Part shown: positions 1 to 64,000 of the stretch, piece after piece
Numbering within the stretch: position 1 is the first letter of the stretch
Layout: each line of letters starts with the position of its first letter
Source: Saprospiraceae bacterium
Lineage (GTDB): Bacteria; Bacteroidota; Bacteroidia; Chitinophagales; Saprospiraceae
Assembly (NCBI GenBank): GCA_958295895.1
Contig: CATQHI010000009.1
Location: 1-64,000 of the forward strand
DNA length: 64,000 bases
Direction of reading: 5' to 3'
The notes under the pieces: generated by a model
What the model was told of the DNA's origin: nothing
Database searches by the model: none
Seen by the model: only the letters and a program-made list of their open reading frames with translations
Translations under genes and position numbers: made by a program

Positions 1-325
1 CGACTATGTTTTGAATTGACTCAGTAGAATCGAACTGATTTAAGGTACCGCTAAACTCTCTGAGACCTCTATCACCGATGGTTCTTCCGTTTTTCTGGGT
101 TATCTTACTTTGAAAAACATCAATAGTCCCGTTTGCTTCATTAACATAGATACCGTCTATTCCTTTATCATTAGGTTGGTCACAGATATGGTCGATTGCT
201 TCCCCCACATCTAATCTGTAATAATGATATAAATACCACATTAGAAATGCAGCACTCTCGTTGCGATCGGGTAGATTGAAATCGATAATTTGACCTAGTA
301 GACTTGTGTATTCTAAATTGATCAT
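1..325 (-). CDS. AIPR-like protein, N-terminal part (cut by window edge)
   Basis: An open frame starts at the ATG at 325-323 and runs without a stop to base 1, giving 108 codons; the rest lies outside the window. The N-terminal part reads as a soluble helical domain, followed near residues 63-80 by GIDGIYVNEANG and IDVFQSK. A block of the form GIDG..(x)n..I-x-V/L-F/V-Q-S-K is typical of the N-terminal nuclease-like domain of AIPR (abortive infection phage resistance) proteins, where D and QxK-type residues fit a restriction-endonuclease-like core. The DNA is visibly more AT-rich than the genes that follow, suggesting acquisition. The family call is by motif resemblance only; another PD-(D/E)XK protein is possible. 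Confidence 0.55.
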   Translation of the reverse strand, partial: MINLEYTSLLGQIIDFNLPDRNESAAFLMWYLYHYYRLDVGEAIDHICDQPNDKGIDGIYVNEANGTIDVFQSKITQKNGRTIGDRGLREFSGTLNQFDSTESIQNIV

Positions 326-440
326 GTGTAAATTTGATAATATTTTTCTTTCTGGTAGACGACGTTAAAAGGAACGGTTAAGTTCATGCATCGTACAAAC
401 ATCCCACAATATAGCCCTGCCATCCAAAATACCCGCCCCC

Positions 441-935
441 TTACACATAATCCCCACCCAACCGCCGAATCTCCCAAACAGCCACCCCCAAAGGCACCAC
501 CGATCCCACCCCAAACCCACAATCCACCAACTGCCAGTACCACGGGATACCCCGCAGCGGCCCACAGATAAACGCCAGCGGAAACACCAGCAGCGAAGCC
601 CAAATCCCCACCCACAGCACTCCCTCGTAGCGCACCGGGTCCCGGTAGGGCAGGATGAAGAACAACATGATCATCAGGTGGCCGAAGGCCAACCAGTCGG
701 TGCCGTAAGCCAGCCAAGGGTAGTCGCGGTAGGTGACCTCCAGGCCCTGGCGGACGGTAAGTATCCACTGGGTCACACCGTCGTACAGCGCCGGGTCCAG
801 ACTGCCGCCGGTACCGACGAGCAACTGGCTGAGCCAGTTAACCTCGGCAAGCAGGGGGAAGGCCGTGACGCCGGCTATGAAGAGCCCCGCCATGACGATC
901 ACCAGGCAGATGCGGATTTTGGTAAGGGAAGCCAT
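441..935 (-). CDS. Small integral membrane protein, unknown function
   Basis: A 164-residue protein with about four hydrophobic segments (around residues 8-28, 78-96, 104-124 and 135-155), so it should sit in the inner membrane. The loop between helices 1 and 2 holds a long polar stretch (NWLSQLL, TVRQGLEVTYRDYPWLAYGTDWLAFGH). I recognise the general shape from Bacteroidota hypothetical proteins but cannot name a function. It is a monocistronic gene, divergent from the DsrE-like gene at 985. The start ATG at 935 is preceded after 8 bases by a TATTTTTG box. Confidence 0.75.
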   Translation of the reverse strand: MASLTKIRICLVIVMAGLFIAGVTAFPLLAEVNWLSQLLVGTGGSLDPALYDGVTQWILTVRQGLEVTYRDYPWLAYGTDWLAFGHLMIMLFFILPYRDPVRYEGVLWVGIWASLLVFPLAFICGPLRGIPWYWQLVDCGFGVGSVVPLGVAVWEIRRLGGDYV

Positions 936-943
936 GGCGGCAA

Positions 944-951
944 AAATAGGT
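944..951 (-). promoter_or_regulatory. TAnnTTTG-type -7 box abutting the start codon
   Basis: TATTTTTG on the minus strand matches the Bacteroidota -7 consensus TAnnTTTG and ends 8 bases from the ATG at 935. No TTG-type -33 element is obvious. If used, the transcript would have almost no leader. Confidence 0.35.
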
Positions 952-969
952 ACGCTGCTCCCACTACCC

Positions 970-977
970 TAGCTTTA
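970..977 (+). promoter_or_regulatory. TAGCTTTA -7-like box before the DsrE-like gene
   Basis: TAGCTTTA fits the Bacteroidota -7 box with one mismatch and lies 7 bases before the ATG at 985. It is back to back with the box at 944-951, so the two genes would share a very compact divergent promoter. Confidence 0.3.
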
Positions 978-984
978 CCCCACT

Positions 985-1523
985 ATGACTGCTAACCGCC
1001 TGCTACTAACTCTTTTGCTCCTCTACCTACTTTGCACCTGCGGCCGCGCCCAGGATCAAGTTACTCCGGTGGTGCCCTACGGCGGCATCTACGCCATCCC
1101 CGAAGCGACGGTCACGCCGGACCCTACACTCGACTACCGCCTGGTGATCGACGTAATGAGCGGCCACGACAAGCCGGATAGCCTCGGACTGGGACTCTAT
1201 AACGTAGCACGGATGCTTAACCTGTTTCTGTAGGCGGGGTGCCGGACCAGCAGGTGGAGGTGGTGCTGGCCATCCACGGCGGGGCAACCTTCGGGGTGCT
1301 GACGGATGCGGCGTACCGGGAACGGTTCGGGACGGATAATCCGAATCTGCCGCTGCTACGGGCACTACGTAAGGCTGGGGTACGAGTGACGGTGTGCGGG
1401 CAGTCGCTGATCGGACGGGATCTGCCCCTTACGGCGGTTTCTGAGGAGGTGGAAGTGGCTACCTCGATGCTGACGACGGTGGCGATGTACCAGATGCGGG
1501 GGTATGGGGTGTTGCGGTTTTAA
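985..1523 (+). pseudogene. DsrE-family secreted protein, one frameshift
   Basis: The first frame (985-1233) encodes a signal peptide ending near CGRAQ, then a domain reading LDYRLVIDVMSGHDKPDSLG and LYNVARMLNLF, and stops. Shifting by one base near 1228 restores the expected continuation VGGVPDQQVEVVLAIHGGAT and runs to a stop at 1523. Together this is a complete DsrE/DsrF-like (YchN fold) protein of about 178 residues: VVLAIHGGA, LRKAGVRVTVCGQSL and the C-terminal TMLTTVAMYQMRGYG are typical. One missing base in the TTTCTG run would explain the break, so a sequencing error is as likely as a true null allele. An 18-bp dispersed motif overlaps the signal-peptide end. Confidence 0.7.
1034..1051 (+). 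repeat. Dispersed 18-bp motif, copy 1
   Basis: GCACCTGCGGCCGCGCCC, one mismatch from the consensus GCACCTGCGNCCCCGCCC. It lies in the signal-peptide end of the DsrE-like gene, read as CTCGRA. Confidence 0.6.
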
Positions 1524-1527
1524 ATAC

Positions 1528-1608
1528 AACCACAGAGGGCGCAGAGTTACGCAGAGGCACGTCACACATGCTAAAGCACCTCTGTGTTCCTCCGTGGCCT
1601 CTGTGGTT
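1528..1608 (+). repeat. CAGAG palindromic repeat, copy 1
   Basis: Inverted repeat with arms starting AACCACAGAGGGCGCAGAG and ending CCTCTGTGGTT, each arm itself built of CNCAGAG units. It begins 5 bases after the stop of the DsrE-like gene. The transcript would fold into a long imperfect hairpin; related copies follow at 5795 and 8466. Confidence 0.8.
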
Positions 1609-1669
1609 CAAAAACACCTACTCATAGTAACGTACCTTTAACAACCAGCAACAATAGCAATTCAGCACT

Positions 1670-3118
1670 ATGCCATCAAATCTAACTCACTACCCTCTTA
1701 CTAGCGCTCACCCTTCCCCTCATAGCCCAGTTCACCGCACCGGAACAGGCCGTACTCACCGAGCTCGATACCGACTCCGACCACTACTTCGAAATAGCCA
1801 GGCAGGTCTGGAACTTCGCGGAAGTAGGCTACCAGGAAGCGCAGAGCTCCCAGCTCCTACAGGAAACCCTGGCCGCCGAGGGCTTCGACGTAGCCGCCGG
1901 CGTAGCCGGTATGCCCACCGCCTTACGGCCACCTTTAGCCAGGGCAAAGGACCCACCATCGGTATCCTCGGAGAGTTACGACGCCCTGCCCGGCATCACG
2001 CAGACCGATAGCCCTAAGCGAGAAGAACGCGAGGATGCGACGGCCGGACACGCCTGCGGCCACCACCTCTTCGGCACCGGATCGGCCGCCGCGGCCATCG
2101 CCGTCAAGCACTGGATGGAGGACAATGACGTAGCCGGCACCCTGCGCTTCTACGGCTGTCCGGCCGAGGAGGGCGGAGCCGGGAAGGTGTACCTGGTGCG
2201 GGCCGGACTCTTCGATGATGTGGACGCGGTGATCCACTGGCAACCCCTCCGACGGGAACAGCGCCGATGCGGCCTCCTCGCTATCGAATTAAGTCGGCTA
2301 AGTTTCGTTTTTACGGGGTCTCGGCCCATGCCGCCTCCGCTCCCGAAAATGGCCGCTCGGCACTCGATGGTGTGGAGGCCATGAACTATATGGTCAATAT
2401 GCTGCGCGAGGCATATGACGATGGAATCGCGCACTCACTACGTGATCACCCACGGTGGGGAAGCGCCGAACGTGATTCCGGACTTTGCCGAGGTCTTCTA
2501 CCTACGTGCGTCACCCCGATATGGCGATGGTAGCCGATAACTTCGCGCGGGTGGTGAAGTGTGCCGAGGGAGCCGCGCTAGGTACCGGTACGACGATGGA
2601 CTACGAGGTCATCCACGGGGCCTACAACCTACTGCCGAACGTGACGCTGAGCCAGGTCATGCATCAAAACCTGAGTCGCGTGGGCGGGGTGAGCTATACG
2701 GCAGAAGAACAGGCCTTCGCCGAGCAAATCGCCACCACCTTCACCGACCCGGGCAGCACTGAACTGACCTCGGCCGGAACGGTAGATTCCTTCCGCGTCA
2801 TCCGCACCGGGCAGGGCGGCTCCACCGACGTGGGCGACGTGAGCTGGGTGGTGCCCACCGTCGGACTGCGCACCGCCACCTGGGTACCCGGCACCTCGGC
2901 CCACAGCTGGCAGGCCATTGCCGCCGGGGGTACCTCCATCGGACAGAAGGGGATGACCGTAGCGGCTAAGACGATGGCGCTGACCGCCATGGAGCTGATG
3001 CAACAGCCCGACCTGCTGGCCCCGCGCCCGGGAAGAACTGCTGGAGCAACGGGGGGAAGGCTTTGAGTACCAGGCGCTACTGGGGGATCGGGAGCCGCCT
3101 TTGGATTATCGCGAGTAG
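1670..3118 (+). pseudogene. M20-family amidohydrolase (AbgB-like), multiple frameshifts
   Basis: Read across frames, this region encodes one secreted M20/amidohydrolase of about 480 residues. A signal peptide (LLLALTLPLIAQF) is followed by FEIARQVWNFAEVGYQE, GILGEYDALPGI, the metal motif GHACGHHLFGTGS, FYGCPAEEGGAGK, the lid-domain block KFRFYGVSAHAASAPENGRS and a C-terminal STDVGDVSWVVPTVG. This order is that of p-aminobenzoyl-glutamate or indole-acetyl-amino-acid hydrolases. Metal-binding C/H and E residues are present. Frame must be changed at roughly 1685, 1923, 1976, 2240, 2288, 2413, 2507, 3020 and 3055, always by one base and with no loss of conserved residues. That pattern suits consensus sequencing errors better than long decay. 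It precedes the malonyl-CoA synthetase gene. Confidence 0.75.
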
Positions 3119-3184
3119 AAGGTAGGGCCGTGACAAGCAACTTTTCGGTAGTAGTTTGGGGCACTCACTAAGCCAGCGCCTACC

Positions 3185-4633
3185 ATGCTTACCCTCATCG
3201 ACCGGGCTGCCGCCTTCGGATCACGTACCGCCGTGGTTAGCACGGGCCGGGACTATACCTACCAAGAACTACTGGACCGCTCGGCCCGGATCGCGGCCGC
3301 ACTGCTCGCCGGAACCACTGATCTGGAGGAAGAACGTATCGCCTTTCTGGTGCCGCCGGGCTTCGACTACGTCGCTATACAATGGGGTATCTGGCGGGCC
3401 GGGGGCATCGCCGTGCCGCTCTGCACCAAGTACCCTACCCCCTCGCTACGGTACGCGATCGAGGACACGGCGGCGCGCACCGTGCTATACACGGAACGGT
3501 TTACGGAGAAACTGGCCCCGCTCTTCTCTGATCTACCTGCAGACTTCGTCCGGGCAGAAGATTACGGCAAGGAGCCAACTACCCTACCCGACCTAGCCCC
3601 GCCCGCCGGGCCATGATCCTCTACACCAGCGGCACGACCCGGTCGGCCGAAGGGGGTGGTCACCACCCACGCCAACATCGAGGCGCAGGTCACCGCCCTG
3701 GTGGAGACCTGGCAGTGGAGTGCCGACGACCGTATCCTCAATATCCTGCCGCTACACCATGTGCACGGCATCGTGAACGTACTCTCCTGCGCGCTGTGGA
3801 CTGGGGCCTGCTGTGTGTTCTTGCCCCGGTTCGATGAGGGGGAGGTGCTGGAGGTATTCCGGCGGGGAGAGGTGAATGTATTTATGGCGGTGCCTACCAT
3901 CTACTACAAGCTCATCCACCACTACCGCAGTCTGCCGGAAGCGGAGCAGCGGGGAGTGAGCGAGGCCACTACGGAAGTTCCGTCTCATGGTCTCCGGCTC
4001 GGCGGCCCTGCGGTCTCGGTGCTGGAGGAATGGCGCGACATCAGCGGCCATACCCCTCCTGGAGCGTTACGGCATGACCGAGATGGGTATGGCCATCAGC
4101 AATCCCTACGCGGGCGAGCGGCGCCGGGCCACATTGGGCAGCCACTGGACGGGGTGACGGTACGGCTAGCGGACGACGGCGAGATACAGGTTAAGGGGCC
4201 CAACGTATTCCACGAATACTGGGGGCCGGCCGGAGGCTACCGCGGCTACCTTCACCGATGACGGCTGGTTCCGCACCGGCGACATCGCCGTCTACGAGGA
4301 TGGGGCCTACCGCATCCTGGGTCGTAACTCGGTCGACATTATCAAGTCGGGCGGCTATAAGATCTCCGCCCTGGAGATTGAGGAGGTGCTACGTACTCAC
4401 CCACAGATCGAGGAGTGCGGCGTCGTGGGCCTACCCGACCTGGAGTGGGGCGAGATCATCGGCGCCAGTCTGATTACCGACGGCCACCCCCTCGACTGGA
4501 CGAGCTACAGGCCTGGCTCCGCCAGCGGCTACCGGGCTACAAGCTACCGCGCCGCTACATCTTTCAGGACGATCTGCCGCGCAACGTGATGGGCAAGGTC
4601 ACTAAGCAGGAGCTCAAAACCGCCTTCGCATGA
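3185..4633 (+). pseudogene. matB: MatB-like malonyl-CoA synthetase, multiple frameshifts
   Basis: The fused frames give an acyl-CoA ligase of about 480 residues. Seen in order: FGSRTAVVSTGRDYTYQELLD, the AMP-binding P-loop block MILYTSGTTGRPKGVV (after repair), LPLHHVHGIVNVL, LMVSGSAALP, ERYGMTEMGM, GWFRTGDIAVYEDGAYRILGR, and the C-terminal catalytic lysine region PRNVMGKVTKQEL. Family knowledge: LPLHHVHGI and YGMTEMGM are shared by malonyl/methylmalonyl-CoA synthetases (MatB, ACSF3), which make malonyl-CoA from malonate, ATP and CoA. The MadL and MadM genes directly downstream support malonate as substrate. Single-base indels are needed near 3612, 3644, 3966, 4010, 4055, 4118, 4222 and 4500. 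The stop overlaps the madL start (ATGA). Confidence 0.8.
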
Positions 4634-5010
4634 CGATCTACGGCGTAGCCTTACTGGCGTTTTGTTTTCTAGTGGGCAAAATCACCGGTACGCTGCTGGG
4701 GGTAGCGATGGGTATCGACGGCGACGTGGGTGGGGTGGGCTTTGCGATGCTGCTTCTGGTAGTCGGCAATACCTACCTCAAACGTCACGGCGGACTCAGT
4801 ACTGCCACGGCCGGCGGTATTCTCTTCTGGAGTGCGATGTACATCCCCATCATCGTCGCCATGGCTGCGGTGCAGAACGTGCGGGCGGCACTGACGGGGG
4901 GGTGGGTAGCGCTGCTAGCTGGGGTGGTGGCTACGGTGGGGGGCTTTCTCCTCGTGCCGGCCCTTTCCCGGATCGGTCGGTCGCCCGCAGAAGTCCCGAA
5001 CCATGAGTGA
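4630..5010 (+). CDS. madL: Malonate transporter subunit MadL
   Basis: A 126-residue membrane protein with four hydrophobic segments and the MadL signature region FLVGKITGTLLGVAMGIDGDVGGVGFAML near the N-terminus. MadL is the small subunit of the sodium-dependent MadLM malonate:H+/Na+ importer first described in Malonomonas rubra. Its start overlaps the MatB-like stop by four bases and its end overlaps madM by eight, so the three are translationally coupled. Placing an importer after a malonyl-CoA synthetase implies uptake and activation of external malonate. Unlike the two genes before it, the frame is clean. Confidence 0.88.
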   Translation: MTIYGVALLAFCFLVGKITGTLLGVAMGIDGDVGGVGFAMLLLVVGNTYLKRHGGLSTATAGGILFWSAMYIPIIVAMAAVQNVRAALTGGWVALLAGVVATVGGFLLVPALSRIGRSPAEVPNHE

Positions 5011-5749
5011 GTTGATCGAGGAGGTGCTGATCAAGAATGGGCTTCTCTTCGCCTTCCTCTGCGTGGGCCTGCTAATGTGGGTCTGCTTCTGGCTCGCTAA
5101 GCACCTACTGGGCAACCGTATCCCCGGCGTAGCCCTGGCCATCGTGGCTGGTCTCGGACTGGCCTTTCTCGGTGGTAAACGGGGACTGGCCGACGTACCT
5201 CTCTTCGGCGGGCTGGCCCTCCTCGGCGGGTCCATGCTCCGCGACTTCGCGGTGGTCGCTACGGCCATGGGCGCGGACCTGGACAAAATCCGCTCGGCAG
5301 GGCTGGCGGGCACCGTAGCGCTCTTCGTCGGGGTGCTGCTCTCCTTCGTGCTCGGTGTGGCCGTAGCCTTTACCCTAGGCTATACCGATCCGGTCAGTCT
5401 GACCACCATCGGGGCCGGAGCCTGCACCTATATCGTAGGGCCGGTGACGGGTGGAGCACTAGGCGCTAGCTCGGAGGTGATCGCCATCAGCATTGCCGCG
5501 GGGGTGGTGAAGACGATCGTGACTACGGTGGCTACGCCGCTGGTGGCGCGTTCCATCGGCCTCAATAATCCACACTCCGCGGCGGTATTCGGGGGGCTGA
5601 TCGGTACGACGAGTGGGGTGGCGGCGGGGCTGGCGGCTACGGATACGCGGCTGGTGCCTTATGGGGCGCTTACGGCTACGTTTTATACTGGGCTGGGGTG
5701 TTTGCTTTGCCCTTCGGTGTTGTTTCTACTGGTGGTGTGGGTGGTTTAA
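5003..5749 (+). CDS. madM: Malonate transporter subunit MadM
   Basis: The protein has 248 residues and seven or more hydrophobic segments. The MadM-like blocks are HLLGNRIPGVALAIVAGL near residue 33, GGLALLGGSMLRDFAVVATA near 72 and the glycine-rich GAGACTYIVGPVTGGALGASS near 138. It forms the inner-membrane malonate importer with MadL. The family is usually about 250 residues, so this copy is full length. The gene ends the operon; a CCCAGCGGCGCTGGG hairpin and a CAGAG repeat follow and may terminate transcription. Confidence 0.88.
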   Translation: MSELIEEVLIKNGLLFAFLCVGLLMWVCFWLAKHLLGNRIPGVALAIVAGLGLAFLGGKRGLADVPLFGGLALLGGSMLRDFAVVATAMGADLDKIRSAGLAGTVALFVGVLLSFVLGVAVAFTLGYTDPVSLTTIGAGACTYIVGPVTGGALGASSEVIAISIAAGVVKTIVTTVATPLVARSIGLNNPHSAAVFGGLIGTTSGVAAGLAATDTRLVPYGALTATFYTGLGCLLCPSVLFLLVVWVV

Positions 5750-5794
5750 CCACTGAGCGATTAGCGTTTTTTGCGCCCAGCGGCGCTGGGGATT

Positions 5795-5862
5795 AACCGC
5801 AGAGGGCGCAGAGGTGTGGTAGTAGTGCTAGCCTCTGCGCGTCTCTGCGTTCTCTGCGGTTC
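5795..5862 (+). repeat. CAGAG palindromic repeat, copy 2
   Basis: Arms begin AACCGCAGAGGGCGCAGAGG and end with CTCTGCGGTT. The right arm carries one extra AACGCAGAGA-type unit, so the hairpin is asymmetric. It lies between the convergent madM and bshA genes. Confidence 0.8.
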
Positions 5863-5888
5863 GATAATTAGCGGCGGAGCCGCCAAGC

Positions 5889-7052
5889 CTAGCAGTCCAG
5901 CACGGGCTCCTCCGGTTGTACCCGGCTCCGCTCCAGTACCTCCTCGTAGTAGGCCTCGTACTTCGGGATCATCTCCTCAATGTCAAACCGCGCCGCCTGC
6001 GCCAACGCCCGCTCCCGGAACCCCCGCAGCGATTCCTCACTATCCAAAATCTTGAGCACATCCTCGGCCATCTTATCGACCATGCCGACGCCGGAGGTAA
6101 AACCGGTCTGCCCGTCGATATTCACCTCGGGGATACCGCCGACATTGCTGCTGATCACCGGCACCTCACAGGCCATCGCCTCCAGGGCGGCCAGACCGAA
6201 GCTCTCGCTGGCCGAGGGTAGCAGGAACACGTCGGCTACGGCCAGCAGCTCCTCCACGGCGTCCTGCTTGCCCAGGAAGCGGATATCCTTGGTCAGGCCC
6301 AGGCGGCGGCTCAGGTCCTCGCACTTGCTGCGCTCGGGGCCGTCACCGATCAAGAGTAGCTTACTGGGCGTCTGGTCGTGGATGATCTTGAAGATGTAAA
6401 TCACGTCATCGACCCGCTTGACCGGTCGGAAGTTGGACACGTGGATCAGGATGTGCTCGCCGTTCGGGGCGATGGCCCGCCGGAAGTGCTCCTTGTTGTC
6501 GCGCTTGAAGCGCTCAAAGTCGATGAAGTTGTAGATCACCTCGATGGGCCGGCAGATCGCGAAACTGCTCAGGGTGTCCTTCTTTAGCGATTCGGAGACG
6601 GCAGTTACCCCGTCCGATTTATTGATGGCAAAGGTGATCGTGGGGGCAAAGGCCGGGTTGGAGCCCACCAGGGTGATGTCCGTGCCGTGCAAGGTGGTGA
6701 TGAAGGGTACGTAGCGGCCCCGCGAGAGCAGGATCTTACGGGCCATGTAGGCCACCGCGGCGTGGGGTACGGCGTAGTGCACGTGCAGCAGGTCCAGCTC
6801 GTAGTTCTCCACTACGTCCACCAGCTTGGAGGCCAGGGCCGTCTCGTAGGGCGCAAACTCGAAGAGGGGGTAATCGGCGCCACTATCCACCTCGTGGTAA
6901 AACACATTCTCGTGGAAGAACCCCAGCCGGGCCGGCCGCCGGTAGGTGATGAAGTGGATCTCGTGTCCGCGGCGGGCCAGCCCCAGTCCGAGCTCGGTAG
7001 CCAGCACGCCGCTGCCGCCGTAGGTAGGATAACAGACCACGCCAATCTTCAT
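5889..7052 (-). CDS. bshA: N-acetyl-alpha-D-glucosaminyl L-malate synthase BshA
   Basis: A 387-residue GT4 glycosyltransferase. The N-terminal domain opens MKIGVVCYPTYGGSGVLATE, and residues 90-130 include LDLLHVHYAVPHA and ITTLHGTDITLVGSNP, which are hallmarks of BshA. The C-terminal GT-B domain has LLLIGDGPERS and the nucleotide-sugar motif ASESFGLAALEAMACEVPVIS with the E-x7-E spacing. BshA joins GlcNAc from UDP-GlcNAc to L-malate, the first step of bacillithiol synthesis in the cytoplasm. A bacilliredoxin gene at 57441 in the same window agrees with use of bacillithiol. It diverges from the aminopeptidase gene with a short shared promoter region. Confidence 0.92.
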   Translation of the reverse strand: MKIGVVCYPTYGGSGVLATELGLGLARRGHEIHFITYRRPARLGFFHENVFYHEVDSGADYPLFEFAPYETALASKLVDVVENYELDLLHVHYAVPHAAVAYMARKILLSRGRYVPFITTLHGTDITLVGSNPAFAPTITFAINKSDGVTAVSESLKKDTLSSFAICRPIEVIYNFIDFERFKRDNKEHFRRAIAPNGEHILIHVSNFRPVKRVDDVIYIFKIIHDQTPSKLLLIGDGPERSKCEDLSRRLGLTKDIRFLGKQDAVEELLAVADVFLLPSASESFGLAALEAMACEVPVISSNVGGIPEVNIDGQTGFTSGVGMVDKMAEDVLKILDSEESLRGFRERALAQAARFDIEEMIPKYEAYYEEVLERSRVQPEEPVLDC

Positions 7053-7106
7053 GCTGTCTCAAATGCGGTAGGCCCCGAAATAGTTTGCCACCGCTACCTT
7101 CGCCCC

Positions 7107-8447
7107 ATGCCTACGACCATTACCCTGCTGCCCGCCGCCCACGAGGGGGCCTACGCCGATTCCGTCCTGCCCGGGAAGTACTTGCGTGATCCTACCGCCG
7201 CGCACTATATTGCCCGCCTTCCGGAAGACGCCGCACCCGCGTCCTCGCAAAATTTGGGCCGTACGTTGAGCTACGAGGCCGGCCAGCAACTCGAAACAGA
7301 AGTGACCATCGAGGCCCCAGACGTGGACCCAAACCTCACCACCGCCTTCATCGGGGGGCTCAAACTGGGCAGCTATTCGGCCGGCAGCCAGCGGGAGGAC
7401 TATAAACCACACCCCCTCCTCCACGGCACGATAAACTGGGCGGGCGGGGACGCAGGTGCGGAGTTGGTGGTGGCGGACGTACAGACGCGCATCATGGCCC
7501 TGGTCGACGCCCCGGCCAACCAAAAACGACCCCAGGACCTGGCCCGGTGGGCCACGGAGAGCGGCAGTACTTACGGCTACTCCGTCAAGGTGCTCGACAA
7601 AGAAGCCTGCCGGGAAGAGGGTCTGCACGCCCTGCTGGCCGTGAACCGCGGCAGCGAGGACCCGGCCGTCCTGATCGTCATGGAGTATCGTGGTGGGGCG
7701 ACCGACGACGATACTACGGCCATCATTGGTAAGGGCGTCACCTTCGACACCGGTGGGGTGAGCATCAAGGGCAGTCAGAACCTGCACCTGATGAAGTCCG
7801 ACATGGGCGGCGCGGCAGCCGTCTTCGGTACGATGGAAGCCGCCGCCCGCCTGCAACTACCCGTCAACCTGGTCGGTATCGTACCGGCTACCGACAACAG
7901 CGTCGACGCCCTGAGCATCAAGCCCAGCGACGTGATCCGGAGCCACGCCGGCAAGACCATCGAGATCATCGACACCGACGCCGAGGGCCGCCTCATCATG
8001 GCCGATGGCCTCAGCTACGCCGTGAAGTACTACCAGCCCACCACCCTGATCGACGTGGCTACCCTGACCGGCAGTGCGGTGCGCACCTTCGGCTACGTCT
8101 GCGCCGCTACCCTGAGTAAGAATGAGGAGTTGGTGGAGCAGTTCCGTCGCGCGGGGGAGGCCTCAGGTGAGCGCGTCTGGCCCCTCCCCCCCTGGGACGA
8201 CTTCGCCAAGGGACTGGCCAGCGATGTAGCTGACGTGAAAAACTTCAGCGGCACTCCCCTACACGGTGCTACCGATGCCTTTAAGTTCCTGGAACACTTC
8301 ACCCACGACCACGGGCGGTACATTCACTTTGACATTGCTGGGGTAGGGCTGAAGCAGGGGCCTTACGCTAAGGACCGGCAGGCTACGGGCTTTGGGGTGC
8401 GGTTGTTCCTAGCCTGGCTACAGCAGCAGACAGCTGACACTGTTTAG
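7107..8447 (+). CDS. M17 family leucyl aminopeptidase
   Basis: A 446-residue cytosolic metallo-aminopeptidase. The C-terminal catalytic domain shows the M17 metal-site series: KGVTFDTGGVSIKG near residue 210, MKSDMGGAAAV, and the family signature DTDAEGRLIMADGL near 290. The bicarbonate-site arginine sits in this last block. The N-terminal 150 residues form the variable macro-like domain. The open frame extends further upstream, but that part is antisense to bshA; ATG 7107 is chosen because family similarity starts there and a TACCTTCG box lies just before it. An 18-bp dispersed motif is embedded near residues 112-118 (GGDAGA), inside the variable domain. Confidence 0.92.
   Translation: MPTTITLLPAAHEGAYADSVLPGKYLRDPTAAHYIARLPEDAAPASSQNLGRTLSYEAGQQLETEVTIEAPDVDPNLTTAFIGGLKLGSYSAGSQREDYKPHPLLHGTINWAGGDAGAELVVADVQTRIMALVDAPANQKRPQDLARWATESGSTYGYSVKVLDKEACREEGLHALLAVNRGSEDPAVLIVMEYRGGATDDDTTAIIGKGVTFDTGGVSIKGSQNLHLMKSDMGGAAAVFGTMEAAARLQLPVNLVGIVPATDNSVDALSIKPSDVIRSHAGKTIEIIDTDAEGRLIMADGLSYAVKYYQPTTLIDVATLTGSAVRTFGYVCAATLSKNEELVEQFRRAGEASGERVWPLPPWDDFAKGLASDVADVKNFSGTPLHGATDAFKFLEHFTHDHGRYIHFDIAGVGLKQGPYAKDRQATGFGVRLFLAWLQQQTADTV
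7442..7459 (-). repeat. Dispersed 18-bp motif, copy 2
   Basis: The minus strand reads GCACCTGCGTCCCCGCCC. It sits inside the M17 aminopeptidase gene, opposite to its direction, and is read there as GGDAGA. Confidence 0.75.
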
Positions 8448-8465
8448 TTAAGTGCTTCAGATATA

Positions 8466-8539
8466 AACCGCAGAGGGCGCAGAGGACCGCAGAGACGTCT
8501 TCAGAAACACCTCTGCGACCCTCCGCGCCCTCTGTGGTT
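8466..8539 (+). repeat. CAGAG palindromic repeat, copy 3
   Basis: Inverted repeat with arms AACCGCAGAGGGCGCAGAGG and CCTCCGCGCCCTCTGTGGTT. It begins 18 bases after the stop of the aminopeptidase gene, the third copy of this family placed just after a stop codon. Confidence 0.82.
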
Positions 8540-8642
8540 AAATTCCAGTGCCGCCAGGCACAAAAGACACACCCACGACACTTTCGCTCAGGTAAATCGA
8601 ACAATTTGTTTTAAGTTGCTTTCTAGTTAAAAACAACCCACC

Positions 8643-9026
8643 ATGAAGCTACAAGTCCAAGAAAAGCCCCGTCTCCAGCACGGCCGCCACGTCGTCACCA
8701 TCACCGAGATCTCCGAAGGGAAGAGCGAGTACAAGGGTATCCCCTTCTTCGCTGCCCGCATGGAGACCGAGGAGGGGTTCGTCGAGCAGCGCTTCTACGA
8801 CAGCGAGCCCAGCAAGCCCATCCTGGCCGAGCTCATGCGCGCCGTGGAGATGGAGGGCGAGGAGCTCGACACCGAGCAGCTCGTCGGCAAGCAGCTCAGC
8901 GTAGAGGTGCACGAGCGCAGCTACCCCGACCCCGATACCGGGGTGGAAAAGACCATCACCGAGGCCGGCCACTTCCTAAAGGTGGGGGAGGCCGATACCA
9001 GCGACCAACCTGGCAGCAAGGGTTAA
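8643..9026 (+). CDS. Conserved hypothetical protein, 127 residues
   Basis: An acidic soluble protein with no signal peptide or membrane segment. The core reads RHVVTITEISEGKSEYKGIPFFAARMETEEGF, followed by a polar helix-rich middle and LVGKQLSVEVHERSYPDPDTG. The strand-rich layout and the EI.EG.S.YKG.PFF.ARM.T..G pattern resemble phage-type DUF669/single-strand-DNA-accessory small proteins, but I do not recognise it firmly. It is preceded by a 100-base leader with the CAGAG repeat and followed by a strong hairpin, so it is probably transcribed alone. Confidence 0.6.
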   Translation: MKLQVQEKPRLQHGRHVVTITEISEGKSEYKGIPFFAARMETEEGFVEQRFYDSEPSKPILAELMRAVEMEGEELDTEQLVGKQLSVEVHERSYPDPDTGVEKTITEAGHFLKVGEADTSDQPGSKG

Positions 9027-9055
9027 GCGTCTAACAGGTGTCACATCTACGATGA

Positions 9056-9087
9056 ATGGCGTAGCGGAACTAACCCCGCTGCGCCAT
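9056..9087 (+). terminator. Hairpin after the 127-residue protein gene
   Basis: A 12-bp stem (ATGGCGTAGCGG pairing with CCGCTGCGCCAT, one mismatch) closes an 8-base loop 30 bases after the stop at 9026. There is no T run, so it may act as a rho-assisted or processing hairpin. Confidence 0.45.
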
Positions 9088-9136
9088 ACGTCGTTATGGG
9101 GGTACCGTTTGCTAAGCCCCTCCTAGTAGAAATCGA

Positions 9137-11515
9137 ATGAAGCATCTTTTCCTCGCCCTTTTCGCGCTGTGTTGCTCGCTCAGTTTGTTGGCCCAGACCA
9201 ACGTCACCGTTAAGGGTTACGTGCGCGATGCGGCTAACGGCGAGACCCTCATTGGGGCTACCGTCTACCTGGACGCCACCACCAAGGGCACTACCACCAA
9301 CGAATACGGCTTCTACTCCCTCACCGTCGCCCCCGGTACCTACACCCTGGTGGTCACCTACCTGGGCTACGGAGAGCAGCGGCGGGACGTGGAACTGATC
9401 GGCAATCAAACGCTAGACTTCGCCCTGGGTGAGGCCGGCAGCGTCCTGGAGGAAGTGCTGGTGACGGCCACGGAGGAGGACCAGAATGTAAGCACGGTGC
9501 AGATGAGTGTGGAGCAGCTTGACATGAGCACCATCGAGAAGCTGCCCAGTCTGCTCGGGGAGGTCGACGTGCTCCGTAGCATTCAACTTCTGCCGGGCGT
9601 GACTAGCGTAGGCGAGGGTGCGGCCGGCTTCAACGTACGCGGGGGTAGCATCGATCAGAATCTGGTGATCCTGGATGAGGCACCGGTTTTCAATTCCAGC
9701 CACCTGTTCGGCTTCTTTTCGGTCTTCAATCCCGATGCGGTCAAGGGGGTGAAGCTCTATAAGGGCGGGATCCCGGCGCGCTATGGCGGACGGCTCTCCT
9801 CCATCCTCGACGTACGCATGAAGGAGGGGAACAACCAACAGTTCGAGATGCAGGGGGGGATCGGCACCATCTTCAGCCGGCTGAGCGTGGAGGCCCCGCT
9901 GGTGAAGGATAAATCGTCCTTCCTGCTAGCCGGCCGGCGTAGCTACATCGATGTGCTCGCGGCGCCCTTCCTGAGTGGCGACCTATCCGGTACGAAGCTC
10001 AATTTCTATGACCTTACCCTGAAGACAAATTACCGATTTAGCGACCGCGACCAGGTGTTTCTCTCCGGCTACCTCGGCCGTGATGTGTTCAGCCCCGGCG
10101 AGGATGCCGGCTTCAGTTGGGGCAACGCCACGGGCACCCTACGCTGGAATCACCTCTTCACCGATAAGCTCTTCGCCAACCTCACGGCCTACTACAGCGA
10201 CTACGACTACGCCATCGACTTCGGGGACGATCCCAACGAAGATGCTTTCAACTGGGACGCCAGCATCGTCAATACCAGCCTCAAGCCGGAGTTCTCCTAC
10301 TTCATCAGCCCCACTAATGTATTGCGCTTCGGCGGACAGGTGATCCACTACCGCTTCGAGCCGGCCAATGCCGTGGCCGTGAGCCAGGGTGACCGCATCG
10401 ACATCAGCGTCAACCGGCAGTGGGCGCTGGAGTCCGGTGCCTTCGTGGAGCACGAGATCACCCTCTTCGAAAAGCTCAAACTTAACTACGGTATCCGCCT
10501 GAGCCACTTCGCCTACCTCGGCGGCCGCAACGCCTATACCTACGGCGAAGCACCCCGCGAGGGACTACCCCGCCCGCTCACCGGCATTACCCCCACCGAA
10601 CGCGACGAGACCATCAAGGACTGGCTCAACTGGGAGCCGCGCGCCGCTCTACAGTATGCCCTTACCGAAACCAGCTCCGTCAAGGCCAGCTACCAGCGCA
10701 CCGCCCAGTACATCCACCTGCTGAGCAATACCACCGCCTCCATCCCCCTGGACATCTGGACGCCGAGCACCAACAACATCGACCCTCAGCTGGCCGACCA
10801 GGTCGCCGTGGGCTACTTCCGCAACTTCCGGGATAACGCCTTCGAGCTGAGCCTGGAGACCTACTATAAATCCTTCGATAACCTCATCGACTACATCGAC
10901 GGGGCCGATCTAGTACTCAATGAGTTCGTCGAGGGGCAGGTCCTGGTGGGTACCGGCCGGGCCTACGGCACCGAGCTGCAACTGAAAAAAACCAAGGGCC
11001 GCGCCTCGGGCTGGCTCAGCTACACCCTGGCCCGTACCGAGCGGCTCGTGGAGGGCATCAACAACGACGAGTGGTACCCCACCCGCTTTGACCAGACGCA
11101 CAACTTCAACCTCACGGGCTTCTACGAGCTCAACGACCGCGTCACCCTCAGCGCCACCTTCGTCTACAATACCGGCACCCCGCTTACGCTGGCTAACAGC
11201 GGCTACTACCAGCTGGGCTACTACGTGCCGAACAACGCCGGGGATGCCCGCAACAACTTCCGCATCCCGGACTACCACCGCCTGGATGTCTCCCTCACCC
11301 TCGACCCCAAGAAGGAAAAAGCCGACCGCCGCTGGCAGGGGCAGTGGGTCTTCGGGGTGTACAACCTCTATGCCCGCCGCAACCCCTTTACCGTCTACGG
11401 ACAGCAGGCCGACGGGCGCACCGCCCCCGGCTCAGCCATCAGTACCGAAGCCATCAAGCTTTCCGTGGTCGGTAGCCTCGTCCCCTCCGTATCCTACAAC
11501 TTCACCTTCAAATGA
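9137..11515 (+). CDS. TonB-dependent outer membrane receptor with carboxypeptidase-like N-domain
   Basis: The 792-residue protein has a Sec signal peptide (to about residue 21), then a CarboxypepD_reg-like beta-sandwich (VTVKGYVRDAANGETLIGATVY). The plug domain follows, with LPSLLGEVDVLRSIQLLPGV, GFNVRGGSIDQNLVILDEAPV and GGIPARYGGRLSSILDVRMKEG. The remaining 550 or so residues form the 22-strand beta-barrel, ending in an aromatic-poor C-terminal strand (SVSYNFTFK). It lacks the long SusC-type plug signature and partners a DUF4249 lipoprotein, overlapping it by four bases. Such pairs probably import a small ligand such as a siderophore or peptide across the outer membrane, energised by TonB/ExbBD. 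The substrate cannot be read from sequence. Confidence 0.92.
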   Translation: MKHLFLALFALCCSLSLLAQTNVTVKGYVRDAANGETLIGATVYLDATTKGTTTNEYGFYSLTVAPGTYTLVVTYLGYGEQRRDVELIGNQTLDFALGEAGSVLEEVLVTATEEDQNVSTVQMSVEQLDMSTIEKLPSLLGEVDVLRSIQLLPGVTSVGEGAAGFNVRGGSIDQNLVILDEAPVFNSSHLFGFFSVFNPDAVKGVKLYKGGIPARYGGRLSSILDVRMKEGNNQQFEMQGGIGTIFSRLSVEAPLVKDKSSFLLAGRRSYIDVLAAPFLSGDLSGTKLNFYDLTLKTNYRFSDRDQVFLSGYLGRDVFSPGEDAGFSWGNATGTLRWNHLFTDKLFANLTAYYSDYDYAIDFGDDPNEDAFNWDASIVNTSLKPEFSYFISPTNVLRFGGQVIHYRFEPANAVAVSQGDRIDISVNRQWALESGAFVEHEITLFEKLKLNYGIRLSHFAYLGGRNAYTYGEAPREGLPRPLTGITPTERDETIKDWLNWEPRAALQYALTETSSVKASYQRTAQYIHLLSNTTASIPLDIWTPSTNNIDPQLADQVAVGYFRNFRDNAFELSLETYYKSFDNLIDYIDGADLVLNEFVEGQVLVGTGRAYGTELQLKKTKGRASGWLSYTLARTERLVEGINNDEWYPTRFDQTHNFNLTGFYELNDRVTLSATFVYNTGTPLTLANSGYYQLGYYVPNNAGDARNNFRIPDYHRLDVSLTLDPKKEKADRRWQGQWVFGVYNLYARRNPFTVYGQQADGRTAPGSAISTEAIKLSVVGSLVPSVSYNFTFK

Positions 11516-12393
11516 TGCGCCTGCTCTCCCTCCTGCTGCTGACCGCTGCGCTCTACACCTGCACCGACCCCGTGGAGCTCACCACTGACTTCGAGACCCC
11601 GGAGCTGGTGGTCGATGCCTGGCTGACGGACAAATCCGAGCCTCAGACCATCCGCCTCACGCTCAGTCAGGATTACTACGCCAATCGCCTACCCACCGGG
11701 GTGGAGGATGCCGAGGTGGTCGTCTGCCTAGAGTCCGGCGCGGCCTGCTACCCCTTTGTGCACCAGGATTCCGGCCGGTACGTCTGGACGCCCCAGCCGG
11801 GGGAAACCCTCGGCCAGGTCGACGATCGGTTCGTGCTGGGTATCCAGCGCGGCGAGGAGAATTACGCCGCTACCTCCACCATGCGCCGGGTGCCCCCCAT
11901 CGACTCGATCAGCGTGAAGTTAGAGGAGGAGCGTCTTGGACTGGACGAGGGCCTCTACGCCCAACTGTACGCCCGGGACTTCGTCGGAGAGGGGGACGCC
12001 TACCTGATTCGCACCACCATCAACGACACCCTACTCAATCGCCCCCAGGAGCTCAACCTGGCCTACGACGCTACCTTCGATGCCGGCAGTGGAACGGACG
12101 GTATCGTCTTCATCTTCCCTATTCGCTTTAACATCAATAAGCTCGATGATGACGGCGGCTTTGTTGCCCTAGAATCTGGCGACCAAATCAGGGTAGAAAT
12201 CTGGTCGCTTAACCCCGAAGCCTTCTTCTTCCTGAGTGTGGCCCGCGATCAGATTCAGAACGGCGATAACGGCATCTTCCAGATCCCCGTAGCCAACTCC
12301 CCGGGTAACGTGATCGACCTAACGACTGAGGAACCCATCCTGGGTGTATTCAATGTCTCGGCCGTCAGTTCTGCCAGCAGAACAGTAGAATAG
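11512..12393 (+). CDS. DUF4249 family lipoprotein
   Basis: A 293-residue exported protein with a lipoprotein signal ending at a Cys near residue 20 (LYTC). Mature sequence TDFETPELVVDAWLTDKSEPQTIRL is the characteristic DUF4249 opening: an Ig-like beta domain with VEDAEVVV and the RYVWTP strand. The start overlaps the stop of the TonB receptor (ATGA), and in Bacteroidota the two families are regularly coupled. It is likely a surface lipoprotein lid or binding partner of the receptor. The mature protein ends with VFNVSAVSSAS. Function of the family is unproven. Confidence 0.85.
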   Translation: MMRLLSLLLLTAALYTCTDPVELTTDFETPELVVDAWLTDKSEPQTIRLTLSQDYYANRLPTGVEDAEVVVCLESGAACYPFVHQDSGRYVWTPQPGETLGQVDDRFVLGIQRGEENYAATSTMRRVPPIDSISVKLEEERLGLDEGLYAQLYARDFVGEGDAYLIRTTINDTLLNRPQELNLAYDATFDAGSGTDGIVFIFPIRFNINKLDDDGGFVALESGDQIRVEIWSLNPEAFFFLSVARDQIQNGDNGIFQIPVANSPGNVIDLTTEEPILGVFNVSAVSSASRTVE

Positions 12394-12532
12394 ACTTTCA
12401 CTAGCTTTGTAAGCTGTACCGGTAGTCGTATTTTAACGACTCACCCTTAGCGTCCGTTTATTCACCGGCGGGCCCCAGTAAGTCACCACACCCATGCCAA
12501 GCGGTACGCCACTCAAGGGCTGCGACGCTACT

Positions 12533-13087
12533 ATGGAAGACATGGACATCGTCCGTGCCTACCGCGAGCGGAAGCACGCACGCTGCTTTCAGCTCCTCTA
12601 CGAACGCTACGCCGGGCGCATCTACAGCAAGGCGATGACGATGTTGCACCGGGCGGATGAAGCTGAGGATGCTACCCAGGAAATATTCACCAGGGTGTTC
12701 CTTAACCTGCACAAGTTCGAGGGGCAGAGTAAATTCTCCACCTGGGTGTACTCCATCACCTACAACCTCTGCATCGATAAGATCCGTAAGGATAGGCGCA
12801 ATCGCGACCTGTTTGCCGAGGAGGTTGCCGATCCTCCCGAACCAGTAGACGAGGTACCCGACGAGACCTTACTCACCATGCAACTCGACGAGCTCCGCTA
12901 CGTACTCGGTGAGCTCAGCGAGGGGGAGCGTACCTTACTGTTGATGAAGTACAAGGACGGGGTCAAGATTAAAGCCATGGCCCACCTGCTGGGTAAGAAA
13001 GAATCAGCCGTCAAGATGCAGCTCAAGCGCACCAAGGAAAAGGCCAAACGCATCCACGACCGGCAGTTCGCCCGGCTAGCTTCCTAA
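12533..13087 (+). CDS. ECF-type RNA polymerase sigma factor
   Basis: A 184-residue sigma-70 family protein from this start (197 from an upstream ATG at 12494). Region 2 is seen in HRADEAEDATQEIFTRVFLNLHKFEG and FSTWVYSITYNLCIDKIRKDRR; region 4 in ELSEGERTLLLMKYKDGVKIKAMAHLLGKKESAVKMQLKRT. Between them lies a short acidic linker. ATG 12533 (MEDMDIVRAYR) is preferred because homology begins at DIVRAYRE. A TAGCTTTG box at 12402 is a possible promoter. The small gene that follows four bases later is probably co-transcribed and may be an accessory or anti-sigma-like partner. Confidence 0.9.
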   Translation: MEDMDIVRAYRERKHARCFQLLYERYAGRIYSKAMTMLHRADEAEDATQEIFTRVFLNLHKFEGQSKFSTWVYSITYNLCIDKIRKDRRNRDLFAEEVADPPEPVDEVPDETLLTMQLDELRYVLGELSEGERTLLLMKYKDGVKIKAMAHLLGKKESAVKMQLKRTKEKAKRIHDRQFARLAS

Positions 13088-13091
13088 GCCC

Positions 13092-13358
13092 ATGAATGCA
13101 TTCCTATCGCTACGGGACGAAGACCTGGCTGCCTTTACCGAGGAGCGCAGTACCGCCGTGCGCGAGCGGGTGGAGGGAAGTCTACGGTCGGCCGAGCACA
13201 TCGGCAGTATCATCGAGCTCTTTGGTCCCCTTATGGCCGATACCCTCAGCGTGATGGGAGGCGGCAATCCGCTGCTTGAGGACGAGCACTACCTTACCCT
13301 ACAGGAGGGAGACGATAACGATCCCTACGGCGCGCCCCCCCGGGGTCCTAATCGCTAA
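13092..13358 (+). CDS. Small protein coupled to the ECF sigma factor
   Basis: An 88-residue acidic protein starting four bases after the sigma-factor stop. It begins MNAFLSLRDEDLAAF, has an amphipathic helical middle (RERVEGSLRSAEHIGSIIELFGPLM) and a disordered tail (DDNDPYGAPPRGPNR). There is no signal or transmembrane helix, so it is not a classic membrane anti-sigma factor. I do not recognise the family. Position and size suggest a partner of the sigma factor. Confidence 0.6.
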   Translation: MNAFLSLRDEDLAAFTEERSTAVRERVEGSLRSAEHIGSIIELFGPLMADTLSVMGGGNPLLEDEHYLTLQEGDDNDPYGAPPRGPNR

Positions 13359-13369
13359 CTCACCCGCGC

Positions 13370-14224
13370 ATGCAATCCGTACTCGAAATTCTCCGCCTGC
13401 AGGCTCTGCAACTGCTCAACACGCTACCCGCCATGGCTAAGGCGCTGGTCGTCTTCCTCATCGGCTACCTCCTGGCCAAGCTGCTCTACCAGCTGATCCG
13501 CCGCCTAGTGGCTGCCTCGGGCTTTGACCGCCTGAGCGAGAAGGTGATGCAGATCGAACTGTTTCAGAAGTTCAATCTCCCGCTCGTACCCAGCCGGGTG
13601 CTCGCGGCCATCGTGTACTATTTCGTGCTTATCATTTTCACCATGGCGGCGGTAGATGCTCTGGGTATGGAGAAGCTTTCCGAGCTCATGGCTCAGTTGG
13701 TGGCCTACCTGCCCAATGCCGTGACGGCCTTCATCATCCTCATTGGGGGCATCTTCCTGGCCGACCGCCTCAAGCGGGTGGTGGTCTCGGCCTGCCGCTC
13801 GCTGGGTATCCCCTCGGGAAATCTGATCGGCAACGCCGTATTCTACTTCATCCTGCTCAACGTCATCCTGATCGCCCTCAAGCAGGCCCAGCTTCAGACG
13901 GAGTTCATGGAAAACAACATCAGCATCATCCTGGCGGGGATCGCAGGTGCTTTTGCCATCGGCTACGGCATGGCTTCCCGGCACATCATGGGCAACATCC
14001 TGGCCAGCTTCTACAACCGCGATCAGCTGCAGCTAGGCGATGAGGTAAGCATCGGCGAGCGGCGCGGCGAGATCATCCACCTTAATAACGTCACCATCAC
14101 GCTGCGGGGCGAGGAGTCCGACTTCACCATCCCCTTCAGCAAGCTCAGCAGCGAGGGCTTCGAGATGCACAGCCGGCGGGAGGCGGGCCGGCGGCAGCAA
14201 CTGCCCCCGCATTTGGAGGGATAA
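13370..14224 (+). CDS. MscS-like mechanosensitive channel family protein
   Basis: A 284-residue inner-membrane protein with about five hydrophobic helices (residues 20-38, 78-96, 115-133, 160-178 and 182-205). The last pair, NISIILAGIAGAFAIGYGMASRHIMGN, resembles the pore helix and gate of MscS-type channels, followed by a short MscS beta domain (LQLGDEVSIGERRGEIIHLNNVTITLRGE). That domain is much shorter than in full MscS, ending in a charged tail. Likely role: osmotic safety valve or small conductance channel. It follows the sigma-factor pair by 12 bases and may share its transcript. Confidence 0.78.
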   Translation: MQSVLEILRLQALQLLNTLPAMAKALVVFLIGYLLAKLLYQLIRRLVAASGFDRLSEKVMQIELFQKFNLPLVPSRVLAAIVYYFVLIIFTMAAVDALGMEKLSELMAQLVAYLPNAVTAFIILIGGIFLADRLKRVVVSACRSLGIPSGNLIGNAVFYFILLNVILIALKQAQLQTEFMENNISIILAGIAGAFAIGYGMASRHIMGNILASFYNRDQLQLGDEVSIGERRGEIIHLNNVTITLRGEESDFTIPFSKLSSEGFEMHSRREAGRRQQLPPHLEG

Positions 14225-14236
14225 TCGTGCATCGGT

Positions 14237-14244
14237 TAGTTTTA
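14237..14244 (+). promoter_or_regulatory. TAGTTTTA -7-like box before the DUF3078 gene
   Basis: TAGTTTTA lies four bases before the ATG at 14249, matching TAnnTTTG at all but the last base. Its position implies a nearly leaderless transcript. Confidence 0.3.
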
Positions 14245-14248
14245 CCGC

Positions 14249-15268
14249 ATGAAGTATACCCCCCTTGTTTTGCTGCTCTTATTGTATAGCAGCAGCCCCG
14301 TGTATGCACAAAAAGAGAAGGAAGAAATCCCCGAAGGGTGGCGCTTCGGCGTCGGCATCGGACTCGACGTATCCCAGCTCCTCAACATCAACCCCCGGCA
14401 GGGAGCTGCCCAGAACCGCCTGGGACTGGAGGGCGCCTTCAACGGCTTCGCCAACCTGAAACGCGGCCGCCAGGCCTGGGACAACACCGTGCTGTGGCAG
14501 TTCGGCCTGCAGCGCATCGGCTCGGGCACCGTTACCCAGGGGTCTAGCGACAAGGTGCCCTTCCAGAAGACCATCGACGAGTTCCGCCTGGCCAGCAAGT
14601 ACGGTATCCAGATCAAGCCCGAGGGCCGGCTGTACTACTCCGTCAACGGCACCTTCATGAGCCAGATCCTGCCGACCTACCAGTTTCCGGACCGCGCATC
14701 CGGCAATTACGTTACGGACTTCCTCGAAACCGGCCGTAGCCCACGTTCTAAATTCCTCTCCCCGGCCACGGCTACCGCCTCTCTCGGTATCGATTACAAA
14801 CCCGTGGAAGAGTTGTCTATTTTCTTCTCCCCCTTGTCCAGCAAATTCATCATCGTAGCAAGCGACAGCATTGCCGCCCGGGGGGTACACGGCAACGAGG
14901 TCAGTGGCGAGGCTAACGCACTGGGCATCTACCCCGCATACAAAAACATCGATGCCCAGCTCGGAGCCCTGCTACAGGTACAGTACAAGACTTCTTTTCT
15001 GACCGACGACCGGGCCACCTTCACCTCCAACCTTACCCTCTACGCCAACTACCTGCGCGACCCGCAAAACATCGACATCGATTGGCTCAACGGCCTCTCC
15101 TTCGCCCTCACCGAGCACCTGCAGATCAACCTGTTCGTCAATGCCTTCTACGACGACAACATCCGCGTACAGGTCACCGACAACGACCAGCCCAACGGTA
15201 CCCTCGGCCTCGGCCAGCGCATCAGCATCACCCAGCAACTGCTCATCAGCTACGCACGCACCTTCTAG
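14249..15268 (+). CDS. DUF3078 family outer-membrane/periplasmic protein
   Basis: A 339-residue protein with a signal peptide cleaved after VYAQ. The mature part starts EEIPEGWRFGVGIGLDVSQLLNINPRQGA and continues with alternating aromatic beta strands (KLGLEGAFNGFANLKRG-type, WDNTVLWQFGLQRIG, RLASKYGIQI, YYSVNGTFMSQ). It ends SITQQLLISYARTF with a terminal Phe, as expected for a barrel folded by BamA. The family is conserved in Bacteroidota with unknown function. The gene is followed after six bases by the uracil-DNA-glycosylase-like gene. Confidence 0.82.
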   Translation: MKYTPLVLLLLLYSSSPVYAQKEKEEIPEGWRFGVGIGLDVSQLLNINPRQGAAQNRLGLEGAFNGFANLKRGRQAWDNTVLWQFGLQRIGSGTVTQGSSDKVPFQKTIDEFRLASKYGIQIKPEGRLYYSVNGTFMSQILPTYQFPDRASGNYVTDFLETGRSPRSKFLSPATATASLGIDYKPVEELSIFFSPLSSKFIIVASDSIAARGVHGNEVSGEANALGIYPAYKNIDAQLGALLQVQYKTSFLTDDRATFTSNLTLYANYLRDPQNIDIDWLNGLSFALTEHLQINLFVNAFYDDNIRVQVTDNDQPNGTLGLGQRISITQQLLISYARTF

Positions 15269-15274
15269 CACCCC

Positions 15275-15877
15275 ATGGCCAAGGGCTTCACCCCCATCTA
15301 CGACCACCCCCTGCTTACCCAGGCCCGCGCCTGCACGGTCTGCGCCGCCCACCTGCCCCTGGGCCCCAACCCCATCTTCCGCATTCATCCGGACTGCACC
15401 GTCGCCCTCATCAGCCAGGCCCCCGGCCGGCTGGCCCACCTATCGAGCGTAGCCTGGGACGACCCCAGCGGCCGCCGCCTGCGCGACTGGCTCGGCGTCA
15501 CGGATGAGGAGTTCTTCCGTACCCCCACCTTCGCCGTCCTGCCCATCGGCTTCTGCTACCCCGGCAAGGGCAAGGGCGGCGACCTACCCCCCCGCCCCGA
15601 GTGCGCCCCGCTCTGGCAGGACCCTCTGCTGAGCCTCATGCCAAACCTCAAACTCAGGGTCCTCATCGGTGCCTACTCCCAGGCCCATTACCTCGGTGAC
15701 CGCCGCAAGAAGAACCTCACCGAGACCGTACGCAACTACCGGGAGTATCTACCGGAGTACTTCCCTATCCCCCACCCGAGCCCCCGCAATGGCATCTACC
15801 TGCGCCGCAACCCCTGGTTCGAGGAGGACAATGTGCCGCACCTTCAGGAGCTGGTCGCCCAGAACCTGAGGTCCTAG
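15275..15877 (+). CDS. Uracil-DNA glycosylase superfamily protein
   Basis: A 200-residue soluble protein. It opens with a CxxC pair (ARACTVCAAHLPLGPNP), has the active-site-like strand VALISQAPGRLAHLSSVAWDDPSGRRLRDWLG and ends with the conserved HPSPRNGIYLRRNPWF region. These are the features of UDG superfamily members of the YhjU/'uracil-DNA glycosylase family protein' type common in Bacteroidota. The expected role is removal of uracil or other damaged bases from DNA, but activity is unproven for this subgroup. The stop overlaps the convergent SDR gene by four bases. Confidence 0.8.
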   Translation: MAKGFTPIYDHPLLTQARACTVCAAHLPLGPNPIFRIHPDCTVALISQAPGRLAHLSSVAWDDPSGRRLRDWLGVTDEEFFRTPTFAVLPIGFCYPGKGKGGDLPPRPECAPLWQDPLLSLMPNLKLRVLIGAYSQAHYLGDRRKKNLTETVRNYREYLPEYFPIPHPSPRNGIYLRRNPWFEEDNVPHLQELVAQNLRS

Positions 15878-16560
15878 ATAGCCCCCAGCCCCCCGTCCAT
15901 TCCGATCACCTGCCCCGTGATAAAGGCCGCCTGTTCCCCCAGCAGGTAGGCCGCCATACTGGCGATCTCCCCCGCCGTACCCACCCGATTCAGGGGGTGC
16001 CGCTTGGCACTGGCCTCCCGCTTATCGTCGCTGGCCAGCAGCTTTTCGGCCAGCGGCGTATCGGTGAGCGAGGGGGCAATGCAGTTGACGCGTACGCCCG
16101 GTGCATATTCTGCCGCCAGACTCCGCGTCAGCCCCTCGATGGCCCCCTTGGCCGCGGCGATCGCAGCGTGAAAGGGCATGCCCCGCTGCACGGCCACGGT
16201 CGAAAACAGCACCACGGCGGCTCGCTCGCTCTGCTTCAGCGTTCGCTCGGCGGCCTGTAGGCAGCGCACGGCCCCCACTACGTTGAGCTCGAAGGCCTCC
16301 CGGAAGGCATCCGGTTTGAGGCTGCGGAAGGACCGTAGGTCGATGCTACCGGGGCAGTACACTAATCCGTCGAGTTGATCGGGTACGGCAGATTTGAAGT
16401 CGGCACTATCGTCCGTCACGTCGAGGGAAGTGAAGGTCACGCTACTAGGCAGGTCGCGGCGTTCGCGGGCCCACACATGCAGGGTGTGGCCGGCCTGTAG
16501 CAGTTGGTCGACGAGGGCGCGGCCAATCCCGGAGGAGCCGCCCACAATAAGGTAGGTCAT
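15874..16560 (-). CDS. Short-chain dehydrogenase/reductase
   Basis: A 228-residue SDR with the cofactor motif GGSSGIGRALVDQLL at the N-terminus, an Asp-rich strand 3 (TSLDVTDD), and the C-terminal INCIAPSLTDTPLAEKLL and ITGQVIGMDGGLG. The catalytic region reads AVVLFSTVAVQRGMPFHAAIAAAKGAIEGL: the usual YxxxK Tyr is replaced, with H/A at that place, while the Lys remains. A changed Tyr suggests altered or absent dehydrogenase activity. It lies downstream of HU but is separated by a hairpin. Confidence 0.82.
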   Translation of the reverse strand: MTYLIVGGSSGIGRALVDQLLQAGHTLHVWARERRDLPSSVTFTSLDVTDDSADFKSAVPDQLDGLVYCPGSIDLRSFRSLKPDAFREAFELNVVGAVRCLQAAERTLKQSERAAVVLFSTVAVQRGMPFHAAIAAAKGAIEGLTRSLAAEYAPGVRVNCIAPSLTDTPLAEKLLASDDKREASAKRHPLNRVGTAGEIASMAAYLLGEQAAFITGQVIGMDGGLGAI

Positions 16561-16574
16561 GGGGTAGAAGTAGA

Positions 16575-16607
16575 ACGACCCGGCCGGCGCGGTGCCGGTC
16601 GGGTCGT
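16575..16607 (-). terminator. Hairpin downstream of the HU gene
   Basis: A 14-bp stem with one mismatch (ACGACCCGGCCGGC against GCCGGTCGGGTCGT) lies between the HU stop and the SDR start, both on the minus strand. The T run is weak, so termination strength is uncertain. Confidence 0.5.
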
Positions 16608-16648
16608 TGGGTCAGGGCCTTTAGCGGGCCTAATGGGGCCGGGCCGGT

Positions 16649-16921
16649 TTAGTTGACCGACTCGCTGAGTTTCTTACCGGGCTTGAACTTGACGACGTTC
16701 TTGGCGGCAATCTGGATGGTCTCGTTGGTGCGGGGGTTACGGCCTTCGCGGGCGGGGCGGTTAGTGACCGAGAAGGTACCGAAGCCGATCAGGCTCACGC
16801 TATCCTCGTCCTTCAGGGCGCTCTCAATGGCGTCCGTCATAGCGCTGAGTGCCTTTTCGGCTTGGTCCTTGGTGAGGTCAGCTTGGTCGGCAATGGCCGA
16901 TACGAGTTCTCCTTTATTCAT
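16649..16921 (-). CDS. HU family DNA-binding protein
   Basis: A 90-residue histone-like protein of standard length: N-terminal helices (MNKGELVSAIADQADLTK), then the HU signature GFGTFSVTNRPAREGRNP and the C-terminal KNVVKFKPGKKLSESVN. It binds and bends DNA as a dimer and compacts the nucleoid. The beta-arm Pro is present at the RNP position. The gene stands alone with a hairpin after it, fitting a highly expressed single gene. Confidence 0.95.
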   Translation of the reverse strand: MNKGELVSAIADQADLTKDQAEKALSAMTDAIESALKDEDSVSLIGFGTFSVTNRPAREGRNPRTNETIQIAAKNVVKFKPGKKLSESVN

Positions 16922-17070
16922 TACTAGGTTAATTTGGTTGTGAGTCGATGAGTGTTCCCACCGCCAGGAATGCCCTGGTTTACGGGTGCAAACGTAGAAA
17001 TTTCCGCGGTGTTTATGCGCCTTTCCCTTATTTTCCTTGTGCTTGGGGGGTGTTTTAGGGGGGCGGGGCC

Positions 17071-18051
17071 TTACGCATTACGTGCAACCCTCGGCAGACG
17101 AGGAGCCGGCACCTCCACCCCCCCAAACCGCTTGATCTCCCGTACCTTATACGGCCGCTTGTTCTGGCTCTCGTAATAGGTACGCATCAGTACCTCGACG
17201 ATGATGCCTACGGTGACGAGTTGAATGCCCGCCAGTACCAGCAGGGCCCCCAGAATGAGAATGGGCTTGCCCCAGATGTCCTGCCCCATCAGTTTCAGGC
17301 CCAGCAGGTACACGTTGATGAGTGCGCCGACGGTGAAGAGCAGCAGCCCGGCCTGGGCGAATAGATGCATGGGTTTCTGGAGGTACTTCTTCAGGAAAAG
17401 CATCAGGATCAGGTCACTGACCACCTTGAAGGTGCGCCCCAGCCCGTACTTGCTCTTGCCGAATTGCCGGGCGTGGTGGCGTACCGGTACCTGAGTAATG
17501 CGGGCGCCCTCCAAGCTCGCCAGTACGGAAATGAAGCGGTGCAGCTCGCCGTATATACCCAGGTCCTTGGCAATCTCGGCGCGAAAGACCTTGAGCGCAC
17601 AGCCGTAGTCGCGCAGGTGCACGCCGCTGAGCTGGCGGATGAGCCAGTTGGCCGCGCGACTGGGGCCTCTGCGCAGTACCGCCCCATCCTGGCGATCGAC
17701 GCGCTCGCCGACGACCAGGTCCCAGTCCTCCCGCTCGACCAGGCGGAGCATGGCGGGGATGTCGGCGGGGTCGTTCTGCAGGTCGCCGTCGAGGGTAGCG
17801 ATGTACTGGCCGCGGGCTACGTCGATGCCGGCCATGAGGGCGAGGCTCTGCCCGTAGTTCTTGCGCAGCTCGACGACGACCAGGTGGGGGTCCTCCAGAC
17901 TTTTCAGGAGCCGGACGGAGCCGTCGGTGCTACCGTCGTCGACGTACACTACCTCGTAATCGTAGCCCTCCAGCGCGGCGTGGACCTGTGCGAGGAGCGG
18001 CCGGATGTTGTCCAGCTCGTTGAGGATGGTGATGACTACGGAGAGGTGCAC
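17071..18051 (-). CDS. Family 2 glycosyltransferase, DPM/GtrB-like, membrane-anchored
   Basis: A 326-residue GT2 enzyme with the N-terminal strand SVVITILNELDNIRPLL, the DDGSTDGS donor motif near residue 38, DGDLQNDPADIP (metal-binding DxD-like) near 90, and the QFGKSKYGLGRTFKV block. Two C-terminal hydrophobic hairpins (residues 235-255 and 270-295) anchor it in the inner membrane. Family knowledge: such enzymes transfer a sugar from a nucleotide to undecaprenyl or dolichyl phosphate. The next gene encodes an ArnT/GT39-like enzyme that uses exactly that kind of donor, so the two probably form a pathway modifying a surface glycan or lipid A. Confidence 0.88.
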   Translation of the reverse strand: MHLSVVITILNELDNIRPLLAQVHAALEGYDYEVVYVDDGSTDGSVRLLKSLEDPHLVVVELRKNYGQSLALMAGIDVARGQYIATLDGDLQNDPADIPAMLRLVEREDWDLVVGERVDRQDGAVLRRGPSRAANWLIRQLSGVHLRDYGCALKVFRAEIAKDLGIYGELHRFISVLASLEGARITQVPVRHHARQFGKSKYGLGRTFKVVSDLILMLFLKKYLQKPMHLFAQAGLLLFTVGALINVYLLGLKLMGQDIWGKPILILGALLVLAGIQLVTVGIIVEVLMRTYYESQNKRPYKVREIKRFGGVEVPAPRLPRVARNA

Positions 18052-18060
18052 GGGGGTAAG

Positions 18061-19719
18061 TTACTCAATCTCAATGCCGGAGCCCATTCCATCCCGTAGT
18101 TCCTCCCCATCACCAGTCGGCGCGGGGAGGGGGTGGCGCAGGTAACCCACCGGGTAGAGCGTATCGAGATGGCGCAGGTAAAGCGAGTCGGTGGCCTCGA
18201 TCTGCAATTCACCGTACTGAAGGGGGCTGCCGATGTAAACGGATCCGGCGGGATACCGGTCGAACGCCCGGCGCACCACCCGCCCGTAGGCCTCGGTGAG
18301 GTAGTAGCCGGTGGCCGGTTCGATGAGGGTGTAGCGGTAGATGTGGAGGTCCTTACCCTGATTGGTACGTACGACGGACTGGGCCGTAGCACGTACGGCG
18401 ATACCCCGCTCATCCTCCACGGCGCGTACGGGCAGCACGAATAGATCGAACGTAAGGCGGAGTAGCAGGAGGAAGCAACAAAGGATCAGGAGGAAATTAG
18501 CGCGATCGCGCCAGCCCGCCACGACTAAGGCACCTGCGGCCCCGCCCACTGCTATACTCTTTGGCCAGGCGTAGGGGATGATCGTAGTCTGGGGGACGAG
18601 GGGCACGAAGGGCAGCAACACAGCCACCAGCGTCATGGTACCCAGCAGTAGGTAGCGGAGCCCCGTGTAGGTCGCACTCCGATCCCGCGCGTGGTACTGC
18701 TGCAGCCAGAGCAGGCTAGCAAATAGCAACGGAAACAGCATGAGTAGGTAGCGCGGATAGACGTTGGGAGAAACCCAGTACACGGGGATGTTAGCTAGAA
18801 AGGCGACTAAGCAGAATGCGGCGAAGTCACTGGTTTTGAGGAGCCGCCAACTACCGCGACGCAAGAGGTAGACCAGCAGCAGCGTCCAGGGCAGGAAGTG
18901 GTAGCTCATCGCGAAGGGGAAGGCCAGGATGTGCCCGATCGTCTCCCCCGCCCCGTGGGCTACGGCGGTGCGCTTACTGCTTTCGACGAAGAGGCGCCGG
19001 CCGACCGCGGTTAGATCGACGTACTGATGGTACTGCACGTAGTAGATGGCCAGCAGGGCCACGCAGCCCAGTCCGCTGAGCAAATGGGCCGGCCGGACGA
19101 GCTGCCACCAGGCCCGTCGCCAGCCCAGGATCGCGAATACGCTCAGGCCCTGGAAGACTACGGCGGGGAGCCCCTTGAGCATGAAGGCGACGGCGGTGAG
19201 CAGGTAGCTCCAGGCGAAGGCGTGCCACCAGCGACCGTCCTTCCCGTAGTGGTAGAGTAGCATGATCTGGGTGTAGACGACCCAGCTGAAGGTGACGTCG
19301 ATGAGCGCTAGCATGCTGTCCCAGAAGAGCATCCGCCCACAGGTGATGACCGTAAGGGCGTGGATGCTGGCCAGGTAACTACCGAAGTAGCGGCGGCTGA
19401 ATAGGTAGGTCGTGAGCGCAAAGCCAAGTAGGCTGATCACCGTCGGCAGTCGCGCGGCCCACTCGCTTGCCCCCCCGTGGAGGGTGAAGCTGGCGGCCAG
19501 GACCCAGTTCCACAGCGGTGGCTTGTTGAGGTAGGCATCGCCGTGCATGGCCGGGGCAATGTAGTTGCCCGACCAGCGCATCTCCTGGGCGACCAGGGAG
19601 CGGATGGCCTCGTCGTCGATGAAGACCATGAGGCCCAGATGGACCAGTAAGGCGGGAAAAAGCAGCCCCAGGGCAAGAATGTAGTACCACTTGCGCACTA
19701 GGGCGAAGGTAAGTCCCAT
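18061..19719 (-). CDS. GT39/ArnT-like polyprenyl-phosphate-sugar glycosyltransferase
   Basis: A 552-residue polytopic inner-membrane protein with roughly ten to twelve helices and a C-terminal periplasmic domain of about 150 residues. Near the N-terminus, after helix 1, lies the typical first-loop motif IDDEAIRSLVAQEMRWSGNYIAP and then DAYLNKPPLWNW, matching the ArnT/PMT acid and K-PPL motifs. It would move a sugar from a lipid carrier to an acceptor in the periplasm. It sits nine bases upstream of the GT2 gene in the same operon. An alternative ATG at 19761 adds 14 residues. The 18-bp motif lies within the last transmembrane part. Confidence 0.85.
   Translation of the reverse strand: MGLTFALVRKWYYILALGLLFPALLVHLGLMVFIDDEAIRSLVAQEMRWSGNYIAPAMHGDAYLNKPPLWNWVLAASFTLHGGASEWAARLPTVISLLGFALTTYLFSRRYFGSYLASIHALTVITCGRMLFWDSMLALIDVTFSWVVYTQIMLLYHYGKDGRWWHAFAWSYLLTAVAFMLKGLPAVVFQGLSVFAILGWRRAWWQLVRPAHLLSGLGCVALLAIYYVQYHQYVDLTAVGRRLFVESSKRTAVAHGAGETIGHILAFPFAMSYHFLPWTLLLVYLLRRGSWRLLKTSDFAAFCLVAFLANIPVYWVSPNVYPRYLLMLFPLLFASLLWLQQYHARDRSATYTGLRYLLLGTMTLVAVLLPFVPLVPQTTIIPYAWPKSIAVGGAAGALVVAGWRDRANFLLILCCFLLLLRLTFDLFVLPVRAVEDERGIAVRATAQSVVRTNQGKDLHIYRYTLIEPATGYYLTEAYGRVVRRAFDRYPAGSVYIGSPLQYGELQIEATDSLYLRHLDTLYPVGYLRHPLPAPTGDGEELRDGMGSGIEIE
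18530..18547 (+). repeat. Dispersed 18-bp motif, copy 3
   Basis: GCACCTGCGGCCCCGCCC, a perfect match to the consensus, lies antisense inside the GT39-like gene, where it is read as GGAAGA in a hydrophobic segment. Confidence 0.75.
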
Positions 19720-19848
19720 TAATATGTTGTTAAACAGGATATTGCCGGAGCGGAAAGTCAACTAGTAGAGCCCGCCAAACATTACTATACGACTGCTCCG
19801 GTGGGACGACTTTCCTACGCCCGCGACGGAATCCCTAAACAGAAAACT

Positions 19849-21975
19849 ATGAAAACGAGAGGACCCCTGCTTTTTTCTGCCCTCGTACTCGTCGTCGGCC
19901 TCATTGCCGCCGTCCGCCCCGCCGATACCCCCCCGGGGGATGCGCCCTCCGTCATTCTGAAGACCATGCTCGCCAACCTGCAGAGCTACCACTACCAGCC
20001 GCAGGACATCGACGACGACTTCAGCGAGCGCGTCTACACTCAGTACCTCAATGATGTAGACGGCGGCCGGCTGTTCTTCACCCAGGAGGACATCGACGCC
20101 TTCAGCCAGTACCGCGATGCTATCGACGACCAGGCCAAGGCCGGGGAATACACTTTTTACCAAGTAGTACAGGACCACCTGGACGCCAATATGGATAAGG
20201 CGCAGGGCTGGTTCGAAGAAATACTCGCCACGCCCTTCGACCTGGAGGAAGCTGGCGAGATGCGTGATCCCGACGACGATGCCCCCTGGGCCGCCGACGA
20301 CGAAGCCCTCAAACAGCACTGGCACGACTACATGAAGCGCGAGCTCCTGAGCCAGATCGTTGATCGCCGCGAGGAGCTCGAACAAGACACCACGGGTGCC
20401 GTACAGCCTACCCTGGACAGCCTCGAGATCGAGTACCGCGGCAAGATTCTGGACCGTTACCAGGACTGGTTCAAGCGCATGCGCGAGCTCAAACCCAGCG
20501 TGAAGGAATCGCAGTACCTCAATGCGATGACGGCCGTCTTCGACCCCCATACGAGCTACTTCCGGCCCAAGGATAAGGAGTCGTTCGACATCCGCTTCAG
20601 CGGCCGCCTGGAGGGCATCGGGGCTACGCTACAGACGGATGACGAGTACACCAAGGTCACCTCCGTGGTCGTGGGCGGTCCGGCCTGGAAGGGTAAGGAG
20701 CTCAAGGAAGATGATGTGATCATGGGCGTACGCCAGGAGAAGGGGGACCTGGTCGACATCAAGGGTATGCCCCTGGAGGATGTGGTCGATAAGATCCGTG
20801 GTCCGAAGGGCACTATGGTGTACCTGAAGGTCAAAAAGCCCGACGGCGTGATCGAAGAAATTGCCATCGAGCGCGACGTGATCGTGATCGACGATACCTA
20901 CGCCAAGTCGCTCATCATCGACGACCAGGAGGGCAACGAGAAGATCGGCTACATTAACCTGCCGAGCTTTTATGCCGACTTCCAGAACGAAGACGGCCGC
21001 TTCTCCGCCAAGGACATTGCCACCGAGCTCGAAAAGCTGCAGGACCAGAACGTAGATGGCATCGTGCTCGATCTGCGCAATAACGGTGGTGGCTCCCTAC
21101 GCGACGTAGTCGATATGACGGGCTTTTTTATCCCCGAAGGACCGGTCGTACAGGTCGCCGGACGGGGCATGGACAAAGAAATTCTGAGCGATAAAGACCG
21201 CCGCGTCCAGTACGATGGCCCGGTCGTGGTGCTCGTCAACGAGTACTCCGCCTCCGCCAGCGAGATCCTGGCCGCCGCCCTGCAGGATTACGGCCGCGCC
21301 GTCATCGTCGGCAGCAACTCCACCTTTGGCAAGGGTACCGTGCAACGCTTCATCGACATGGACCGCACCGTCAACGGCTACAACGACATCAAGCCCCTGG
21401 GCACCGTCAAGCTCACGATGCAGAAGTTCTACCGCATCAACGGCGGCTCCACCCAGCTCCGTGGTGTGACGCCCGACATTATCCTACCCGACAGCCGCTC
21501 CCTCCTCGAAACCGGAGAAAAGGAGCAGCAGTACCCCATGGCCTGGAGCGAGATCGAACCCGCTAAGTACAGCCAGGACGTCTACAAGATCGACAACCTC
21601 GACGAGCTCAAGGCCCGCAGCGCCAGCCGGGTCGCCGATAGCCCCACCTTCGGCCGCATCCAGGAAAACGCCGAGCGCGTCAAACGCCAGCGCGACCGCG
21701 ATACCTACCCCCTGGCCCTCACCGATTTTGAGGAGCTCCAGCGCGCCAACCGCACCGAGGCCGAGATGTACGATGACCTCTTTGACGACGTGGTCAACCC
21801 CGGCGTCCTCAATCTAGAGGTCGACCTCGAGCCCATTCTCGAAGACGAGAGCAAGGTGGCCCGTAACGACGACTTCAAGCAGAGCGTGGGTAAGGACGTG
21901 TATATCCGCGAGGCGGTGCAGATCGTAGAGGATATGGTGGCGCTTGGTGGGAAACGGGTTGGGAATAGGGATTAG
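19849..21975 (+). CDS. prc: C-terminal processing (tail-specific) protease Prc, S41 family
   Basis: 708 residues from the ATG at 19849, which starts a clear signal peptide (MKTRGPLLFSALVLVVGLIA); the frame is open further upstream but without homology. N-terminal helical domain (MLANLQSYHYQPQDIDDDFSE; NDVDGGRLFFTQEDIDAF), PDZ domain (SGRLEGIGATLQTDDEYTK to GPKGTMVYLKV, about residues 245-335), and the S41 catalytic core: GYINLPSFYADF, VLDLRNNGGGSLRDVVD, the Ser nucleophile in EYSASASEILAAALQD and the Lys in NSTFGKGTVQ. A C-terminal helical domain follows. It degrades or trims periplasmic proteins by their C-termini, as E. coli Prc does. Confidence 0.93.
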   Translation: MKTRGPLLFSALVLVVGLIAAVRPADTPPGDAPSVILKTMLANLQSYHYQPQDIDDDFSERVYTQYLNDVDGGRLFFTQEDIDAFSQYRDAIDDQAKAGEYTFYQVVQDHLDANMDKAQGWFEEILATPFDLEEAGEMRDPDDDAPWAADDEALKQHWHDYMKRELLSQIVDRREELEQDTTGAVQPTLDSLEIEYRGKILDRYQDWFKRMRELKPSVKESQYLNAMTAVFDPHTSYFRPKDKESFDIRFSGRLEGIGATLQTDDEYTKVTSVVVGGPAWKGKELKEDDVIMGVRQEKGDLVDIKGMPLEDVVDKIRGPKGTMVYLKVKKPDGVIEEIAIERDVIVIDDTYAKSLIIDDQEGNEKIGYINLPSFYADFQNEDGRFSAKDIATELEKLQDQNVDGIVLDLRNNGGGSLRDVVDMTGFFIPEGPVVQVAGRGMDKEILSDKDRRVQYDGPVVVLVNEYSASASEILAAALQDYGRAVIVGSNSTFGKGTVQRFIDMDRTVNGYNDIKPLGTVKLTMQKFYRINGGSTQLRGVTPDIILPDSRSLLETGEKEQQYPMAWSEIEPAKYSQDVYKIDNLDELKARSASRVADSPTFGRIQENAERVKRQRDRDTYPLALTDFEELQRANRTEAEMYDDLFDDVVNPGVLNLEVDLEPILEDESKVARNDDFKQSVGKDVYIREAVQIVEDMVALGGKRVGNRD

Positions 21976-23318
21976 GTGGTTCCTACCAGCCGGAGGCGCT
22001 CTACCACCTCCTGTTCCCCAGTCCGCATATCCTTAACCGTATATTCTCCGCTGGCCGCCTCCCGGCTCCCAATGATTACTACCCTCGGCGCGCCCCGCTG
22101 ATCGGCATATTTCATCATCTTGCCGAGCTTGGCGGCGGTGGGATAGATATCGGTATTATGTCCCTGCCGGCGGAGGTCGCGGAGGAGATCGAAACCGTGG
22201 GCAAGGCTCTCATCGTCCAGGCACAGCAGGAGGTAATCGAGATCATCGTTAGTATCCTTCGGAAAGAGGTTCAGTTCTTCCAGCACGTCATAGATCCGCT
22301 CGGCCCCAAAGCTGATGCCTACCCCCGGCAGATCGCGCCCCCCGAAGATGCCCGTCAGGTCGGCGTAGCGGCCGCCGCCAGCAATGCTACCCATAACAAC
22401 GTCGGGGTACTCCTCAGGGTCAACGGCGACTTCATAGATGCAGCCGGTATAGTAGTCGAGGCCACGGGCCAGGGTGACGTCGAATTCTACGCGATTGACC
22501 AGGAAGCCGATGGTGGTGAGTATCTCGCGTAGTTCCCGAACGCCCTGCATACCTATCTCGCTGCGTTCGAGGAGGGGGGCTACCGCTTCGAGGTCGTCCG
22601 TGGCAAGGAATTGCATGATGGTGGACACGGCTTCCGCATCTACCCCACGCTCCAGAAGTTCCTTCTTTACGCCTTCCTCACCGATCTTATCGAGTTTGTC
22701 GATGGCAATGGTAATGTCTAGCATCCGGTCTTCGTGACCGGCGATCTCGGCCAGGCCCGCTAGGATCTTGCGGCTATTGAGGCGGATGACGACGCCTAGA
22801 TTCAGGGCGCTAAACACCTCGTCCAGCAGCTGCGTCAACTCGGCCTCGTAGAGCAGGGAGTCGGAGCCCACCACGTCGGCATCGCACTGATAGAACTCGT
22901 TGTAGCGCCCTTTCTGCGGCCGGTCGGCCCGCCACACGGGGGCAATGGCGTAGCGCTTGAAGGGAAAGGCCAGCTCGTTCTGGTGCATCACCACGTAGCG
23001 GGCGAAGGGCACGGTGAGGTCGTAGCGTAGACCGCGTTTTGAGATTTGGGGCAGGACGGCGTTGCTGTCCTTGCTTGCTAGGTCCTGATCGTCGGCCTTA
23101 CCTAGAAAATCCCCGTTGTTGAGCACCTTGAAGAGCAGCCGGTCGCCCTCCTCGCCGTACTTACCGGTCAGGGTGCTGAGGTTTTCCATCACCGGCGTCT
23201 CGATGGGCTGGTAGCCGTAGCGGTGGAAAGAACTGCGAATGGTATCGAAGATGTAGTTGCGGCGGCGTACCTCGTGGGGGAGGAAGTCGCGGGTGCCTTT
23301 GGGCAAGGAAGGTTTCAT
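21972..23318 (-). CDS. hisS: Histidyl-tRNA synthetase
   Basis: The 448-residue class II synthetase begins MKPSLPKGTRDFLPHEV (motif 1 region), giving the start at 23318 in preference to an upstream ATG at 23411. Motif 2 appears as YAIAPVWRADRPQKGRYNEFYQCDADVVG. The HisRS-specific strand ARGLDYYTGCIYEV and motif 3 GGGRYADLTGIFGGRDLPGVGISFGAERI follow, with an anticodon-binding domain at the C-terminus. It charges tRNA-His. The stop overlaps the convergent prc stop by four bases. Confidence 0.95.
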   Translation of the reverse strand: MKPSLPKGTRDFLPHEVRRRNYIFDTIRSSFHRYGYQPIETPVMENLSTLTGKYGEEGDRLLFKVLNNGDFLGKADDQDLASKDSNAVLPQISKRGLRYDLTVPFARYVVMHQNELAFPFKRYAIAPVWRADRPQKGRYNEFYQCDADVVGSDSLLYEAELTQLLDEVFSALNLGVVIRLNSRKILAGLAEIAGHEDRMLDITIAIDKLDKIGEEGVKKELLERGVDAEAVSTIMQFLATDDLEAVAPLLERSEIGMQGVRELREILTTIGFLVNRVEFDVTLARGLDYYTGCIYEVAVDPEEYPDVVMGSIAGGGRYADLTGIFGGRDLPGVGISFGAERIYDVLEELNLFPKDTNDDLDYLLLCLDDESLAHGFDLLRDLRRQGHNTDIYPTAAKLGKMMKYADQRGAPRVVIIGSREAASGEYTVKDMRTGEQEVVERLRLVGTT

Positions 23319-23407
23319 GCTAATCGATGTATAAGTCGGGGTCGTCCGCTGATTCCTTTCTAGCAACGTAGTTGCAGAAAGATCGTCGGCCGACTTTTTA
23401 CTAATGC

Positions 23408-24589
23408 TCAAAGGTCCGACAAAAGTTGCTGGGCCTCGGCCTGGTAGGGATGGCCGGGGGAGTTAGCTAGTCGTTGCACCATGGTCCTTGCACCTGCGGC
23501 CCCGCCCTGAGCAAGTTGGGCCAGTGCACTGTACCACTCCGCAGCGTCCCGGTACGGGCTATCGGCTGCGATCTGTCTGAACCATTCGCGGGCCCGTTCG
23601 GGGTTGTCGAGCTCCAGGGCGGTCACGCCCAGGTAGAGCGGGGCGGCGGGGTAGGCATCGGCAGTGGGCAGCAGCTCGTCGTAGGCCGTGCGGTAGTCGC
23701 CGCGGTCGTAGTGGTAGAGGATACGCTGTAGGTCGCGCTCGTCGTCGGTCTGTGGGGGCTGGTCGGCAAAGATATTCGGGTAGGGTGCGAAGTAGCGGTC
23801 GTAGAGGGAGCCGGTCGAGGAGCCGCCGAAAGTGGTGTAGGCGAGGTAGAGGAAGACACCAAAAAGCAGGCCGGCTAGGAGGATGGCGGGGGAGGGTTTT
23901 TGGCGGGGTGCGTTATTGGATTGTTGCGTTGCGGGCGGGATAGATGTGGGAGGCGTGGTAGGTGTTGTAGGCATCTCAGGCGGCGGGGCCGCAGGTGCGG
24001 GGGACTTAGCAAGGGTGCTAAGTAGGTCTTTACGACCGGCTAGGGTAATGATGGCGGGCCAGTGGAGGGCGTGGTCGGGTTGGTAGGAGGCTGCGTCATC
24101 TGGGGTAGGGGCCCTAGATGTAAGCCGGGTGCGGCAGGCTTCAAGCTGATCGTGAAGGGTGGCTAGGTTGGGGGTGTCGAGGGCGCGGGCCAGGGCAGTG
24201 GGGGTGAGCTGGTGGTAGTCGGCCAGGAGCAGGAGCTGACGGCAGTCTTCGGGCAAGGCCTCGAAGCGAGCCAGGAGTTGCTGACCGGTGGCGTCGAGGG
24301 TGATGGTGCGCGGCAGGTGCTGGAGGGGGTCGTCACCGAGGGGGACCTCTTCGGCGGGACGGGACTGGCCGAAGTAGACGCCGGCTACCGTGGTAAGGTA
24401 ATCGAGGACGTCGCCACGGTACGGCCGCTCGGGGTCCATGCTAGTCTCGTACCAACCGACAAGGGCGCGGCGGTAGTTGTGGAGAGCAGTCGCTTCGGGG
24501 TAGTCGTGTTCGGCGGCCCAGTCCAGGTAGGCGGTGCGGTAGCTGCGGTAGTGGGCCAGCAGCTCGGCGAGGTGGCGACCGTCTTGCAT
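23408..24589 (-). CDS. Sigma-region-4-like protein with a transmembrane segment and TPR-like C-terminus
   Basis: 393 residues. The first 90 residues are polar and helical. Residues 105-150 (RFEALPEDCRQLLLLADYHQLTPTALARALDTPN) have the sequence rhythm of a sigma-70 region 4 helix-turn-helix. A Pro/Thr-rich linker (PPEMPTTPTTPPTSIPPAT) leads to one transmembrane helix near residue 235, and the periplasmic part contains tetratricopeptide-like helices (LYHYDRGDYRTAYDELLPTADAYPAAPLYLG). Comparable proteins are common near Bacteroidota signalling genes, but the function is unknown. It lies upstream of hisS on the same strand, with a 90-base gap. Two 18-bp motif copies sit inside it. Confidence 0.72.
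   Translation of the reverse strand: MQDGRHLAELLAHYRSYRTAYLDWAAEHDYPEATALHNYRRALVGWYETSMDPERPYRGDVLDYLTTVAGVYFGQSRPAEEVPLGDDPLQHLPRTITLDATGQQLLARFEALPEDCRQLLLLADYHQLTPTALARALDTPNLATLHDQLEACRTRLTSRAPTPDDAASYQPDHALHWPAIITLAGRKDLLSTLAKSPAPAAPPPEMPTTPTTPPTSIPPATQQSNNAPRQKPSPAILLAGLLFGVFLYLAYTTFGGSSTGSLYDRYFAPYPNIFADQPPQTDDERDLQRILYHYDRGDYRTAYDELLPTADAYPAAPLYLGVTALELDNPERAREWFRQIAADSPYRDAAEWYSALAQLAQGGAAGARTMVQRLANSPGHPYQAEAQQLLSDL
23490..23507 (+). repeat. Dispersed 18-bp motif, copy 4
   Basis: A perfect consensus match (N=G), antisense within the TPR-like C-terminus of the gene at 23408, read there as QGGAAGA. Confidence 0.75.
23981..23998 (-). repeat. Dispersed 18-bp motif, copy 5
   Basis: The minus strand reads GCACCTGCGGCCCCGCCG, one mismatch at the last base. 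It lies in the same gene as copy 4, but in the sense direction, read as APAAPP in the proline-rich linker. Confidence 0.7.
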
Positions 24590-24656
24590 CCCTAATCGAA
24601 CACGGTGTACCCGCGAACGTTCGGGTAGGGTTACAAACCTTTAAATACAGGGTACC

Positions 24657-24848
24657 ATGAGCGCAACGCACGATAAGATCAAGGGCAACTGGAAGCAGCT
24701 GCAGGGCAAGGCCAAGCAGCAGTACGGCGACCTCACTGACGATGACGTGGCCTACGAGGAGGGCAAGGAGGACGAGCTTATGGGCCGCCTGCAGACCAAG
24801 CTCGGTAAGACCAAGCAGGAAATCAAGGACTGGATCGACAGCCTTTAA
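24657..24848 (+). CDS. CsbD family stress protein
   Basis: A 63-residue hydrophilic protein. It opens MSATHDKIKGNWKQLQGKAKQQYGDLTDDD and ends GKTKQEIKDWIDSL, the exact CsbD/YjbJ layout of a small four-helix bundle. The family is induced by general stress in many bacteria; the mechanism is unknown. The gene stands alone in front of the transketolase operon. Confidence 0.9.
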   Translation: MSATHDKIKGNWKQLQGKAKQQYGDLTDDDVAYEEGKEDELMGRLQTKLGKTKQEIKDWIDSL

Positions 24849-24948
24849 ATCCTATTCGGCAAACAAATTGCAACACCTTGCTTTCTCTTCTTTAGAAGGC
24901 AAGCCTAGTAGGCCTATGCCCCACGCACACTAAACGTACCCCCTTCAC

Positions 24949-25803
24949 ATGGCAGATATTCAGGAACTCAAGCGCATCGCCTCCCAGGTGCGGCGCGACA
25001 TCATTCGTGAGGTCTACGGATGCCAGAGCGGTCACCCCGGCGGGGCCCTCGGCAATACCGACCTCTTCGTGGCCCTCTATTTCGAGGTCATGAAACACGA
25101 TCCTAGCTTCAATATGGAGGCCCACGGCGAGGATGTATTTTTTCTCTCTAACGGCCACATCTCCCCCGTTTTCTATAGTGTACTGGCCCGCTCCGGCTAC
25201 TTCCCCGTGGAGGAACTCAGGACCTTTCGCGCCATCAATAGCCGCCTCCAGGGTCACCCCACTACCCACGAGGGACTGCCCGGCATACGCGTAGCCTCCG
25301 GTTCCCTCGGGCAGGGCGTCAGCGTCGCCTCCGGCATGGCGATCGAAAAGCGGATGGACGGCGATGATCGTACCGTGTTTGTCCTCACCGGCGACGGCGA
25401 GCAGCAGGAGGGTCAGATCTGGGAAGCCGCCCTCTTCGCCCCCCACAACAAACTCGAAAATCTGGTGCTGATCATCGACGACAACGGCCAGCAGATCGAC
25501 GGGCCCACCCGCGAGGTACTTCAGCTCGGCAGCTTCGCCGATAAGTACGCCGCCTTCGGCTGGGACATCATGCGCATGGACGGCAACAATATGGAGGAAG
25601 TCGTCAAAACCCTTAAAGAGGCCCAGGCCAAGCGCAACGGCAAACCTACCTGCATCGTGATGAAGACCGAGATGGGCAAGGGCGTCGACTTTATGGAAGG
25701 CACCCACCACTGGCACGGCAAGGCCCCGAATAAGGAGCAGGCGGAGAATGCGCTGGAGCAGCTGGAGGAGACCTTGGGAGACTTTGCTATGGAAGGGCTG
25801 TAG
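24949..25803 (+). CDS. Transketolase, N-terminal (TPP-binding) subunit
   Basis: 284 residues covering only the first half of a transketolase: GCQSGHPGGALGNTDLFVALYF near residue 24, SNGHISPVFYSVLA, the ASGSLGQGVSVASGMA loop, and the thiamine pyrophosphate motif GDGEQQEGQIWEAALFA with DDNGQQIDG. The split into two genes is usual in Bacteroidota and archaea. With the next gene it forms the heterodimeric enzyme exchanging two-carbon units between pentose and triose phosphates. Confidence 0.93.
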   Translation: MADIQELKRIASQVRRDIIREVYGCQSGHPGGALGNTDLFVALYFEVMKHDPSFNMEAHGEDVFFLSNGHISPVFYSVLARSGYFPVEELRTFRAINSRLQGHPTTHEGLPGIRVASGSLGQGVSVASGMAIEKRMDGDDRTVFVLTGDGEQQEGQIWEAALFAPHNKLENLVLIIDDNGQQIDGPTREVLQLGSFADKYAAFGWDIMRMDGNNMEEVVKTLKEAQAKRNGKPTCIVMKTEMGKGVDFMEGTHHWHGKAPNKEQAENALEQLEETLGDFAMEGL

Positions 25804-25856
25804 GATTTACGATGGTAATCGGAAATCATAATTCGTACATAAGAAATCGTAAATCA
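25804..25856 (+). repeat. Inverted repeat between the transketolase genes
   Basis: GATTTACGAT at the left and ATCGTAAATC at the right form a 10-bp perfect inverted repeat around an AT-rich 33-base core with further AAATC/ATAAG units. It separates the two transketolase genes and could act as a processing hairpin. Similar CGTAAATCGCATATCG text occurs near 61513. Confidence 0.6.
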
Positions 25857-25857
25857 T

Positions 25858-26823
25858 ATGTTGACTCTAGATAAACTACAATCCACCGGCAAAAAAGCCA
25901 CCCGTGACGGCTTCGGTGCCGGACTTAAGGCCGCCGGCGATAAGCACGACAACGTCGTAATGCTCACGGCCGACCTGCGCGGGTCCATGAAATCGGAAGA
26001 CTTCATCAATACTTATCCCGATCGCTTCATCCAGATGGGCATCTCGGAGGCGAATATGATGGGCGTGGCGGCCGGTCTGGCTACGGGCGGAAAGATTCCG
26101 CTCACGACCACCTTCGCCAACTTCAGTACCGGGCGGGTATACGACCAGATCCGCCAGTCGATCGCCTACAGCGACAAGAACGTGAAAATTTGTGCCAGTC
26201 ACGCCGGCCTGACACTCGGCGAGGATGGAGCGACCCACCAGATCCTCGAAGACATTGGTATGATGCGCATGCTCCCCGGCATGACCGTCATCAACCCCTG
26301 CGACTACAACCAGACCAAGGCCGCGGTGCAGGCTATCGTGGAGTACCACGGTCCGGTGTACCTGCGCTTCGGCCGTCCGAGCTGGCCCATCTTCATCCCC
26401 GAAGATCAGAAGTTCGAGATTGGTAAGGCCCTGCAACTCAATGAGGGCAGCGACGTGAGCGTCTTCGCTACCGGCCACCTCGTATGGTACGCCATCGAGG
26501 CCGCCCGCCAGCTGGAAAAGGAAGGCATCAGCGTCGACCTGATCAACATCCACACCATCAAGCCCCTTGACGCCGAGGCCGTCGTGGCCAGCGCCAAGAA
26601 GACCGGCGCCGTGGTCACCTGCGAGGAGCACAACCGCTACGGCGGACTGGGCGGTGCCATCGCCGAGACCCTCTCAGCGCAGCACCCTACCCCCCAGGAG
26701 TTCATCGGTACCGACGATACTTTTGGGGAGTCCGGCGAGGCCGAGGAGTTGCTGGAGAAGTACGGCCTGGGTGTGAAGGATATTGTAGCCGCCGTGAAAC
26801 GCGTGGTGAAGCGCAAGGGGTAG
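25858..26823 (+). CDS. Transketolase, C-terminal subunit
   Basis: 321 residues: the pyrimidine-binding domain (VVMLTADLRGSMKSEDF, GISEANMMGVAAGLATGG with the catalytic Glu, TFANFSTGRVYDQIR and SHAGLTLGEDGATHQ) followed by the C-terminal transketolase domain (VSVFATGHLVWYAIEAA, VVTCEEHNRYGGLGG). It pairs with the N-terminal subunit 54 bases upstream. The stop codon overlaps the GTG start of the GNAT gene. Confidence 0.93.
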   Translation: MLTLDKLQSTGKKATRDGFGAGLKAAGDKHDNVVMLTADLRGSMKSEDFINTYPDRFIQMGISEANMMGVAAGLATGGKIPLTTTFANFSTGRVYDQIRQSIAYSDKNVKICASHAGLTLGEDGATHQILEDIGMMRMLPGMTVINPCDYNQTKAAVQAIVEYHGPVYLRFGRPSWPIFIPEDQKFEIGKALQLNEGSDVSVFATGHLVWYAIEAARQLEKEGISVDLINIHTIKPLDAEAVVASAKKTGAVVTCEEHNRYGGLGGAIAETLSAQHPTPQEFIGTDDTFGESGEAEELLEKYGLGVKDIVAAVKRVVKRKG

Positions 26824-27398
26824 TGTCCCCCACCAAAATTACCCTAGCCCGCAAAGACTACCAGCTCAAGCAGATCCTGGAGCTCCAACGCGTCAATGTG
26901 ATCGACGCAGTGGATGCAGCTACGGCGGAATCCCAGGGCTTCGTGACGGCTACCCACAACCTGCCGCTACTGAAGCAGATGACGGCCTCCGCCGCCTCGG
27001 TCATCGCCATCGAGGGGCGCAAGGTGCTCGGCTACTGCCTGGCCATGACCCGGGAGTTTGGGGAGTCCGTGCCGGTGCTAACCGCGCTGTTCGAGCGGCA
27101 GGACGCCATCGAGCACCGCGGTCAGTTACTGGGCGAAAGCGGCTACCTGGTCATGGGCCAAATCTGCGTTGCCGAGGAGGCCCGCGGACAGAAGCTCGCT
27201 GATCGCATGTATAAGTACCTCCGCGGCTGCTACCACCTGCGCTTTCCCTACTGTGTGACGGCCATCGATGCGCGCAATACGCGGTCGCAGCGGGTGCACG
27301 AGCGGATCGGATTTGCGGAATTGGATCGGTTTACGGCGCCGGATGGGCGAGACTGGGTATTGGTGATTTGGAACTGGCGGGACGGGATGGAGGTATAG
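26823..27398 (+). CDS. GNAT family N-acetyltransferase
   Basis: 191 residues from a GTG start that shares one base with the transketolase stop (TAGTG). The acetyl-CoA binding region is YLVMGQICVAEEARGQKLADRMY, close to the V-x-x-x-x-R-G-x-x-x-A motif A, followed by VTAIDARNTRSQRVHERIGF. The N-terminal third is unusually long and helical. The substrate is unknown. The stop abuts the convergent kdgK stop with no base between them. Confidence 0.8.
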   Translation: MSPTKITLARKDYQLKQILELQRVNVIDAVDAATAESQGFVTATHNLPLLKQMTASAASVIAIEGRKVLGYCLAMTREFGESVPVLTALFERQDAIEHRGQLLGESGYLVMGQICVAEEARGQKLADRMYKYLRGCYHLRFPYCVTAIDARNTRSQRVHERIGFAELDRFTAPDGRDWVLVIWNWRDGMEV

Positions 27399-28403
27399 CT
27401 ACCGCCGCACCCGCCCGCTCCCATCCCCCTCCATCAGCTCGATGACCTCACCCTCCGTAACCTGATTGACATCACCGGGGATGGTATGCTTAAGGGTAGA
27501 AGCCGCAACGCCAAAGCGCAGCGCGTAGCTTAGATCGTCCGGCCAGGTGATGAGTCCGTGAATCAGCCCGCCCATGAAGCTATCGCCGCCACCGACACGG
27601 TCGACGATGTGGGTGATCTCGTAAGTTGGGCTTGAGTGCATCCGCTCGCCATCCCAGAGGAGGGCAGTGTAGGTGTTATGGCTAGCCGAGATCGTGCCGC
27701 GCAGGGTAGTTACGATCTTGGTCGCCTTCGGGAACCGCTGACGCAGGGCCCGGGCTATGGGCTCGAAGTCCGTGCTATCTACTACCTCGATGCCGAAGTA
27801 GCGCTCGGCCTCGTAGCTACCGCCCACGATCACATCGCAATACTCTACCAGTTGTGGCATCACCTCGGCGGGCGTCTTACCGTACTGCCAGAGTTTGCTA
27901 CGGTGATTGAGGTCTACACTGATTGTAATGTCTCGCGCAGCGGCGGCCTGGCAGGCTTCCAGGCATACAGCAGCGGCAGACTCACTTACCGCCGGCGTGA
28001 TGCCCGACCAGTGGAACCAGCCGACGCCGTCGAGGGCTGCGTCCCAATCGATCATACCAGGTGTGGTTGTGGCCATCGAGCTATCCTCCCGGTCGTAAAT
28101 TACCTTAGAGGGGCGCTGCACGGCACCGGTCTCTAAGAAATAGATCCCCAGGCGCTTGCCCCCCCGTACGATGTGGGAGGTGTCAATGCCTGCTGCCCGC
28201 AGCGAGCGGATGGCGCAGTCGCCCAGATCGTTGTCGGGTAGGCGGGAGACGAAGCGTACGTCCTGACCATAATTAGCTAGGGAGACGCCGACGTTGCTCT
28301 CGCCGCCGCCGTACTCCACCTCCATGATGCGGGCCTGACGGAAACGCTGGTGGCGGGGGGTGCTAAGCCGGAGCATGATCTCTCCGAAGGTGACTATTCG
28401 CAT
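27399..28403 (-). CDS. kdgK: 2-dehydro-3-deoxygluconate kinase (PfkB family)
   Basis: 334 residues from ATG 28403 (MRIVTFGEIMLRLSTPRH); an upstream ATG adds residues without homology. PfkB signature 1 is at GGGESNVGVSLANYGQDVRFVSRLPDNDLG and signature 2 at DRVGGGDSFMGGLIHGL, with the catalytic Asp in GGGDS. It phosphorylates KDG to KDPG, the next-to-last step of uronate and alginate breakdown. It is alone on the minus strand, but a TTGGTCGACCAA operator lies about 115 bases upstream, the same site type as at the alginate operons, so it belongs to that regulon. No KDPG aldolase gene is present in the window. Confidence 0.88.
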   Translation of the reverse strand: MRIVTFGEIMLRLSTPRHQRFRQARIMEVEYGGGESNVGVSLANYGQDVRFVSRLPDNDLGDCAIRSLRAAGIDTSHIVRGGKRLGIYFLETGAVQRPSKVIYDREDSSMATTTPGMIDWDAALDGVGWFHWSGITPAVSESAAAVCLEACQAAAARDITISVDLNHRSKLWQYGKTPAEVMPQLVEYCDVIVGGSYEAERYFGIEVVDSTDFEPIARALRQRFPKATKIVTTLRGTISASHNTYTALLWDGERMHSSPTYEITHIVDRVGGGDSFMGGLIHGLITWPDDLSYALRFGVAASTLKHTIPGDVNQVTEGEVIELMEGDGSGRVRR

Positions 28404-28407
28404 CCGG

Positions 28408-28415
28408 GAAAGGTA
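28408..28415 (-). promoter_or_regulatory. TACCTTTC -7-like box before kdgK
   Basis: On the minus strand TACCTTTC fits TAnnTTTG at seven of eight positions and lies four bases before the kdgK ATG. Confidence 0.3.
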
Positions 28416-28517
28416 CGCTAGCCCCAAAGAATGCTCGCAGTTGCTCGTCACGTTGCACCCGCGTGCCGCCGCCCGTACTTAACCCATGAATTTGCCTCTG
28501 TATACACGTAAAGAAGA

Positions 28518-28529
28518 TTGGTCGACCAA
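28518..28529. promoter_or_regulatory. GntR-type operator, single site
   Basis: TTGGTCGACCAA, a perfect 12-bp palindrome with the FadR/GntR core TGGTNNACCA, flanked by AAATTTT as in the sites near gntR. It lies about 115 bases upstream of kdgK and 560 upstream of susC; kdgK is the likelier target. Confidence 0.7.
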
Positions 28530-29080
28530 AATTTTCAGGGCAAATTCCAATCGTATAGTGAACCCTCAATTAGGATGTAGGCCGGGTCCTGGGGAGGCAT
28601 TTTAGGGATATGCGATAAAAAAAGCCTCATAAGTTTGGTTGGAAGAAAAAAGGGCGTATATTTGGTTAACCAATAACTGGTCAACCAATTTACGGCTAAC
28701 TAGTGTTGGTTACAGCGGCCAGTAAGCCCTAAAAAGGTCTCCTGCCGGTAAGCAACGCAATTAGGTCAGATCATTGCAGACCAAATCAACCCGGGCGATC
28801 CATGCAGCATCCTCTTAACACAAGCTAGGCCGTGGGTTTATTCACCCTTTACCGGGCAGTAAATGGCGGCAATACCCATCCGTTCGACTGGTCGGTAGCA
28901 GCATTTCGCTTTTAGCGTCCGTGTTCACGTGGCTGACCTAGATAAGACGGTAGCCGAGGAGAAAAGAAAGCTCAGGAGGACCCGGTGTACGCCGGATCGG
29001 GAGCGAAGCTTTGTGTACTGCTAGCCCACATAACGATTCTCGCGGGGAGGATCAACCATTAATCCAATCAACATTCGATC
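28530..29080 (+). other. Long leader region upstream of susC
   Basis: No gene was found in this 550-base stretch. It holds the paired operator at 28662-28690 and then some 390 bases of unexplained leader up to the susC start. The leader contains GC-rich potential stems (for example around 28975-29010) and no recognisable riboswitch. Its length suggests a promoter far upstream with a long 5' untranslated region, as seen for other SusC genes. Confidence 0.5.
28662..28690. promoter_or_regulatory. Paired GntR-type operator upstream of susC
   Basis: Two sites, TTGGTTAACCAA (28662-28673) and CTGGTCAACCAA (28677-28688), with centres 15 bases apart. The same spacing is found at 43682-43708 and 43966-43992. 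The pair most likely binds the FadR-type regulator encoded at 42920. Confidence 0.75.
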
Positions 29081-32000
29081 ATGCATACGAGATACTTACA
29101 CTCACGCTATTCGACCTGGAAAACCAGCATGCTGGTGGTCCTACCCTTATTTCTTTTTACCGGGCCTGATGTTTGGGGGGCACCTGCCGAGCGGGCTGAC
29201 GACCGGCTTATCCAGTCAGTCGTAGAAATCACCGGTACGGTCACCTCCGCGGAGGATAACTTTCCACTGATCGGGGTATCCATTACCGTACAGGGCACTT
29301 CGAGCGGCACGGTGACCGATTTAGACGGAAACTTCACCCTGAACGTTGAGGAGGGGGCCGTCCTTATATTCAGTTATACGGGGTTCACGTCACAGGAGGT
29401 GGTCGTCGGGTCGGAGACGACCTATAACGTCGTCATGACATCCAATTCAGAGCTTCTGGAGGAGGTAGTTGTCGTTGGGTACGGCACCCGTAAAAGGTCC
29501 CACAGTACCGGTGCGATTGCCCAGGTAGGGGGTGAGGATATTACGGCCATACAGGCCAACCGGGTCGATGACGCCCTGGCGGGTAAGTTGGCGGGTGTCT
29601 TGATCCAGAATCAGGATGGAGCGCCCGGTGCGGACCCCAAAATTCAGATCCGGGCGGCTTCCTCCATATCGGGTGATTCTAATCCGCTCATTGTAGTAGA
29701 CGGTTACCCCATCTCGGGAAGTCTGGCTACGGTCAACCCCAACGATATCGAAAGTTTAGAAGTGTTAAAAGACGCGGCCTCTTCGGCCATCTACGGTTCC
29801 CGGGGCGCAAACGGGGTCATTCTGGTCACCACTAAACGGGGAAGGACGGGTGCGCCCAGCATCAGCTACAATGCTTACGTGAGTACCTCACACCGGTACG
29901 TTGGCGACGTGGAACAACTCAAGACCGCCGGAGAATGGGCCAGTGAATTGGAGACCGGCATCGCCAACGGCACCTATGATGTTTCCGAACTGGACCCCGA
30001 TTTCGTGGACTATAAACTAAACGCCTACAGAAATGCACCTGACGTTGTGGCGGTCGAAGACTGGCTGTTCCGCACGGGCTACAACACTAGCCATGACTTC
30101 AGCATCAGTGGGGGAACGGATAACGTAAACTACTATGCCTCGCTTGGTTACCTCAACACTCAGGGTATTGTGATCACCCAGGGTTTCGAGAGGTACAACA
30201 CCCGGTTAAATGTCGATGCCAAACTGGGACAAAGATTCAAAACGGGACTAAATTTCAACGGATACCTCGGCGATAGAGACATCGTAGGCCACGATATGCG
30301 GGACCTCCTCAGGGCGTACAGCATTCATCCTATCTACCACACGGAAGCATCCATTGCCTTTGTCCAACAACTCGACCAGCAGGCTCAGGCGCTGGGACTT
30401 GATGGTTTCGATTCCGGCTACAGAGGCGGCGATGCACCATTCAACAATAGCATTTATACCCTGGAGCCCGGCATGACGGCGCAGGACTGGCACTACGGCC
30501 GAAGCGGTAACGGCATCGGTGGATCCGGTGACGCGGGCCCGGCGACTAAGCTCGATAATACCGACCGTTACGAAAGGACTCTGTTCGGTAACATTACCTC
30601 CTATCTAGAATTCGACATCCTAGAAAGTCTAAAAATAAGAACCGTACTGGGCGCAGACAGAAGGGATGTCAGAGATTATTTCTGGAGGGGCCTGGAATTT
30701 GACAGCCAGGGGCGGAGTAATCAGACCGCCCTGGACCAAATTGACGTGGCCAGATCTTCGGTACTGAGTGAAACTACGCTGCAATTTGCCCGGGTAATAG
30801 GACGGCATGACGTATCGGCCGTCGCCGGTCTGGAATTTCAGAACTTCTACCTGGACGGTATAGCCCTGAGGGGTACGAATGTTCCCTTTAATCAGCCGCA
30901 AAACTTCGCCTTACTCAATCCGGCGGACGTGGCGATCTCGGAAAGGGACGAGACGATCGCGCGACGGAGCGTATTCGGAAGGATCAACTATGCCTACGAT
31001 AACCGTTACCTGGCTTCGGTGTCCGTGCGCAGGGATGGTGACTCCCGCTTCGGGGCTAACAATCGCTTCGAGACCTTTCCAGCCCTGTCGCTAGGGTGGA
31101 ACGTACACAACGAGGGTTTTTATACCTCTGAATTTCTGACTGATCTGAAACTACGGTATAGCATAGGTTCACTGGGAACGACGTCCTTCCTGGGTGCGTA
31201 CAATTCACTAAGCCTACTTAACCCCCAGGCAACGGTATTCGGTACCGGATTCCTCATCCCGTCGGATGTGGCAAACCCCGATCTGACCTGGCAGACAAAT
31301 ACCGAGGCTAACTACGGGATCAATTTGGGCTTCCTGGAAAACCGTTTTCGACTTAGCGTAGATTACTACACGTCCGATATCGAAGATATTCTGATCAACC
31401 AGAGCGTATCGGAAGTACTGGGTACCACTTCGATAGCACTTAACTCCGGCGACGTCAGAAGCTCGGGCGTAGAGTTAGAGGTGGGTGCGGCCTTAATCAA
31501 TAAACCCGGCTTCCGCTGGAACATCAGTGGTAACTTATCTACGGTTAACTCCGAAATCAGGGACCTTGGTGGCCTCGAGGAATTGCCCCGGGTGATCTAC
31601 GGCCAGTCCGGTAGGGGTCCGGTGTTTAGGAACTACGTCGGCGGACAGATCGGCGAGATGTGGGGGCTGGAGACCATCGGGCTGGTCGAAGCCAAGTACA
31701 TAGAAGACCCCACGCGTGCAATTGGCATCAATAGCTCAGAATATTACGTCGTCGACCAGAACGGGGACGGGGTAATCGATCGGAACCGCACCGTAGAAGA
31801 GGGGGGCGACTTGGTGAAAATAGGTCAAAACACCCCTGATTTCTACTGGGGCCTGAATAGCCAGATGACTTTCGGAAAATTCGACGCCTCCCTACAGATA
31901 CAGGGGGCACAGGGGGGTGAAGTGTTCAACATCGATGAGATCTACTGGCGCTCGGAATTCGGCGGAAGACTACGACCTAGCTTCGATGCCGACAATGACG

Positions 32001-32332
32001 GGTTTGCCGACCATAACGGGCTACCGTATACTGAGTCGAGAAACCAGTTGGACGCCCAGGTGCAGGATGCCTCCTACGTAGCGCTGAGAAATTTCACCAT
32101 TGGCTACACATTCAGTCCGGATAGGGGTATTGGAAGCCGCCTGAACTCCCTGCGAGTTTATGCTGCCGGTACGAATCTACTCTACCTAATGGCCGATAAT
32201 TACACCTCCCTCAATCCCGAAGGCGTAGAGGTTACGCAGAGTGATTACTTAGGACCGACAACTTACGGGGTGCAACTAGGTGCCAGTCCAATCGTAAGGA
32301 GTCTTACCGTGGGTCTAAACGTTAACTTCTAA
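29081..32332 (+). CDS. SusC/RagA-type TonB-linked outer membrane transporter (alginate oligomers)
   Basis: 1083 residues: signal peptide (to about residue 32), carboxypeptidase-like regulatory domain (VEITGTVTSAEDNFPLIGVSITVQG), the SusC signature EEVVVVGYGTRKRSHSTGAIAQV near residue 130, plug with GVLIQNQDGAPGADPKIQIR, PLIVVDGYPI and EVLKDAASSAIYGSRGANGVI, then a very large barrel. With the SusD partner it forms the pedal-bin importer for glycans. The context (PL6, PL17, KdgF, SDRs, KdgK and a shared operator) makes alginate oligosaccharides the probable cargo. It is the first gene of a four-gene operon. Confidence 0.93.
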   Translation: MHTRYLHSRYSTWKTSMLVVLPLFLFTGPDVWGAPAERADDRLIQSVVEITGTVTSAEDNFPLIGVSITVQGTSSGTVTDLDGNFTLNVEEGAVLIFSYTGFTSQEVVVGSETTYNVVMTSNSELLEEVVVVGYGTRKRSHSTGAIAQVGGEDITAIQANRVDDALAGKLAGVLIQNQDGAPGADPKIQIRAASSISGDSNPLIVVDGYPISGSLATVNPNDIESLEVLKDAASSAIYGSRGANGVILVTTKRGRTGAPSISYNAYVSTSHRYVGDVEQLKTAGEWASELETGIANGTYDVSELDPDFVDYKLNAYRNAPDVVAVEDWLFRTGYNTSHDFSISGGTDNVNYYASLGYLNTQGIVITQGFERYNTRLNVDAKLGQRFKTGLNFNGYLGDRDIVGHDMRDLLRAYSIHPIYHTEASIAFVQQLDQQAQALGLDGFDSGYRGGDAPFNNSIYTLEPGMTAQDWHYGRSGNGIGGSGDAGPATKLDNTDRYERTLFGNITSYLEFDILESLKIRTVLGADRRDVRDYFWRGLEFDSQGRSNQTALDQIDVARSSVLSETTLQFARVIGRHDVSAVAGLEFQNFYLDGIALRGTNVPFNQPQNFALLNPADVAISERDETIARRSVFGRINYAYDNRYLASVSVRRDGDSRFGANNRFETFPALSLGWNVHNEGFYTSEFLTDLKLRYSIGSLGTTSFLGAYNSLSLLNPQATVFGTGFLIPSDVANPDLTWQTNTEANYGINLGFLENRFRLSVDYYTSDIEDILINQSVSEVLGTTSIALNSGDVRSSGVELEVGAALINKPGFRWNISGNLSTVNSEIRDLGGLEELPRVIYGQSGRGPVFRNYVGGQIGEMWGLETIGLVEAKYIEDPTRAIGINSSEYYVVDQNGDGVIDRNRTVEEGGDLVKIGQNTPDFYWGLNSQMTFGKFDASLQIQGAQGGEVFNIDEIYWRSEFGGRLRPSFDADNDGFADHNGLPYTESRNQLDAQVQDASYVALRNFTIGYTFSPDRGIGSRLNSLRVYAAGTNLLYLMADNYTSLNPEGVEVTQSDYLGPTTYGVQLGASPIVRSLTVGLNVNF

Positions 32333-32343
32333 AGAATCAATCG

Positions 32344-33666
32344 ATGAAATTCATATACATCATACTAGGATCATTGCTCTGGCTGACGGCATGTGATAAT
32401 GATCTGGACCAATCTCCCCCGAACCTTGCCAGTTCAAATTCCTTAACGGAGTATGGCGAGGTACTGAACGCAGCGTATTTCTACCAGCACGGCTCCGTCA
32501 CGCCACTGGCGATCATGGGGGACTTCAGGGCAGACAATGCCATGATGCTGGAACCACCGCTGACCGAAATCGACGAGTTCGGCCCTAATCTGACGGCGCT
32601 GGAGGATCAGTTTTTCGGTCCGTTCTATACGGCGCTCTACAAATCGATACTGAGCGCGAACGGAGTGATCGAGAATTCGACGGACGAGTCTCAGGTGGGC
32701 GAGGCCAAATTCCTCCGGGCGCTATCTTACTTTAAGCTCGTGCGTGCTTTTGGCGATGTTCCGCTGAATTTATCGAGTTCTCCTAGTATAACGGATGAGT
32801 CCATCCTGGTGAGACAACCAGCCGAAGCCATCTATGAAAATGTCATCATTACCGATCTGGAGGATGCGATAGCGACCCTGGATAATTCGGGCCTGTCCAC
32901 CGGCCGTGCCTCCAAAATCGCGGCCCAGGCTCTACTGGGTAAAGTCTTCGTACAGCGCAGTGATTTCCAGCGTGCCGAAGCGCCACTCGCCGCCGTGGTC
33001 AACGGGGCTGCCGAGGCGGGAGTGAGTCTGCAGGCTGATTATGCTGATATCTTCGGGGTAGATAACGACCTGAACTTAGAGATCATCTTTGCCACACAGA
33101 TATCGGGTTCCATACCCGATGAATACGGCTTTTCTGAATTCTGGTCGTGGTACGGAGGTCTGGACACAAAATCCCTGCAACCCCTAGATCCTGACCTGAT
33201 TGAGGCCTTCGGGGGGAGGAACTCCACGGACCTGAGGTTCCCGGTGGTGGTCGACACCACTACGTTCACCTCATCGGCAAAGTACCCGCAAACGGGAGGA
33301 CCGGATCACGACTGGATAGAACTGAGATTGGCGGATATCATTCTTCTATACGCGGAAACGTTGAACGAGAATGGAGCCTCGCCCGCGGGAGCACTCGAAC
33401 TATTAGACCCGATACGTGAGCGAGCGGGACTAAATACCCTGGACCCTACCGTACTCAATACCCAGGCACTGGTCCGGGAAGCCATCCTGGACGAAAGAAG
33501 ACTGGAACTGGCCTTTGAGGGCCAACGCTGGTTTGACCTGGTCAGAACCGGTACGGTCGATGAGGAGATCGGTCAATCGGTTAATAGCAACTACTACCTG
33601 TTTCCCATACCGGTCTCCGAGGTACTCGCCAGCTTTGGAGTCATCACTCAAAACCCAGGCTACTAA
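32344..33666 (+). CDS. SusD/RagB-type glycan-binding lipoprotein
   Basis: A 440-residue surface lipoprotein with a lipobox at residues 14-17 (LTAC), then the SusD N-terminal helices (LTEYGEVLNAAYFYQ; ALYKSILSANGVIENS) with TPR-like EAKFLRALSYFKLVRAFGDVPL, and the C-terminal signature ILDERRLELAFEGQRWFDLVRTG. It caps the SusC barrel and binds the sugar. The gene follows susC by 11 bases. Confidence 0.93.
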   Translation: MKFIYIILGSLLWLTACDNDLDQSPPNLASSNSLTEYGEVLNAAYFYQHGSVTPLAIMGDFRADNAMMLEPPLTEIDEFGPNLTALEDQFFGPFYTALYKSILSANGVIENSTDESQVGEAKFLRALSYFKLVRAFGDVPLNLSSSPSITDESILVRQPAEAIYENVIITDLEDAIATLDNSGLSTGRASKIAAQALLGKVFVQRSDFQRAEAPLAAVVNGAAEAGVSLQADYADIFGVDNDLNLEIIFATQISGSIPDEYGFSEFWSWYGGLDTKSLQPLDPDLIEAFGGRNSTDLRFPVVVDTTTFTSSAKYPQTGGPDHDWIELRLADIILLYAETLNENGASPAGALELLDPIRERAGLNTLDPTVLNTQALVREAILDERRLELAFEGQRWFDLVRTGTVDEEIGQSVNSNYYLFPIPVSEVLASFGVITQNPGY

Positions 33667-33704
33667 GAATATTCACCGATTAACGAATAAACAACCCATT
33701 TATA

Positions 33705-34466
33705 ATGAAATTAACGGACAAAACCGCACTCATCACCGGCGCGACCGGAGGCATTGGCTTCGAAGTAGCCCAACATCTCGGCCGGCTAGGCTGCACGGTG
33801 ATCCTAAACGGACTGGACGACGACAAGGGTGCCGAATGCGTGAAAACGCTACAGGAAGAGCAAATTACCGCGGAGTTTTACGGCTTCGACGTCACCGACG
33901 AGGAGCAGGTCAACGATTGCGTAGCGACTATCGGAAAGAAATACGGCAAAGTCGATATCCTGATCAATAATGCCGGCGGACTGGGTGGGCGGTCACGATT
34001 CGAAGGCATGACCACCGAGTTTTACCGGAAGGTCATGGCGCTTAACCTGGACTCGGTGTTCTATGTCTCCAGAGCCACGATCCCCTTCCTTAAGAAGGGC
34101 ACCCATCCAACTATCATCAACTTCACCTCGAACGCTGCCTGGAACGCCGGCGGACCGGGGGCGGGGATATACGGCACCTCCAAAGCCGGAGTACACGCGA
34201 TCACCCGGGCCCTGGCCAAAGACCTCGCTGAGTACGGTATTCGGGTCAATGCCGTCTCGCCCGGAACGATCGACACCCCCTTCCACGCCCAGATCAAGTC
34301 GACCAAGCCGGAGGTATTCGCTTCCTGGAAGAACAATATCATGCTGGGCCGTTTAGGAAAACCCGAGGACGTAGCCACCGTGGTCGCCTTTCTGGCCAGT
34401 GACGACGCTGCCTTCATCACGGCCGAAACCATCCAGATCGGAGGTGGCCAGGCCCTGGGTATCTAA
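33705..34466 (+). CDS. SDR oxidoreductase, probable uronate-pathway reductase 1
   Basis: A 253-residue classic SDR: TGATGGIGFEVAQHL cofactor motif, NNAGG at residue 92, catalytic Ser in TSNAAWNAGGPGAG, YGTSK, and GQALGI at the end. In marine Bacteroidota alginate operons, an SDR reduces DEH (4-deoxy-L-erythro-5-hexoseulose uronate) to KDG. That role is inferred from the operon and from the paired second SDR. Both are about 250 residues but share limited sequence, so only one may be the DEH reductase. Confidence 0.85.
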   Translation: MKLTDKTALITGATGGIGFEVAQHLGRLGCTVILNGLDDDKGAECVKTLQEEQITAEFYGFDVTDEEQVNDCVATIGKKYGKVDILINNAGGLGGRSRFEGMTTEFYRKVMALNLDSVFYVSRATIPFLKKGTHPTIINFTSNAAWNAGGPGAGIYGTSKAGVHAITRALAKDLAEYGIRVNAVSPGTIDTPFHAQIKSTKPEVFASWKNNIMLGRLGKPEDVATVVAFLASDDAAFITAETIQIGGGQALGI

Positions 34467-34484
34467 TCAGAAACAGCAAAGAAC

Positions 34485-35240
34485 ATGCAGAAACTTACAG
34501 GAAAGGTAGCCGTCGTGACCGGCGGCTCCCGGGATATTGGTCGAGCCATCGCGATCAAACTCGCCAAGGAAGGCGCCAACGTGGTGGTCAACTACTTTAA
34601 TACGGAACAGGGTGCTCTGGAGACCGTCAAGGAGATCGAGGCAGTCGGTCAAAAAGCCATTGCCGTCAAGGCGGATGTATCGAAGCTGGACGACATCGCT
34701 AAGCTGAAAAAGGCGACCATTGATGCTTTCGGTGAGAAAGTAGACGTGCTGGTGAATAATGCGGGGGGACTTTTTGCCCGCAAGACCCTACCCGAGTTAG
34801 ACGAGGAGTTCTACGATCGCGTCATCAACGTTAACTTCAAGTCCACCGTCTTCGTATCCCAGGCCTTTGAGCCGCTGATGGGCAAGGGAAGTGCGATCAT
34901 TAACCTGTCTTCCCTAGCCGCCCGTGATGGTGGCGGCGGCGGCTCCTCGCTGTACAGTGCCTCGAAGGGTGCCGTTACCACCTTCACCCGGGCCATGTCG
35001 AAAGAACTCGGTCCGAAGGGCATCCGGGTGAACGCCGTCTGCCCGGGACTGATCGGCACCAAGTTCCATGACGATTTCACCAAGGATGAAGTGCGCGCCT
35101 CGGTGGCCGCCAAAACCCCGTTACGTAAGGAAGGAGCGGCGGAAGAGGTCGCTGACCTGGTGGCTTACCTGGCCTCTGATGAATCGTCCTTCATCACAGG
35201 TAGCAATATTGATATCAACGGCGGCCTAGGTTTCAGCTAG
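34485..35240 (+). CDS. SDR oxidoreductase, probable uronate-pathway reductase 2
   Basis: 251 residues with FabG-like features: VTGGSRDIGRAIAIKLA, DVSKLDDI, NNAGGLFARKTLPE, catalytic Ser in NLSSLAARDGGGGGSS, YSASK, and the C-terminal SSFITGSNIDINGGLG. It is 18 bases after the first SDR and closes the operon before a strong terminator. The K-less but R-containing NNAGGLFARKT and the GGGGG insertion are characteristic of the uronate/alginate SDR group rather than fatty-acid FabG. DEH reduction is the best guess. Confidence 0.85.
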   Translation: MQKLTGKVAVVTGGSRDIGRAIAIKLAKEGANVVVNYFNTEQGALETVKEIEAVGQKAIAVKADVSKLDDIAKLKKATIDAFGEKVDVLVNNAGGLFARKTLPELDEEFYDRVINVNFKSTVFVSQAFEPLMGKGSAIINLSSLAARDGGGGGSSLYSASKGAVTTFTRAMSKELGPKGIRVNAVCPGLIGTKFHDDFTKDEVRASVAAKTPLRKEGAAEEVADLVAYLASDESSFITGSNIDINGGLGFS

Positions 35241-35265
35241 CCTACCTGAACGCTAATCCTCACAC

Positions 35266-35301
35266 AACGCAGACGGCACATCGTGTCGTCTGCGTTTTTT
35301 T
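35266..35301 (+). terminator. Rho-independent terminator of the susC-susD-SDR-SDR operon
   Basis: A perfect 10-bp stem AACGCAGACG/CGTCTGCGTT, extended by CAC/GTG, with a seven-T run (TTTTTTT) on the plus strand, 25 bases after the last stop. It separates the convergent operons. Confidence 0.9.
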
Positions 35302-35346
35302 GTGTCCGTTGCAGGTAGGGCGGTGCGGTCGGCGGACGACGTTGCC

Positions 35347-36582
35347 CTACCCAAACACATCCACCAACCCGTTCCAGGAAATAATCAGGGAAAACACCAG
35401 CGCCGCCACCATCACCAGGTTAGTAAGCCACTGCCCGCCCGGCAACCCCGTACCCTTACGGTTCCAGAGGTAAAGAAAGCAGCCGATGACCAGCGGCAGC
35501 GCGAACACATTAAATACCTGGGTGAAGATCTGCCCCTGGATGGGATTGAAGCCGGTTACCGGTACGCTCAGAGCGAGTATGCTCGCGATACCGGTAATCA
35601 ACTTAAAGCGACCGGACTCGACGTCGAGCCGGCCGGAGGTATAATCACCGAGCATCAGGGGCACGATCATCAGACAGGGGAAGATCGAACTGAGCCCGGC
35701 ACTCAGCGTACCGGCAAAGAAGATGGAGACCGCAAACTTACCCACCGAAGGCTCTAGGGCACCGGACATATCCAGCACCTGGGTGATCTCCCGGCCGCTC
35801 CCGTACAGACTTCCGCTCGCCACGGCCATGATGGAGCCGCTGATGGTGAAGATCAATAGGGCGGCAATGATCGAATCGTTCCGCTGTATGCCCGTATTTT
35901 CCTTCGTCCAGCCCTTACCCTGAATAAATAGGGGGCGGGACAGAAAGGTAGCCGCCGCCATGGTCGTACCCACGAAGGCCGCAATGAGGATGCCGGCTCC
36001 CTTCACCTCCGGAATTTTTGGGATTAACCCCTGCACGATCTCCGTGGGTTGGGGGAAGACGAAAAGCAGCGTGAAGACGAACGAAAGCCCCATCAGGGAA
36101 ACGAAGAGGGCCAGTACCCGCTCGAACAAGGAATAGTTACCCTTCACGAGCAGCAAATAAAACACGCCGATCACCAGCACCGCAGTACCAAGTACGATTC
36201 CATACTGGTACTCCTGCAGGCTGGGGAAGTTAATGGCCAGGATCTCGAAAATGACGTTAGAGGTAATTCCCAGGATGCCGATCAGGGAATTCCACTGCCC
36301 GATGCCTACCGCCGCGATGATGGCAATGGCGAGCCACTTACCGCGGGGCAGGTGTTTACGCACGGCATACAAGGCCGTCTCCCCGGTGGCCAGGTAATAG
36401 CTGCCCGACACATAGATCAGCACACCCGAGAACAGACAGCTGAGAAAGAGTACCCACAGCAGGCCCATTCCAAAGGAGTTACCCGCCACGATCATGGCGG
36501 TGACACTTCCGGTGCCGATCGTGTAGCCAATGGCGAAGATTCCCGGTCCGAAGGAGAGTAGAAACGCCAGCAACTTCTTCAT
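35347..36582 (-). CDS. Nramp family transporter in the alginate operon
   Basis: 411 residues with about eleven membrane helices. The first helix region reads FGPGIFAIGYTIGTGSVTAMIVAG, with the family's aligned D-P-G-N block changed to IGTGS. The canonical metal-binding DPGN and MPH motifs of MntH are therefore missing; helix 6 shows AAFVGTTMAAATFLSRP. Nramp-fold members lacking these residues exist in Bacteroidota uronate clusters. It is last in the operon, one base after the MFS gene, so a role in organic-acid or uronate transport is likelier than metal uptake. This is inference from context. Confidence 0.72.
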   Translation of the reverse strand: MKKLLAFLLSFGPGIFAIGYTIGTGSVTAMIVAGNSFGMGLLWVLFLSCLFSGVLIYVSGSYYLATGETALYAVRKHLPRGKWLAIAIIAAVGIGQWNSLIGILGITSNVIFEILAINFPSLQEYQYGIVLGTAVLVIGVFYLLLVKGNYSLFERVLALFVSLMGLSFVFTLLFVFPQPTEIVQGLIPKIPEVKGAGILIAAFVGTTMAAATFLSRPLFIQGKGWTKENTGIQRNDSIIAALLIFTISGSIMAVASGSLYGSGREITQVLDMSGALEPSVGKFAVSIFFAGTLSAGLSSIFPCLMIVPLMLGDYTSGRLDVESGRFKLITGIASILALSVPVTGFNPIQGQIFTQVFNVFALPLVIGCFLYLWNRKGTGLPGGQWLTNLVMVAALVFSLIISWNGLVDVFG

Positions 36583-36583
36583 G

Positions 36584-37906
36584 CTACGGGACTAGACGCG
36601 ATGAATCCCGCACCGGCTGTAGAGGCTCGATCTTAGGACACAGGATCCAGACGCTCGCAATAGCAATGGAGGCCAGCGCCGCGCCGATGACGAAGGCCGG
36701 CGTGTAATTACCTCCCGAGGTGAGCCAGGGAACGAGGGAGGTAAGCCCCGCGACGGCCAGCTTAGCGGCCATCCCCGATAGGCCCGCGAGGGTACCCACG
36801 GTCTTGCCCCCGAAGAAGTCGCTAGGCAGGGTCTGCACGTTACCGATAGCAGTTTGGAAGCCGAACAGAATGGTGGCCATGAGCAGCACGGCGGTCACCG
36901 GCGCACCGGGGTTGGACATAGCCAGCAGAGCCGGTAGCATAATCACACAGCCCAGGGTGATGACCAGTTTACGGGTGCCGTCGACGGTCCAGCCGGCCCG
37001 CAGGCGGTTCTGCGCGAGTAGTCCCCCGAACCAAGCACCGAACATGGCGCCTACGTAGGGGACCCAGCCGTAGATGCCGATCGTCTTGACGTCCATGTTG
37101 TAGACTTCTGAAAGGTAGATGGGGATCCAGAAGACGAAGAGCCACCAGATGGGGTCGATCACGGCCGAGGCGATGATCACCCCCCAGCTTTCCTTGCGGG
37201 AGAGCATCTCGCCGAGACCCGGATTGTAGCCCTCGTCGAAATTACCGTCCTCGTCCAGATCCTGATTGCGCTGACCGGTCAGGATGTACTCACGTTCGGC
37301 AGTAGTAATCCAGGGGTGGTCCCTGGGGGGCGACTTCACCAGCACCACCCAGGGGATGAGCCACAGCAGTCCGGTAACGCCCACCAGAATGAAGATGACC
37401 TGCCAGCTAAAGTAGACCGATAGGAAAGCGATGAGCGGAATGGAGATAATACCCCCGATCGCCGCGCCGGAGTTGAAGATACCCTGGGCCAGGGCTCGTT
37501 CTTTAGTCGGAAACCATTCCGCATTACCCTTCGTAGCCCCCGGCCAGTTGCCGGCCTCGGCGATGCCGAGAATGGACCGAAATATGGCGAAGCTAGCCAC
37601 CCCGCTGGCCACCGCATGCAGGGCCGTAGCGACCGACCACACGCCGATCGACAGTACAAAGCCTAGCCGCGTACCCACCCAGTCGAAGATCTTGCCAAAT
37701 AGCGCCTGCCCGAAGGCATAGGAGAAAACGAAAATCACCGAGATGAGGGCGTAGATCTCCTTGCGCTCGTCGTCGTTCTTCTCGGGGTAGAGATCGACGG
37801 AAATCTCCGGCCAGAGCACGTTGAGCGATTGGCGGTCGATATAGTTGATGACGGTGGCTAGGGCGATCAAGCTCACTACCCACCACCGGAGTCCGGATAG
37901 TTTCAT
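36584..37906 (-). CDS. MFS transporter, hexuronate (ExuT-like) family
   Basis: 440 residues, twelve membrane helices. Helix 1 region reads LIALATVINYIDRQSLNVLWPEI, the ACS (anion:cation symporter) signature, and loop 2-3 has GKIFDWVGTRLGF. The helix 4-5 region has RSILGIAEAGNWPGATKGNAEWFP. Hexuronate transporters of this family carry uronates with protons into the cytoplasm. The gene overlaps kdgF by four bases. An insertion of about 25 acidic residues (RNQDLDEDGNFDEGYN) in the central loop is notable. Confidence 0.88.
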   Translation of the reverse strand: MKLSGLRWWVVSLIALATVINYIDRQSLNVLWPEISVDLYPEKNDDERKEIYALISVIFVFSYAFGQALFGKIFDWVGTRLGFVLSIGVWSVATALHAVASGVASFAIFRSILGIAEAGNWPGATKGNAEWFPTKERALAQGIFNSGAAIGGIISIPLIAFLSVYFSWQVIFILVGVTGLLWLIPWVVLVKSPPRDHPWITTAEREYILTGQRNQDLDEDGNFDEGYNPGLGEMLSRKESWGVIIASAVIDPIWWLFVFWIPIYLSEVYNMDVKTIGIYGWVPYVGAMFGAWFGGLLAQNRLRAGWTVDGTRKLVITLGCVIMLPALLAMSNPGAPVTAVLLMATILFGFQTAIGNVQTLPSDFFGGKTVGTLAGLSGMAAKLAVAGLTSLVPWLTSGGNYTPAFVIGAALASIAIASVWILCPKIEPLQPVRDSSRLVP

Positions 37907-38256
37907 GCGTCAGTGGATGTGGAAAGGAAGTCCTCGCGGTGAGGACTGAAGACGTCGATGAGTACCCCGGCCTCGGTGCAGGTGCAACCGTGCATGACAT
38001 GGGGGGGGATGTAGTAGGAGTCGCCGCCGCGGATGGTGCGTACGTCATCGCCGATCGTCATTTCGAAAACGCCGCTTTCCACGTAGGTAACCTGGCTGTG
38101 GTGGTGCTCGTGGAGCTGGCCGACGGCACCGGGCCGGAAGTCGACCTTGACCAGCATGATGTGGTCGTCGTAGCCCATGACCTGGCGCTTGAGGCCGGGG
38201 CCTACTTCCTCCCACTCGAGGTCCTTACCGAACAGAAATTCCTTACTTGCTTGCAT
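37903..38256 (-). CDS. kdgF: KdgF-type cupin, unsaturated uronate ring-opening protein
   Basis: A 117-residue single cupin. The metal motif HEHHHSQVTYVESGVFEM (H-x-H-x3-4-Q-x5-E) is at residues 47-64, with the second motif PPHVMHGCTC near 90. KdgF speeds conversion of 4,5-unsaturated galacturonate or mannuronate to the linear keto form, feeding the DEH branch. It overlaps PL17 by 14 bases and the MFS gene by 4, so tight coupling is expected. Confidence 0.88.
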   Translation of the reverse strand: MQASKEFLFGKDLEWEEVGPGLKRQVMGYDDHIMLVKVDFRPGAVGQLHEHHHSQVTYVESGVFEMTIGDDVRTIRGGDSYYIPPHVMHGCTCTEAGVLIDVFSPHREDFLSTSTDA

Positions 38257-40447
38257 GTGCTGATGTTATAAGGTGATGGACGCCGCGCCACTGGTACGAC
38301 TGTCCGTTGATGGTTAATTCGTGCTCTCGGTCGGCTGCAGGATCGCTATTAGCCAGAAAGAGGAGCCATTCCTTACCGAGCCGGTGGGTGATCCGCAGGG
38401 CGCTGTAGTCGGCGTTGTCAAGCAGTAACTCCAGGCCGGTGATGCTGCCGTAGGGGTCGCCCGCTACCTCTACGCGGGGGTTGTAGCTGCCGTGCGACTC
38501 GAGTACCGCGGCAAAGGTGCTGCTGCTCGGCCCCTCCCGCCGCAGCATAAATCCCGGGTCGCGGCGCAGATTAAATTCGGGGTCGTTGGCACCGGGGCGG
38601 ACGAAGAGCAGCTCATCGCCGGCCTCGGTCACCATGGTTTGGGTGTAGAAGCGGCCCTGACCGAACCACTGAACCGTGGCGGTGGTCGTGTCCGCCTTCC
38701 CGCGCGCCTCCAGAAATAGGTGCTGGTATCCGTGATCGGCGCCCATGGGCGCCAGCGTATCGTTGGTGGTGTAGTCCAGGTTAGTCGCCATCAGCTGTCC
38801 CCGGTACCAGGTGGGTAGTTCGAATACGGCCGCGCTGTCGCCCTGCGCCCGGAAAAGGTCGATCATCAGGGGGTGAGCGAGTACCGGGTCAGTCAGCAGC
38901 CACTGGCTGCGGTGTAGCCGCCGGCCGGGGTAGGCGTGCTCGCTCACGGCGCTCACCAGTTGCAGGGAGTCGCCGGCGGTGACGAAGGCGTAGAGGTCCG
39001 GGTGGTACCGTTCGCCGATGCGGATGTCGCCGTCGTAGTGGGAGGTACGGTCGATGACCAGGGTGTTGTGGGCCACTGACTGTTTAGCCCAGCTCTGGTT
39101 TTCGGGTAAGTAGCGGCCGCCGCCCTTCTGGTCGATATTGACCCAACGGGCCGCACCGTAGTCCTGCACCACCTCGCCGGTATCGTCGTAGAGGGAGTAG
39201 GAGAGCTTGTCGAAGTGACCGTGGCCCATGCCCTGGGCGGAGTACTTCATGACCAGCACCGTAGCCGCTGAATCGGCGCCGTAGCCGCGCAGGATACCTA
39301 CCCCACCCTCGTCGCCCTCCGGCCCGTCGGTGAAGGCAATGGATTTAGGGCGGAAGGGGCGGGCTTTTCCGCCGGCCAGGGCGGTGGCTACGGCGAGCCC
39401 GGCCGTATCGAGGGTCACCGTACCCTGCACCTCAGCCAGGGAGAGCAAACTGGGGTCCTGCCCGTAGAGGTAGTAGCCGTAGTCGACTGCCTTGACAACC
39501 TCCGGGGCGTATAGCGACATGCCCTTTTGGGAATCGTTCAGGGGAAAAAAATCTCCCCGCGGGTCGGCCTGGAGCAGCAGGGCATCGATGGCCTTACCGA
39601 GGATGCCGTCGCGGTAGGCGAGAATGTCCAGGTCGGGCCGCTTCTCCGCCAGCGCCCGGCCGAAGAGCAGAAAGGGAGAGAGGGCGTAGCGCAGGTAGTA
39701 GGGCCCCTCGGTAAAGTAGCCGTCGGGCGAAAAGGAAAGATCGAGCTGGGCGAGGAAGCCGGCGCGACCGGTTTCGGACATGATCTTACCGGAGTCGTCG
39801 TCGCGTAGGTCAGCCGGCAGCTCATCCGTAGGGATGCCGTAGAGTGCTCGCTGCACTAGCTCGTCGTCGTCCATCACCAGTCCGATCATACCCACGGCGG
39901 CGTTGCCCCAGGTACTGTGGTTGTGGACGCGGTTGAAGAACTGGGGGTTCTCGATGGAGAGGAAGTCCGCCATCGGCCGGAAGAGCTCGTCGTTGAGTTT
40001 GGTGCGCACGGCCGGGTCCAGCCAGTCGTAAATGTCCTGGTAGGCACCACTCACGTACACCAGCCAGTTGGCATCGTTGAGGCACTGCCAGAAGATCTTA
40101 CCGGTAGCGTAGGAGCGGGCAGTGGGGTGAGTCGGCCAGTCGCGGTAAACTTCGGCGTAGGCGAGCAGGCCGTCACGCACGAAGGCGGCGTAGCGTTCCT
40201 CCCCGGTGAGCCGGTAGAGTGCCGCGGCGTCGGCCAGGGTCTTCCAGTTCTGTTTGTGGACCTCGTGGGTGTAGCCGCCCGCCATGTCCTTTGGGGTGGG
40301 TACCAGGAAGGCCTGCTCCATGGCCAGATCTGTTTGCACCTGCGTCCCCGCCAGAGTTTGTTGGAACAAGGGCGGATAGTCGGTCTGGGCGTGGGTGAGC
40401 AGGCCGGCGAGACAGAGGAGTATGCAGAGGAGGTGGCGCAAGGTCAC
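38243..40447 (-). CDS. PL17-type oligoalginate lyase
   Basis: A 734-residue enzyme with signal peptide (MTLRHLLCILLCLAGLLTHAQ). The N-terminal (alpha/alpha) toroid has FFNRVHNHSTWGNAAVGMIGLV around residues 168-190, where PL17 enzymes keep the catalytic Asn/His, and a Tyr-rich block FTEGPYYLRYALSPFLLFG (the catalytic Tyr). The C-terminal beta-sandwich starts at GMGHGHFDKLSYSLYD, a heparinase II/III-like feature. Exo-acting PL17 releases unsaturated monouronate from alginate oligomers. The start overlaps the PL6 stop (ATGA). An 18-bp motif codes AGTQVQ at residues 33-38. Confidence 0.88.
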   Translation of the reverse strand: MTLRHLLCILLCLAGLLTHAQTDYPPLFQQTLAGTQVQTDLAMEQAFLVPTPKDMAGGYTHEVHKQNWKTLADAAALYRLTGEERYAAFVRDGLLAYAEVYRDWPTHPTARSYATGKIFWQCLNDANWLVYVSGAYQDIYDWLDPAVRTKLNDELFRPMADFLSIENPQFFNRVHNHSTWGNAAVGMIGLVMDDDELVQRALYGIPTDELPADLRDDDSGKIMSETGRAGFLAQLDLSFSPDGYFTEGPYYLRYALSPFLLFGRALAEKRPDLDILAYRDGILGKAIDALLLQADPRGDFFPLNDSQKGMSLYAPEVVKAVDYGYYLYGQDPSLLSLAEVQGTVTLDTAGLAVATALAGGKARPFRPKSIAFTDGPEGDEGGVGILRGYGADSAATVLVMKYSAQGMGHGHFDKLSYSLYDDTGEVVQDYGAARWVNIDQKGGGRYLPENQSWAKQSVAHNTLVIDRTSHYDGDIRIGERYHPDLYAFVTAGDSLQLVSAVSEHAYPGRRLHRSQWLLTDPVLAHPLMIDLFRAQGDSAAVFELPTWYRGQLMATNLDYTTNDTLAPMGADHGYQHLFLEARGKADTTTATVQWFGQGRFYTQTMVTEAGDELLFVRPGANDPEFNLRRDPGFMLRREGPSSSTFAAVLESHGSYNPRVEVAGDPYGSITGLELLLDNADYSALRITHRLGKEWLLFLANSDPAADREHELTINGQSYQWRGVHHLITSAHASK
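40336..40353 (+). repeat. Dispersed 18-bp motif, copy 6
   Basis: GCACCTGCGTCCCCGCCA, mismatched only at the last base. It is antisense to PL17 and codes AGTQVQ just after the signal peptide. Confidence 0.72.
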
Positions 40448-42753
40448 TTGAGTTGGCTGCCGATCTGCTGACCGTCGGACAGGGAGGTAATGGGTTCGGG
40501 GAGGTACTGGAGGTTTTCGGTCACGTAGGGCTCGCCGTTATCGAGTAGCTCGGTGCCACCGGAGAAGACGCAGTCGGTGAGGGAAACGACCGGGTCGCCG
40601 ACCACGAGGTGCAGGCGCACGGGGGCTGAATCGTCGAAGATGCAGTTGGTGATCGTCACTTCCTGGGTGCCGTAGAGGCTTACGGAGCTTTCCGATTTGT
40701 TCCACTTGGCGTCGGTGCCCACCTCGTCGAAGGTGCAGCGGTCGATGGTCAGCATGGGGCCGAAGGTGCTCTCGTCGCTGCCGCCCCGGTGTAGGTGGAG
40801 CGCTGCCTGCCCGATGCCGTCGAAGTCGCAGTTTTCAATCACCACGTTCTCGGCGTTGTAGATGCCGATGTCGTCGTTCTCCTCGGCGAGGGGCAGTACG
40901 CTGCCGCTGATGTTGGTAAAGGTGGAGTTGCGCACCACGATCGAGTCGGCAAAGGTGTGCTTAGCTACCCGCAGTACGTTGAAGCTGTGGTTGATGTCGA
41001 GGTCGGTGAAGTCGCAGTCCTCGATGATCAGCCGGTAGTTATCGACCATAGAGTAACGGCTGGTACGGATCACGCTGTTGAGCGGCTGATCGAGGCACTC
41101 GCGGCCGTCTACCCGTACGCCCCGAAGGGTGAGCCCGCCGCCGTTCTCGATGTTGATGAGCGACGTTTTTTGGAACAGCAGTACGGGCTTTTCCCCTCCG
41201 GCAGCCATGATGGTGAGTGGGTGGCGCAGGTCGATGGCCTTGGTTTGTAAATATTCACCGGCGGAAAGCTGGATAATGTCGCCGGGTTCGGATTCAGCGA
41301 TGGCGTCCGACAGGGTGTTCTCGCCGGGTGCGGCGACGATGGTCTTGCCGGTGCCGAAAGACTGCCCCTCTTCGTGAACCGGGTACCAGTCGACGCCGCA
41401 ATTCTCCGGGGTGGCGCGGGCTTCCATGCGGGCACGGATACTGTCAGCAGCCGGGGTCCCCTCCGGCAGCATGATGCCATCGCCGGCGTCGGTCAGGGTG
41501 ATAGGTTCTTTTACGAAGCCCTTTTCCTGGAGGGGTTCCAGGTTCTGGTCCAGCAGGTTATTGCGGAAGGTGATACCGCTCATGTCATCGTACACGGTGA
41601 AGAGCTCACTGCGGTCCTTATTCACGAAGACGTTATCGGCCACCAGGGTATTCTCGGGTACCGCGCTGCGTTCTTCATCGCTTCCGGCCCCCAGTTGTAT
41701 GTGGTCGCAGTTGACGAACACATTGTCACTGGCCTCCGAGTCCTTCACCTGGAAGTAGCGGTTGATCGGGGAATTTGGCACCCCGTTCATGATCACCAGG
41801 GCACCGCGGAAGCGGTAGCCGGTCAGGCCCGAGAGGTAGTTGTTGGTCACCCGCTGCCGCTCGTTGATGATGCGGATGCCGCCGGTGTTGGGCTTGCCGT
41901 TGCCGAAGAAGAAGTTGCCGTCGACCGTCGTGCCGTTGCCGTGCCGCATGGTCAGCGTACCCTGGCATTCGTGGAAGGTGTTGCCGGTGAAGACGTTACC
42001 GCCCGATTTATTGGAGATGATCTCGTGTTCGCCGTTGCAGCGGTCGAAATAGTTGCTCTCCACTCGCGTATTCGAGTTACTCAGCGAATAGTGGCTGGTG
42101 CCGATACGCAGCGTCTCCCCACCGTTGGAGCCCAGGATGGGGTGCTCGCCGAAGTAGTTGTGGTCGATGAGGTGGCCGTTCTCGCGGCTTTCTTCCGTAT
42201 CCAGGCGTACGGCTACGGTCACGCCCTGGTTGCGCTTGCCGGTCAGGTAGTTGTGGTCGAAGCGGTTGTCGCGGCCGTAGATGCCCACCCAGTAGTCGCT
42301 CTCGTAGCGCTCGACGGGGTTGTAGTTGTCAATCACGCACTCGGTCACGCGGCAGTGGTTACAGAGGGAATCGTTGGTGGTCCGGAAGCTGATCACTTCG
42401 CTCGTCGGCGTGTAGCCGTTGCGGAAGACCAGCCCTTCGACGACGAGGTATTCACCGGCCATGCGGAGGTAGGATTGCCCCTCCAAAAAGACCTTTCCTT
42501 TTTCCTCCGCGACCAGCTTGATGGGGGCTTCCGCCGTGCCGGTTCCGGTGAAATCCAGGGCCAGGTCGGTATAGGTACCGCTGCTCAGCACGATCTCGTC
42601 GCCCGGCTCAGCCTTGGCGATAGCCTCGGCAATGCTCTCCGGGGTGTCGGTTTGTCCGTCCGGCGCGCCGCAGCTTCCTAATAGGAACAAAACGAGGCAG
42701 GCACACAAATAGGCGGGCGGGGACGCAGGTGCAGTGAAGTGGAAAAAGCGCAT
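40444..42753 (-). CDS. PL6-type alginate lyase, two-domain lipoprotein
   Basis: 769 residues: lipoprotein signal (LLGSC, Cys near residue 28) followed by two parallel beta-helix domains. The first has the PL6 core: NGYTPTSEVISFR, HNYFGEHPILGSNGGETLRIG, NGEHEIISNKSGGNVFTGNTF and LTMRHGNGTTVDGNFFFGNG. The Lys of SNKS and Arg of MRHG are at the positions of the catalytic K/R pair of the chondroitinase-B/alginate lyase family. The second domain (from about residue 480) repeats the beta-helix without these residues, as in two-domain PL6 subfamily 1 enzymes. It heads the PL operon and should be anchored in a membrane, cutting alginate or its oligomers. Confidence 0.88.
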   Translation of the reverse strand: MRFFHFTAPASPPAYLCACLVLFLLGSCGAPDGQTDTPESIAEAIAKAEPGDEIVLSSGTYTDLALDFTGTGTAEAPIKLVAEEKGKVFLEGQSYLRMAGEYLVVEGLVFRNGYTPTSEVISFRTTNDSLCNHCRVTECVIDNYNPVERYESDYWVGIYGRDNRFDHNYLTGKRNQGVTVAVRLDTEESRENGHLIDHNYFGEHPILGSNGGETLRIGTSHYSLSNSNTRVESNYFDRCNGEHEIISNKSGGNVFTGNTFHECQGTLTMRHGNGTTVDGNFFFGNGKPNTGGIRIINERQRVTNNYLSGLTGYRFRGALVIMNGVPNSPINRYFQVKDSEASDNVFVNCDHIQLGAGSDEERSAVPENTLVADNVFVNKDRSELFTVYDDMSGITFRNNLLDQNLEPLQEKGFVKEPITLTDAGDGIMLPEGTPAADSIRARMEARATPENCGVDWYPVHEEGQSFGTGKTIVAAPGENTLSDAIAESEPGDIIQLSAGEYLQTKAIDLRHPLTIMAAGGEKPVLLFQKTSLINIENGGGLTLRGVRVDGRECLDQPLNSVIRTSRYSMVDNYRLIIEDCDFTDLDINHSFNVLRVAKHTFADSIVVRNSTFTNISGSVLPLAEENDDIGIYNAENVVIENCDFDGIGQAALHLHRGGSDESTFGPMLTIDRCTFDEVGTDAKWNKSESSVSLYGTQEVTITNCIFDDSAPVRLHLVVGDPVVSLTDCVFSGGTELLDNGEPYVTENLQYLPEPITSLSDGQQIGSQLK
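42715..42732 (-). repeat. Dispersed 18-bp motif, copy 7
   Basis: The minus strand reads GCACCTGCGTCCCCGCCC, in the sense direction of the PL6 gene. It codes APASPP inside the N-terminal part of the signal peptide, where it is unlikely to be needed. Confidence 0.75.
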
Positions 42754-42919
42754 GATCGACTCGGTTTACTGGCTAATGGTTCCGGCGCCGCGGGTGGTGG
42801 CGGTCGGTTCCGGGAGGCACGCACGGTGGGGGTATGGACGGGAGGTCCACTCCGGCGGGCACTGCCTGGCGTAGGTTCGGTGGCCCTCAGCGGGGGCCGG
42901 TGATGTATGATCGCTATGG

Positions 42920-43627
42920 TTACTTGCCGCGTAGCGTATCGCTGAATTTCGCTACGTCGCCCAGGTGCCTGAGCATGGCTTCCTGTGCCGCCACCGCGTC
43001 CTGCTTACGGATGTGGTGGAGGATCTCCTTATGTTCGTCGTAGGCCTTCTGGTTAGTGCGCGTATTGCACACCCGGTAGGTGTTGTAACTGTTGATGATG
43101 TCGGGCGTGATCACCATCAGGAAAGACTTCAGGACGCCGTTCTTACTGGCGTCGGCAATGCTCAGGTGGAAGAGCAGGTCTTCCTCGACGGCCGGTGTGC
43201 CGGTGGCTACCTTGTCTTCGTAGGCGGCCAGTGCCTGCTCCATCAGTACTAGGTCGTCGGCCGTGCGGCGTTCGGCGGCGAGCCGTACGCCCTGTACCTC
43301 GAGCATGACGCGGGTCTCCACCAGGGAGGCAAAGTCGTTTTCTTCGAGTTGTAGCACATCGGTGATCAGCCCTTCGAGGGCATTGATGCCCATACCGGCT
43401 ACGACCGTACCGCTCTGGGGCAGGGTACGCAGGATACCATAGAATTCGAGCTTCTGTAGAGCATCCCGTACGTGACCGCGGCTTACACCCAATTTATCCG
43501 CCATCTTTCGTTCCGACGGTAGCCGGTCGCCGGGCGCCAACTGCCCGGAGGTGATCAGCGCGCGGAGTTGGCGGATGATGACATCCACCGGGCTCTCTAC
43601 CTTGATTTCGCTGAAGTTTTCTAGCAT
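42920..43627 (-). CDS. FadR-subfamily GntR transcriptional regulator of the alginate locus
   Basis: A 235-residue regulator: winged helix-turn-helix in residues 10-75 (SGQLAPGDRLPSERKMADKLGVSRGHVRDALQKLEFYGIL), then an FCD ligand-binding domain (ETRVMLEVQGVRLAAERR, HLSIADASKNGVL, YDEHKEILHHIRKQDAVAAQEAM) with the conserved His/Asp positions for metal and effector. Family knowledge: FadR-type proteins bind TGGTNNACCA-like palindromes and are released by sugar acids. The operator pair at 43682 lies 55 bases upstream of its own start, so it is probably autoregulated, with KDG or DEH a likely inducer. Confidence 0.88.
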   Translation of the reverse strand: MLENFSEIKVESPVDVIIRQLRALITSGQLAPGDRLPSERKMADKLGVSRGHVRDALQKLEFYGILRTLPQSGTVVAGMGINALEGLITDVLQLEENDFASLVETRVMLEVQGVRLAAERRTADDLVLMEQALAAYEDKVATGTPAVEEDLLFHLSIADASKNGVLKSFLMVITPDIINSYNTYRVCNTRTNQKAYDEHKEILHHIRKQDAVAAQEAMLRHLGDVAKFSDTLRGK

Positions 43628-43677
43628 GATGACAAAAGTTGGGCCGGGGTAAGCGGTCAGGTCAAAGTTAGGGTTTT

Positions 43678-43710
43678 AAAATTGGTTGACCAAATTTTGG
43701 TCAACCAATT
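43678..43710. promoter_or_regulatory. Paired GntR-type operator upstream of gntR
   Basis: A 33-base near-perfect palindrome: arms AAATTGGTTGACCAAA and TTTGGTCAACCAATTT around one central T. It contains two TGGTNNACCA cores with centres 15 bases apart, 55 bases before the gntR start. Confidence 0.78.
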
Positions 43711-43737
43711 TATGCTCAGTATGATGAATTCTTCCGC

Positions 43738-43772
43738 AGCGTAGTCCTGCACTACCCCGCCGGTGTCGGCGA
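43738..43772 (-). pseudogene. Fragment of a second PL17 gene
   Basis: On the minus strand this codes DTGGVVQDYAA, matching DTGEVVQDYGA of the intact PL17 (nucleotides about 39160-39195; roughly 27 of 31 bases agree). The fragment is only about 35 bases, with no frame on either side. It lies downstream of the gntR fragment in the same order as in the intact locus. Confidence 0.6.
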
Positions 43773-43846
43773 ATGAGTGTCTAATAGCCCGGGTTCTGTG
43801 GTGCCAAGTTACTATTTCTCGCCAGCTCATTGGCGGGCAGCAGAAG

Positions 43847-43915
43847 AGGTCTGGCGGATAATCACATCCACCGGGCTCTCTACACTGATCTCGCTAAAAC
43901 TCTCTAACGCGCTTA
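43847..43915 (-). pseudogene. Fragment of a second gntR gene (5' end)
   Basis: The minus strand codes LESFSEISVESPVDVIIRQ, nearly identical to LENFSEIKVESPVDVIIRQ at the start of the intact GntR, and then loses homology. An operator pair lies about 50 bases upstream, at the same distance as for the intact gene. The start codon is no longer ATG in frame. Confidence 0.7.
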
Positions 43916-43961
43916 TGGTATTGACCTGTTTATCTGGGGAGTGTGACAAATATAGGACGCA

Positions 43962-43996
43962 AAGATTGGTTAACCAAATTTTGGTTGACCAATCTT
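43962..43996. promoter_or_regulatory. Paired GntR-type operator upstream of the gntR fragment and sulfatase
   Basis: A 35-base palindrome (arms AAGATTGGTTAACCAAA and TTTGGTTGACCAATCTT, one mismatch) with two TGGTNNACCA cores spaced 15 bases. With the gntR fragment dead, the remaining function would be on the plus strand, about 180 bases before the sulfatase. Confidence 0.75.
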
Positions 43997-44068
43997 CCTG
44001 TTTCACCGGAATGGGAGAAGGCTTCATTCTACTCGATGTCTTACGTAACGGCCGGGTCTTCACACGCC

Positions 44069-44086
44069 GCACCTGCGGCCCCGCCC
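44069..44086 (+). repeat. Dispersed 18-bp motif, copy 8
   Basis: A perfect consensus match (N=G), intergenic, about 87 bases before the sulfatase start. Confidence 0.75.
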
Positions 44087-44172
44087 CCACTAAATGCCCG
44101 TCACCCAGCTTTTTCGTAGTATCGTCCTGGCCGGTATGCTGCCGGTCCCGTTACAAGCGATCAACTCTACCC

Positions 44173-45741
44173 ATGCAAGCTGCTCCCACTCCCCTGATCT
44201 TCTACCTGTTGTGTGTAATGCTACAGGCGTGCTCGGGTGGCGGTACCGAAGCGACAAACACGGAATCCCCGCCCGCCCCCTCCCCGCCGAACGTCGTGAT
44301 CATCTACCTCGACGACCTGGGCTACGGAGACGTGAGCAGCTACGGGCAGACGACCCTGCCGACCCCGAACATCGACCGCCTGGCCAACGGCGGGGTGCGC
44401 TTCACGAACGCCTACGCCAGCTCGGCTACCTGCACGCCCAGCCGGTATGCCCTGCTTACCGGGGTGTATCCCTGGCGCAATGCGGAGGCGAAGATCCTGC
44501 CGGGAACGGCGCCGCTCATCATCAGTACCGAGCAACCCACCGTTCCGAAATTACTAAAGGAGGCCGGCTACCGCACCGGCGTGGTGGGGAAGTGGCACCT
44601 CGGACTGGGCAGCGGCGAGGTGGACTGGAACGCGCGCGTCTCCCCCGGCCCCAACGAGGTGGGGTTCGATTACTCCTACATCATGGCGGCTACCCAGGAC
44701 CGGGTGCCCACCGTGTACCTGGAGAACGGTACCGTGCAGGGGCTCGACCCCGCCGACTCCATCCAGGTCAGCTACGCGGAAAACTTCCCGGGCGAGCCCA
44801 CCGGACGCGATAATCCCGAGCTGACCACCATGACCTGGCACCACGGCCACAACAACAGCATCGTCAACGGCATTCCCCGCATCGGCTACGTGAAGGGTGG
44901 GGAGCGGGCAAACTGGAGCGACGTGGATATGGCCGACCACTTCCTGGCGCGGGCGCAGGCTTACGTCACGGAGCGGCAGGGCGAGCCCTTTTTCCTGTAC
45001 TACGCCCTGCAGCAACCCCACGTGCCGCGTACCCCCCACCCGCGCTTCGTGGGTACCTCCGGCATGGGGCCGCGGGGCGACGTGATCCTGGAGGCCGACT
45101 GGGCCATCGGGGCGTTCGTGCATACGCTCGACTCCCTGGGGCTGCTCGATAACACCCTAATCATTCTTTCCAGCGACAACGGCCCCGTGCTCAACGACGG
45201 CTACAACGACCAGGCGGTAGAACTCCTCGGAGACCACCGGCCGGCCGGCCCCCTTCGCGGAGGTAAGTACAGTCTCTACGAGGCGGGTACGCGGGTGCCG
45301 ACCATCGCCTACTGGAGGGGACACATCGAACCCGGCGTTTCCTCCGCCCTGGTCTGCCAACTCGATCTACTGGCCTCCCTGGCGCAACTGACCGACCAGG
45401 AGGTGCCCGATACGGACAGTCAGCCCCTGCTACCCGTGTGGCTCGGCGAAAGTGAGGACGGCCGCGACCACCTCGTCATCGAGGCCACCAGCCGGACCGC
45501 CCTGCGTGCGGGCGACTACCTCTACATCCCGCCCTACCCCGGCAACCGGGCCGTCAACCAGCAGGTCGGTATCGAACTGGGCAACAGCGCGGAGGCCCAA
45601 CTGTACAATCTCGCCGACGACATCTCCCAAACGGAAAACCTAGCTACCGTGGACCCCGAGCGGACGGCGGAAATGCGGGAGCTATACCTATCGCTACGGG
45701 GGCAGGCCAACGCGGAGACCAAGGAACTGGAGCTGGAGTAG
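44173..45741 (+). CDS. Sulfatase lipoprotein (family S1, formylglycine type)
   Basis: 522 residues from ATG 44173, where a lipoprotein signal begins (LQACSGG). The frame is open upstream but runs through operator and relic DNA. Metal ligands in VVIIYLDDLGYGDVSSYGQ; the modification motif CTPSR in ASSATCTPSRYALLTG, so Cys would become formylglycine; then GKWHLGLG, HHGHNNSIVNG and LSSDNGPVLNDGYND. It is a surface or periplasmic sulfate-ester hydrolase. Alginate carries no sulfate, so the target is likely a sulfated algal glycan met together with alginate. Upstream operators suggest control by the alginate regulator. Confidence 0.9.
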   Translation: MQAAPTPLIFYLLCVMLQACSGGGTEATNTESPPAPSPPNVVIIYLDDLGYGDVSSYGQTTLPTPNIDRLANGGVRFTNAYASSATCTPSRYALLTGVYPWRNAEAKILPGTAPLIISTEQPTVPKLLKEAGYRTGVVGKWHLGLGSGEVDWNARVSPGPNEVGFDYSYIMAATQDRVPTVYLENGTVQGLDPADSIQVSYAENFPGEPTGRDNPELTTMTWHHGHNNSIVNGIPRIGYVKGGERANWSDVDMADHFLARAQAYVTERQGEPFFLYYALQQPHVPRTPHPRFVGTSGMGPRGDVILEADWAIGAFVHTLDSLGLLDNTLIILSSDNGPVLNDGYNDQAVELLGDHRPAGPLRGGKYSLYEAGTRVPTIAYWRGHIEPGVSSALVCQLDLLASLAQLTDQEVPDTDSQPLLPVWLGESEDGRDHLVIEATSRTALRAGDYLYIPPYPGNRAVNQQVGIELGNSAEAQLYNLADDISQTENLATVDPERTAEMRELYLSLRGQANAETKELELE

Positions 45742-45759
45742 GTTGCTTTGCAGAGGGCC

Positions 45760-46302
45760 CTAAAATCCTATCTCCTCCAGCAGCGTCCAGGGCCCGTAAT
45801 CATAGCGGTAGAAGCGCAGTCCCTTCACGGTGAGCGTACAGGGTTTGAAGCGCGCCGCCAGGTGACGCTGTAGCCGATCGGCCGTAGCCCCATCCACCTT
45901 GTTCTGTACCGTGATGTGCGGTCGCTTCCACGGCCGGGCATCCTGACTGGTGAGCTCCCCGTCGAAGGCATCCCGCAGGGGCTTGCGTAGGGCGATCAGC
46001 GGCTCCGGCTCCAGCGCGTAGGCCACGCCTTTTCCCATCGAGAAGACCTTAGTCACCCCGACCGATAGCGTACCGTCTTGTAAAGAAAGCTGGTCCGCCC
46101 AGTTATAGTCCTGCGCTAGTGCCATAGCCCGATCCCGCACCCCCGGACTCAGGTGATGAAACAGCGTCACGTGGGCACTCAGGAAGTTGCGGTGGCCGGG
46201 GAAGAAGGCCTGGCGTAGGCGGTGGAAGGGCAGCATGTCGGCGGGCTCGACCCAGGCGGTGACGATGGTGGCGCGCTGTTCGGGTGGTTTCTTGGAACGC
46301 AT
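45760..46302 (-). CDS. 2'-5' RNA ligase-like (2H phosphoesterase) protein
   Basis: 180 residues from ATG 46302 (MRSKKPPEQRATIVTAW); the frame extends further upstream without homology. The two H-x-T/S-x motifs are HVTLF near residue 44 and HITVQNK near 128. These are the diagnostic catalytic histidines of the 2H fold. Members act as RNA ligase/cyclic phosphodiesterase or cyclic-nucleotide phosphodiesterase; the substrate is unknown here. It diverges from the AAA-ATPase gene. Confidence 0.82.
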   Translation of the reverse strand: MRSKKPPEQRATIVTAWVEPADMLPFHRLRQAFFPGHRNFLSAHVTLFHHLSPGVRDRAMALAQDYNWADQLSLQDGTLSVGVTKVFSMGKGVAYALEPEPLIALRKPLRDAFDGELTSQDARPWKRPHITVQNKVDGATADRLQRHLAARFKPCTLTVKGLRFYRYDYGPWTLLEEIGF

Positions 46303-46357
46303 GGTGGGGTAATTAAGCTGGGGCGAGGATTGTTGCCGGTCACCTTCCCTCCCACCG

Positions 46358-46365
46358 TACCTTAG
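46358..46365 (+). promoter_or_regulatory. TACCTTAG -7-like box before the AAA-ATPase gene
   Basis: TACCTTAG lies four bases from the ATG at 46370, as in other genes here. Confidence 0.3.
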
Positions 46366-46369
46366 CTCC

Positions 46370-47908
46370 ATGCTCCCGAAATTACCCATCGGCCAACAAG
46401 ACTTTCGCGGTATCCGCGAGGAGAGCGCGTTATACGTCGATAAGACGGAGCACATTTATCGACTGGTAACGGGAGGCAAGTACTTTTTCCTGGCCCGCCC
46501 GCGTCGCTTCGGCAAGTCACTAACCCTATCCACCATCAATGAGCTGTTCAACGGAAGTCGGGAGCTGTTCGAGGGACTCTGGATCGACGAGCACTGGGAC
46601 TGGAGCCGCACAAACCCGGTCGTACATATTGGCTTCAGCCGCCTAGGCTACCAGGAGATCGGCCTAGAACGCGCCATCCTACGGGAGCTGGATATGCAGG
46701 CGGAACGCTTCGGCCTCGAGCTAGTCGGCGAGGGCGTCAGCTTCCGCTTTCAGGAACTACTGATCAAACTAAACGCCAAGCTAGGCCGGGTGGTGGTCCT
46801 GATCGATGAGTACGACAAGCCACTAATTGACTACCTATCGAAGGAGGAACTTCCCCGCGCCTTCGAGCACCAGCGCCTACTAAAGACCTTCTACAGCATC
46901 CTAAAGGACAACGACGCGCAACTCCGCTTCCTATTGATCACGGGGGTCAGCAAGTTCAGCAAGGTCGGGGTATTCTCGGACCTCAATAATCTGCTAGATA
47001 TTAGTCTGTCCGCTACCCACGCCACCCTGGTGGGCATTACCGAGCAGGAACTGGAGCAGCACTTCGGACAGGCCATCGACGACCGGGAGCAGCAAATCGG
47101 AGCGCAGGGCCTAAGGGACAAAATCCGCGAGTGGTACAACGGCTACTCCTTCTCCGATGGAACGCACAAAGTATATAACCCCTTCTCCCTACTGGGCTAC
47201 TTCAGCAGCTGGTTCTTCCGTAACTTCTGGTTCACCACCGGCACCCCCACCTTTCTCGTCGACCTCACGCGGGAACGCTACTACTTTCAGTTCGAGCAGC
47301 AGGAAGTCTCCCCCTCCGCCTTCGAGTCCTACCAACTGGACCGCCTGGAAACTACCCCCCTCCTCTTCCAGACCGGCTACCTCACCATCAAGGCCTACGA
47401 CCCCGAGTTCAACCTCTACACCCTCGACTACCCCAACCGCGAGGTAAAGGACAGCATGCTCCAGTACCTCATCGCTGCCTTCAGCCACAGCAGCCCGGAT
47501 CAGACCACCCCCGCCGTAGTCCGCCTCACCAAAGCCTTCCGCCGCGGCGACCTCGACGACGTCCGCGACCTGATCAACAGCCTCTTCCAGACCATCCCCC
47601 ATCAGCTCTTCGTCGCCGCCAAGGAAAACCTCTACCACGCCCTCATCCACCTGCTGTTCACCTACCTGGGTCAGTACATCACTTCGGAGGTGAGCGTCCT
47701 GCGCGGCCGGGTAGACGCCGTAGTGCAGACCGCCACCCACGTCTACATCCTGGAGTTTAAACTAGATGGCAGCGCCGAGGAAGCCCTAGCTCAAATCAAG
47801 GAACGGGATTATGCTACCGCTTACCGCGCTACGGGGAAGGAGGTGGTGGCTGTGGGGGTTAACTTTAGTAGTGTGGAGAAGCGGGTTGTGGGGTGGGTAG
47901 TGGAGTGA
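46370..47908 (+). CDS. AAA-ATPase-like / PD-(D/E)XK nuclease family protein
   Basis: 512 residues. The N-terminal AAA-like domain (PF09820 type) opens with LPIGQQDFRGIREESALYVDKTEHIYRLV, has the Walker A-like FLARPRRFGKSLTLSTI, the Walker B-like RVVVLIDEYDKPLIDYL near residue 145, and SKVGVFSDLNNLLDISL. The C-terminal DUF1703 domain (PF08011) carries the PD-(D/E)XK-like VDAVVQTATHVYILEFKLDGSAEEAL. These are abundant, often multi-copy genes of Bacteroidota thought to be mobile or defence-related, with no proven role. A group of AAATTATACTT repeats follows the stop. Confidence 0.88.
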   Translation: MLPKLPIGQQDFRGIREESALYVDKTEHIYRLVTGGKYFFLARPRRFGKSLTLSTINELFNGSRELFEGLWIDEHWDWSRTNPVVHIGFSRLGYQEIGLERAILRELDMQAERFGLELVGEGVSFRFQELLIKLNAKLGRVVVLIDEYDKPLIDYLSKEELPRAFEHQRLLKTFYSILKDNDAQLRFLLITGVSKFSKVGVFSDLNNLLDISLSATHATLVGITEQELEQHFGQAIDDREQQIGAQGLRDKIREWYNGYSFSDGTHKVYNPFSLLGYFSSWFFRNFWFTTGTPTFLVDLTRERYYFQFEQQEVSPSAFESYQLDRLETTPLLFQTGYLTIKAYDPEFNLYTLDYPNREVKDSMLQYLIAAFSHSSPDQTTPAVVRLTKAFRRGDLDDVRDLINSLFQTIPHQLFVAAKENLYHALIHLLFTYLGQYITSEVSVLRGRVDAVVQTATHVYILEFKLDGSAEEALAQIKERDYATAYRATGKEVVAVGVNFSSVEKRVVGWVVE

Positions 47909-47916
47909 GGGGATTG

Positions 47917-47934
47917 GGGCGGGGCCGCAGGTGC
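47917..47934 (-). repeat. Dispersed 18-bp motif, copy 9
   Basis: The minus strand is a perfect consensus match (N=G). It is intergenic, eight bases after the AAA-ATPase stop. Confidence 0.75.
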
Positions 47935-47938
47935 AGGG

Positions 47939-48042
47939 CAAATTATACTTTGAGGGCAAGAAATATAAAGTCAGCCGCGAAATTATACTTGCGTATAAAC
48001 TCAACCACGACTTTATACTTTCAGGGCCTAAAGTATAATTTG
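47939..48042 (+). repeat. AAATTATACTT repeat cluster
   Basis: AAATTATACTT occurs directly at 47940 and 47980 (40 bases apart) and inverted at 48031. Outer arms (about 47939-47973 and 48010-48042) form a roughly 33-bp imperfect inverted repeat including ATAAAGTC and GGGC blocks. It is AT-rich in GC-rich surroundings, between the AAA-ATPase gene and the IS3 element. Confidence 0.7.
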
Positions 48043-48175
48043 GGAATCCATTCTCACAAGAAACACCCCTTTCTTATGGACATCTCTAGCTCGTTTACAA
48101 AACTTGTGAACTTCTCCGGGCACATGCTCCCCTACAGATCATCAGCAAACAGCGTCAGGTAGGTGTAGGCTTCCC

Positions 48176-49023
48176 TTAAGCCGCTACCGGTAGATAGTAG
48201 AATTTCTGATGTTCAAGTTCATGTTCGGCGGGTGTTTGGTGGCCTAGACTAGCGTGGGGGCGGTCCAGGTTGTAGGTCAGCGACCAGTGCTGCATCTCTT
48301 CGTTGAGCTCTTCCAGGGTCGTAAACCACGTCAAATCTAGGCATTCCACCCGTAGCGTCTGGTTAAGTCGTTCAATCAAGCCGTTCTGCGTCGGCTTACC
48401 GGGCTGGATGAAGCGCAGTGCTATGCTTTGGTTGGTGGCCCACTGCTTGAGCCGAGTGCTGATAAACTCCGGTCCGTTATCGCCGGAGCGGATGTAGCCG
48501 GGTCGACCTCGCACCTCGACCACCTGATCGAGCACCTCGATCAACTTACGGGCCGAGATGCTGGTGTGCGCTTCGGTCCATAGGGCGCGCCGCGAGCCCT
48601 CATCCATGATGTTAATCACCCGCACGGACTTCTGGCCGGGGCCCACTACCCAGTCACTGACAAAGTCCATGGCCCAGCCCTCGTTGATGCCCTCGGGAGC
48701 CAACAGGGCCTGGTACTCGCGGTGGATACGCTTGCGCTTTGGTGGCCGGCGCAGGTTGAGCCCCTCCCGCTTCCAGATACGGTACATCCGCTTATGATTG
48801 AAGGTGTGCTCGGGCTTACGCCGAAGCCAGTGAAAGATCTTCCAGAAGCCCCAGTAGGGTGCTCCTCGCAGGCTCGGCGTAGTACGGCCGCCAACGCTTC
48901 ATCGGCTACCTCAGGGCGGTGGCCCCGCTTTCTTGCATAGTAGGTCTGCCGACGAAAGCCCAAGACGCGGCAGCACTGACGGACACTCTTCGGACTGTCC
49001 GGCTGCCAGATCGCATCGATCAC
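48176..49023 (-). pseudogene. IS3 orfB transposase (DDE integrase), frameshifted
   Basis: Starts at a GTG (49023) overlapping the orfA stop. The N-terminal HTH_21-like part reads VIDAIWQPDSPKSVRQCCRV and RRQTYYARKRG. After a one-base loss near 48858 the frame resumes as WGFWKIFHWLRRKPEHTFNHKRMYRIW. The integrase core has WAMDFVSDW (D1), YIRSGDNGPEFIS (D2) and QPGKPTQNGLIERLNQTLRVECL (E). All catalytic residues remain, but the frameshift should abolish the full-length protein. Confidence 0.85.
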
Positions 49024-49345
49024 TTCTTCTTGACGTCTTGGGCCTGCCACTTTTTTAGCATCGAGTAGCCTTCCTGCAGGATCTCGTGATTCATACTGAG
49101 TTCGGCGTACATCTTCTTCCACGAAGCATGGGGGAGGGGCCCTACGGTGAAGTAGCGTTGTCCCGTTCCAGCTCGGCTAGGCGACGCTCTTCTGCTTTGC
49201 TGTCGTCCTGGTGGCCCTTCTTCCATTTGTAGAAGGTAGCGGCACAGATCTGGTGCTCGCGGCACAGATCGGCTACGCTGGTGCCCGCGTCGTGCTGGGC
49301 TAGAATAGCCTGCTGCTGGGTCTTGGTGAATTTGCTCTTACGCAT
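49020..49345 (-). pseudogene. IS3 orfA, interrupted by a short insertion
   Basis: Starts MRKSKFTKTQQQAILAQHDAGT with a helix-turn-helix (SVADLCREHQICAATFYKWKKG). After RDNA the frame runs into a foreign-looking stretch of about 30 bases (around 49130-49165) with a stop, then resumes as MYAELSMNHEILQEGYSMLKKW, the normal end of IS3 orfA. Confidence 0.75.
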
Positions 49346-49444
49346 GGTGCTAAGTTTAGAAGTAAAGTTAAGGGTTACTTCTACTTATCCATGGTAGCGG
49401 CGATGGGGAAGCCTACATGCGTGGTAGACGGTGTTGGCTGCATT

Positions 49445-49829
49445 TCATTCAAATTGATGTTCTATTTCGCACACCCACACGCTGTAATCCTGAGACTTCA
49501 TTTCTCGAACAGTCTCAGACAAAGCGAATTTGGCAATATTAGACTGGAAAGTTTCTATCTGATTAAACACTCTTCGACCAGTTTTATTTATCGAGCAAAA
49601 AGCAATAACGAAGTGTAACCTTTTATTAGTGAATAAAGCTAGAAATTCCTCTAATGTTGGACTTCCACAATGGTGAAAGTTTTCCTTGCCGGTTAGTTTT
49701 TCGTACAGCTCGTGTAAAAAGTTTTTTTCTTCGGAGTGTAGATCCATCCATAGTCTTCTAGCTGCTATTCTAACTTGATTGGTTAAGTCCCGCATCATTC
49801 CATTGAAACCTTTCTTCACATGGATTAAA
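49445..49829 (-). pseudogene. C-terminal remnant of an AT-rich orphan gene, cut by the IS4 element
   Basis: About 128 codons read LIHVKKGFNGMMRDLTNQV, AARRLWMDL, PTLEEFLALFTNKRLHFVIAF, NIAKFALSETVREMKSQDYSV and a stop. The apparent start lies inside the IS4 terminal repeat, so the true 5' part was lost or displaced. The LIHVK...L..Q pattern and a C-terminal K-F-x-L-x-x-x-V-R block resemble, weakly, the C-terminus of the sporadically distributed TIGR04141/DUF6119 proteins. The low GC differs from its surroundings and suggests transfer. Confidence 0.5.
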
Positions 49830-51112
49830 TACACTGCTATACATGAGCCCAAAGTATGTTATCGATACGGTCGATTTTGCTAGCTATTTGTCTTAATAAG
49901 GATGCGGGTTTAGCTAACTTGCTCATCACCCAGCCCATTCCCTGGCGGAAGACGGAATGGACCAGCGTTCTCACCTTTCGTTTGCCATCCCACTTGGTCT
50001 GCCGACTGCGGGGTTTTTTTGCGGTAGAAGCGCAGGCCCTCCGCACTCATCCAGATGTAGGCTAAGGTAACGAGTTGCAGCAGCAGTTCTCGCTTTTGAG
50101 TCCCCTGCACGCGCATGGCTTCCAGATCAAAACCATTGGATTTGAGGTGACCGAAAGTGACCTCGATCTGCCAGCGGATGCTGTAGAGCCGGTGGGCTTG
50201 ATCGACCTGCTTGAGACTGGTGAGCAGAAAGACAAACTCATCTTCTTCGGGGTGATGAGCCTTGGGGTTACGTACTATGATGTAGTAAAAGCGACGACCG
50301 AACAGCATGATGGGCTTGCTGATGCGCTTCTTCTTTTTACACTGACGCAGCTTGCGGCAAAGTCCCCCCCAATCTTTACCCTTACTCTCGTTAACCGCAT
50401 CGTGGTAGATGCCCTTTTTGAGCCGGATGACGAACTCGATCTCGTACTCGTCAAGCGTGGAAAACCAGTCAGGACCAATGTATTCCCGGTCCGCAAGCAA
50501 GGTCATGCCCTTGAGTTCGTACTGCCTACTGGCCCGGTGGAGCAACTCCCGTCGTTCTTCTTGCGAAGAATGTCCTTTCTTGGCCAGATCGATGCTGGCA
50601 ATCGGCACGGCTACCCCATCGATGACCAGAGCCAGAATCATCAGGTGTACTTTGCTATCCCGGCAGCTCCAGGAGGTGCCATCCAGCACGAGCTGTTTAG
50701 CGGCTTTGATCGCTTTACTGGAAAAACAACTCACCATGGCCAGCCGAAAGTGATGCAGGGCTAACTGCACTTGATCGGCAAACTCGGCGGCCACGGCGCC
50801 ACGCACCGTTCGGATGAGCCGTGTGTTATTGGCCTGGGGGGTAGATCTGGCTGCCAGGGCCGTGCCGATTACCTGGGGCACGAAGTCTTTGGCCCGAGCT
50901 AGGTTACAGGATCGGCTCAGATAGATGCACTGGGCGGTGACGAATAAATTGTTGAGCAGGTGATCGGGCAAGTCCGGGCAGCTTGCCTTAACTTGGTCCA
51001 GGAGTGGATGAGTCATTGGTTCTTGTAGATGTAGTAATCCAAAAGATACCAACATCCACTCACTTTTTCCTACTACCGACCTGACTCAGCTGGCCCCATG
51101 TATAGCAGTGTA
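49830..51112 (-). mobile_element. IS4-family insertion sequence, apparently intact
   Basis: 1283 bases with 16-bp perfect terminal inverted repeats TACACTGCTATACATG (49830-49845; complement at 51097-51112). It holds one complete transposase gene on the minus strand. It cuts the AT-rich orphan gene at its left end. No target duplication is certain (TA at most). Confidence 0.85.
49910..51016 (-). CDS. IS4-family transposase
   Basis: 368 residues from ATG 51016 (MTHPLLDQVKASCPDLP); an ATG at 51055 would add 13. The DDE series is visible: QLVLDGTSWSCRDSKVH (D1 near residue 118), GMTLLADREYIGPDWF (D2) and the IS4 signature YSIRWQIEVTFGHLKSNGFDLE (Y-2-R-3-E-6-K, with catalytic Glu). With intact ends and frame, this copy could still move. 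Confidence 0.9.
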   Translation of the reverse strand: MTHPLLDQVKASCPDLPDHLLNNLFVTAQCIYLSRSCNLARAKDFVPQVIGTALAARSTPQANNTRLIRTVRGAVAAEFADQVQLALHHFRLAMVSCFSSKAIKAAKQLVLDGTSWSCRDSKVHLMILALVIDGVAVPIASIDLAKKGHSSQEERRELLHRASRQYELKGMTLLADREYIGPDWFSTLDEYEIEFVIRLKKGIYHDAVNESKGKDWGGLCRKLRQCKKKKRISKPIMLFGRRFYYIIVRNPKAHHPEEDEFVFLLTSLKQVDQAHRLYSIRWQIEVTFGHLKSNGFDLEAMRVQGTQKRELLLQLVTLAYIWMSAEGLRFYRKKTPQSADQVGWQTKGENAGPFRLPPGNGLGDEQVS

Positions 51113-51195
51113 ATGCCAAGTTAGCTAGTTGAAAGTTGGGCGGCGCAATCACGGATAACATCTGCGGAACAGTCACCTCAAACCGCATTATGACC

Positions 51196-51891
51196 TCACA
51201 CCCGCTCCCCCACCCCCCGGTGCGCCCGGTCAAAAGCCTCCACCGTCAGCACCTGCGCGGTCCGGACGTAGATGTCCCTCGTGTTCGACTGCTCGTGGCC
51301 GAGCAGCGGCCCCAGCTCCTCCCGCGTCATACCGGCCTCCGTCAGCAGCGTCGCCCGGGTGTGGCGGAGGGTGTGGGGCGTCACGCGTTTCTCTATCCCG
51401 GCCTCGGTGGCCACTTGGTCGACTAGTTGCTGAATACGTCTATCCGAGTAGGCTTTGCCCTGCCGGCTGCGGAACAGTGCCCCGGATTTTCGGTCGCCCA
51501 GGTGCAACCGCAGCATCCCGGCTAACTCCGCGCTGATGATAACCTCGCGACGCTTATCGCCCTTGCCGGCCCGCACGACGAGCCGACGCTGGTCATACAT
51601 AAAATCCCGAGCTTCCAGGCTGGTGAACTCGTTCACGCGGACGGCCGACTCGTAGAGTGTTTGCATCATCAGGCTCACCTTGGGCTCCTCCCGCCTGGCC
51701 GCCTTCAGGAAGGCCCGCAGGTGTTCGACGCTCAGGCGCTTGACCGTGTTGCGCCCGCGCCGCTTCGGGGGCGACAGGTCCAGTTCCTTACGCACTTCCC
51801 GGAAGACGTGCTTGGTTTGGTCGTAGGTCTCCAGACCGGACTTGCGGAGCAGGTGGGCGACTTGTTTGGCGAGGGCGGTTACGTCTTCCAT
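51196..51891 (-). CDS. Tyrosine recombinase (phage integrase/XerC-D type)
   Basis: A 231-residue protein with a shortened N-terminal core-binding part and a full catalytic domain. The catalytic set is visible: Arg in ESAVRVNEF, Lys in AGKGDKRREV, H-x-x-R in VTPHTLRHTRATLLTEAG, His in LLGHEQSNTRDIY and the nucleophile Tyr in that same block. At 231 residues it is shorter than XerC/D (about 300), so it is either an integron-like or island integrase. It lies between the IS4 element and the KilA-N gene. No attachment site was found. Confidence 0.85.
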   Translation of the reverse strand: MEDVTALAKQVAHLLRKSGLETYDQTKHVFREVRKELDLSPPKRRGRNTVKRLSVEHLRAFLKAARREEPKVSLMMQTLYESAVRVNEFTSLEARDFMYDQRRLVVRAGKGDKRREVIISAELAGMLRLHLGDRKSGALFRSRQGKAYSDRRIQQLVDQVATEAGIEKRVTPHTLRHTRATLLTEAGMTREELGPLLGHEQSNTRDIYVRTAQVLTVEAFDRAHRGVGERV

Positions 51892-51956
51892 AAAGGGAGC
51901 TATATATTAAGGATGTGGTGGGCTCGGGAAATTCTTCCTTGAGATTAGTCTGGTCG

Positions 51957-52835
51957 TCACCAACCCCGCTTGTCCCGGGTGCGGTCCAGGAGGTACTGCT
52001 GCTCCTCGGTCTTACAATAGTGAGCCAGGATCTCTGGAGCCTTGATGGTGAGGTAATCGAGCATTTCGCTATTGCTGTACTGTTGCTCCTGCAACTGGCG
52101 GAGCATAATCTGCAGGGCGGAGATGGTTTCCAGTTCCGGAGCCGTCGCGAAGTCCCGCATGGTGGGGCGGTCGGGGGGCGGCTCGAACTTGATGCGAAAC
52201 TCCTTGGCCGTCATCTTCCACATCGCCAGGTTGATGATGTCGGCGTGCATCTGCGAAAGCTTACGCTCGATCAGGGTAGTGCGATCGCCTGGGATGGTGA
52301 CGTCGGTCATGGCCGGAGGGGGCGACGGAATGGCCCGGTCCTGATTTGCCTGGGTAATTAAGCCGTAGCTCTTCGCAGCCAGTTCCCGGGCGAAGCGCAG
52401 CTGCAGGTGCTCCCGCCCGGCGACCAAGTCGTTCCACTTGCGGAAGGCTTCGATGGTGAGGACGTAGAATTCCGGGCTTAGCCAGTTGGCAAAGTGGATG
52501 CTCCAGTCGATGTGCGCGAAGGTTCCCCCATAGCGGCCGCGACGGGCGTAGATGCCGGTCGCACCGGCGTCGACGAGATCCTGCACGCTGAGCGTAAAGG
52601 TGTTTTCTCCGGCGCGATTTTTAAACCCCCCGAAATCGGGGGGTTTAGAATCTGAGCAGTTCCGCAGTTCCCAGGCCTGAAAGAACTGGATACTCGCCGA
52701 GGTCCGCATCCACCGTTCGATGAGTCGATTGGGTTGATTGGCGTCCTGACTCCGGGCCATATCGGTGAGGCAGACGAAGCCACTCTTCTTGTCGATACCG
52801 ATCGCTTTCTCGCCAATATTTATGCTGGATGCCAT
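51957..52835 (-). CDS. KilA-N domain protein
   Basis: 292 residues from ATG 52835 (MASSINIGEKAIGIDKKSGFVCLTDMARSQ). The KilA-N/APSES-like DNA-binding domain covers residues 10-115 and includes FVCLTDMA, IQFFQAWELRNC and YGGTFAHIDWSIHFANWLSPEFYVLTIEAF. A helical C-terminal region with a Pro-rich hinge follows. KilA-N proteins are typical of large DNA phages and islands, probably as regulators. A repeat of ACAACAATA flanks the promoter region. It lies beside the tyrosine recombinase, so both may come from one element. Confidence 0.85.
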   Translation of the reverse strand: MASSINIGEKAIGIDKKSGFVCLTDMARSQDANQPNRLIERWMRTSASIQFFQAWELRNCSDSKPPDFGGFKNRAGENTFTLSVQDLVDAGATGIYARRGRYGGTFAHIDWSIHFANWLSPEFYVLTIEAFRKWNDLVAGREHLQLRFARELAAKSYGLITQANQDRAIPSPPPAMTDVTIPGDRTTLIERKLSQMHADIINLAMWKMTAKEFRIKFEPPPDRPTMRDFATAPELETISALQIMLRQLQEQQYSNSEMLDYLTIKAPEILAHYCKTEEQQYLLDRTRDKRGW

Positions 52836-53021
52836 GTATTGTTGTGTCTGCCCGCAACATACAACAATATTTTGAACTTCACACTTCGCTTTTGAGTACG
52901 AATTTCGAGGTGTAATGACTGCTGATTTCCCGTTTGAAAGGCGCTTTTTGGCCCTTGAGCTTCGCTCTCTGGCTAAAAGACAAAGTATAACCCGTATGCC
53001 CGACCCCAATCATTATTTCCT

Positions 53022-53858
53022 TCAGCGCCTGATGTGCAGGAGCAGGGCGGGCGTGCGGTACACATCCGACCAGCTGCCGTCGGTTTTCCGTTCCATTCCC
53101 TTGCCATGGCCTACGCGTGCGGCCAGCAACAGTGCCGCCGGAGCCGCGGCGTCCCGGGGGAACCGCAGGCCCTTCAGGGTAACCAGGGCATCGCGGGTGA
53201 GGCGCAGGTCCTGATCCGACAAATCGATGGTGTACTCACTGCCGTTGGCCGCCTGCGTGACGGTCCGGATGATCCGGGCCGATTGTAGGCGTTCGCCGGG
53301 CCAGCCCAGGGCGAAGTCGTAGAAGTTGACCTCCAGCAGGAAGGAGTCTATCTCCATCTCGTTCACGTAAACGACCAGCGAATCAACGATGCTTGCATGC
53401 CGGACCGGAATGATCTTCCCGATCTCCCCCGGCGGGGGAAGGATGGTGAGGTCGTACATCGCATTCGTGGGCCGGCGCTTGTCGCCCAGTCGGTCGGGCC
53501 GGTAGTCGATCCGTCCGGCGACAATGTCGACCGTAGCTATGGTGTACTCCCTGCCGGTAAGCCTGATCTCGATGGTGTCCCGGGTGCGGGCCTGTTGACC
53601 AAGAGTCAGCGTGGTATCCCGGTAGTTGAGGCAACTCAACGTAAAGCTGTCGGTCGCGGCGTAGTCCGCCGGCAGGGTGGCCAATCCTGTAGCGTCCGTC
53701 AGCGTGCCAGTGGAGCGGGCGGGGACATAAATGGTTACGTAGGGGATGGCCTCAGCCGTGGTCCTGTCGATCACCTTCAGGATGGTAGACTGGCAAAACA
53801 AGCAGTCAGGCACTGCGACAAGCAGAATAAGTAGAAGGAAAGCGGTAAGGTGAGACAC
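53022..53858 (-). CDS. Secreted carboxypeptidase-like regulatory domain protein
   Basis: 278 residues from a GTG at 53858, where a signal peptide begins (VSHLTAFLLLILLVAVPDCLFC). Residues 22-100 form a CarboxypepD_reg-like Ig fold (LKVIDRTTAEAIPYVTIYVPARSTGTLTDATG). The C-terminal half has strand-rich text (NAMYDLTILPPPGEIGKIIPVRHAS) seen in Bacteroidota proteins of unknown role. An ATG 46 codons upstream is unlikely, giving a pre-signal extension. Confidence 0.72.
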   Translation of the reverse strand: MSHLTAFLLLILLVAVPDCLFCQSTILKVIDRTTAEAIPYVTIYVPARSTGTLTDATGLATLPADYAATDSFTLSCLNYRDTTLTLGQQARTRDTIEIRLTGREYTIATVDIVAGRIDYRPDRLGDKRRPTNAMYDLTILPPPGEIGKIIPVRHASIVDSLVVYVNEMEIDSFLLEVNFYDFALGWPGERLQSARIIRTVTQAANGSEYTIDLSDQDLRLTRDALVTLKGLRFPRDAAAPAALLLAARVGHGKGMERKTDGSWSDVYRTPALLLHIRR

Positions 53859-53999
53859 TACAGGGGGAGTTGGCTGTACGACCCAAGGTAGCGGGAATTT
53901 GGGCCCGGTCGCTTCTGGCTGCCGCCCGTCGGATGAGAATACTAGCGTGAATGGGGGGGCTGGCAGATGCTCAGGACTGTTAGGCTGGGCCCACAACTC

Positions 54000-54286
54000 A
54001 AATTTAGTGATTTATAATTTGCCCAATTTTGGGGAAGTCTATAACTGAAACACTATTGGTAATAGTGTTGCATCCACTCGCACGTCGAGTACCAAAACAG
54101 TACGCATCAGACCCGCTCGGGCGCAAAAAACCGACCATAGTTGAAACACTATACACACAAGACGTTACACGCCCATGTCGGCGACCGCTCGTTACCTCTC
54201 TGACGATCAGGGTAGCCGGAAGTACTCGACTCTAATAAGCAGCTAGACGACTAATCTGCAAAGCAAGACGCACAGCGAACTCGTCG
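54000..54286. other. Gene-free stretch with a small hairpin
   Basis: No convincing gene. At 54049-54069 AACACTATT and AATAGTGTT pair perfectly around a GGT loop; AACACTAT recurs near 54145. The rest is unstructured. The stretch separates the secreted protein gene from lgt. Confidence 0.45.
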
Positions 54287-55444
54287 CTACACGCGCCGCC
54301 CCCGCCGCCCCACCCACACCGCACCAGCGACCCCGCCCACCATAAACCCCACCGCAATCAGCTGCGCCTGCGTCAAACTCACCCCCAGTACGTCATACTG
54401 ATCGTTCACCCGCACGTACTCGATAAAGAAGCGCTCCACGCCGTTGAGGAACAGGTAGATGCTGAAGAGTAGGCCCGGGTACACCGTCAGCCGCTTGCGC
54501 AGGCCCCACAGGATGCCCCCAATCGCAAAGGCCATCATAGTCTCGTAAAACGGCGTCGGGTAGTGCAGCTCCGCCAGCCGACTACAGTATTCGACGGTGC
54601 AGCCGGGGATGGCCTCGCCCTGGTGGAGGACGTTATGGGGGTAGTCGAAGCCGTACATCCAATCAGGGAGGAACCAGCTTTCGGGGATGCCGTTTGGGAT
54701 GGCCACGCCCCAGTCACCGTCGCCGCTGAGCTGACAGCCGATGCGCCCCACCCCGTAGGCGACGATGAGGGCCGGGGCCACCGCGTCCATGACCGGCAGA
54801 ATGGGGATCTTATGCTTGCGCAGGTAGAGGTAGACGGCCACGCCCCCGCCGATGAGGCCGCCGTAGATGGCCAGCCCGCCGCCGCTGAGAAGCTCCCGGA
54901 GGGGATTAGCGAGGAAACGGTCCCAGTACTCGATGACGGCGAAGAGCTTTGCGCCCAGCAGCCCGCCGATGGCCGCCCGCATGGTGATGGGTCCCACGCG
55001 CTGGCTGGGATATACGTCGACCGGCACCGGATCGGGCACCGCACCCTGCTTACGGGCAATGTTGTAGTAGTAGCCCACGAGTAAGGCGGCTCCCAATAAA
55101 CCAGTCAGCAAGTAACCGTCGGTAGACAGCAGCACCCCGCTCGGATCGCGCTGCCAGGCGGCGAAGTTGGCCACGGCGTAGGGCAACTTGTAGCCCAGCA
55201 GGAAGCCGAGGATGCCGTTGGTGATGTAGTCGGCCGTAGTGACGGTGTAGCCGGGGACCTGGAGGGTCTTGGTGGGGGGCAGCTGTCCGATGCGCTCGCG
55301 GCGCTGCAGCTCCCACTTCAGCAACCGGGCCGCCGTAAGGAAGGCCAGGAGTAGGAACAGCCCGAAGGTCTTGACGATGCTGAAGGCATTGTCGCGCGCA
55401 GTTCCCAGCAGGGCGTGCAGGAGGTAGGACAGGTCCGGGTACAT
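54287..55444 (-). CDS. lgt: Prolipoprotein diacylglyceryl transferase
   Basis: A 385-residue, seven-helix inner-membrane enzyme. Motifs: SGGGLAIYGGLIGGGVAVYLY (Lgt HGGL region with Ser/Tyr replacing His), GVGRIGCQLSGDGDWG (catalytic Arg block) and YPTPFYETMM near residue 300. It transfers diacylglyceryl from phosphatidylglycerol to the lipobox Cys of prolipoproteins such as the DUF4249, SusD, PL6 and sulfatase proteins in this window. It is longer than E. coli Lgt (291), with extra N-terminal residues as in other Bacteroidota. It is the last gene of the yidD-thioredoxin-lgt group. Confidence 0.92.
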   Translation of the reverse strand: MYPDLSYLLHALLGTARDNAFSIVKTFGLFLLLAFLTAARLLKWELQRRERIGQLPPTKTLQVPGYTVTTADYITNGILGFLLGYKLPYAVANFAAWQRDPSGVLLSTDGYLLTGLLGAALLVGYYYNIARKQGAVPDPVPVDVYPSQRVGPITMRAAIGGLLGAKLFAVIEYWDRFLANPLRELLSGGGLAIYGGLIGGGVAVYLYLRKHKIPILPVMDAVAPALIVAYGVGRIGCQLSGDGDWGVAIPNGIPESWFLPDWMYGFDYPHNVLHQGEAIPGCTVEYCSRLAELHYPTPFYETMMAFAIGGILWGLRKRLTVYPGLLFSIYLFLNGVERFFIEYVRVNDQYDVLGVSLTQAQLIAVGFMVGGVAGAVWVGRRGRRV

Positions 55445-55449
55445 GCCCG

Positions 55450-55457
55450 CAAAACTA
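55450..55457 (-). promoter_or_regulatory. TAGTTTTG -7 box before lgt
   Basis: TAGTTTTG on the minus strand is a perfect TAnnTTTG match and ends five bases before the lgt ATG, inside the 21-base gap after the thioredoxin-like gene. It would allow separate transcription of lgt. Confidence 0.4.
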
Positions 55458-55465
55458 CGGCCTAC

Positions 55466-56647
55466 CTACTTGGTGGCGGCCCGCAGCTCGTCGACCAGCC
55501 CCTGTACGGCGCGGCGGTAGTTGGCGGGGCCGTCGGCCAGGGCAGTGAGGGATTGCTCGGCGGCCTTCAACGCCTGCTCCGGACGCTTACGCTCTTGTAG
55601 ATAGCGGGCCAACTGGTAGTAGTCGCGCCAGCCATCTTCGGCCCGGGCGGCGGCGGCGGAGAGGGCTTCGGCGGCCAGGTCGGTGGCCTCTTTATAGTCC
55701 TTGAAGGAGGATTCGGTGATGGCGGCAAAGGCTCCGCGCAGGCGTCCAACGTCATCGGCAGCGCCCTTCTTCAGGTAACTTTTCGTGGCCTTTACGAAGT
55801 CCTTGTAGTCATTACCCTGTAGTGCCATTGCAAATTCCCCCTCCGATTCCAGCCGGTTGGCTTCGTCCTTGTCGATGAGGGCCTGTTTGTCCACCGCCGC
55901 AGCTAGCAGGTCCGCACTTCGGTACTCCAGGCCCTTATCGAAGGTGGTGCGTACCGCCCGTTGTAGTTGCGTTTCCACGGCTTCGGCCCCTTCGAGGGTG
56001 GCTACGGCCTCGCGGTGTTCCAGCAGCAGGTCAAACAGTCGGCTGTCCGCCTCCGTCGTAGCGAGGAAGAGCAGGCGGAGGGTCGCAGGTGCAGTGAAGT
56101 CGGTGCTGGGCCGACGCAGGTAGTCGTTGGCGACGCGCAGGTGTGACTCCCCGGCGCGAATGAGTGCCCGTACGTACTTGAAGGTCGCCTCGTCGGTGGG
56201 ATCGGTTTCGTAGTCGGCCCGTAGCTCGTCGAGGTCCTTTTCGGAGCGGGACAGGGCAGCACCAGCCTCCCGGATCAGCTGCTCCGACTGCCGGGCCCCG
56301 ATCAACCGATGCACTACCTCGTTCTCCGCGTTGATAAAGAGTAGCGTCGGGTAGGCAGAGGCCGTATGCCACTGACGGAAGTCCTCCGACTCGGCCTTTT
56401 CCATATTGTACTTCACGCTGATGAAGTTGGCGTTGAAGTACTCCCCCACCTCCGCATCCGGGAACACACGGGCCGACATCATCTTACAGGGGCCGCACCA
56501 TTCGGCGTAGGCGTCCACGAAGATGAGTTTGTCCTCGGCTTCGGCTTTTTCTAGTGCCTCGGACCAGCTACCGTGGAAGAAGTCGATGCCCTGAGCGGCC
56601 AGGGAGGTAGAAAGCAGGCAGAAAAGTAGCACACGTAGCATAATCAT
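55466..56647 (-). CDS. Secreted thioredoxin-like protein with helical C-terminal domain
   Basis: 393 residues: signal peptide ([17 protein letters not shown]), thioredoxin fold in residues 25-135 with the redox motif WCGPCKM, then about 250 residues of TPR-like helices ([33 protein letters not shown]-type repeats). It is exported to the periplasm and could reduce or isomerise disulfides there. It overlaps yidD by four bases (ATGA). Part of the 18-bp motif, degenerate, is at 56083-56098. Confidence 0.82.
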
Positions 56648-56868
56648 AACTTTTTTTTAGGTACCGGGTCCGGCCCAAATCCCCCCCACGGATGGCACCG
56701 CCCGATCCGCTTCAGCGCCAGCCAGCTCCCCTTCAGCGGTCCCCACTCCTCAATCGCCTCCACCGCATAGTGCGAGCAGCTAGGATCGTAGCGACACCGC
56801 GGCGCCAGCACCGGCGAGATCGCCACCTGGTAAAAGCGAATCGGCAGGATAAACAGCTTACGGAGCAT
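56644..56868 (-). CDS. yidD: Membrane protein insertion efficiency factor YidD
   Basis: 74 residues, standard length. Signature: [31 protein letters not shown], with the CRYxPSCSxYA block, and [15 protein letters not shown]. It aids membrane insertion of proteins by YidC. It overlaps the thioredoxin-like start, so the three genes to lgt form one operon. Confidence 0.92.
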
Positions 56869-56910
56869 ACTCCACTAACGACGGGCCAAAAGTCATAGTT
56901 GTCCCGGGGC

Positions 56911-57336
56911 CTAGTACTCGCTCCAGCGCCGCATTTCGATCTTCAGTTTGTCCGCGCCTTCTACCTGCGTGGAGATCTCGGTGAAAGAGGGCGAGCGCCA
57001 CTTCGAGGGCGGCAGCTTAGAGAAGCCGTAGGGCTCGGTGGGCACGCCGAAGAAGTTGCGGTCCAACTCGCCGTTGCCGTTCAGGTCCTGGAAGGCGGCG
57101 ATCACGTAGCGGCCCGATTCGGGGACCCGCAGGTCAAGCTCGGTGCGGTCACTAGCCTCATCGAGCGTCACGATAGCGTTAGCGACGAAATCCTTGTTTT
57201 TGAACCCAGCCTGGCTGGCGTAGGCAGCCACGTATACCTTCCCTCCGGTAGTGGAGCTGATCACCTCCACGCTGATGCGCTGGGGGGCGGGGGCAGCAAA
57301 TCCTAATAGAGTCAGAAAGCTAAGTAGGTAGTACAC
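56911..57336 (-). CDS. DUF2141 family secreted protein
   Basis: 141 residues from a GTG start (read as MYYLLSFLTLLGFAAPAPQ), a signal peptide. The core contains VYVAAYASQAGFKNKDFVANAI and SGRYVIAAFQDLNGNGELDRNFFGVPTEPYGFSK; the DLNGNGELD segment is a calcium-binding-like loop typical of DUF2141. Family function is unknown. Confidence 0.85.
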   Translation of the reverse strand: MYYLLSFLTLLGFAAPAPQRISVEVISSTTGGKVYVAAYASQAGFKNKDFVANAIVTLDEASDRTELDLRVPESGRYVIAAFQDLNGNGELDRNFFGVPTEPYGFSKLPPSKWRSPSFTEISTQVEGADKLKIEMRRWSEY

Positions 57337-57379
57337 CGAATACTGAATTTTGGAAGCGAAGATGTCCTGAGTAAACAGA

Positions 57380-57411
57380 AACGCCCCGCGAAAGTGTGTT
57401 CGCGGGGCGTT
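57380..57411 (-). terminator. Strong hairpin after the bacilliredoxin gene
   Basis: A perfect 13-bp stem AACGCCCCGCGAA/TTCGCGGGGCGTT with a six-base loop, followed on the minus strand by CTGTTT. It lies 30 bases after the bacilliredoxin stop. Confidence 0.85.
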
Positions 57412-57440
57412 AAAGGATTCTCAAAAGCGAGTGCGCCTAC

Positions 57441-57866
57441 CTATTCGGCCGGTACACAGTACTTATCGAAGGCCATCCTCAGGTTCTGGGCGATGATCTC
57501 GGCCGGGCGCCCCTCGATGTGGTGGCGCTCCAGGAAGTGCACCAGCTTGCCGTCGTGAAACAGCGCAATGCTCGGGCTGCTCGGGGGGTAAGGCAGCAGG
57601 TGCTCGCGGGCCTGGGCGGTAGCGGCCTTGTCTACGCCGGCAAAGACTGTATAAAGTCGGTCGGGACGGTTCTCGTTGCGCACAGCCATCTTTGCTCCTG
57701 GGCGAGCCATAGCGGCAGCGCAACCACAGACAGAATTGACGACCAGCAGCGCGGTGCCCTCAGACTGGCCCAGGGCGGCGTCTACTTCTTCGGGGGTGGT
57801 GAGGGCCTCGAAGCCAAAACTGGTGAGGTCCTTGGCCATCGGGATGGTAAATTCGGCGGGGTACAT
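57441..57866 (-). CDS. BrxA/BrxB family bacilliredoxin
   Basis: 141 residues from ATG 57866 (MYPAEFTIPMAKDLTSFGFEALTTPEEVD). The redox motif is CGC in NSVCGCAAAMARPGAK near residue 48, the signature of bacilliredoxins, and the C-terminal half has SPSIALFHDGKLVHFLERHHIEGRPAEII. It removes bacillithiol from S-bacillithiolated proteins. With bshA in the window, it supports a bacillithiol economy. Confidence 0.92.
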   Translation of the reverse strand: MYPAEFTIPMAKDLTSFGFEALTTPEEVDAALGQSEGTALLVVNSVCGCAAAMARPGAKMAVRNENRPDRLYTVFAGVDKAATAQAREHLLPYPPSSPSIALFHDGKLVHFLERHHIEGRPAEIIAQNLRMAFDKYCVPAE

Positions 57867-57994
57867 AGAACTTGTTTTGATTAAAAGTGCCACCTGTAAG
57901 TACACTCCAGCGGGGGGATTGGTTGGCGGCTACCGCGGATGCGGCAACGGGGGATGAACTCGACGCTGACCTGAATCAATAAGAACGACTTAAC

Positions 57995-58382
57995 CGTGAG
58001 AACGGCAAAGGTAATAAGGTCATCCGCACTAACCTGAGTGACGTAGCAATCGCTACGCCTCGGGACAAAGACGGCAGCTTTCATTCCAAAGTCGTGACCA
58101 AGCGGTAGGAGAACCTTCTCCGAGACATCGAACGCCAGATCATGACGTTCTACACTCGGATAGTACGCTAAGTGACATCCGCGACTTCCTCGAAGAGGTG
58201 TACGACGTAGAGGTAAGTTCCGCCACGATTTCCTGCGTAACGGATAAAGTCATCCCCTTACTCTAGGAGTAGCGCAGACGACCGCCGGAGAGTGTCTACC
58301 CTCCAGTCTTCATGGATGCGATCCCCTACAGAGTGCGCGAAGAAGGCTGAATTGTCACTAGTGCGGTTCACGGCCTTCCAAC
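57995..58382 (+). pseudogene. Decayed IS256-family (Mutator) transposase
   Basis: The DNA reads PRDKDGSFHSKVVTKR, then stops and continues in another frame as SDIRDFLEEVYDVEVSSATISCVTDKV and PESVYPPVFMDAIPYRVREEG. These align with the conserved N-terminal and first catalytic Asp region (P-V-F-F-D-A-L) of IS256 transposases. At least four stop codons and one frameshift break it, and the C-terminal half is missing. Confidence 0.82.
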
Positions 58383-58618
58383 CAGCTTTCCTTACTCCAG
58401 TTTACCCCCCCCGCCCGACTGCTACCGGGGCTGGTCGAAACCTGTCTCCCCCTAACCCCAACAACTGCTGACACACTTCGTGCAATACTCCCGGCGTGGC
58501 CCCGGCAGCAGTGACGCCCTCGTTGGTGACACGTAGGAAAGAAAAAATAGAGAAAGCGTGATGTTTTGAACCCTTCTGCGAATAATCAGGAAAACTTTGT
58601 CAGTAAATTACTTGCACA
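58383..58618. other. Gene-free relic DNA after the IS256 remnant
   Basis: No reading frame or recognisable motif was found in these 236 bases; the composition shifts from GC-rich to AT-rich towards the sigma-factor gene. It may mark the junction of imported DNA. Confidence 0.4.
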
Positions 58619-58749
58619 ATGAAAATCAAAAGGATCTTTGCGTAGTGATGTTTTTGTCACTACTAGTTGCCTTTCAGGTTGAGGCACAAAGTATTTTGAT
58701 AAACTACTTTAATGGTAACAAAGACAGATGGTATTTACAACTACTATGA
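58619..58749 (+). pseudogene. Broken secreted-protein start or leader peptide, coupled to the sigma gene
   Basis: MKIKRIFA is followed by a stop, and from ATG 58648 the frame continues as MFLSLLVAFQVEAQSILINY, a typical signal peptide with AQ cleavage, ending after 33 codons. Its TGA overlaps the ATG of the sigma factor at 58746. It may be a truncated gene, or a leader peptide translated ahead of the sigma gene. Confidence 0.45.
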
Positions 58750-59246
58750 GTAAGGAACAGCAATTTCAGCACATCATTGCCGAAAACAAAGGGATATTAT
58801 TGAAAGTAGCACGAACCTATTGCAAGGATAATACAGACAGGCAGGATCTCATCCAAGAGATGATGATACAGATTTGGCTTTCGATGCACAAATACGACAA
58901 TAAGTTCAAATATTCAACTTGGTTGTACCGGATTTGTATGAACGTTGCAATTTCCTTCTACAGAAGAAATACAACAAAACAAAATCGGCAAACTACTTTA
59001 CGATCAAACATTGTGTTCGCAGAAGAAGATGAGGATGTGTTGGAAAAAGAAAGACAGCTTTTATTGCTGGAGCAGTTCATTGAGGAATTAGATGAGTTTG
59101 ACAAAGCCTTAATGCTGTTATACCTAGAGAATAAGAGCCATGCAGATATAGGAGAAATTTTGGGTTTGTCCGTTAGCAATGTCGGCACCAAAATAGCACG
59201 GATCAAAGGAAAATTAAAACAGAAATTCTCAAAATTAAATTCATAA
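58746..59246 (+). CDS. ECF-type RNA polymerase sigma factor, AT-rich
   Basis: 166 residues from ATG 58746 (an ATG at 58728 adds six). Region 2 reads DRQDLIQEMMIQIWLSMHKYDNKFKYSTWLYRICMNVAISFYRR and region 4 reads ELDEFDKALMLLYLENKSHADIGEILGLSVSNVGTKIARIK. The base and codon usage is much more AT-rich than the rest of the window, as in Flavobacteriia-like DNA, pointing to import. It partners the membrane protein three bases after its stop. Confidence 0.88.
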   Translation: MSKEQQFQHIIAENKGILLKVARTYCKDNTDRQDLIQEMMIQIWLSMHKYDNKFKYSTWLYRICMNVAISFYRRNTTKQNRQTTLRSNIVFAEEDEDVLEKERQLLLLEQFIEELDEFDKALMLLYLENKSHADIGEILGLSVSNVGTKIARIKGKLKQKFSKLNS

Positions 59247-59249
59247 TAA

Positions 59250-59927
59250 ATGAACGAATCGGATCTTAAAAAGCTTTGGCAATCGTCAAACGAAAAAATT
59301 GAACAATCACTGGTCATTACTAAACGAATGACGGAAGATGTGACAAAGATTAAGGTTAAGAATCTTGTCTCTACAACGACGCCAACGAAAGTGTTCGCCC
59401 TTTTAGTCGGAGTTGTATGGGTAAGTATCGGAGTACCGTACGTTGTTAATGTGTTCTTGAATGATTTTTCCGAATCCAATAAATTTTTCCTTTTTTCGGC
59501 TACTTTTCAGCTCTGGATAACAATGCTCGCACTAGGAGTTTACACCTATCAGCTAGTAGCCATCAGTCAGATAGATTTGACCGCACCATTAATCGATACT
59601 CAAAAAAGACTGGTCGAACTACAGACTTCAACCCTGTGGGTAGCTCGTATTCTTTTTCTCCAATTGCCAGCTTGGACAACATTCTATTGGAACGAACGTA
59701 TGGTGGAAGATGGGAACTGGTTTCTCTGGATTCTTCAAATATTAGTTACGTTCTCGTTTACCGTGTTAGCGATTTGGCTTTTTGCAAATATCAAATACGA
59801 TAATCGGGAAAAAAAATGGTTTCAATGGATATTTTCAGGCAGAGAATGGACGCCGCTGATGAAGGCAATGGAATTATTAGGTGAAATCCGAAATGCTCGA
59901 GAAAAAGATCACAGCACAAAAGATTAA
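59250..59927 (+). CDS. Membrane protein, putative sigma-factor partner
   Basis: 225 residues: an N-terminal cytoplasmic helix (NESDLKKLWQSSNEKIEQSLVI), then four transmembrane segments (about residues 48-68, 78-98, 128-146 and 158-178). It is the typical companion of Bacteroidota ECF sigma factors of this type, and may sequester or sense for the sigma factor, though this is inferred from position. The AT-rich codon use is the same as that of its partner. Confidence 0.75.
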   Translation: MNESDLKKLWQSSNEKIEQSLVITKRMTEDVTKIKVKNLVSTTTPTKVFALLVGVVWVSIGVPYVVNVFLNDFSESNKFFLFSATFQLWITMLALGVYTYQLVAISQIDLTAPLIDTQKRLVELQTSTLWVARILFLQLPAWTTFYWNERMVEDGNWFLWILQILVTFSFTVLAIWLFANIKYDNREKKWFQWIFSGREWTPLMKAMELLGEIRNAREKDHSTKD

Positions 59928-60015
59928 ACCAGCCAGAAGTTTGCATAATTTACGTTGGTTTGTTTCTTAGGGGAGTTATCTTTTACAACGGTCTCAACTT
60001 CTCGGCCGCCGAGGG

Positions 60016-61434
60016 TCAGTACTCAAACTCCAGCTTCTCGGCCGGATACCCAAACAAACAATCCTGCTTTACCAGCTTAGCCACCCGCTCGGGCACCATC
60101 TTCTCCCAGCCATCCTCCCCGGCCCGGATCATGGCCAGGACCTTGCGGGAGTAAATGTGCAAATTCTCCGCCTTGTACTCCTCGATGTCGACGATCTGTC
60201 CGCTATCCAGTAGGTGGCGGTACAGGAATTTGACGCCCTCGGGGATGGGCACGTTCTCGGCCGTCATCAGGTCCGCACTTCCCTCCTGCTGGGCGGGGTA
60301 GACATACAGTTTGACGTTACGCGTGAATATCTCTCCGAAGGCCGCCAGCAACCGCCCGTCCTGGTTGGCGTAGTACTTGTCGCTGATGAGCTGCAGCAGG
60401 TCGTTCACGCCCACCACGATCCCCAGCGGCGAGACCTTATACAGCGACAGGTACTCAATCAGGTCCCCGTAGCGGTGGTAGTTACTGATGATTACGGTCT
60501 GGCCCAGTGCATTAAGCAGCGTGGCCCGGTGCAGGTAGTCGCGCTCGTTGAGCTCGGAGTTGCCCTGTAGGTTATCCAGCGTTAGCTCCGTGAGCAGAAA
60601 GCTCTTTGAGGGGTCGATGTGCTCTTCGGAGCGAAACTTTTTGTAGCCCGCCTCCAGCATATCGGCGTTGACCAGCGTCGTGGGCCGGTAGCTGCCCCGC
60701 ACCACCATCACGGCCTTCCGGTACAGGAACTCGCTGGGATGAATACTCCGGCCCCGGGGGTCAAACATGGTGATATCGGTGAGCCCGTGCTTCACTAACC
60801 AGAGGCTCAGCAGTCGGTTATCTACCGCAAAGTCCGGTCCGCTCATCACCATCATGTCGATCGCGATACGGCCCTTGAGTCCGTCGAGCAGACTTTCCAC
60901 CAGCTCCTCCGGCGTGTCGTGCAGGTGGTAGGCGCCGTAGATCATATTCACGCCCAGTATCCCAATGGCCTGCTGCTGCAGCTGGTTGTCGTTGTCCAGC
61001 ATCCGGGCGTGCAGTAGCATATCGTTTGCCCCCCCGTTCGGCGTCAGCTGAAAGCGCAGTCCCAGCCAGCCATTCCCCCGGATCGTGCGCGTATAGTTGA
61101 TCGCCGCCACCGTATCGGCGAAGACAAAGAAGTTCGTATCCGGCCGGTCGTGCCGCAGCCGGTCCATCATCAGGTCATATTCGTGGTCCACCATTTTGTG
61201 GATGCGGCTCTCACACACGTAGCGCCCACTCGGCTCCGTCCCGTAGATCTGATCCGAGTACACCTTATCGTAGGCACTCATCGTCTTGGCGATCGTACCG
61301 GCCGCCGCCCCTACCTGAAAGAAGTGCCGCGCGACCTCCTGTCCGGCTCCGATCTCGGCGAAGGTGCCGTAGATGCGCGGATTCAGGTTGATTTCTAGGG
61401 CTTTCTGTTCGGTCTCTAATAATTGGCGGGCCAT
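60016..61434 (-). CDS. Conserved 472-residue protein, function unknown
   Basis: A soluble protein opening ALEINLNPRIYGTFAEIGAGQEVARHFFQVGAAAGTIAKTMSAYD, a very well conserved block. Later blocks include RLRHDRPDTNFFVFADTVAAINYT, GWLGLRFQLTPNGGANDMLLHARMLD, LGVNMIYGAYHL and GIVVGVNDLLQLISDKYY. Orthologues in Bacteroidota and cyanobacteria are often labelled TonB-dependent receptor or nicotinate-nucleotide adenylyltransferase; neither label fits, since there is no signal peptide, barrel or HxGH motif. It does not overlap other genes and lies near the carbamoyltransferase gene on the same strand. Confidence 0.75.
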   Translation of the reverse strand: MARQLLETEQKALEINLNPRIYGTFAEIGAGQEVARHFFQVGAAAGTIAKTMSAYDKVYSDQIYGTEPSGRYVCESRIHKMVDHEYDLMMDRLRHDRPDTNFFVFADTVAAINYTRTIRGNGWLGLRFQLTPNGGANDMLLHARMLDNDNQLQQQAIGILGVNMIYGAYHLHDTPEELVESLLDGLKGRIAIDMMVMSGPDFAVDNRLLSLWLVKHGLTDITMFDPRGRSIHPSEFLYRKAVMVVRGSYRPTTLVNADMLEAGYKKFRSEEHIDPSKSFLLTELTLDNLQGNSELNERDYLHRATLLNALGQTVIISNYHRYGDLIEYLSLYKVSPLGIVVGVNDLLQLISDKYYANQDGRLLAAFGEIFTRNVKLYVYPAQQEGSADLMTAENVPIPEGVKFLYRHLLDSGQIVDIEEYKAENLHIYSRKVLAMIRAGEDGWEKMVPERVAKLVKQDCLFGYPAEKLEFEY

Positions 61435-61533
61435 GGTGGATACGATTAGCTACGCTGATTATGCGCGGTTACAATGTACGATGTGCTCTTCAGACGAGCG
61501 AAGCGAGCAGAGCCGTAAATCGCATATCGAGTA

Positions 61534-62481
61534 TCACATATCGCATATCACCCCTTCCAGCACCGCCTGCGCCGCCCAGACCCGATTCCCCGCCTGCTCC
61601 AGCACCAGCGACCGCCCCCCATCCAGCACCCCGTCACTCACCACCACGTTGCGCCGCACCGGCAGGCAGTGCATAAAGTAGGCGTTGTTGGTCAGGGCCA
61701 TCTTCTCCTCGTCCACGATCCAGTCGGAGAGGTCGGCGGTAGCGCCGTAGTCATCGTAGCTCGACCAGTTCTTAGTGTATACGAAGTCGGCGTCGCGAAG
61801 GGCCTCCCGCTGGTTGTGTTGCACCTGCGCCCCCGCCCGGAACTCCTCGGCTAGATCAAAACCCTCGGGGTTAGCGATAACCAGGTCCACTTCTCCCCAG
61901 GCAAGCATCCACTCGGCAAAACTATTCGCCACAGCCTGCGGCAGGCGGCGGGGGTGGGGCGCCCAGGTCAGTACCACTTTGGGGCGGGTACGCAGGTGCT
62001 GAGAATGTTGTGCGATGGTCATACAGTCCGCCAGACTCTGCAGCGGGTGGCGGATGGCTGACTCCAGGCTCACGACCGGCACGGTGGCGTATTCGCGAAA
62101 GGCGTTGATGATGCGGTCCGCGTAGTCGGCCTCGCGGTCGGTCAGGCTAGGGAAGGCCCGGACGGCCAGCACGTCGCAGTACTGGCTTAAGACCCCGGCG
62201 GCCTCCCGCACGTGCTCGGCCTTGTCGAGGTTCATCACCGCCCCGTCCTCGAATTCGAGCTGCCAGCCGCCGGCCATGTCCATCGTGATGACCTGAAAAC
62301 CGAGCTGGTGGCCGGCCTTCTCAGTGCTGAGGCGAGTACGGAGGCTGGGGTTGAAGAAGAGGTTGATGAGGGTTTTTTGGTGGCCGGGTTGGGTGGTGAA
62401 GGGGTGTTGCTTGTAGTGCTGGGCGCGGTGGAGGAGGGCGGGGATGTCGGGGGCGTCGTGGACGGATACGAAGCTTTTCAT
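61534..62481 (-). CDS. argF': N-acyl-ornithine (acetyl/succinyl) carbamoyltransferase
   Basis: 315 residues. The carbamoyl-phosphate motif STRTR is replaced by FFNPSLRTR near residue 44, as in the Bacteroidota/Xanthomonas AOTCase/SOTCase group. HPLQSLADCMT and the C-terminal HCLPVRRNVVVSD follow, all diagnostic. It carbamoylates N-acetyl- or N-succinyl-ornithine in arginine synthesis. The acyl specificity cannot be read safely. A probable class III aminotransferase tail at 63910 could belong to the same pathway. An 18-bp motif lies near residues 217-222 (RAGAQVQ). Confidence 0.9.
   Translation of the reverse strand: MKSFVSVHDAPDIPALLHRAQHYKQHPFTTQPGHQKTLINLFFNPSLRTRLSTEKAGHQLGFQVITMDMAGGWQLEFEDGAVMNLDKAEHVREAAGVLSQYCDVLAVRAFPSLTDREADYADRIINAFREYATVPVVSLESAIRHPLQSLADCMTIAQHSQHLRTRPKVVLTWAPHPRRLPQAVANSFAEWMLAWGEVDLVIANPEGFDLAEEFRAGAQVQHNQREALRDADFVYTKNWSSYDDYGATADLSDWIVDEEKMALTNNAYFMHCLPVRRNVVVSDGVLDGGRSLVLEQAGNRVWAAQAVLEGVICDM
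61821..61838 (+). repeat. Dispersed 18-bp motif, copy 10
   Basis: GCACCTGCGCCCCCGCCC, with C at the variable base, antisense in the carbamoyltransferase gene and read there as RAGAQVQ. Confidence 0.75.
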
Positions 62482-62497
62482 GGGGTGGTTTCTGTGT

Positions 62498-62543
62498 CCC
62501 AGAACTTCGTTCTGGGTCGGGGCGGGGAAACCCCTACGGGGTT
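62498..62543. repeat. Two small hairpins with three-base loops
   Basis: CCCAGAAC-TTC-GTTCTGGG (62498-62516) and AACCCC-TAC-GGGGTT (62529-62543) are both perfect. They lie 17 bases upstream of the carbamoyltransferase start and could be regulatory or repeat elements. The rest of the gap to 62741 shows nothing clear. Confidence 0.55.
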
Positions 62544-62741
62544 GCGGGGGCGGTCGTGAAGGTAGGATATTGATCAGCAGCAGGGGTGTACCCCCTAGGC
62601 GCTCATCGGGTCTTTGGTAGCAGGTGTGCCTTGCAGCACTACGTTCTATTTCTTAATATAAGCAGACGGGGTACGTGCCGTGCCTCGACCACGTTGAGCC
62701 AGTAGGCATTCGGCGGTGCTAATTCTTACCTTACTGATGAG

Positions 62742-63920
62742 ATGAAACGAATCATTACTCTCCTACTCCTAGTTATAGGTCTGTCCGTAAACTTGTTAGC
62801 CCAATACGGTGATTACCAGCCCGGCTTTTACCTATCTGCATCCGGTGATACGGTCAGCGGTTCTTTCAACCGGGAGGCAAACCTGGCCATGAGTCGTGGT
62901 ATACGATTCAGGTCATCTAGCAGCTCCGCCGTCGTCGTGCTTTCCCCTGATAAGGTAAACGAGGTGGTCTTCACCGATCCAGTCACTCGCTTTGTCAGTT
63001 TATCTCATTCTTACGGTGGACCGGAGGGAGAGCCCGTAACCGAGTTTCGCTTCGCCGAGCAGCTGGTGGCTGGAACTCGACTCGATCTGTACCGACTGGA
63101 CGTAGACCGTAGCGAAATCAGTCGGGCTTATCTAGACCTACCCCATGTTGTTTACTACGCGAGTAAGGGGGGCAAGCAGCAGAAACTCGAAGTTGTCGAA
63201 TCCCTCTCGCCCCAGGGTCACCTTCGTTTTCAGTTACTGGAACGGTACAAAGGGGTGCTAAACTATATGATGGCAGACTGGCCCCAGGCCTCCTCCCGCA
63301 TCGAGTCTACCCGCTTTGAGGAGAAGGAACTTGCCAGGCTAGTGACCAGCTACAACCAAGCCGTAGGTGCGCAGGTACCGTACAGTATCATTTCCAATAA
63401 GGAAAAACGACTTTCCCTCCGCCATGCAGTAGCGGTGTATACCCCCACGCTGTTTTATCAGGGGAAGACACTGCCCTTCCGTGGTATCGGCCTGGACTAC
63501 GTACTTAAACTGCGGCAGGTGACGGACAACAGTCACTGGGAGATAACCTTCGGGGTGGGCTACCTGCATAGCCAGTACGATCGGGAGGCGAGCACGGGTA
63601 GGAAAACCATCACCACCGGTGAGTACCGCCTGCTGACTGAATTGAACTATTTCCCCTTCGGCCACCGGACCTTTAGTCCTTATCTGATCGGAGGGGCCAC
63701 CTCCTATCATAGAACGGCGGAGGCGAACGACAAACGGGCTAGTTCTACCAAGGGGCAATCCATGAACCTGAATGTAGGCCTTGGTATCCGCTACGGGCGC
63801 CTGGAAGTCTTCGGTCGTCGCGAGAACCGCATTTTCTCCGTGTCTTCTTTCCGGCGCATCTTTAGCGGCCTCGACCGGCAGTATTTGACCACTGGCGTAA
63901 GCTACGCTTTCAGGCAGTAG
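62742..63920 (+). CDS. Secreted outer-membrane-beta-barrel-like protein, unknown
   Basis: 392 residues with a signal peptide (to LLAQYGDYQ). The first half has GFYLSASGDTVSGSFNREANLAMSRGIRFRSS, a domain common in Bacteroidota exported proteins, and the second half has alternating strands ending RIFSGLDRQYLTTGVSYAFRQ, an eight-stranded-barrel-like C-terminus (LTELNYFPFGHRTFSPYLIGG). It is likely a membrane-associated protein; the role is unknown. The stop overlaps the end of the convergent partial gene. Confidence 0.78.
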   Translation: MKRIITLLLLVIGLSVNLLAQYGDYQPGFYLSASGDTVSGSFNREANLAMSRGIRFRSSSSSAVVVLSPDKVNEVVFTDPVTRFVSLSHSYGGPEGEPVTEFRFAEQLVAGTRLDLYRLDVDRSEISRAYLDLPHVVYYASKGGKQQKLEVVESLSPQGHLRFQLLERYKGVLNYMMADWPQASSRIESTRFEEKELARLVTSYNQAVGAQVPYSIISNKEKRLSLRHAVAVYTPTLFYQGKTLPFRGIGLDYVLKLRQVTDNSHWEITFGVGYLHSQYDREASTGRKTITTGEYRLLTELNYFPFGHRTFSPYLIGGATSYHRTAEANDKRASSTKGQSMNLNVGLGIRYGRLEVFGRRENRIFSVSSFRRIFSGLDRQYLTTGVSYAFRQ

Positions 63921-64000
63921 ATGCCGTCGTCACAGCCGTCTCAAGTGCATCCAGCAATGCGTCACATTCCTTCCTTCCCACATTCAGGGGTGATAGCAAG
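63910..64000 (-). CDS. C-terminus of a probable class III aminotransferase (partial)
   Basis: Only the last 29 residues lie in the window: LLSPLNVGRKECDALLDALETAV and a short tail, stop TGA at 63912-63910. The pattern (R/L)-x-P-L-N-(V/I)-x-x-x-E-x-D-x-(A/L)-L-x-x-L-x-x-A fits the C-terminal helix of class III aminotransferases such as acetylornithine transaminase. Closeness to the argF'-type gene supports it, but the evidence is short. Confidence 0.45.
   Translation of the reverse strand, partial: LLSPLNVGRKECDALLDALETAVTTASTA

Follow-up and report, generated by a model that had tools for sequence, protein, structure and literature searches.

A bipartite, strand-wise spaced sequence motif with species dialects in Neolewinella, a putative DNA uptake tag

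In a window of 64,000 nucleotides from a Saprospiraceae genome (the window being the whole stretch of DNA that was analysed), one motif of 18 bp recurs in genes on both strands, which raises the question of what kind of site it is. I found seven perfect copies and five with one mismatch, 12 in all, against a mean of 0.03 matches at up to two mismatches in 100 dinucleotide shuffles (largest number, 1), so that a chance origin is unlikely, in line with the original prediction. The ten copies that it had listed are all real and lie at the places and on the strands given there, seven being perfect outside the variable base and three having one mismatch, but the list was incomplete, as one-mismatch copies at 54321-54338 (+) and 61982-61999 (-) had been missed. 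The perfect copies are located at 7442-7459 (-), 18530-18547 (+), 23490-23507 (+), 42715-42732 (-), 44069-44086 (+), 47917-47934 (-) and 61821-61838 (+), and the other one-mismatch copies at 1034-1051 (+, GCACCTGCGGCCGCGCCC), 23981-23998 (-) and 40336-40353 (+). The copies at 23490 and 23981 are convergent at a distance of 491 bp, as are those at 61821 and 61982 at 161 bp. A degenerate copy claimed near 56083 is present as text at 56075-56092 (-) but doubtful, since its three mismatches put it near the background; at this level the window has four matches, compared to 1.3 with shuffled patterns. Eleven of the 12 copies fall within open reading frames of at least 100 aa, although the frame over the copy at 1034 is antisense and doubtful. 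The copy at 42715 lies near the start of the frame at 40444-42753 (-), and the exception, at 47917, directly follows the AAA-ATPase/PDDEXK_9 gene at 46370-47908 (+).

Numerous identical copies within one genus are what a very small mobile element would leave behind, and an 18-bp insert had been proposed. However, at seven window sites aligned with relatives no row shows an 18-base gap, and the orthologous sites carry graded base variants in place. At 7442, G009 and G017 have perfect copies at the equivalent position, G004 has the variant GCTCCCGCGTCCCCGCCC, and the text in G016, G007 and G001 is unrelated; at 18530, all seven aligned relatives carry in-place variants, the weakest in G001; and at 40336 and 42715 variants are found in both G009 and G004. 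No row has a gap in the motif columns of these four sites. Gaps of 1 to 13 columns occur in some rows at 1034, 23490 and 23981, in poorly conserved text: G009 has motif-like text at 1034, where one alignment opens a gap of one base and a second shows all 12 of 12 constrained bases kept, differs by one base at 23490, where the remaining rows align poorly, and is degenerate at 23981, where the other relatives show gapped and variable text. The sister species retains 81 of the 84 constrained motif bases, compared to 860 of 1400 flanking bases. Judged from these alignments, the copies at the seven sites arose in place by base changes and not by insertion; the insert is rejected there, and as an explanation of the motif it is extremely improbable.

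The source genome groups with Neolewinella (Bacteroidota) and contains 315 perfect copies (143 on the plus and 172 on the minus strand) and 625 copies of a wider motif core, whereas the reversed-pattern controls gave none in either case, so that the motif also stands on its genome-wide count. By count only, the perfect 18-mer was observed zero times in 39 genomes of other genera, and on this count the same text is not repeated there. Within the genus, the motif is a bipartite, non-palindromic site of about 20 bp, (CNYT)GCACCYGCG - spacer - CGCC, present on both strands in numbers that range from hundreds to about 1,200 per genome, and species differ in bases and in the length of the spacer, which is 4, 6 or mixed. 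Spacers of 4, 5 and 6 occur side by side, which is a further argument against an insert. The most divergent congener, G011, uses a different 20-mer, CAYTGCTACTTTG-N1-2-AGYC, in 1,189 copies. In the ComEC tree, the carriers of a spacer of 6 (G001 and G007) and those of a frequent T at base 3 (G004 and G017) each form a supported sister pair, and, judged by tree placement, the dialects are consistent with descent. The idea that G001, G007, G011 and G015 had lost the motif was considered and rejected, as these genomes carry other dialects. In a seedless test, a piece of the motif was the most over-represented 9-mer in nine of the ten species tested (G000, G004, G009, G005, G013, G019, G015, G001 and G011); it did not show up in G007, whose dialect rests on separate analyses with the spacer-6 pattern. 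The other genera were represented by four stretches of 16-20 kb, which are too short for the detection of dialects, and I therefore claim nothing about dialects outside the genus; in single stretches of that size, all from motif-bearing species, a motif piece reached the top three 9-mers in 3 of 15 cases only.

Of 355 sites placed on the genome, 130 are intergenic, 223 coding and 2 partial. The intergenic sites thus make up 37% of the total, compared to about 10% of the DNA, and the coding sites use all six frames. The segregation role that had also been suggested is not supported, as nine contiguous regions, in which the direction of replication is not known, show neither a clear strand bias (11:18 in the most skewed one) nor a KOPS-type polarity along the replichore. 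The spacing of the sites shows a distinct pattern. Neighbours less than 150 bp apart are inverted in 19 of 19 cases, and copies on the same strand exclude each other over about 3 kb, whereas copies on opposite strands do not (same- versus opposite-strand pairs below 3 kb: 5/16 in G009, 5/18 in G019 and 1/15 in G011); convergent and divergent pairs are both near expectation in sum. Per strand, the coefficient of variation of the spacing is 0.70 at up to one mismatch and 1.22 for perfect copies alone. Counted over all distances, perfect copies on two contigs of G000 show no clear bias in strand order (opposite versus same strand: 14 and 6 on C1, 22 and 25 on C2).

As only direct pairs are missing, the exclusion could be a by-product of deletions that remove direct repeats and spare inverted ones. 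This is very unlikely, as the exclusion is also seen in G009, G019 and G011, whose copies diverge in several positions or have different spacers, as deletions reaching over 3 kb would take genes along, and as 360 random 8-mers show no comparable loss of same-strand pairs. Alternatively, exclusion on one strand together with near-expected convergent and divergent pairs is the pattern of a one-way reader, such as a DNA-translocating repair enzyme with a Chi-like site, for which one site per few kb and direction would suffice, same-strand neighbours would be redundant and the strands would be independent. Chi sites of RecBCD/AddAB are directional and about as dense (79 sites in 300 kb of E. coli), but they are short, 5-8 bp, compared to about 20 bp here, and the change of spacer and the dialects are also unlike Chi. 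Furthermore, Chi is clearly skewed in four of six 50-kb stretches of E. coli, whereas the nine Neolewinella regions show no such strand bias (with the replication direction unknown there), and the depletion of same-strand Chi pairs is weak up to 4 kb (0.62-1.03, 79 sites), with no comparable exclusion in the 300 kb. The enrichment of the motif between genes also speaks against a repair site, and I consider this explanation unlikely.

The even spacing per strand and the spread of the sites over the genome would also suit a mark with a purpose inside the cell, kept by selection, such as a chromosome-organising site for a nucleoid protein or the self label of a defence system. However, a dialect that shifts over hundreds of sites between related species is hard to reconcile with an internal house-keeping protein. 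The copies are also more sharply defined than is usual for regulatory sites, following an argument made in the cited part of PMC1626085: in seven of ten patterns, the number of two-mismatch copies equals or comes close to that of the reversed-pattern control, the exceptions being G007 (17 vs. 5), G019 (14 vs. 5) and G001 (9 vs. 0). An intracellular mark seems quite unlikely on these grounds. Perfect copies outnumber one-mismatch copies in seven of the ten patterns (e.g. 46, 7 and 5 copies at zero, one and two mismatches in G013), and the opposite is observed in G019 (20 vs. 32), G009 (24 vs. 28) and G007 (12 vs. 24).

The motif is probably a self-DNA uptake tag for natural transformation that would be read strand-specifically, an uptake-like recognised site having been among the original suggestions and being the best supported of them. 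This reading draws on the copy number, the restriction to one genus, the dialects, the in-place origin and the conservation of the sites, on their intergenic enrichment, use of six frames, lack of a clear strand bias and close inverted pairs, and on the similar traits published for USS and DUS, the presence of ComEC in all 21 genomes of the genus and the preference of Riemerella columbina for its own DNA. The three patterns in which one-mismatch copies prevail count against it, as does the density of one motif per 5-19 kb with the core or own-dialect patterns (one per 2-3 kb with a loose matrix, of which about a tenth are chance matches in larger samples), below the published figure of about one per kb in Pasteurellaceae. 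A receptor at the cell surface or in the periplasm would bind the site, and DNA carrying it would enter via ComEC and recombine; the bias in uptake would raise the number of sites, and a change of receptor would shift the dialect. As same-strand copies are spaced out, recognition or the choice of the entering strand is perhaps strand-specific, with the spacing pointing to a fragment length of about 3 kb.

The passages of PMC1626085 used here describe USS and DUS as preferring non-coding DNA, without orientation bias and with close pairs oppositely oriented, and published passages on uptake sequences give their origin as other than insertion. The Neolewinella motif thus resembles the USS of Pasteurellaceae in its in-place origin, non-coding preference and lack of orientation bias, and 63% of its copies are in open reading frames, compared to 65% reported for H. 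influenzae. With the DUS of Neisseriaceae, whose dialects fit the species tree in the cited part of PMC3630211, it shares many copies on both strands, dialects and close inverted pairs. However, the neisserial core is described as 10 bp without flanking motifs (PMC1626085, in part), whereas the Neolewinella site has about 20 bp, split into two halves by a spacer of 4-6. The exclusion of same-strand copies over about 3 kb appears new compared to DUS and USS and counts against the uptake reading; the published passages considered on these report no such trait, and for Pasteurellaceae they give a somewhat regular spacing without a strand rule. For H. influenzae, uptake has been reported to be independent of orientation.

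Uptake in both Pasteurellaceae and Neisseriaceae proceeds via type IV pili, according to the part of PMC7811141 considered. In contrast, the 21 Neolewinella genomes contain no convincing match to the type IV pilus ATPase (PF00437), only partial ones of about 20-25 bits, of which 11 exceed the cut-off of 24.9 bits and cover some 83 of 370 positions in frames of 943-1074 aa; the same search gave 410-423 bits in three other genomes. This counts against the uptake reading, and the putative receptor is probably not a type IV pilin. ComEC is universal, and hence is not specific evidence for uptake; its neighbourhoods in 15 species revealed nothing specific. A parallel from the same phylum is Riemerella, where transformation is ComEC-based with an outer-membrane step unlike known machines (PMC8459023, in part) and where R. 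columbina prefers its own DNA (PMC7965970, in part). However, the possible uptake k-mers in the cited part of the latter are A/T-rich, and the Riemerella-type pair of a DUF5689 protein and a barrel is missing from 20 of the 21 genomes, which counts against an uptake tag. G011 does have the DUF5689 protein, as do 15 of 16 searched genomes of other genera in the family. Replacement of this protein was rejected as a clue to the receptor, as G011 has a motif too and a neighbouring methyltransferase gene is gone in the same 20 genomes, perhaps through one event in the tree. A profile search for a diverged barrel returned a recurrent match of about 740 aa that by eye looks like an ordinary TonB-dependent receptor.

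Uptake sequences have been described from Pasteurellaceae and Neisseriaceae, and none were known elsewhere in 2006, as far as the cited part of PMC1626085 goes. Here, 21 genomes of one genus of Bacteroidota, a phylum other than that of these two families, carry an uptake-sequence-like signature with dialects. A literature search returned no report of transformation in any Neolewinella, which counts against the uptake reading, and, with subscription journals mostly outside its reach, none of uptake sequences in Lewinella or other Bacteroidota except for the k-mers in PMC7965970. The motif could represent an uptake-tag system of Bacteroidota that is the third of its kind and independent of the other two, works without type IV pili and reads one strand, although I would call this somewhat less likely than not. 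Each strand would then bear its own set of evenly spaced bipartite tags, so that imported DNA of about 3 kb would be selected in single-stranded form or would have a strand fate set in advance, and spacer length and half-sites would co-evolve with the receptor as a species barrier. The DNA uptake step at the outer membrane of Bacteroidota is still a speculative model in the cited part of PMC8459023. The dialect map offers a route to the receptor, as a protein whose specificity follows spacer and half-site, and the same-strand exclusion gives a quantitative hint of the way in which the tags would be read. The 18-mer was also observed in eight viral contigs, each with one or two copies of the core.

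All ten copies of the 18-bp motif reported in the original prediction are confirmed in the window, and two further copies, with one mismatch, had been overlooked. The window covers the initial 64 kb of contig C9. Counted over the whole 4.77-Mb genome (G000), the perfect motif GCACCTGCGNCCCCGCCC occurs 315 times, split 143/172 between the strands, versus 0 matches for the reversed pattern used as a control. In a search of 60 genomes, this one included, at least one perfect copy is observed in 19, all of them among the 21 genomes of the same genus (Neolewinella: Lewinellaceae, Saprospirales, Bacteroidota), and no perfect copy is present in the 39 genomes from outside the genus. A public genome collection, when scanned, gave at least 95 matching stretches; among the 80 listed, 56 belong to Neolewinella or Lewinella, and the remaining 24 include Sphingomonas, Streptomyces, one Hymenobacter and a Bacteroidia bin with three stretches. 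Eight viral contigs also carry the 18-mer, and four of them (L367-L370, in IMG/VR) share a single metagenome of origin; they could represent prophages of this group or else bacterial DNA.

Within the genus, to which all statements on dialects are confined, the consensus varies by species: GCACCTGCGGCCCCGCCC in G000, GCTCCYGCGTCCCCGCCC in G004 (where base 3 is often A too), GCACCTGCGGCCSCGCC in G005, GCACCYGCGGCAGCGCCC in G013 and GCACCYGCGWCCGCGCC in G019. These were read from samples of 40-260 kb each, parts of 15 of the 21 genomes; the dialects of G003, G008, G010 and G018 come from counts only, and for G002 and G006 the first places listed were used. The wider core GCWCCYGCGNCMSCGCC is found 243 to 1,214 times per genome in 17 of the 21 and is scarce in four (G015 99, G007 35, G011 4, G001 3), with controls of 0-11 and at most 2 in each of 127 genomes outside the genus. 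Later samples gave each of the core-poor genomes its own dialect, TTACCTGCGCTCCGCCGCC in G001, ACCYGCGCYCCGSCGCC in G007, GCACCTGCG followed by CGCC after 4, 5 or 6 bases in G015, and CAYTGCTACTTTG-N1-2-AGYCAAAA in G011. The spacer-6 form numbers 458 in G001, 287 in G007 and 0-99 in the remaining 19 genomes, and the G011 form reaches 1,189 in its own genome, versus 3 for the control and no more than 7 in any of 147 others. Of 14 sampled species, 11 have a spacer peak of 4 between [AT]CC[CT]GCG and CGCC[CA], G016 and G020 contributing 6 sites apiece; two species peak at 6 and one at 4-6, with 0-4 per spacer in the reversed control. In a tree of ComEC, which is found in all 21 genomes and was compared with the dialects informally, G001+G007, G004+G017, G000+G009 and G013+G019 are sister pairs, and G011 and G015 sit on long branches.

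Perfect copies outnumber one-mismatch copies in 7 of 10 patterns (exceptions G019, G009 and G007); G013, for instance, has 46 copies without a mismatch, 7 with one and 5 with two, versus 0, 0 and 4 for the reversed control. Upstream of the site, C-N-Y-T carries about 0.9 bit per base among 59 perfect sites, falling to 0.26, 0.31 and 0.07 bit in 847 looser sites. In G011, C-A-Y-T precedes its own core, which hints at an architecture common to the dialects.

A tiny mobile insert had been suggested as one origin of the copies. With a conserved protease gene as anchor, syntenic DNA was taken from eight near relatives and shorter stretches from four others, and 7 of the 12 window sites were aligned. 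At none of these seven does any relative show an 18-base gap, and an insert is rejected for them. Four of the sites (7442, 18530, 40336 and 42715) have no gap in any motif column, and the relatives carry variants there, e.g. GCACCCGCGACCCCGCCC, GCTCCCGCGTCCCCGCCC and GCACCTGCGGCCGCGCCC, or unrelated sequence. The alignments at 1034, 23490 and 23981 contain gaps in some rows, 1 to 13 columns long, where conservation is poor. The sister species G009 agrees with the window at 81 of 84 bases over the 12 positions constrained in spacer-4 dialects, versus 860 of 1400 in the flanks (100 bases on each side), with the sites chosen by their window match, so that only the relative's side was free to vary, and with an aligner that may be biased towards the motif at sites with weak flanks.

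Placement was examined for 355 strict sites in 15 species, with mechanically called ORFs of at least 100 aa covering 90% of the DNA: 130 sites lie between ORFs, 2 partly inside and 223 inside. The latter are spread over all frames (sense 43, 37, 28; antisense 51, 19, 45), 63 of them within the first 120 bases of the ORF; one G000 copy, at a probable lipoprotein signal, reads LCTCAPAPP. Across nine contiguous regions, each 100-200 kb long, the strands are near balance (30:24 to 11:18).

Copies on one strand avoid each other at short range. With one mismatch allowed, neighbours less than 3 kb apart are on opposite strands in 147 cases and on the same strand in 23 (58 and 8 for perfect copies), versus 112 and 89 beyond 3 kb (65 and 47), and all 19 neighbours closer than 150 bp are inverted. 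Irrespective of distance, opposite neighbours make up 259 of 371, versus 217 (sd 8, largest 242) in 2000 strand shuffles. When all pairs are counted, same-strand pairs reach 0.00, 0.11, 0.12, 0.15, 0.38 and 0.64 of expectation up to 4 kb, and 1.18, 0.91 and 0.95 past it; below 3 kb, convergent pairs total about 1.1 of expectation and divergent ones about 1.05 (bins 0.49 to 2.89). The nine contiguous regions give same-strand values of 0.11, 0.17, 0.17, 0.40, 0.63, 1.06 and 0.88, and opposite-strand values of 1.64, 0.76, 1.03, 0.83, 0.98, 1.07 and 1.06. Opposite pairs exceed same-strand pairs below 3 kb in all 15 species, several of which contribute few pairs. For 360 random 8-mers about as dense as the motif, the same-strand values are 1.76 to 0.93. 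As same-strand pairs are depleted and opposite ones are not, the copies on each strand form a spaced series of their own. A reader of the site resembling that of Chi would also account for this spacing; however, the strand balance, the site length, the enrichment between genes and the dialects do not fit it. For the 79 Chi sites in 300 kb of E. coli, the same-strand values up to 4 kb are 0.62, 0.62, 1.03, 0.64 and 0.91.

Most traits of the motif match those described, in the relevant passages, for the uptake sequences of Pasteurellaceae (USS) and Neisseriaceae (DUS): an origin other than insertion, a non-coding preference, no orientation bias, close inverted pairs, and variants within a family (PMC1626085, PMC3630211, PMC1939737). 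By this analogy, DNA bearing the tag would most likely be taken up in preference, and a putative receptor would co-evolve with the tag. Same-strand exclusion, in contrast, is not among the traits in those passages, the comparison being by description only. Tags working in either orientation on double-stranded DNA should make opposite copies avoid each other too, and a one-way tract should do so for convergent copies, but neither is seen. The exclusion fits a strand-specific step, with single strands taken up or the tag fixing the fate of a strand.

As for uptake machinery, the type IV pilus ATPase family PF00437 yields partial matches only, of about 20-25 bits, over the cut-off in 11 of the 21 genomes (about 83 of 370 positions, within long ORFs), and none in G010 (55% complete). 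Transformation in Riemerella is described, in the part of the source concerned, as requiring a DUF5689 protein and a barrel (PMC8459023); among the 21 genomes of the genus, 20 lack DUF5689. The barrel/DUF5689 gene pair, likewise missing in 20 of 21, was seen at L270, L287 (on a contig of G011, C115) and L288-L291, and in four other genera it adjoins a divergent gene which, judged by eye, is secreted and endonuclease/exonuclease-like.

The window holds other repeats. A 34-bp inverted repeat (47939-47972 and 48009-48042) adjoins motif copy 47917, after an AAA-ATPase/PDDEXK_9 gene. The paired inverted repeat TTGGTTAACCAA / TTGGTCAACCAA, possibly regulatory, has three copies (28643-28691, 43663-43709 and 43947-43993), and a 55-bp direct repeat, 84% alike, is found at 43569-43623 and 43852-43906, 283 bp apart. 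Repeats of the AACCACAGAGGGCGCAGAG type are dispersed in both orientations (1528-1556, 5795-5823, 8466-8494 and 8510-8544). In the samples, the over-represented strings TAGGCGGTA (G019), ATTTACAAT (G004) and GTCTGTTAG (G015) look like dispersed repeats unrelated to the motif.
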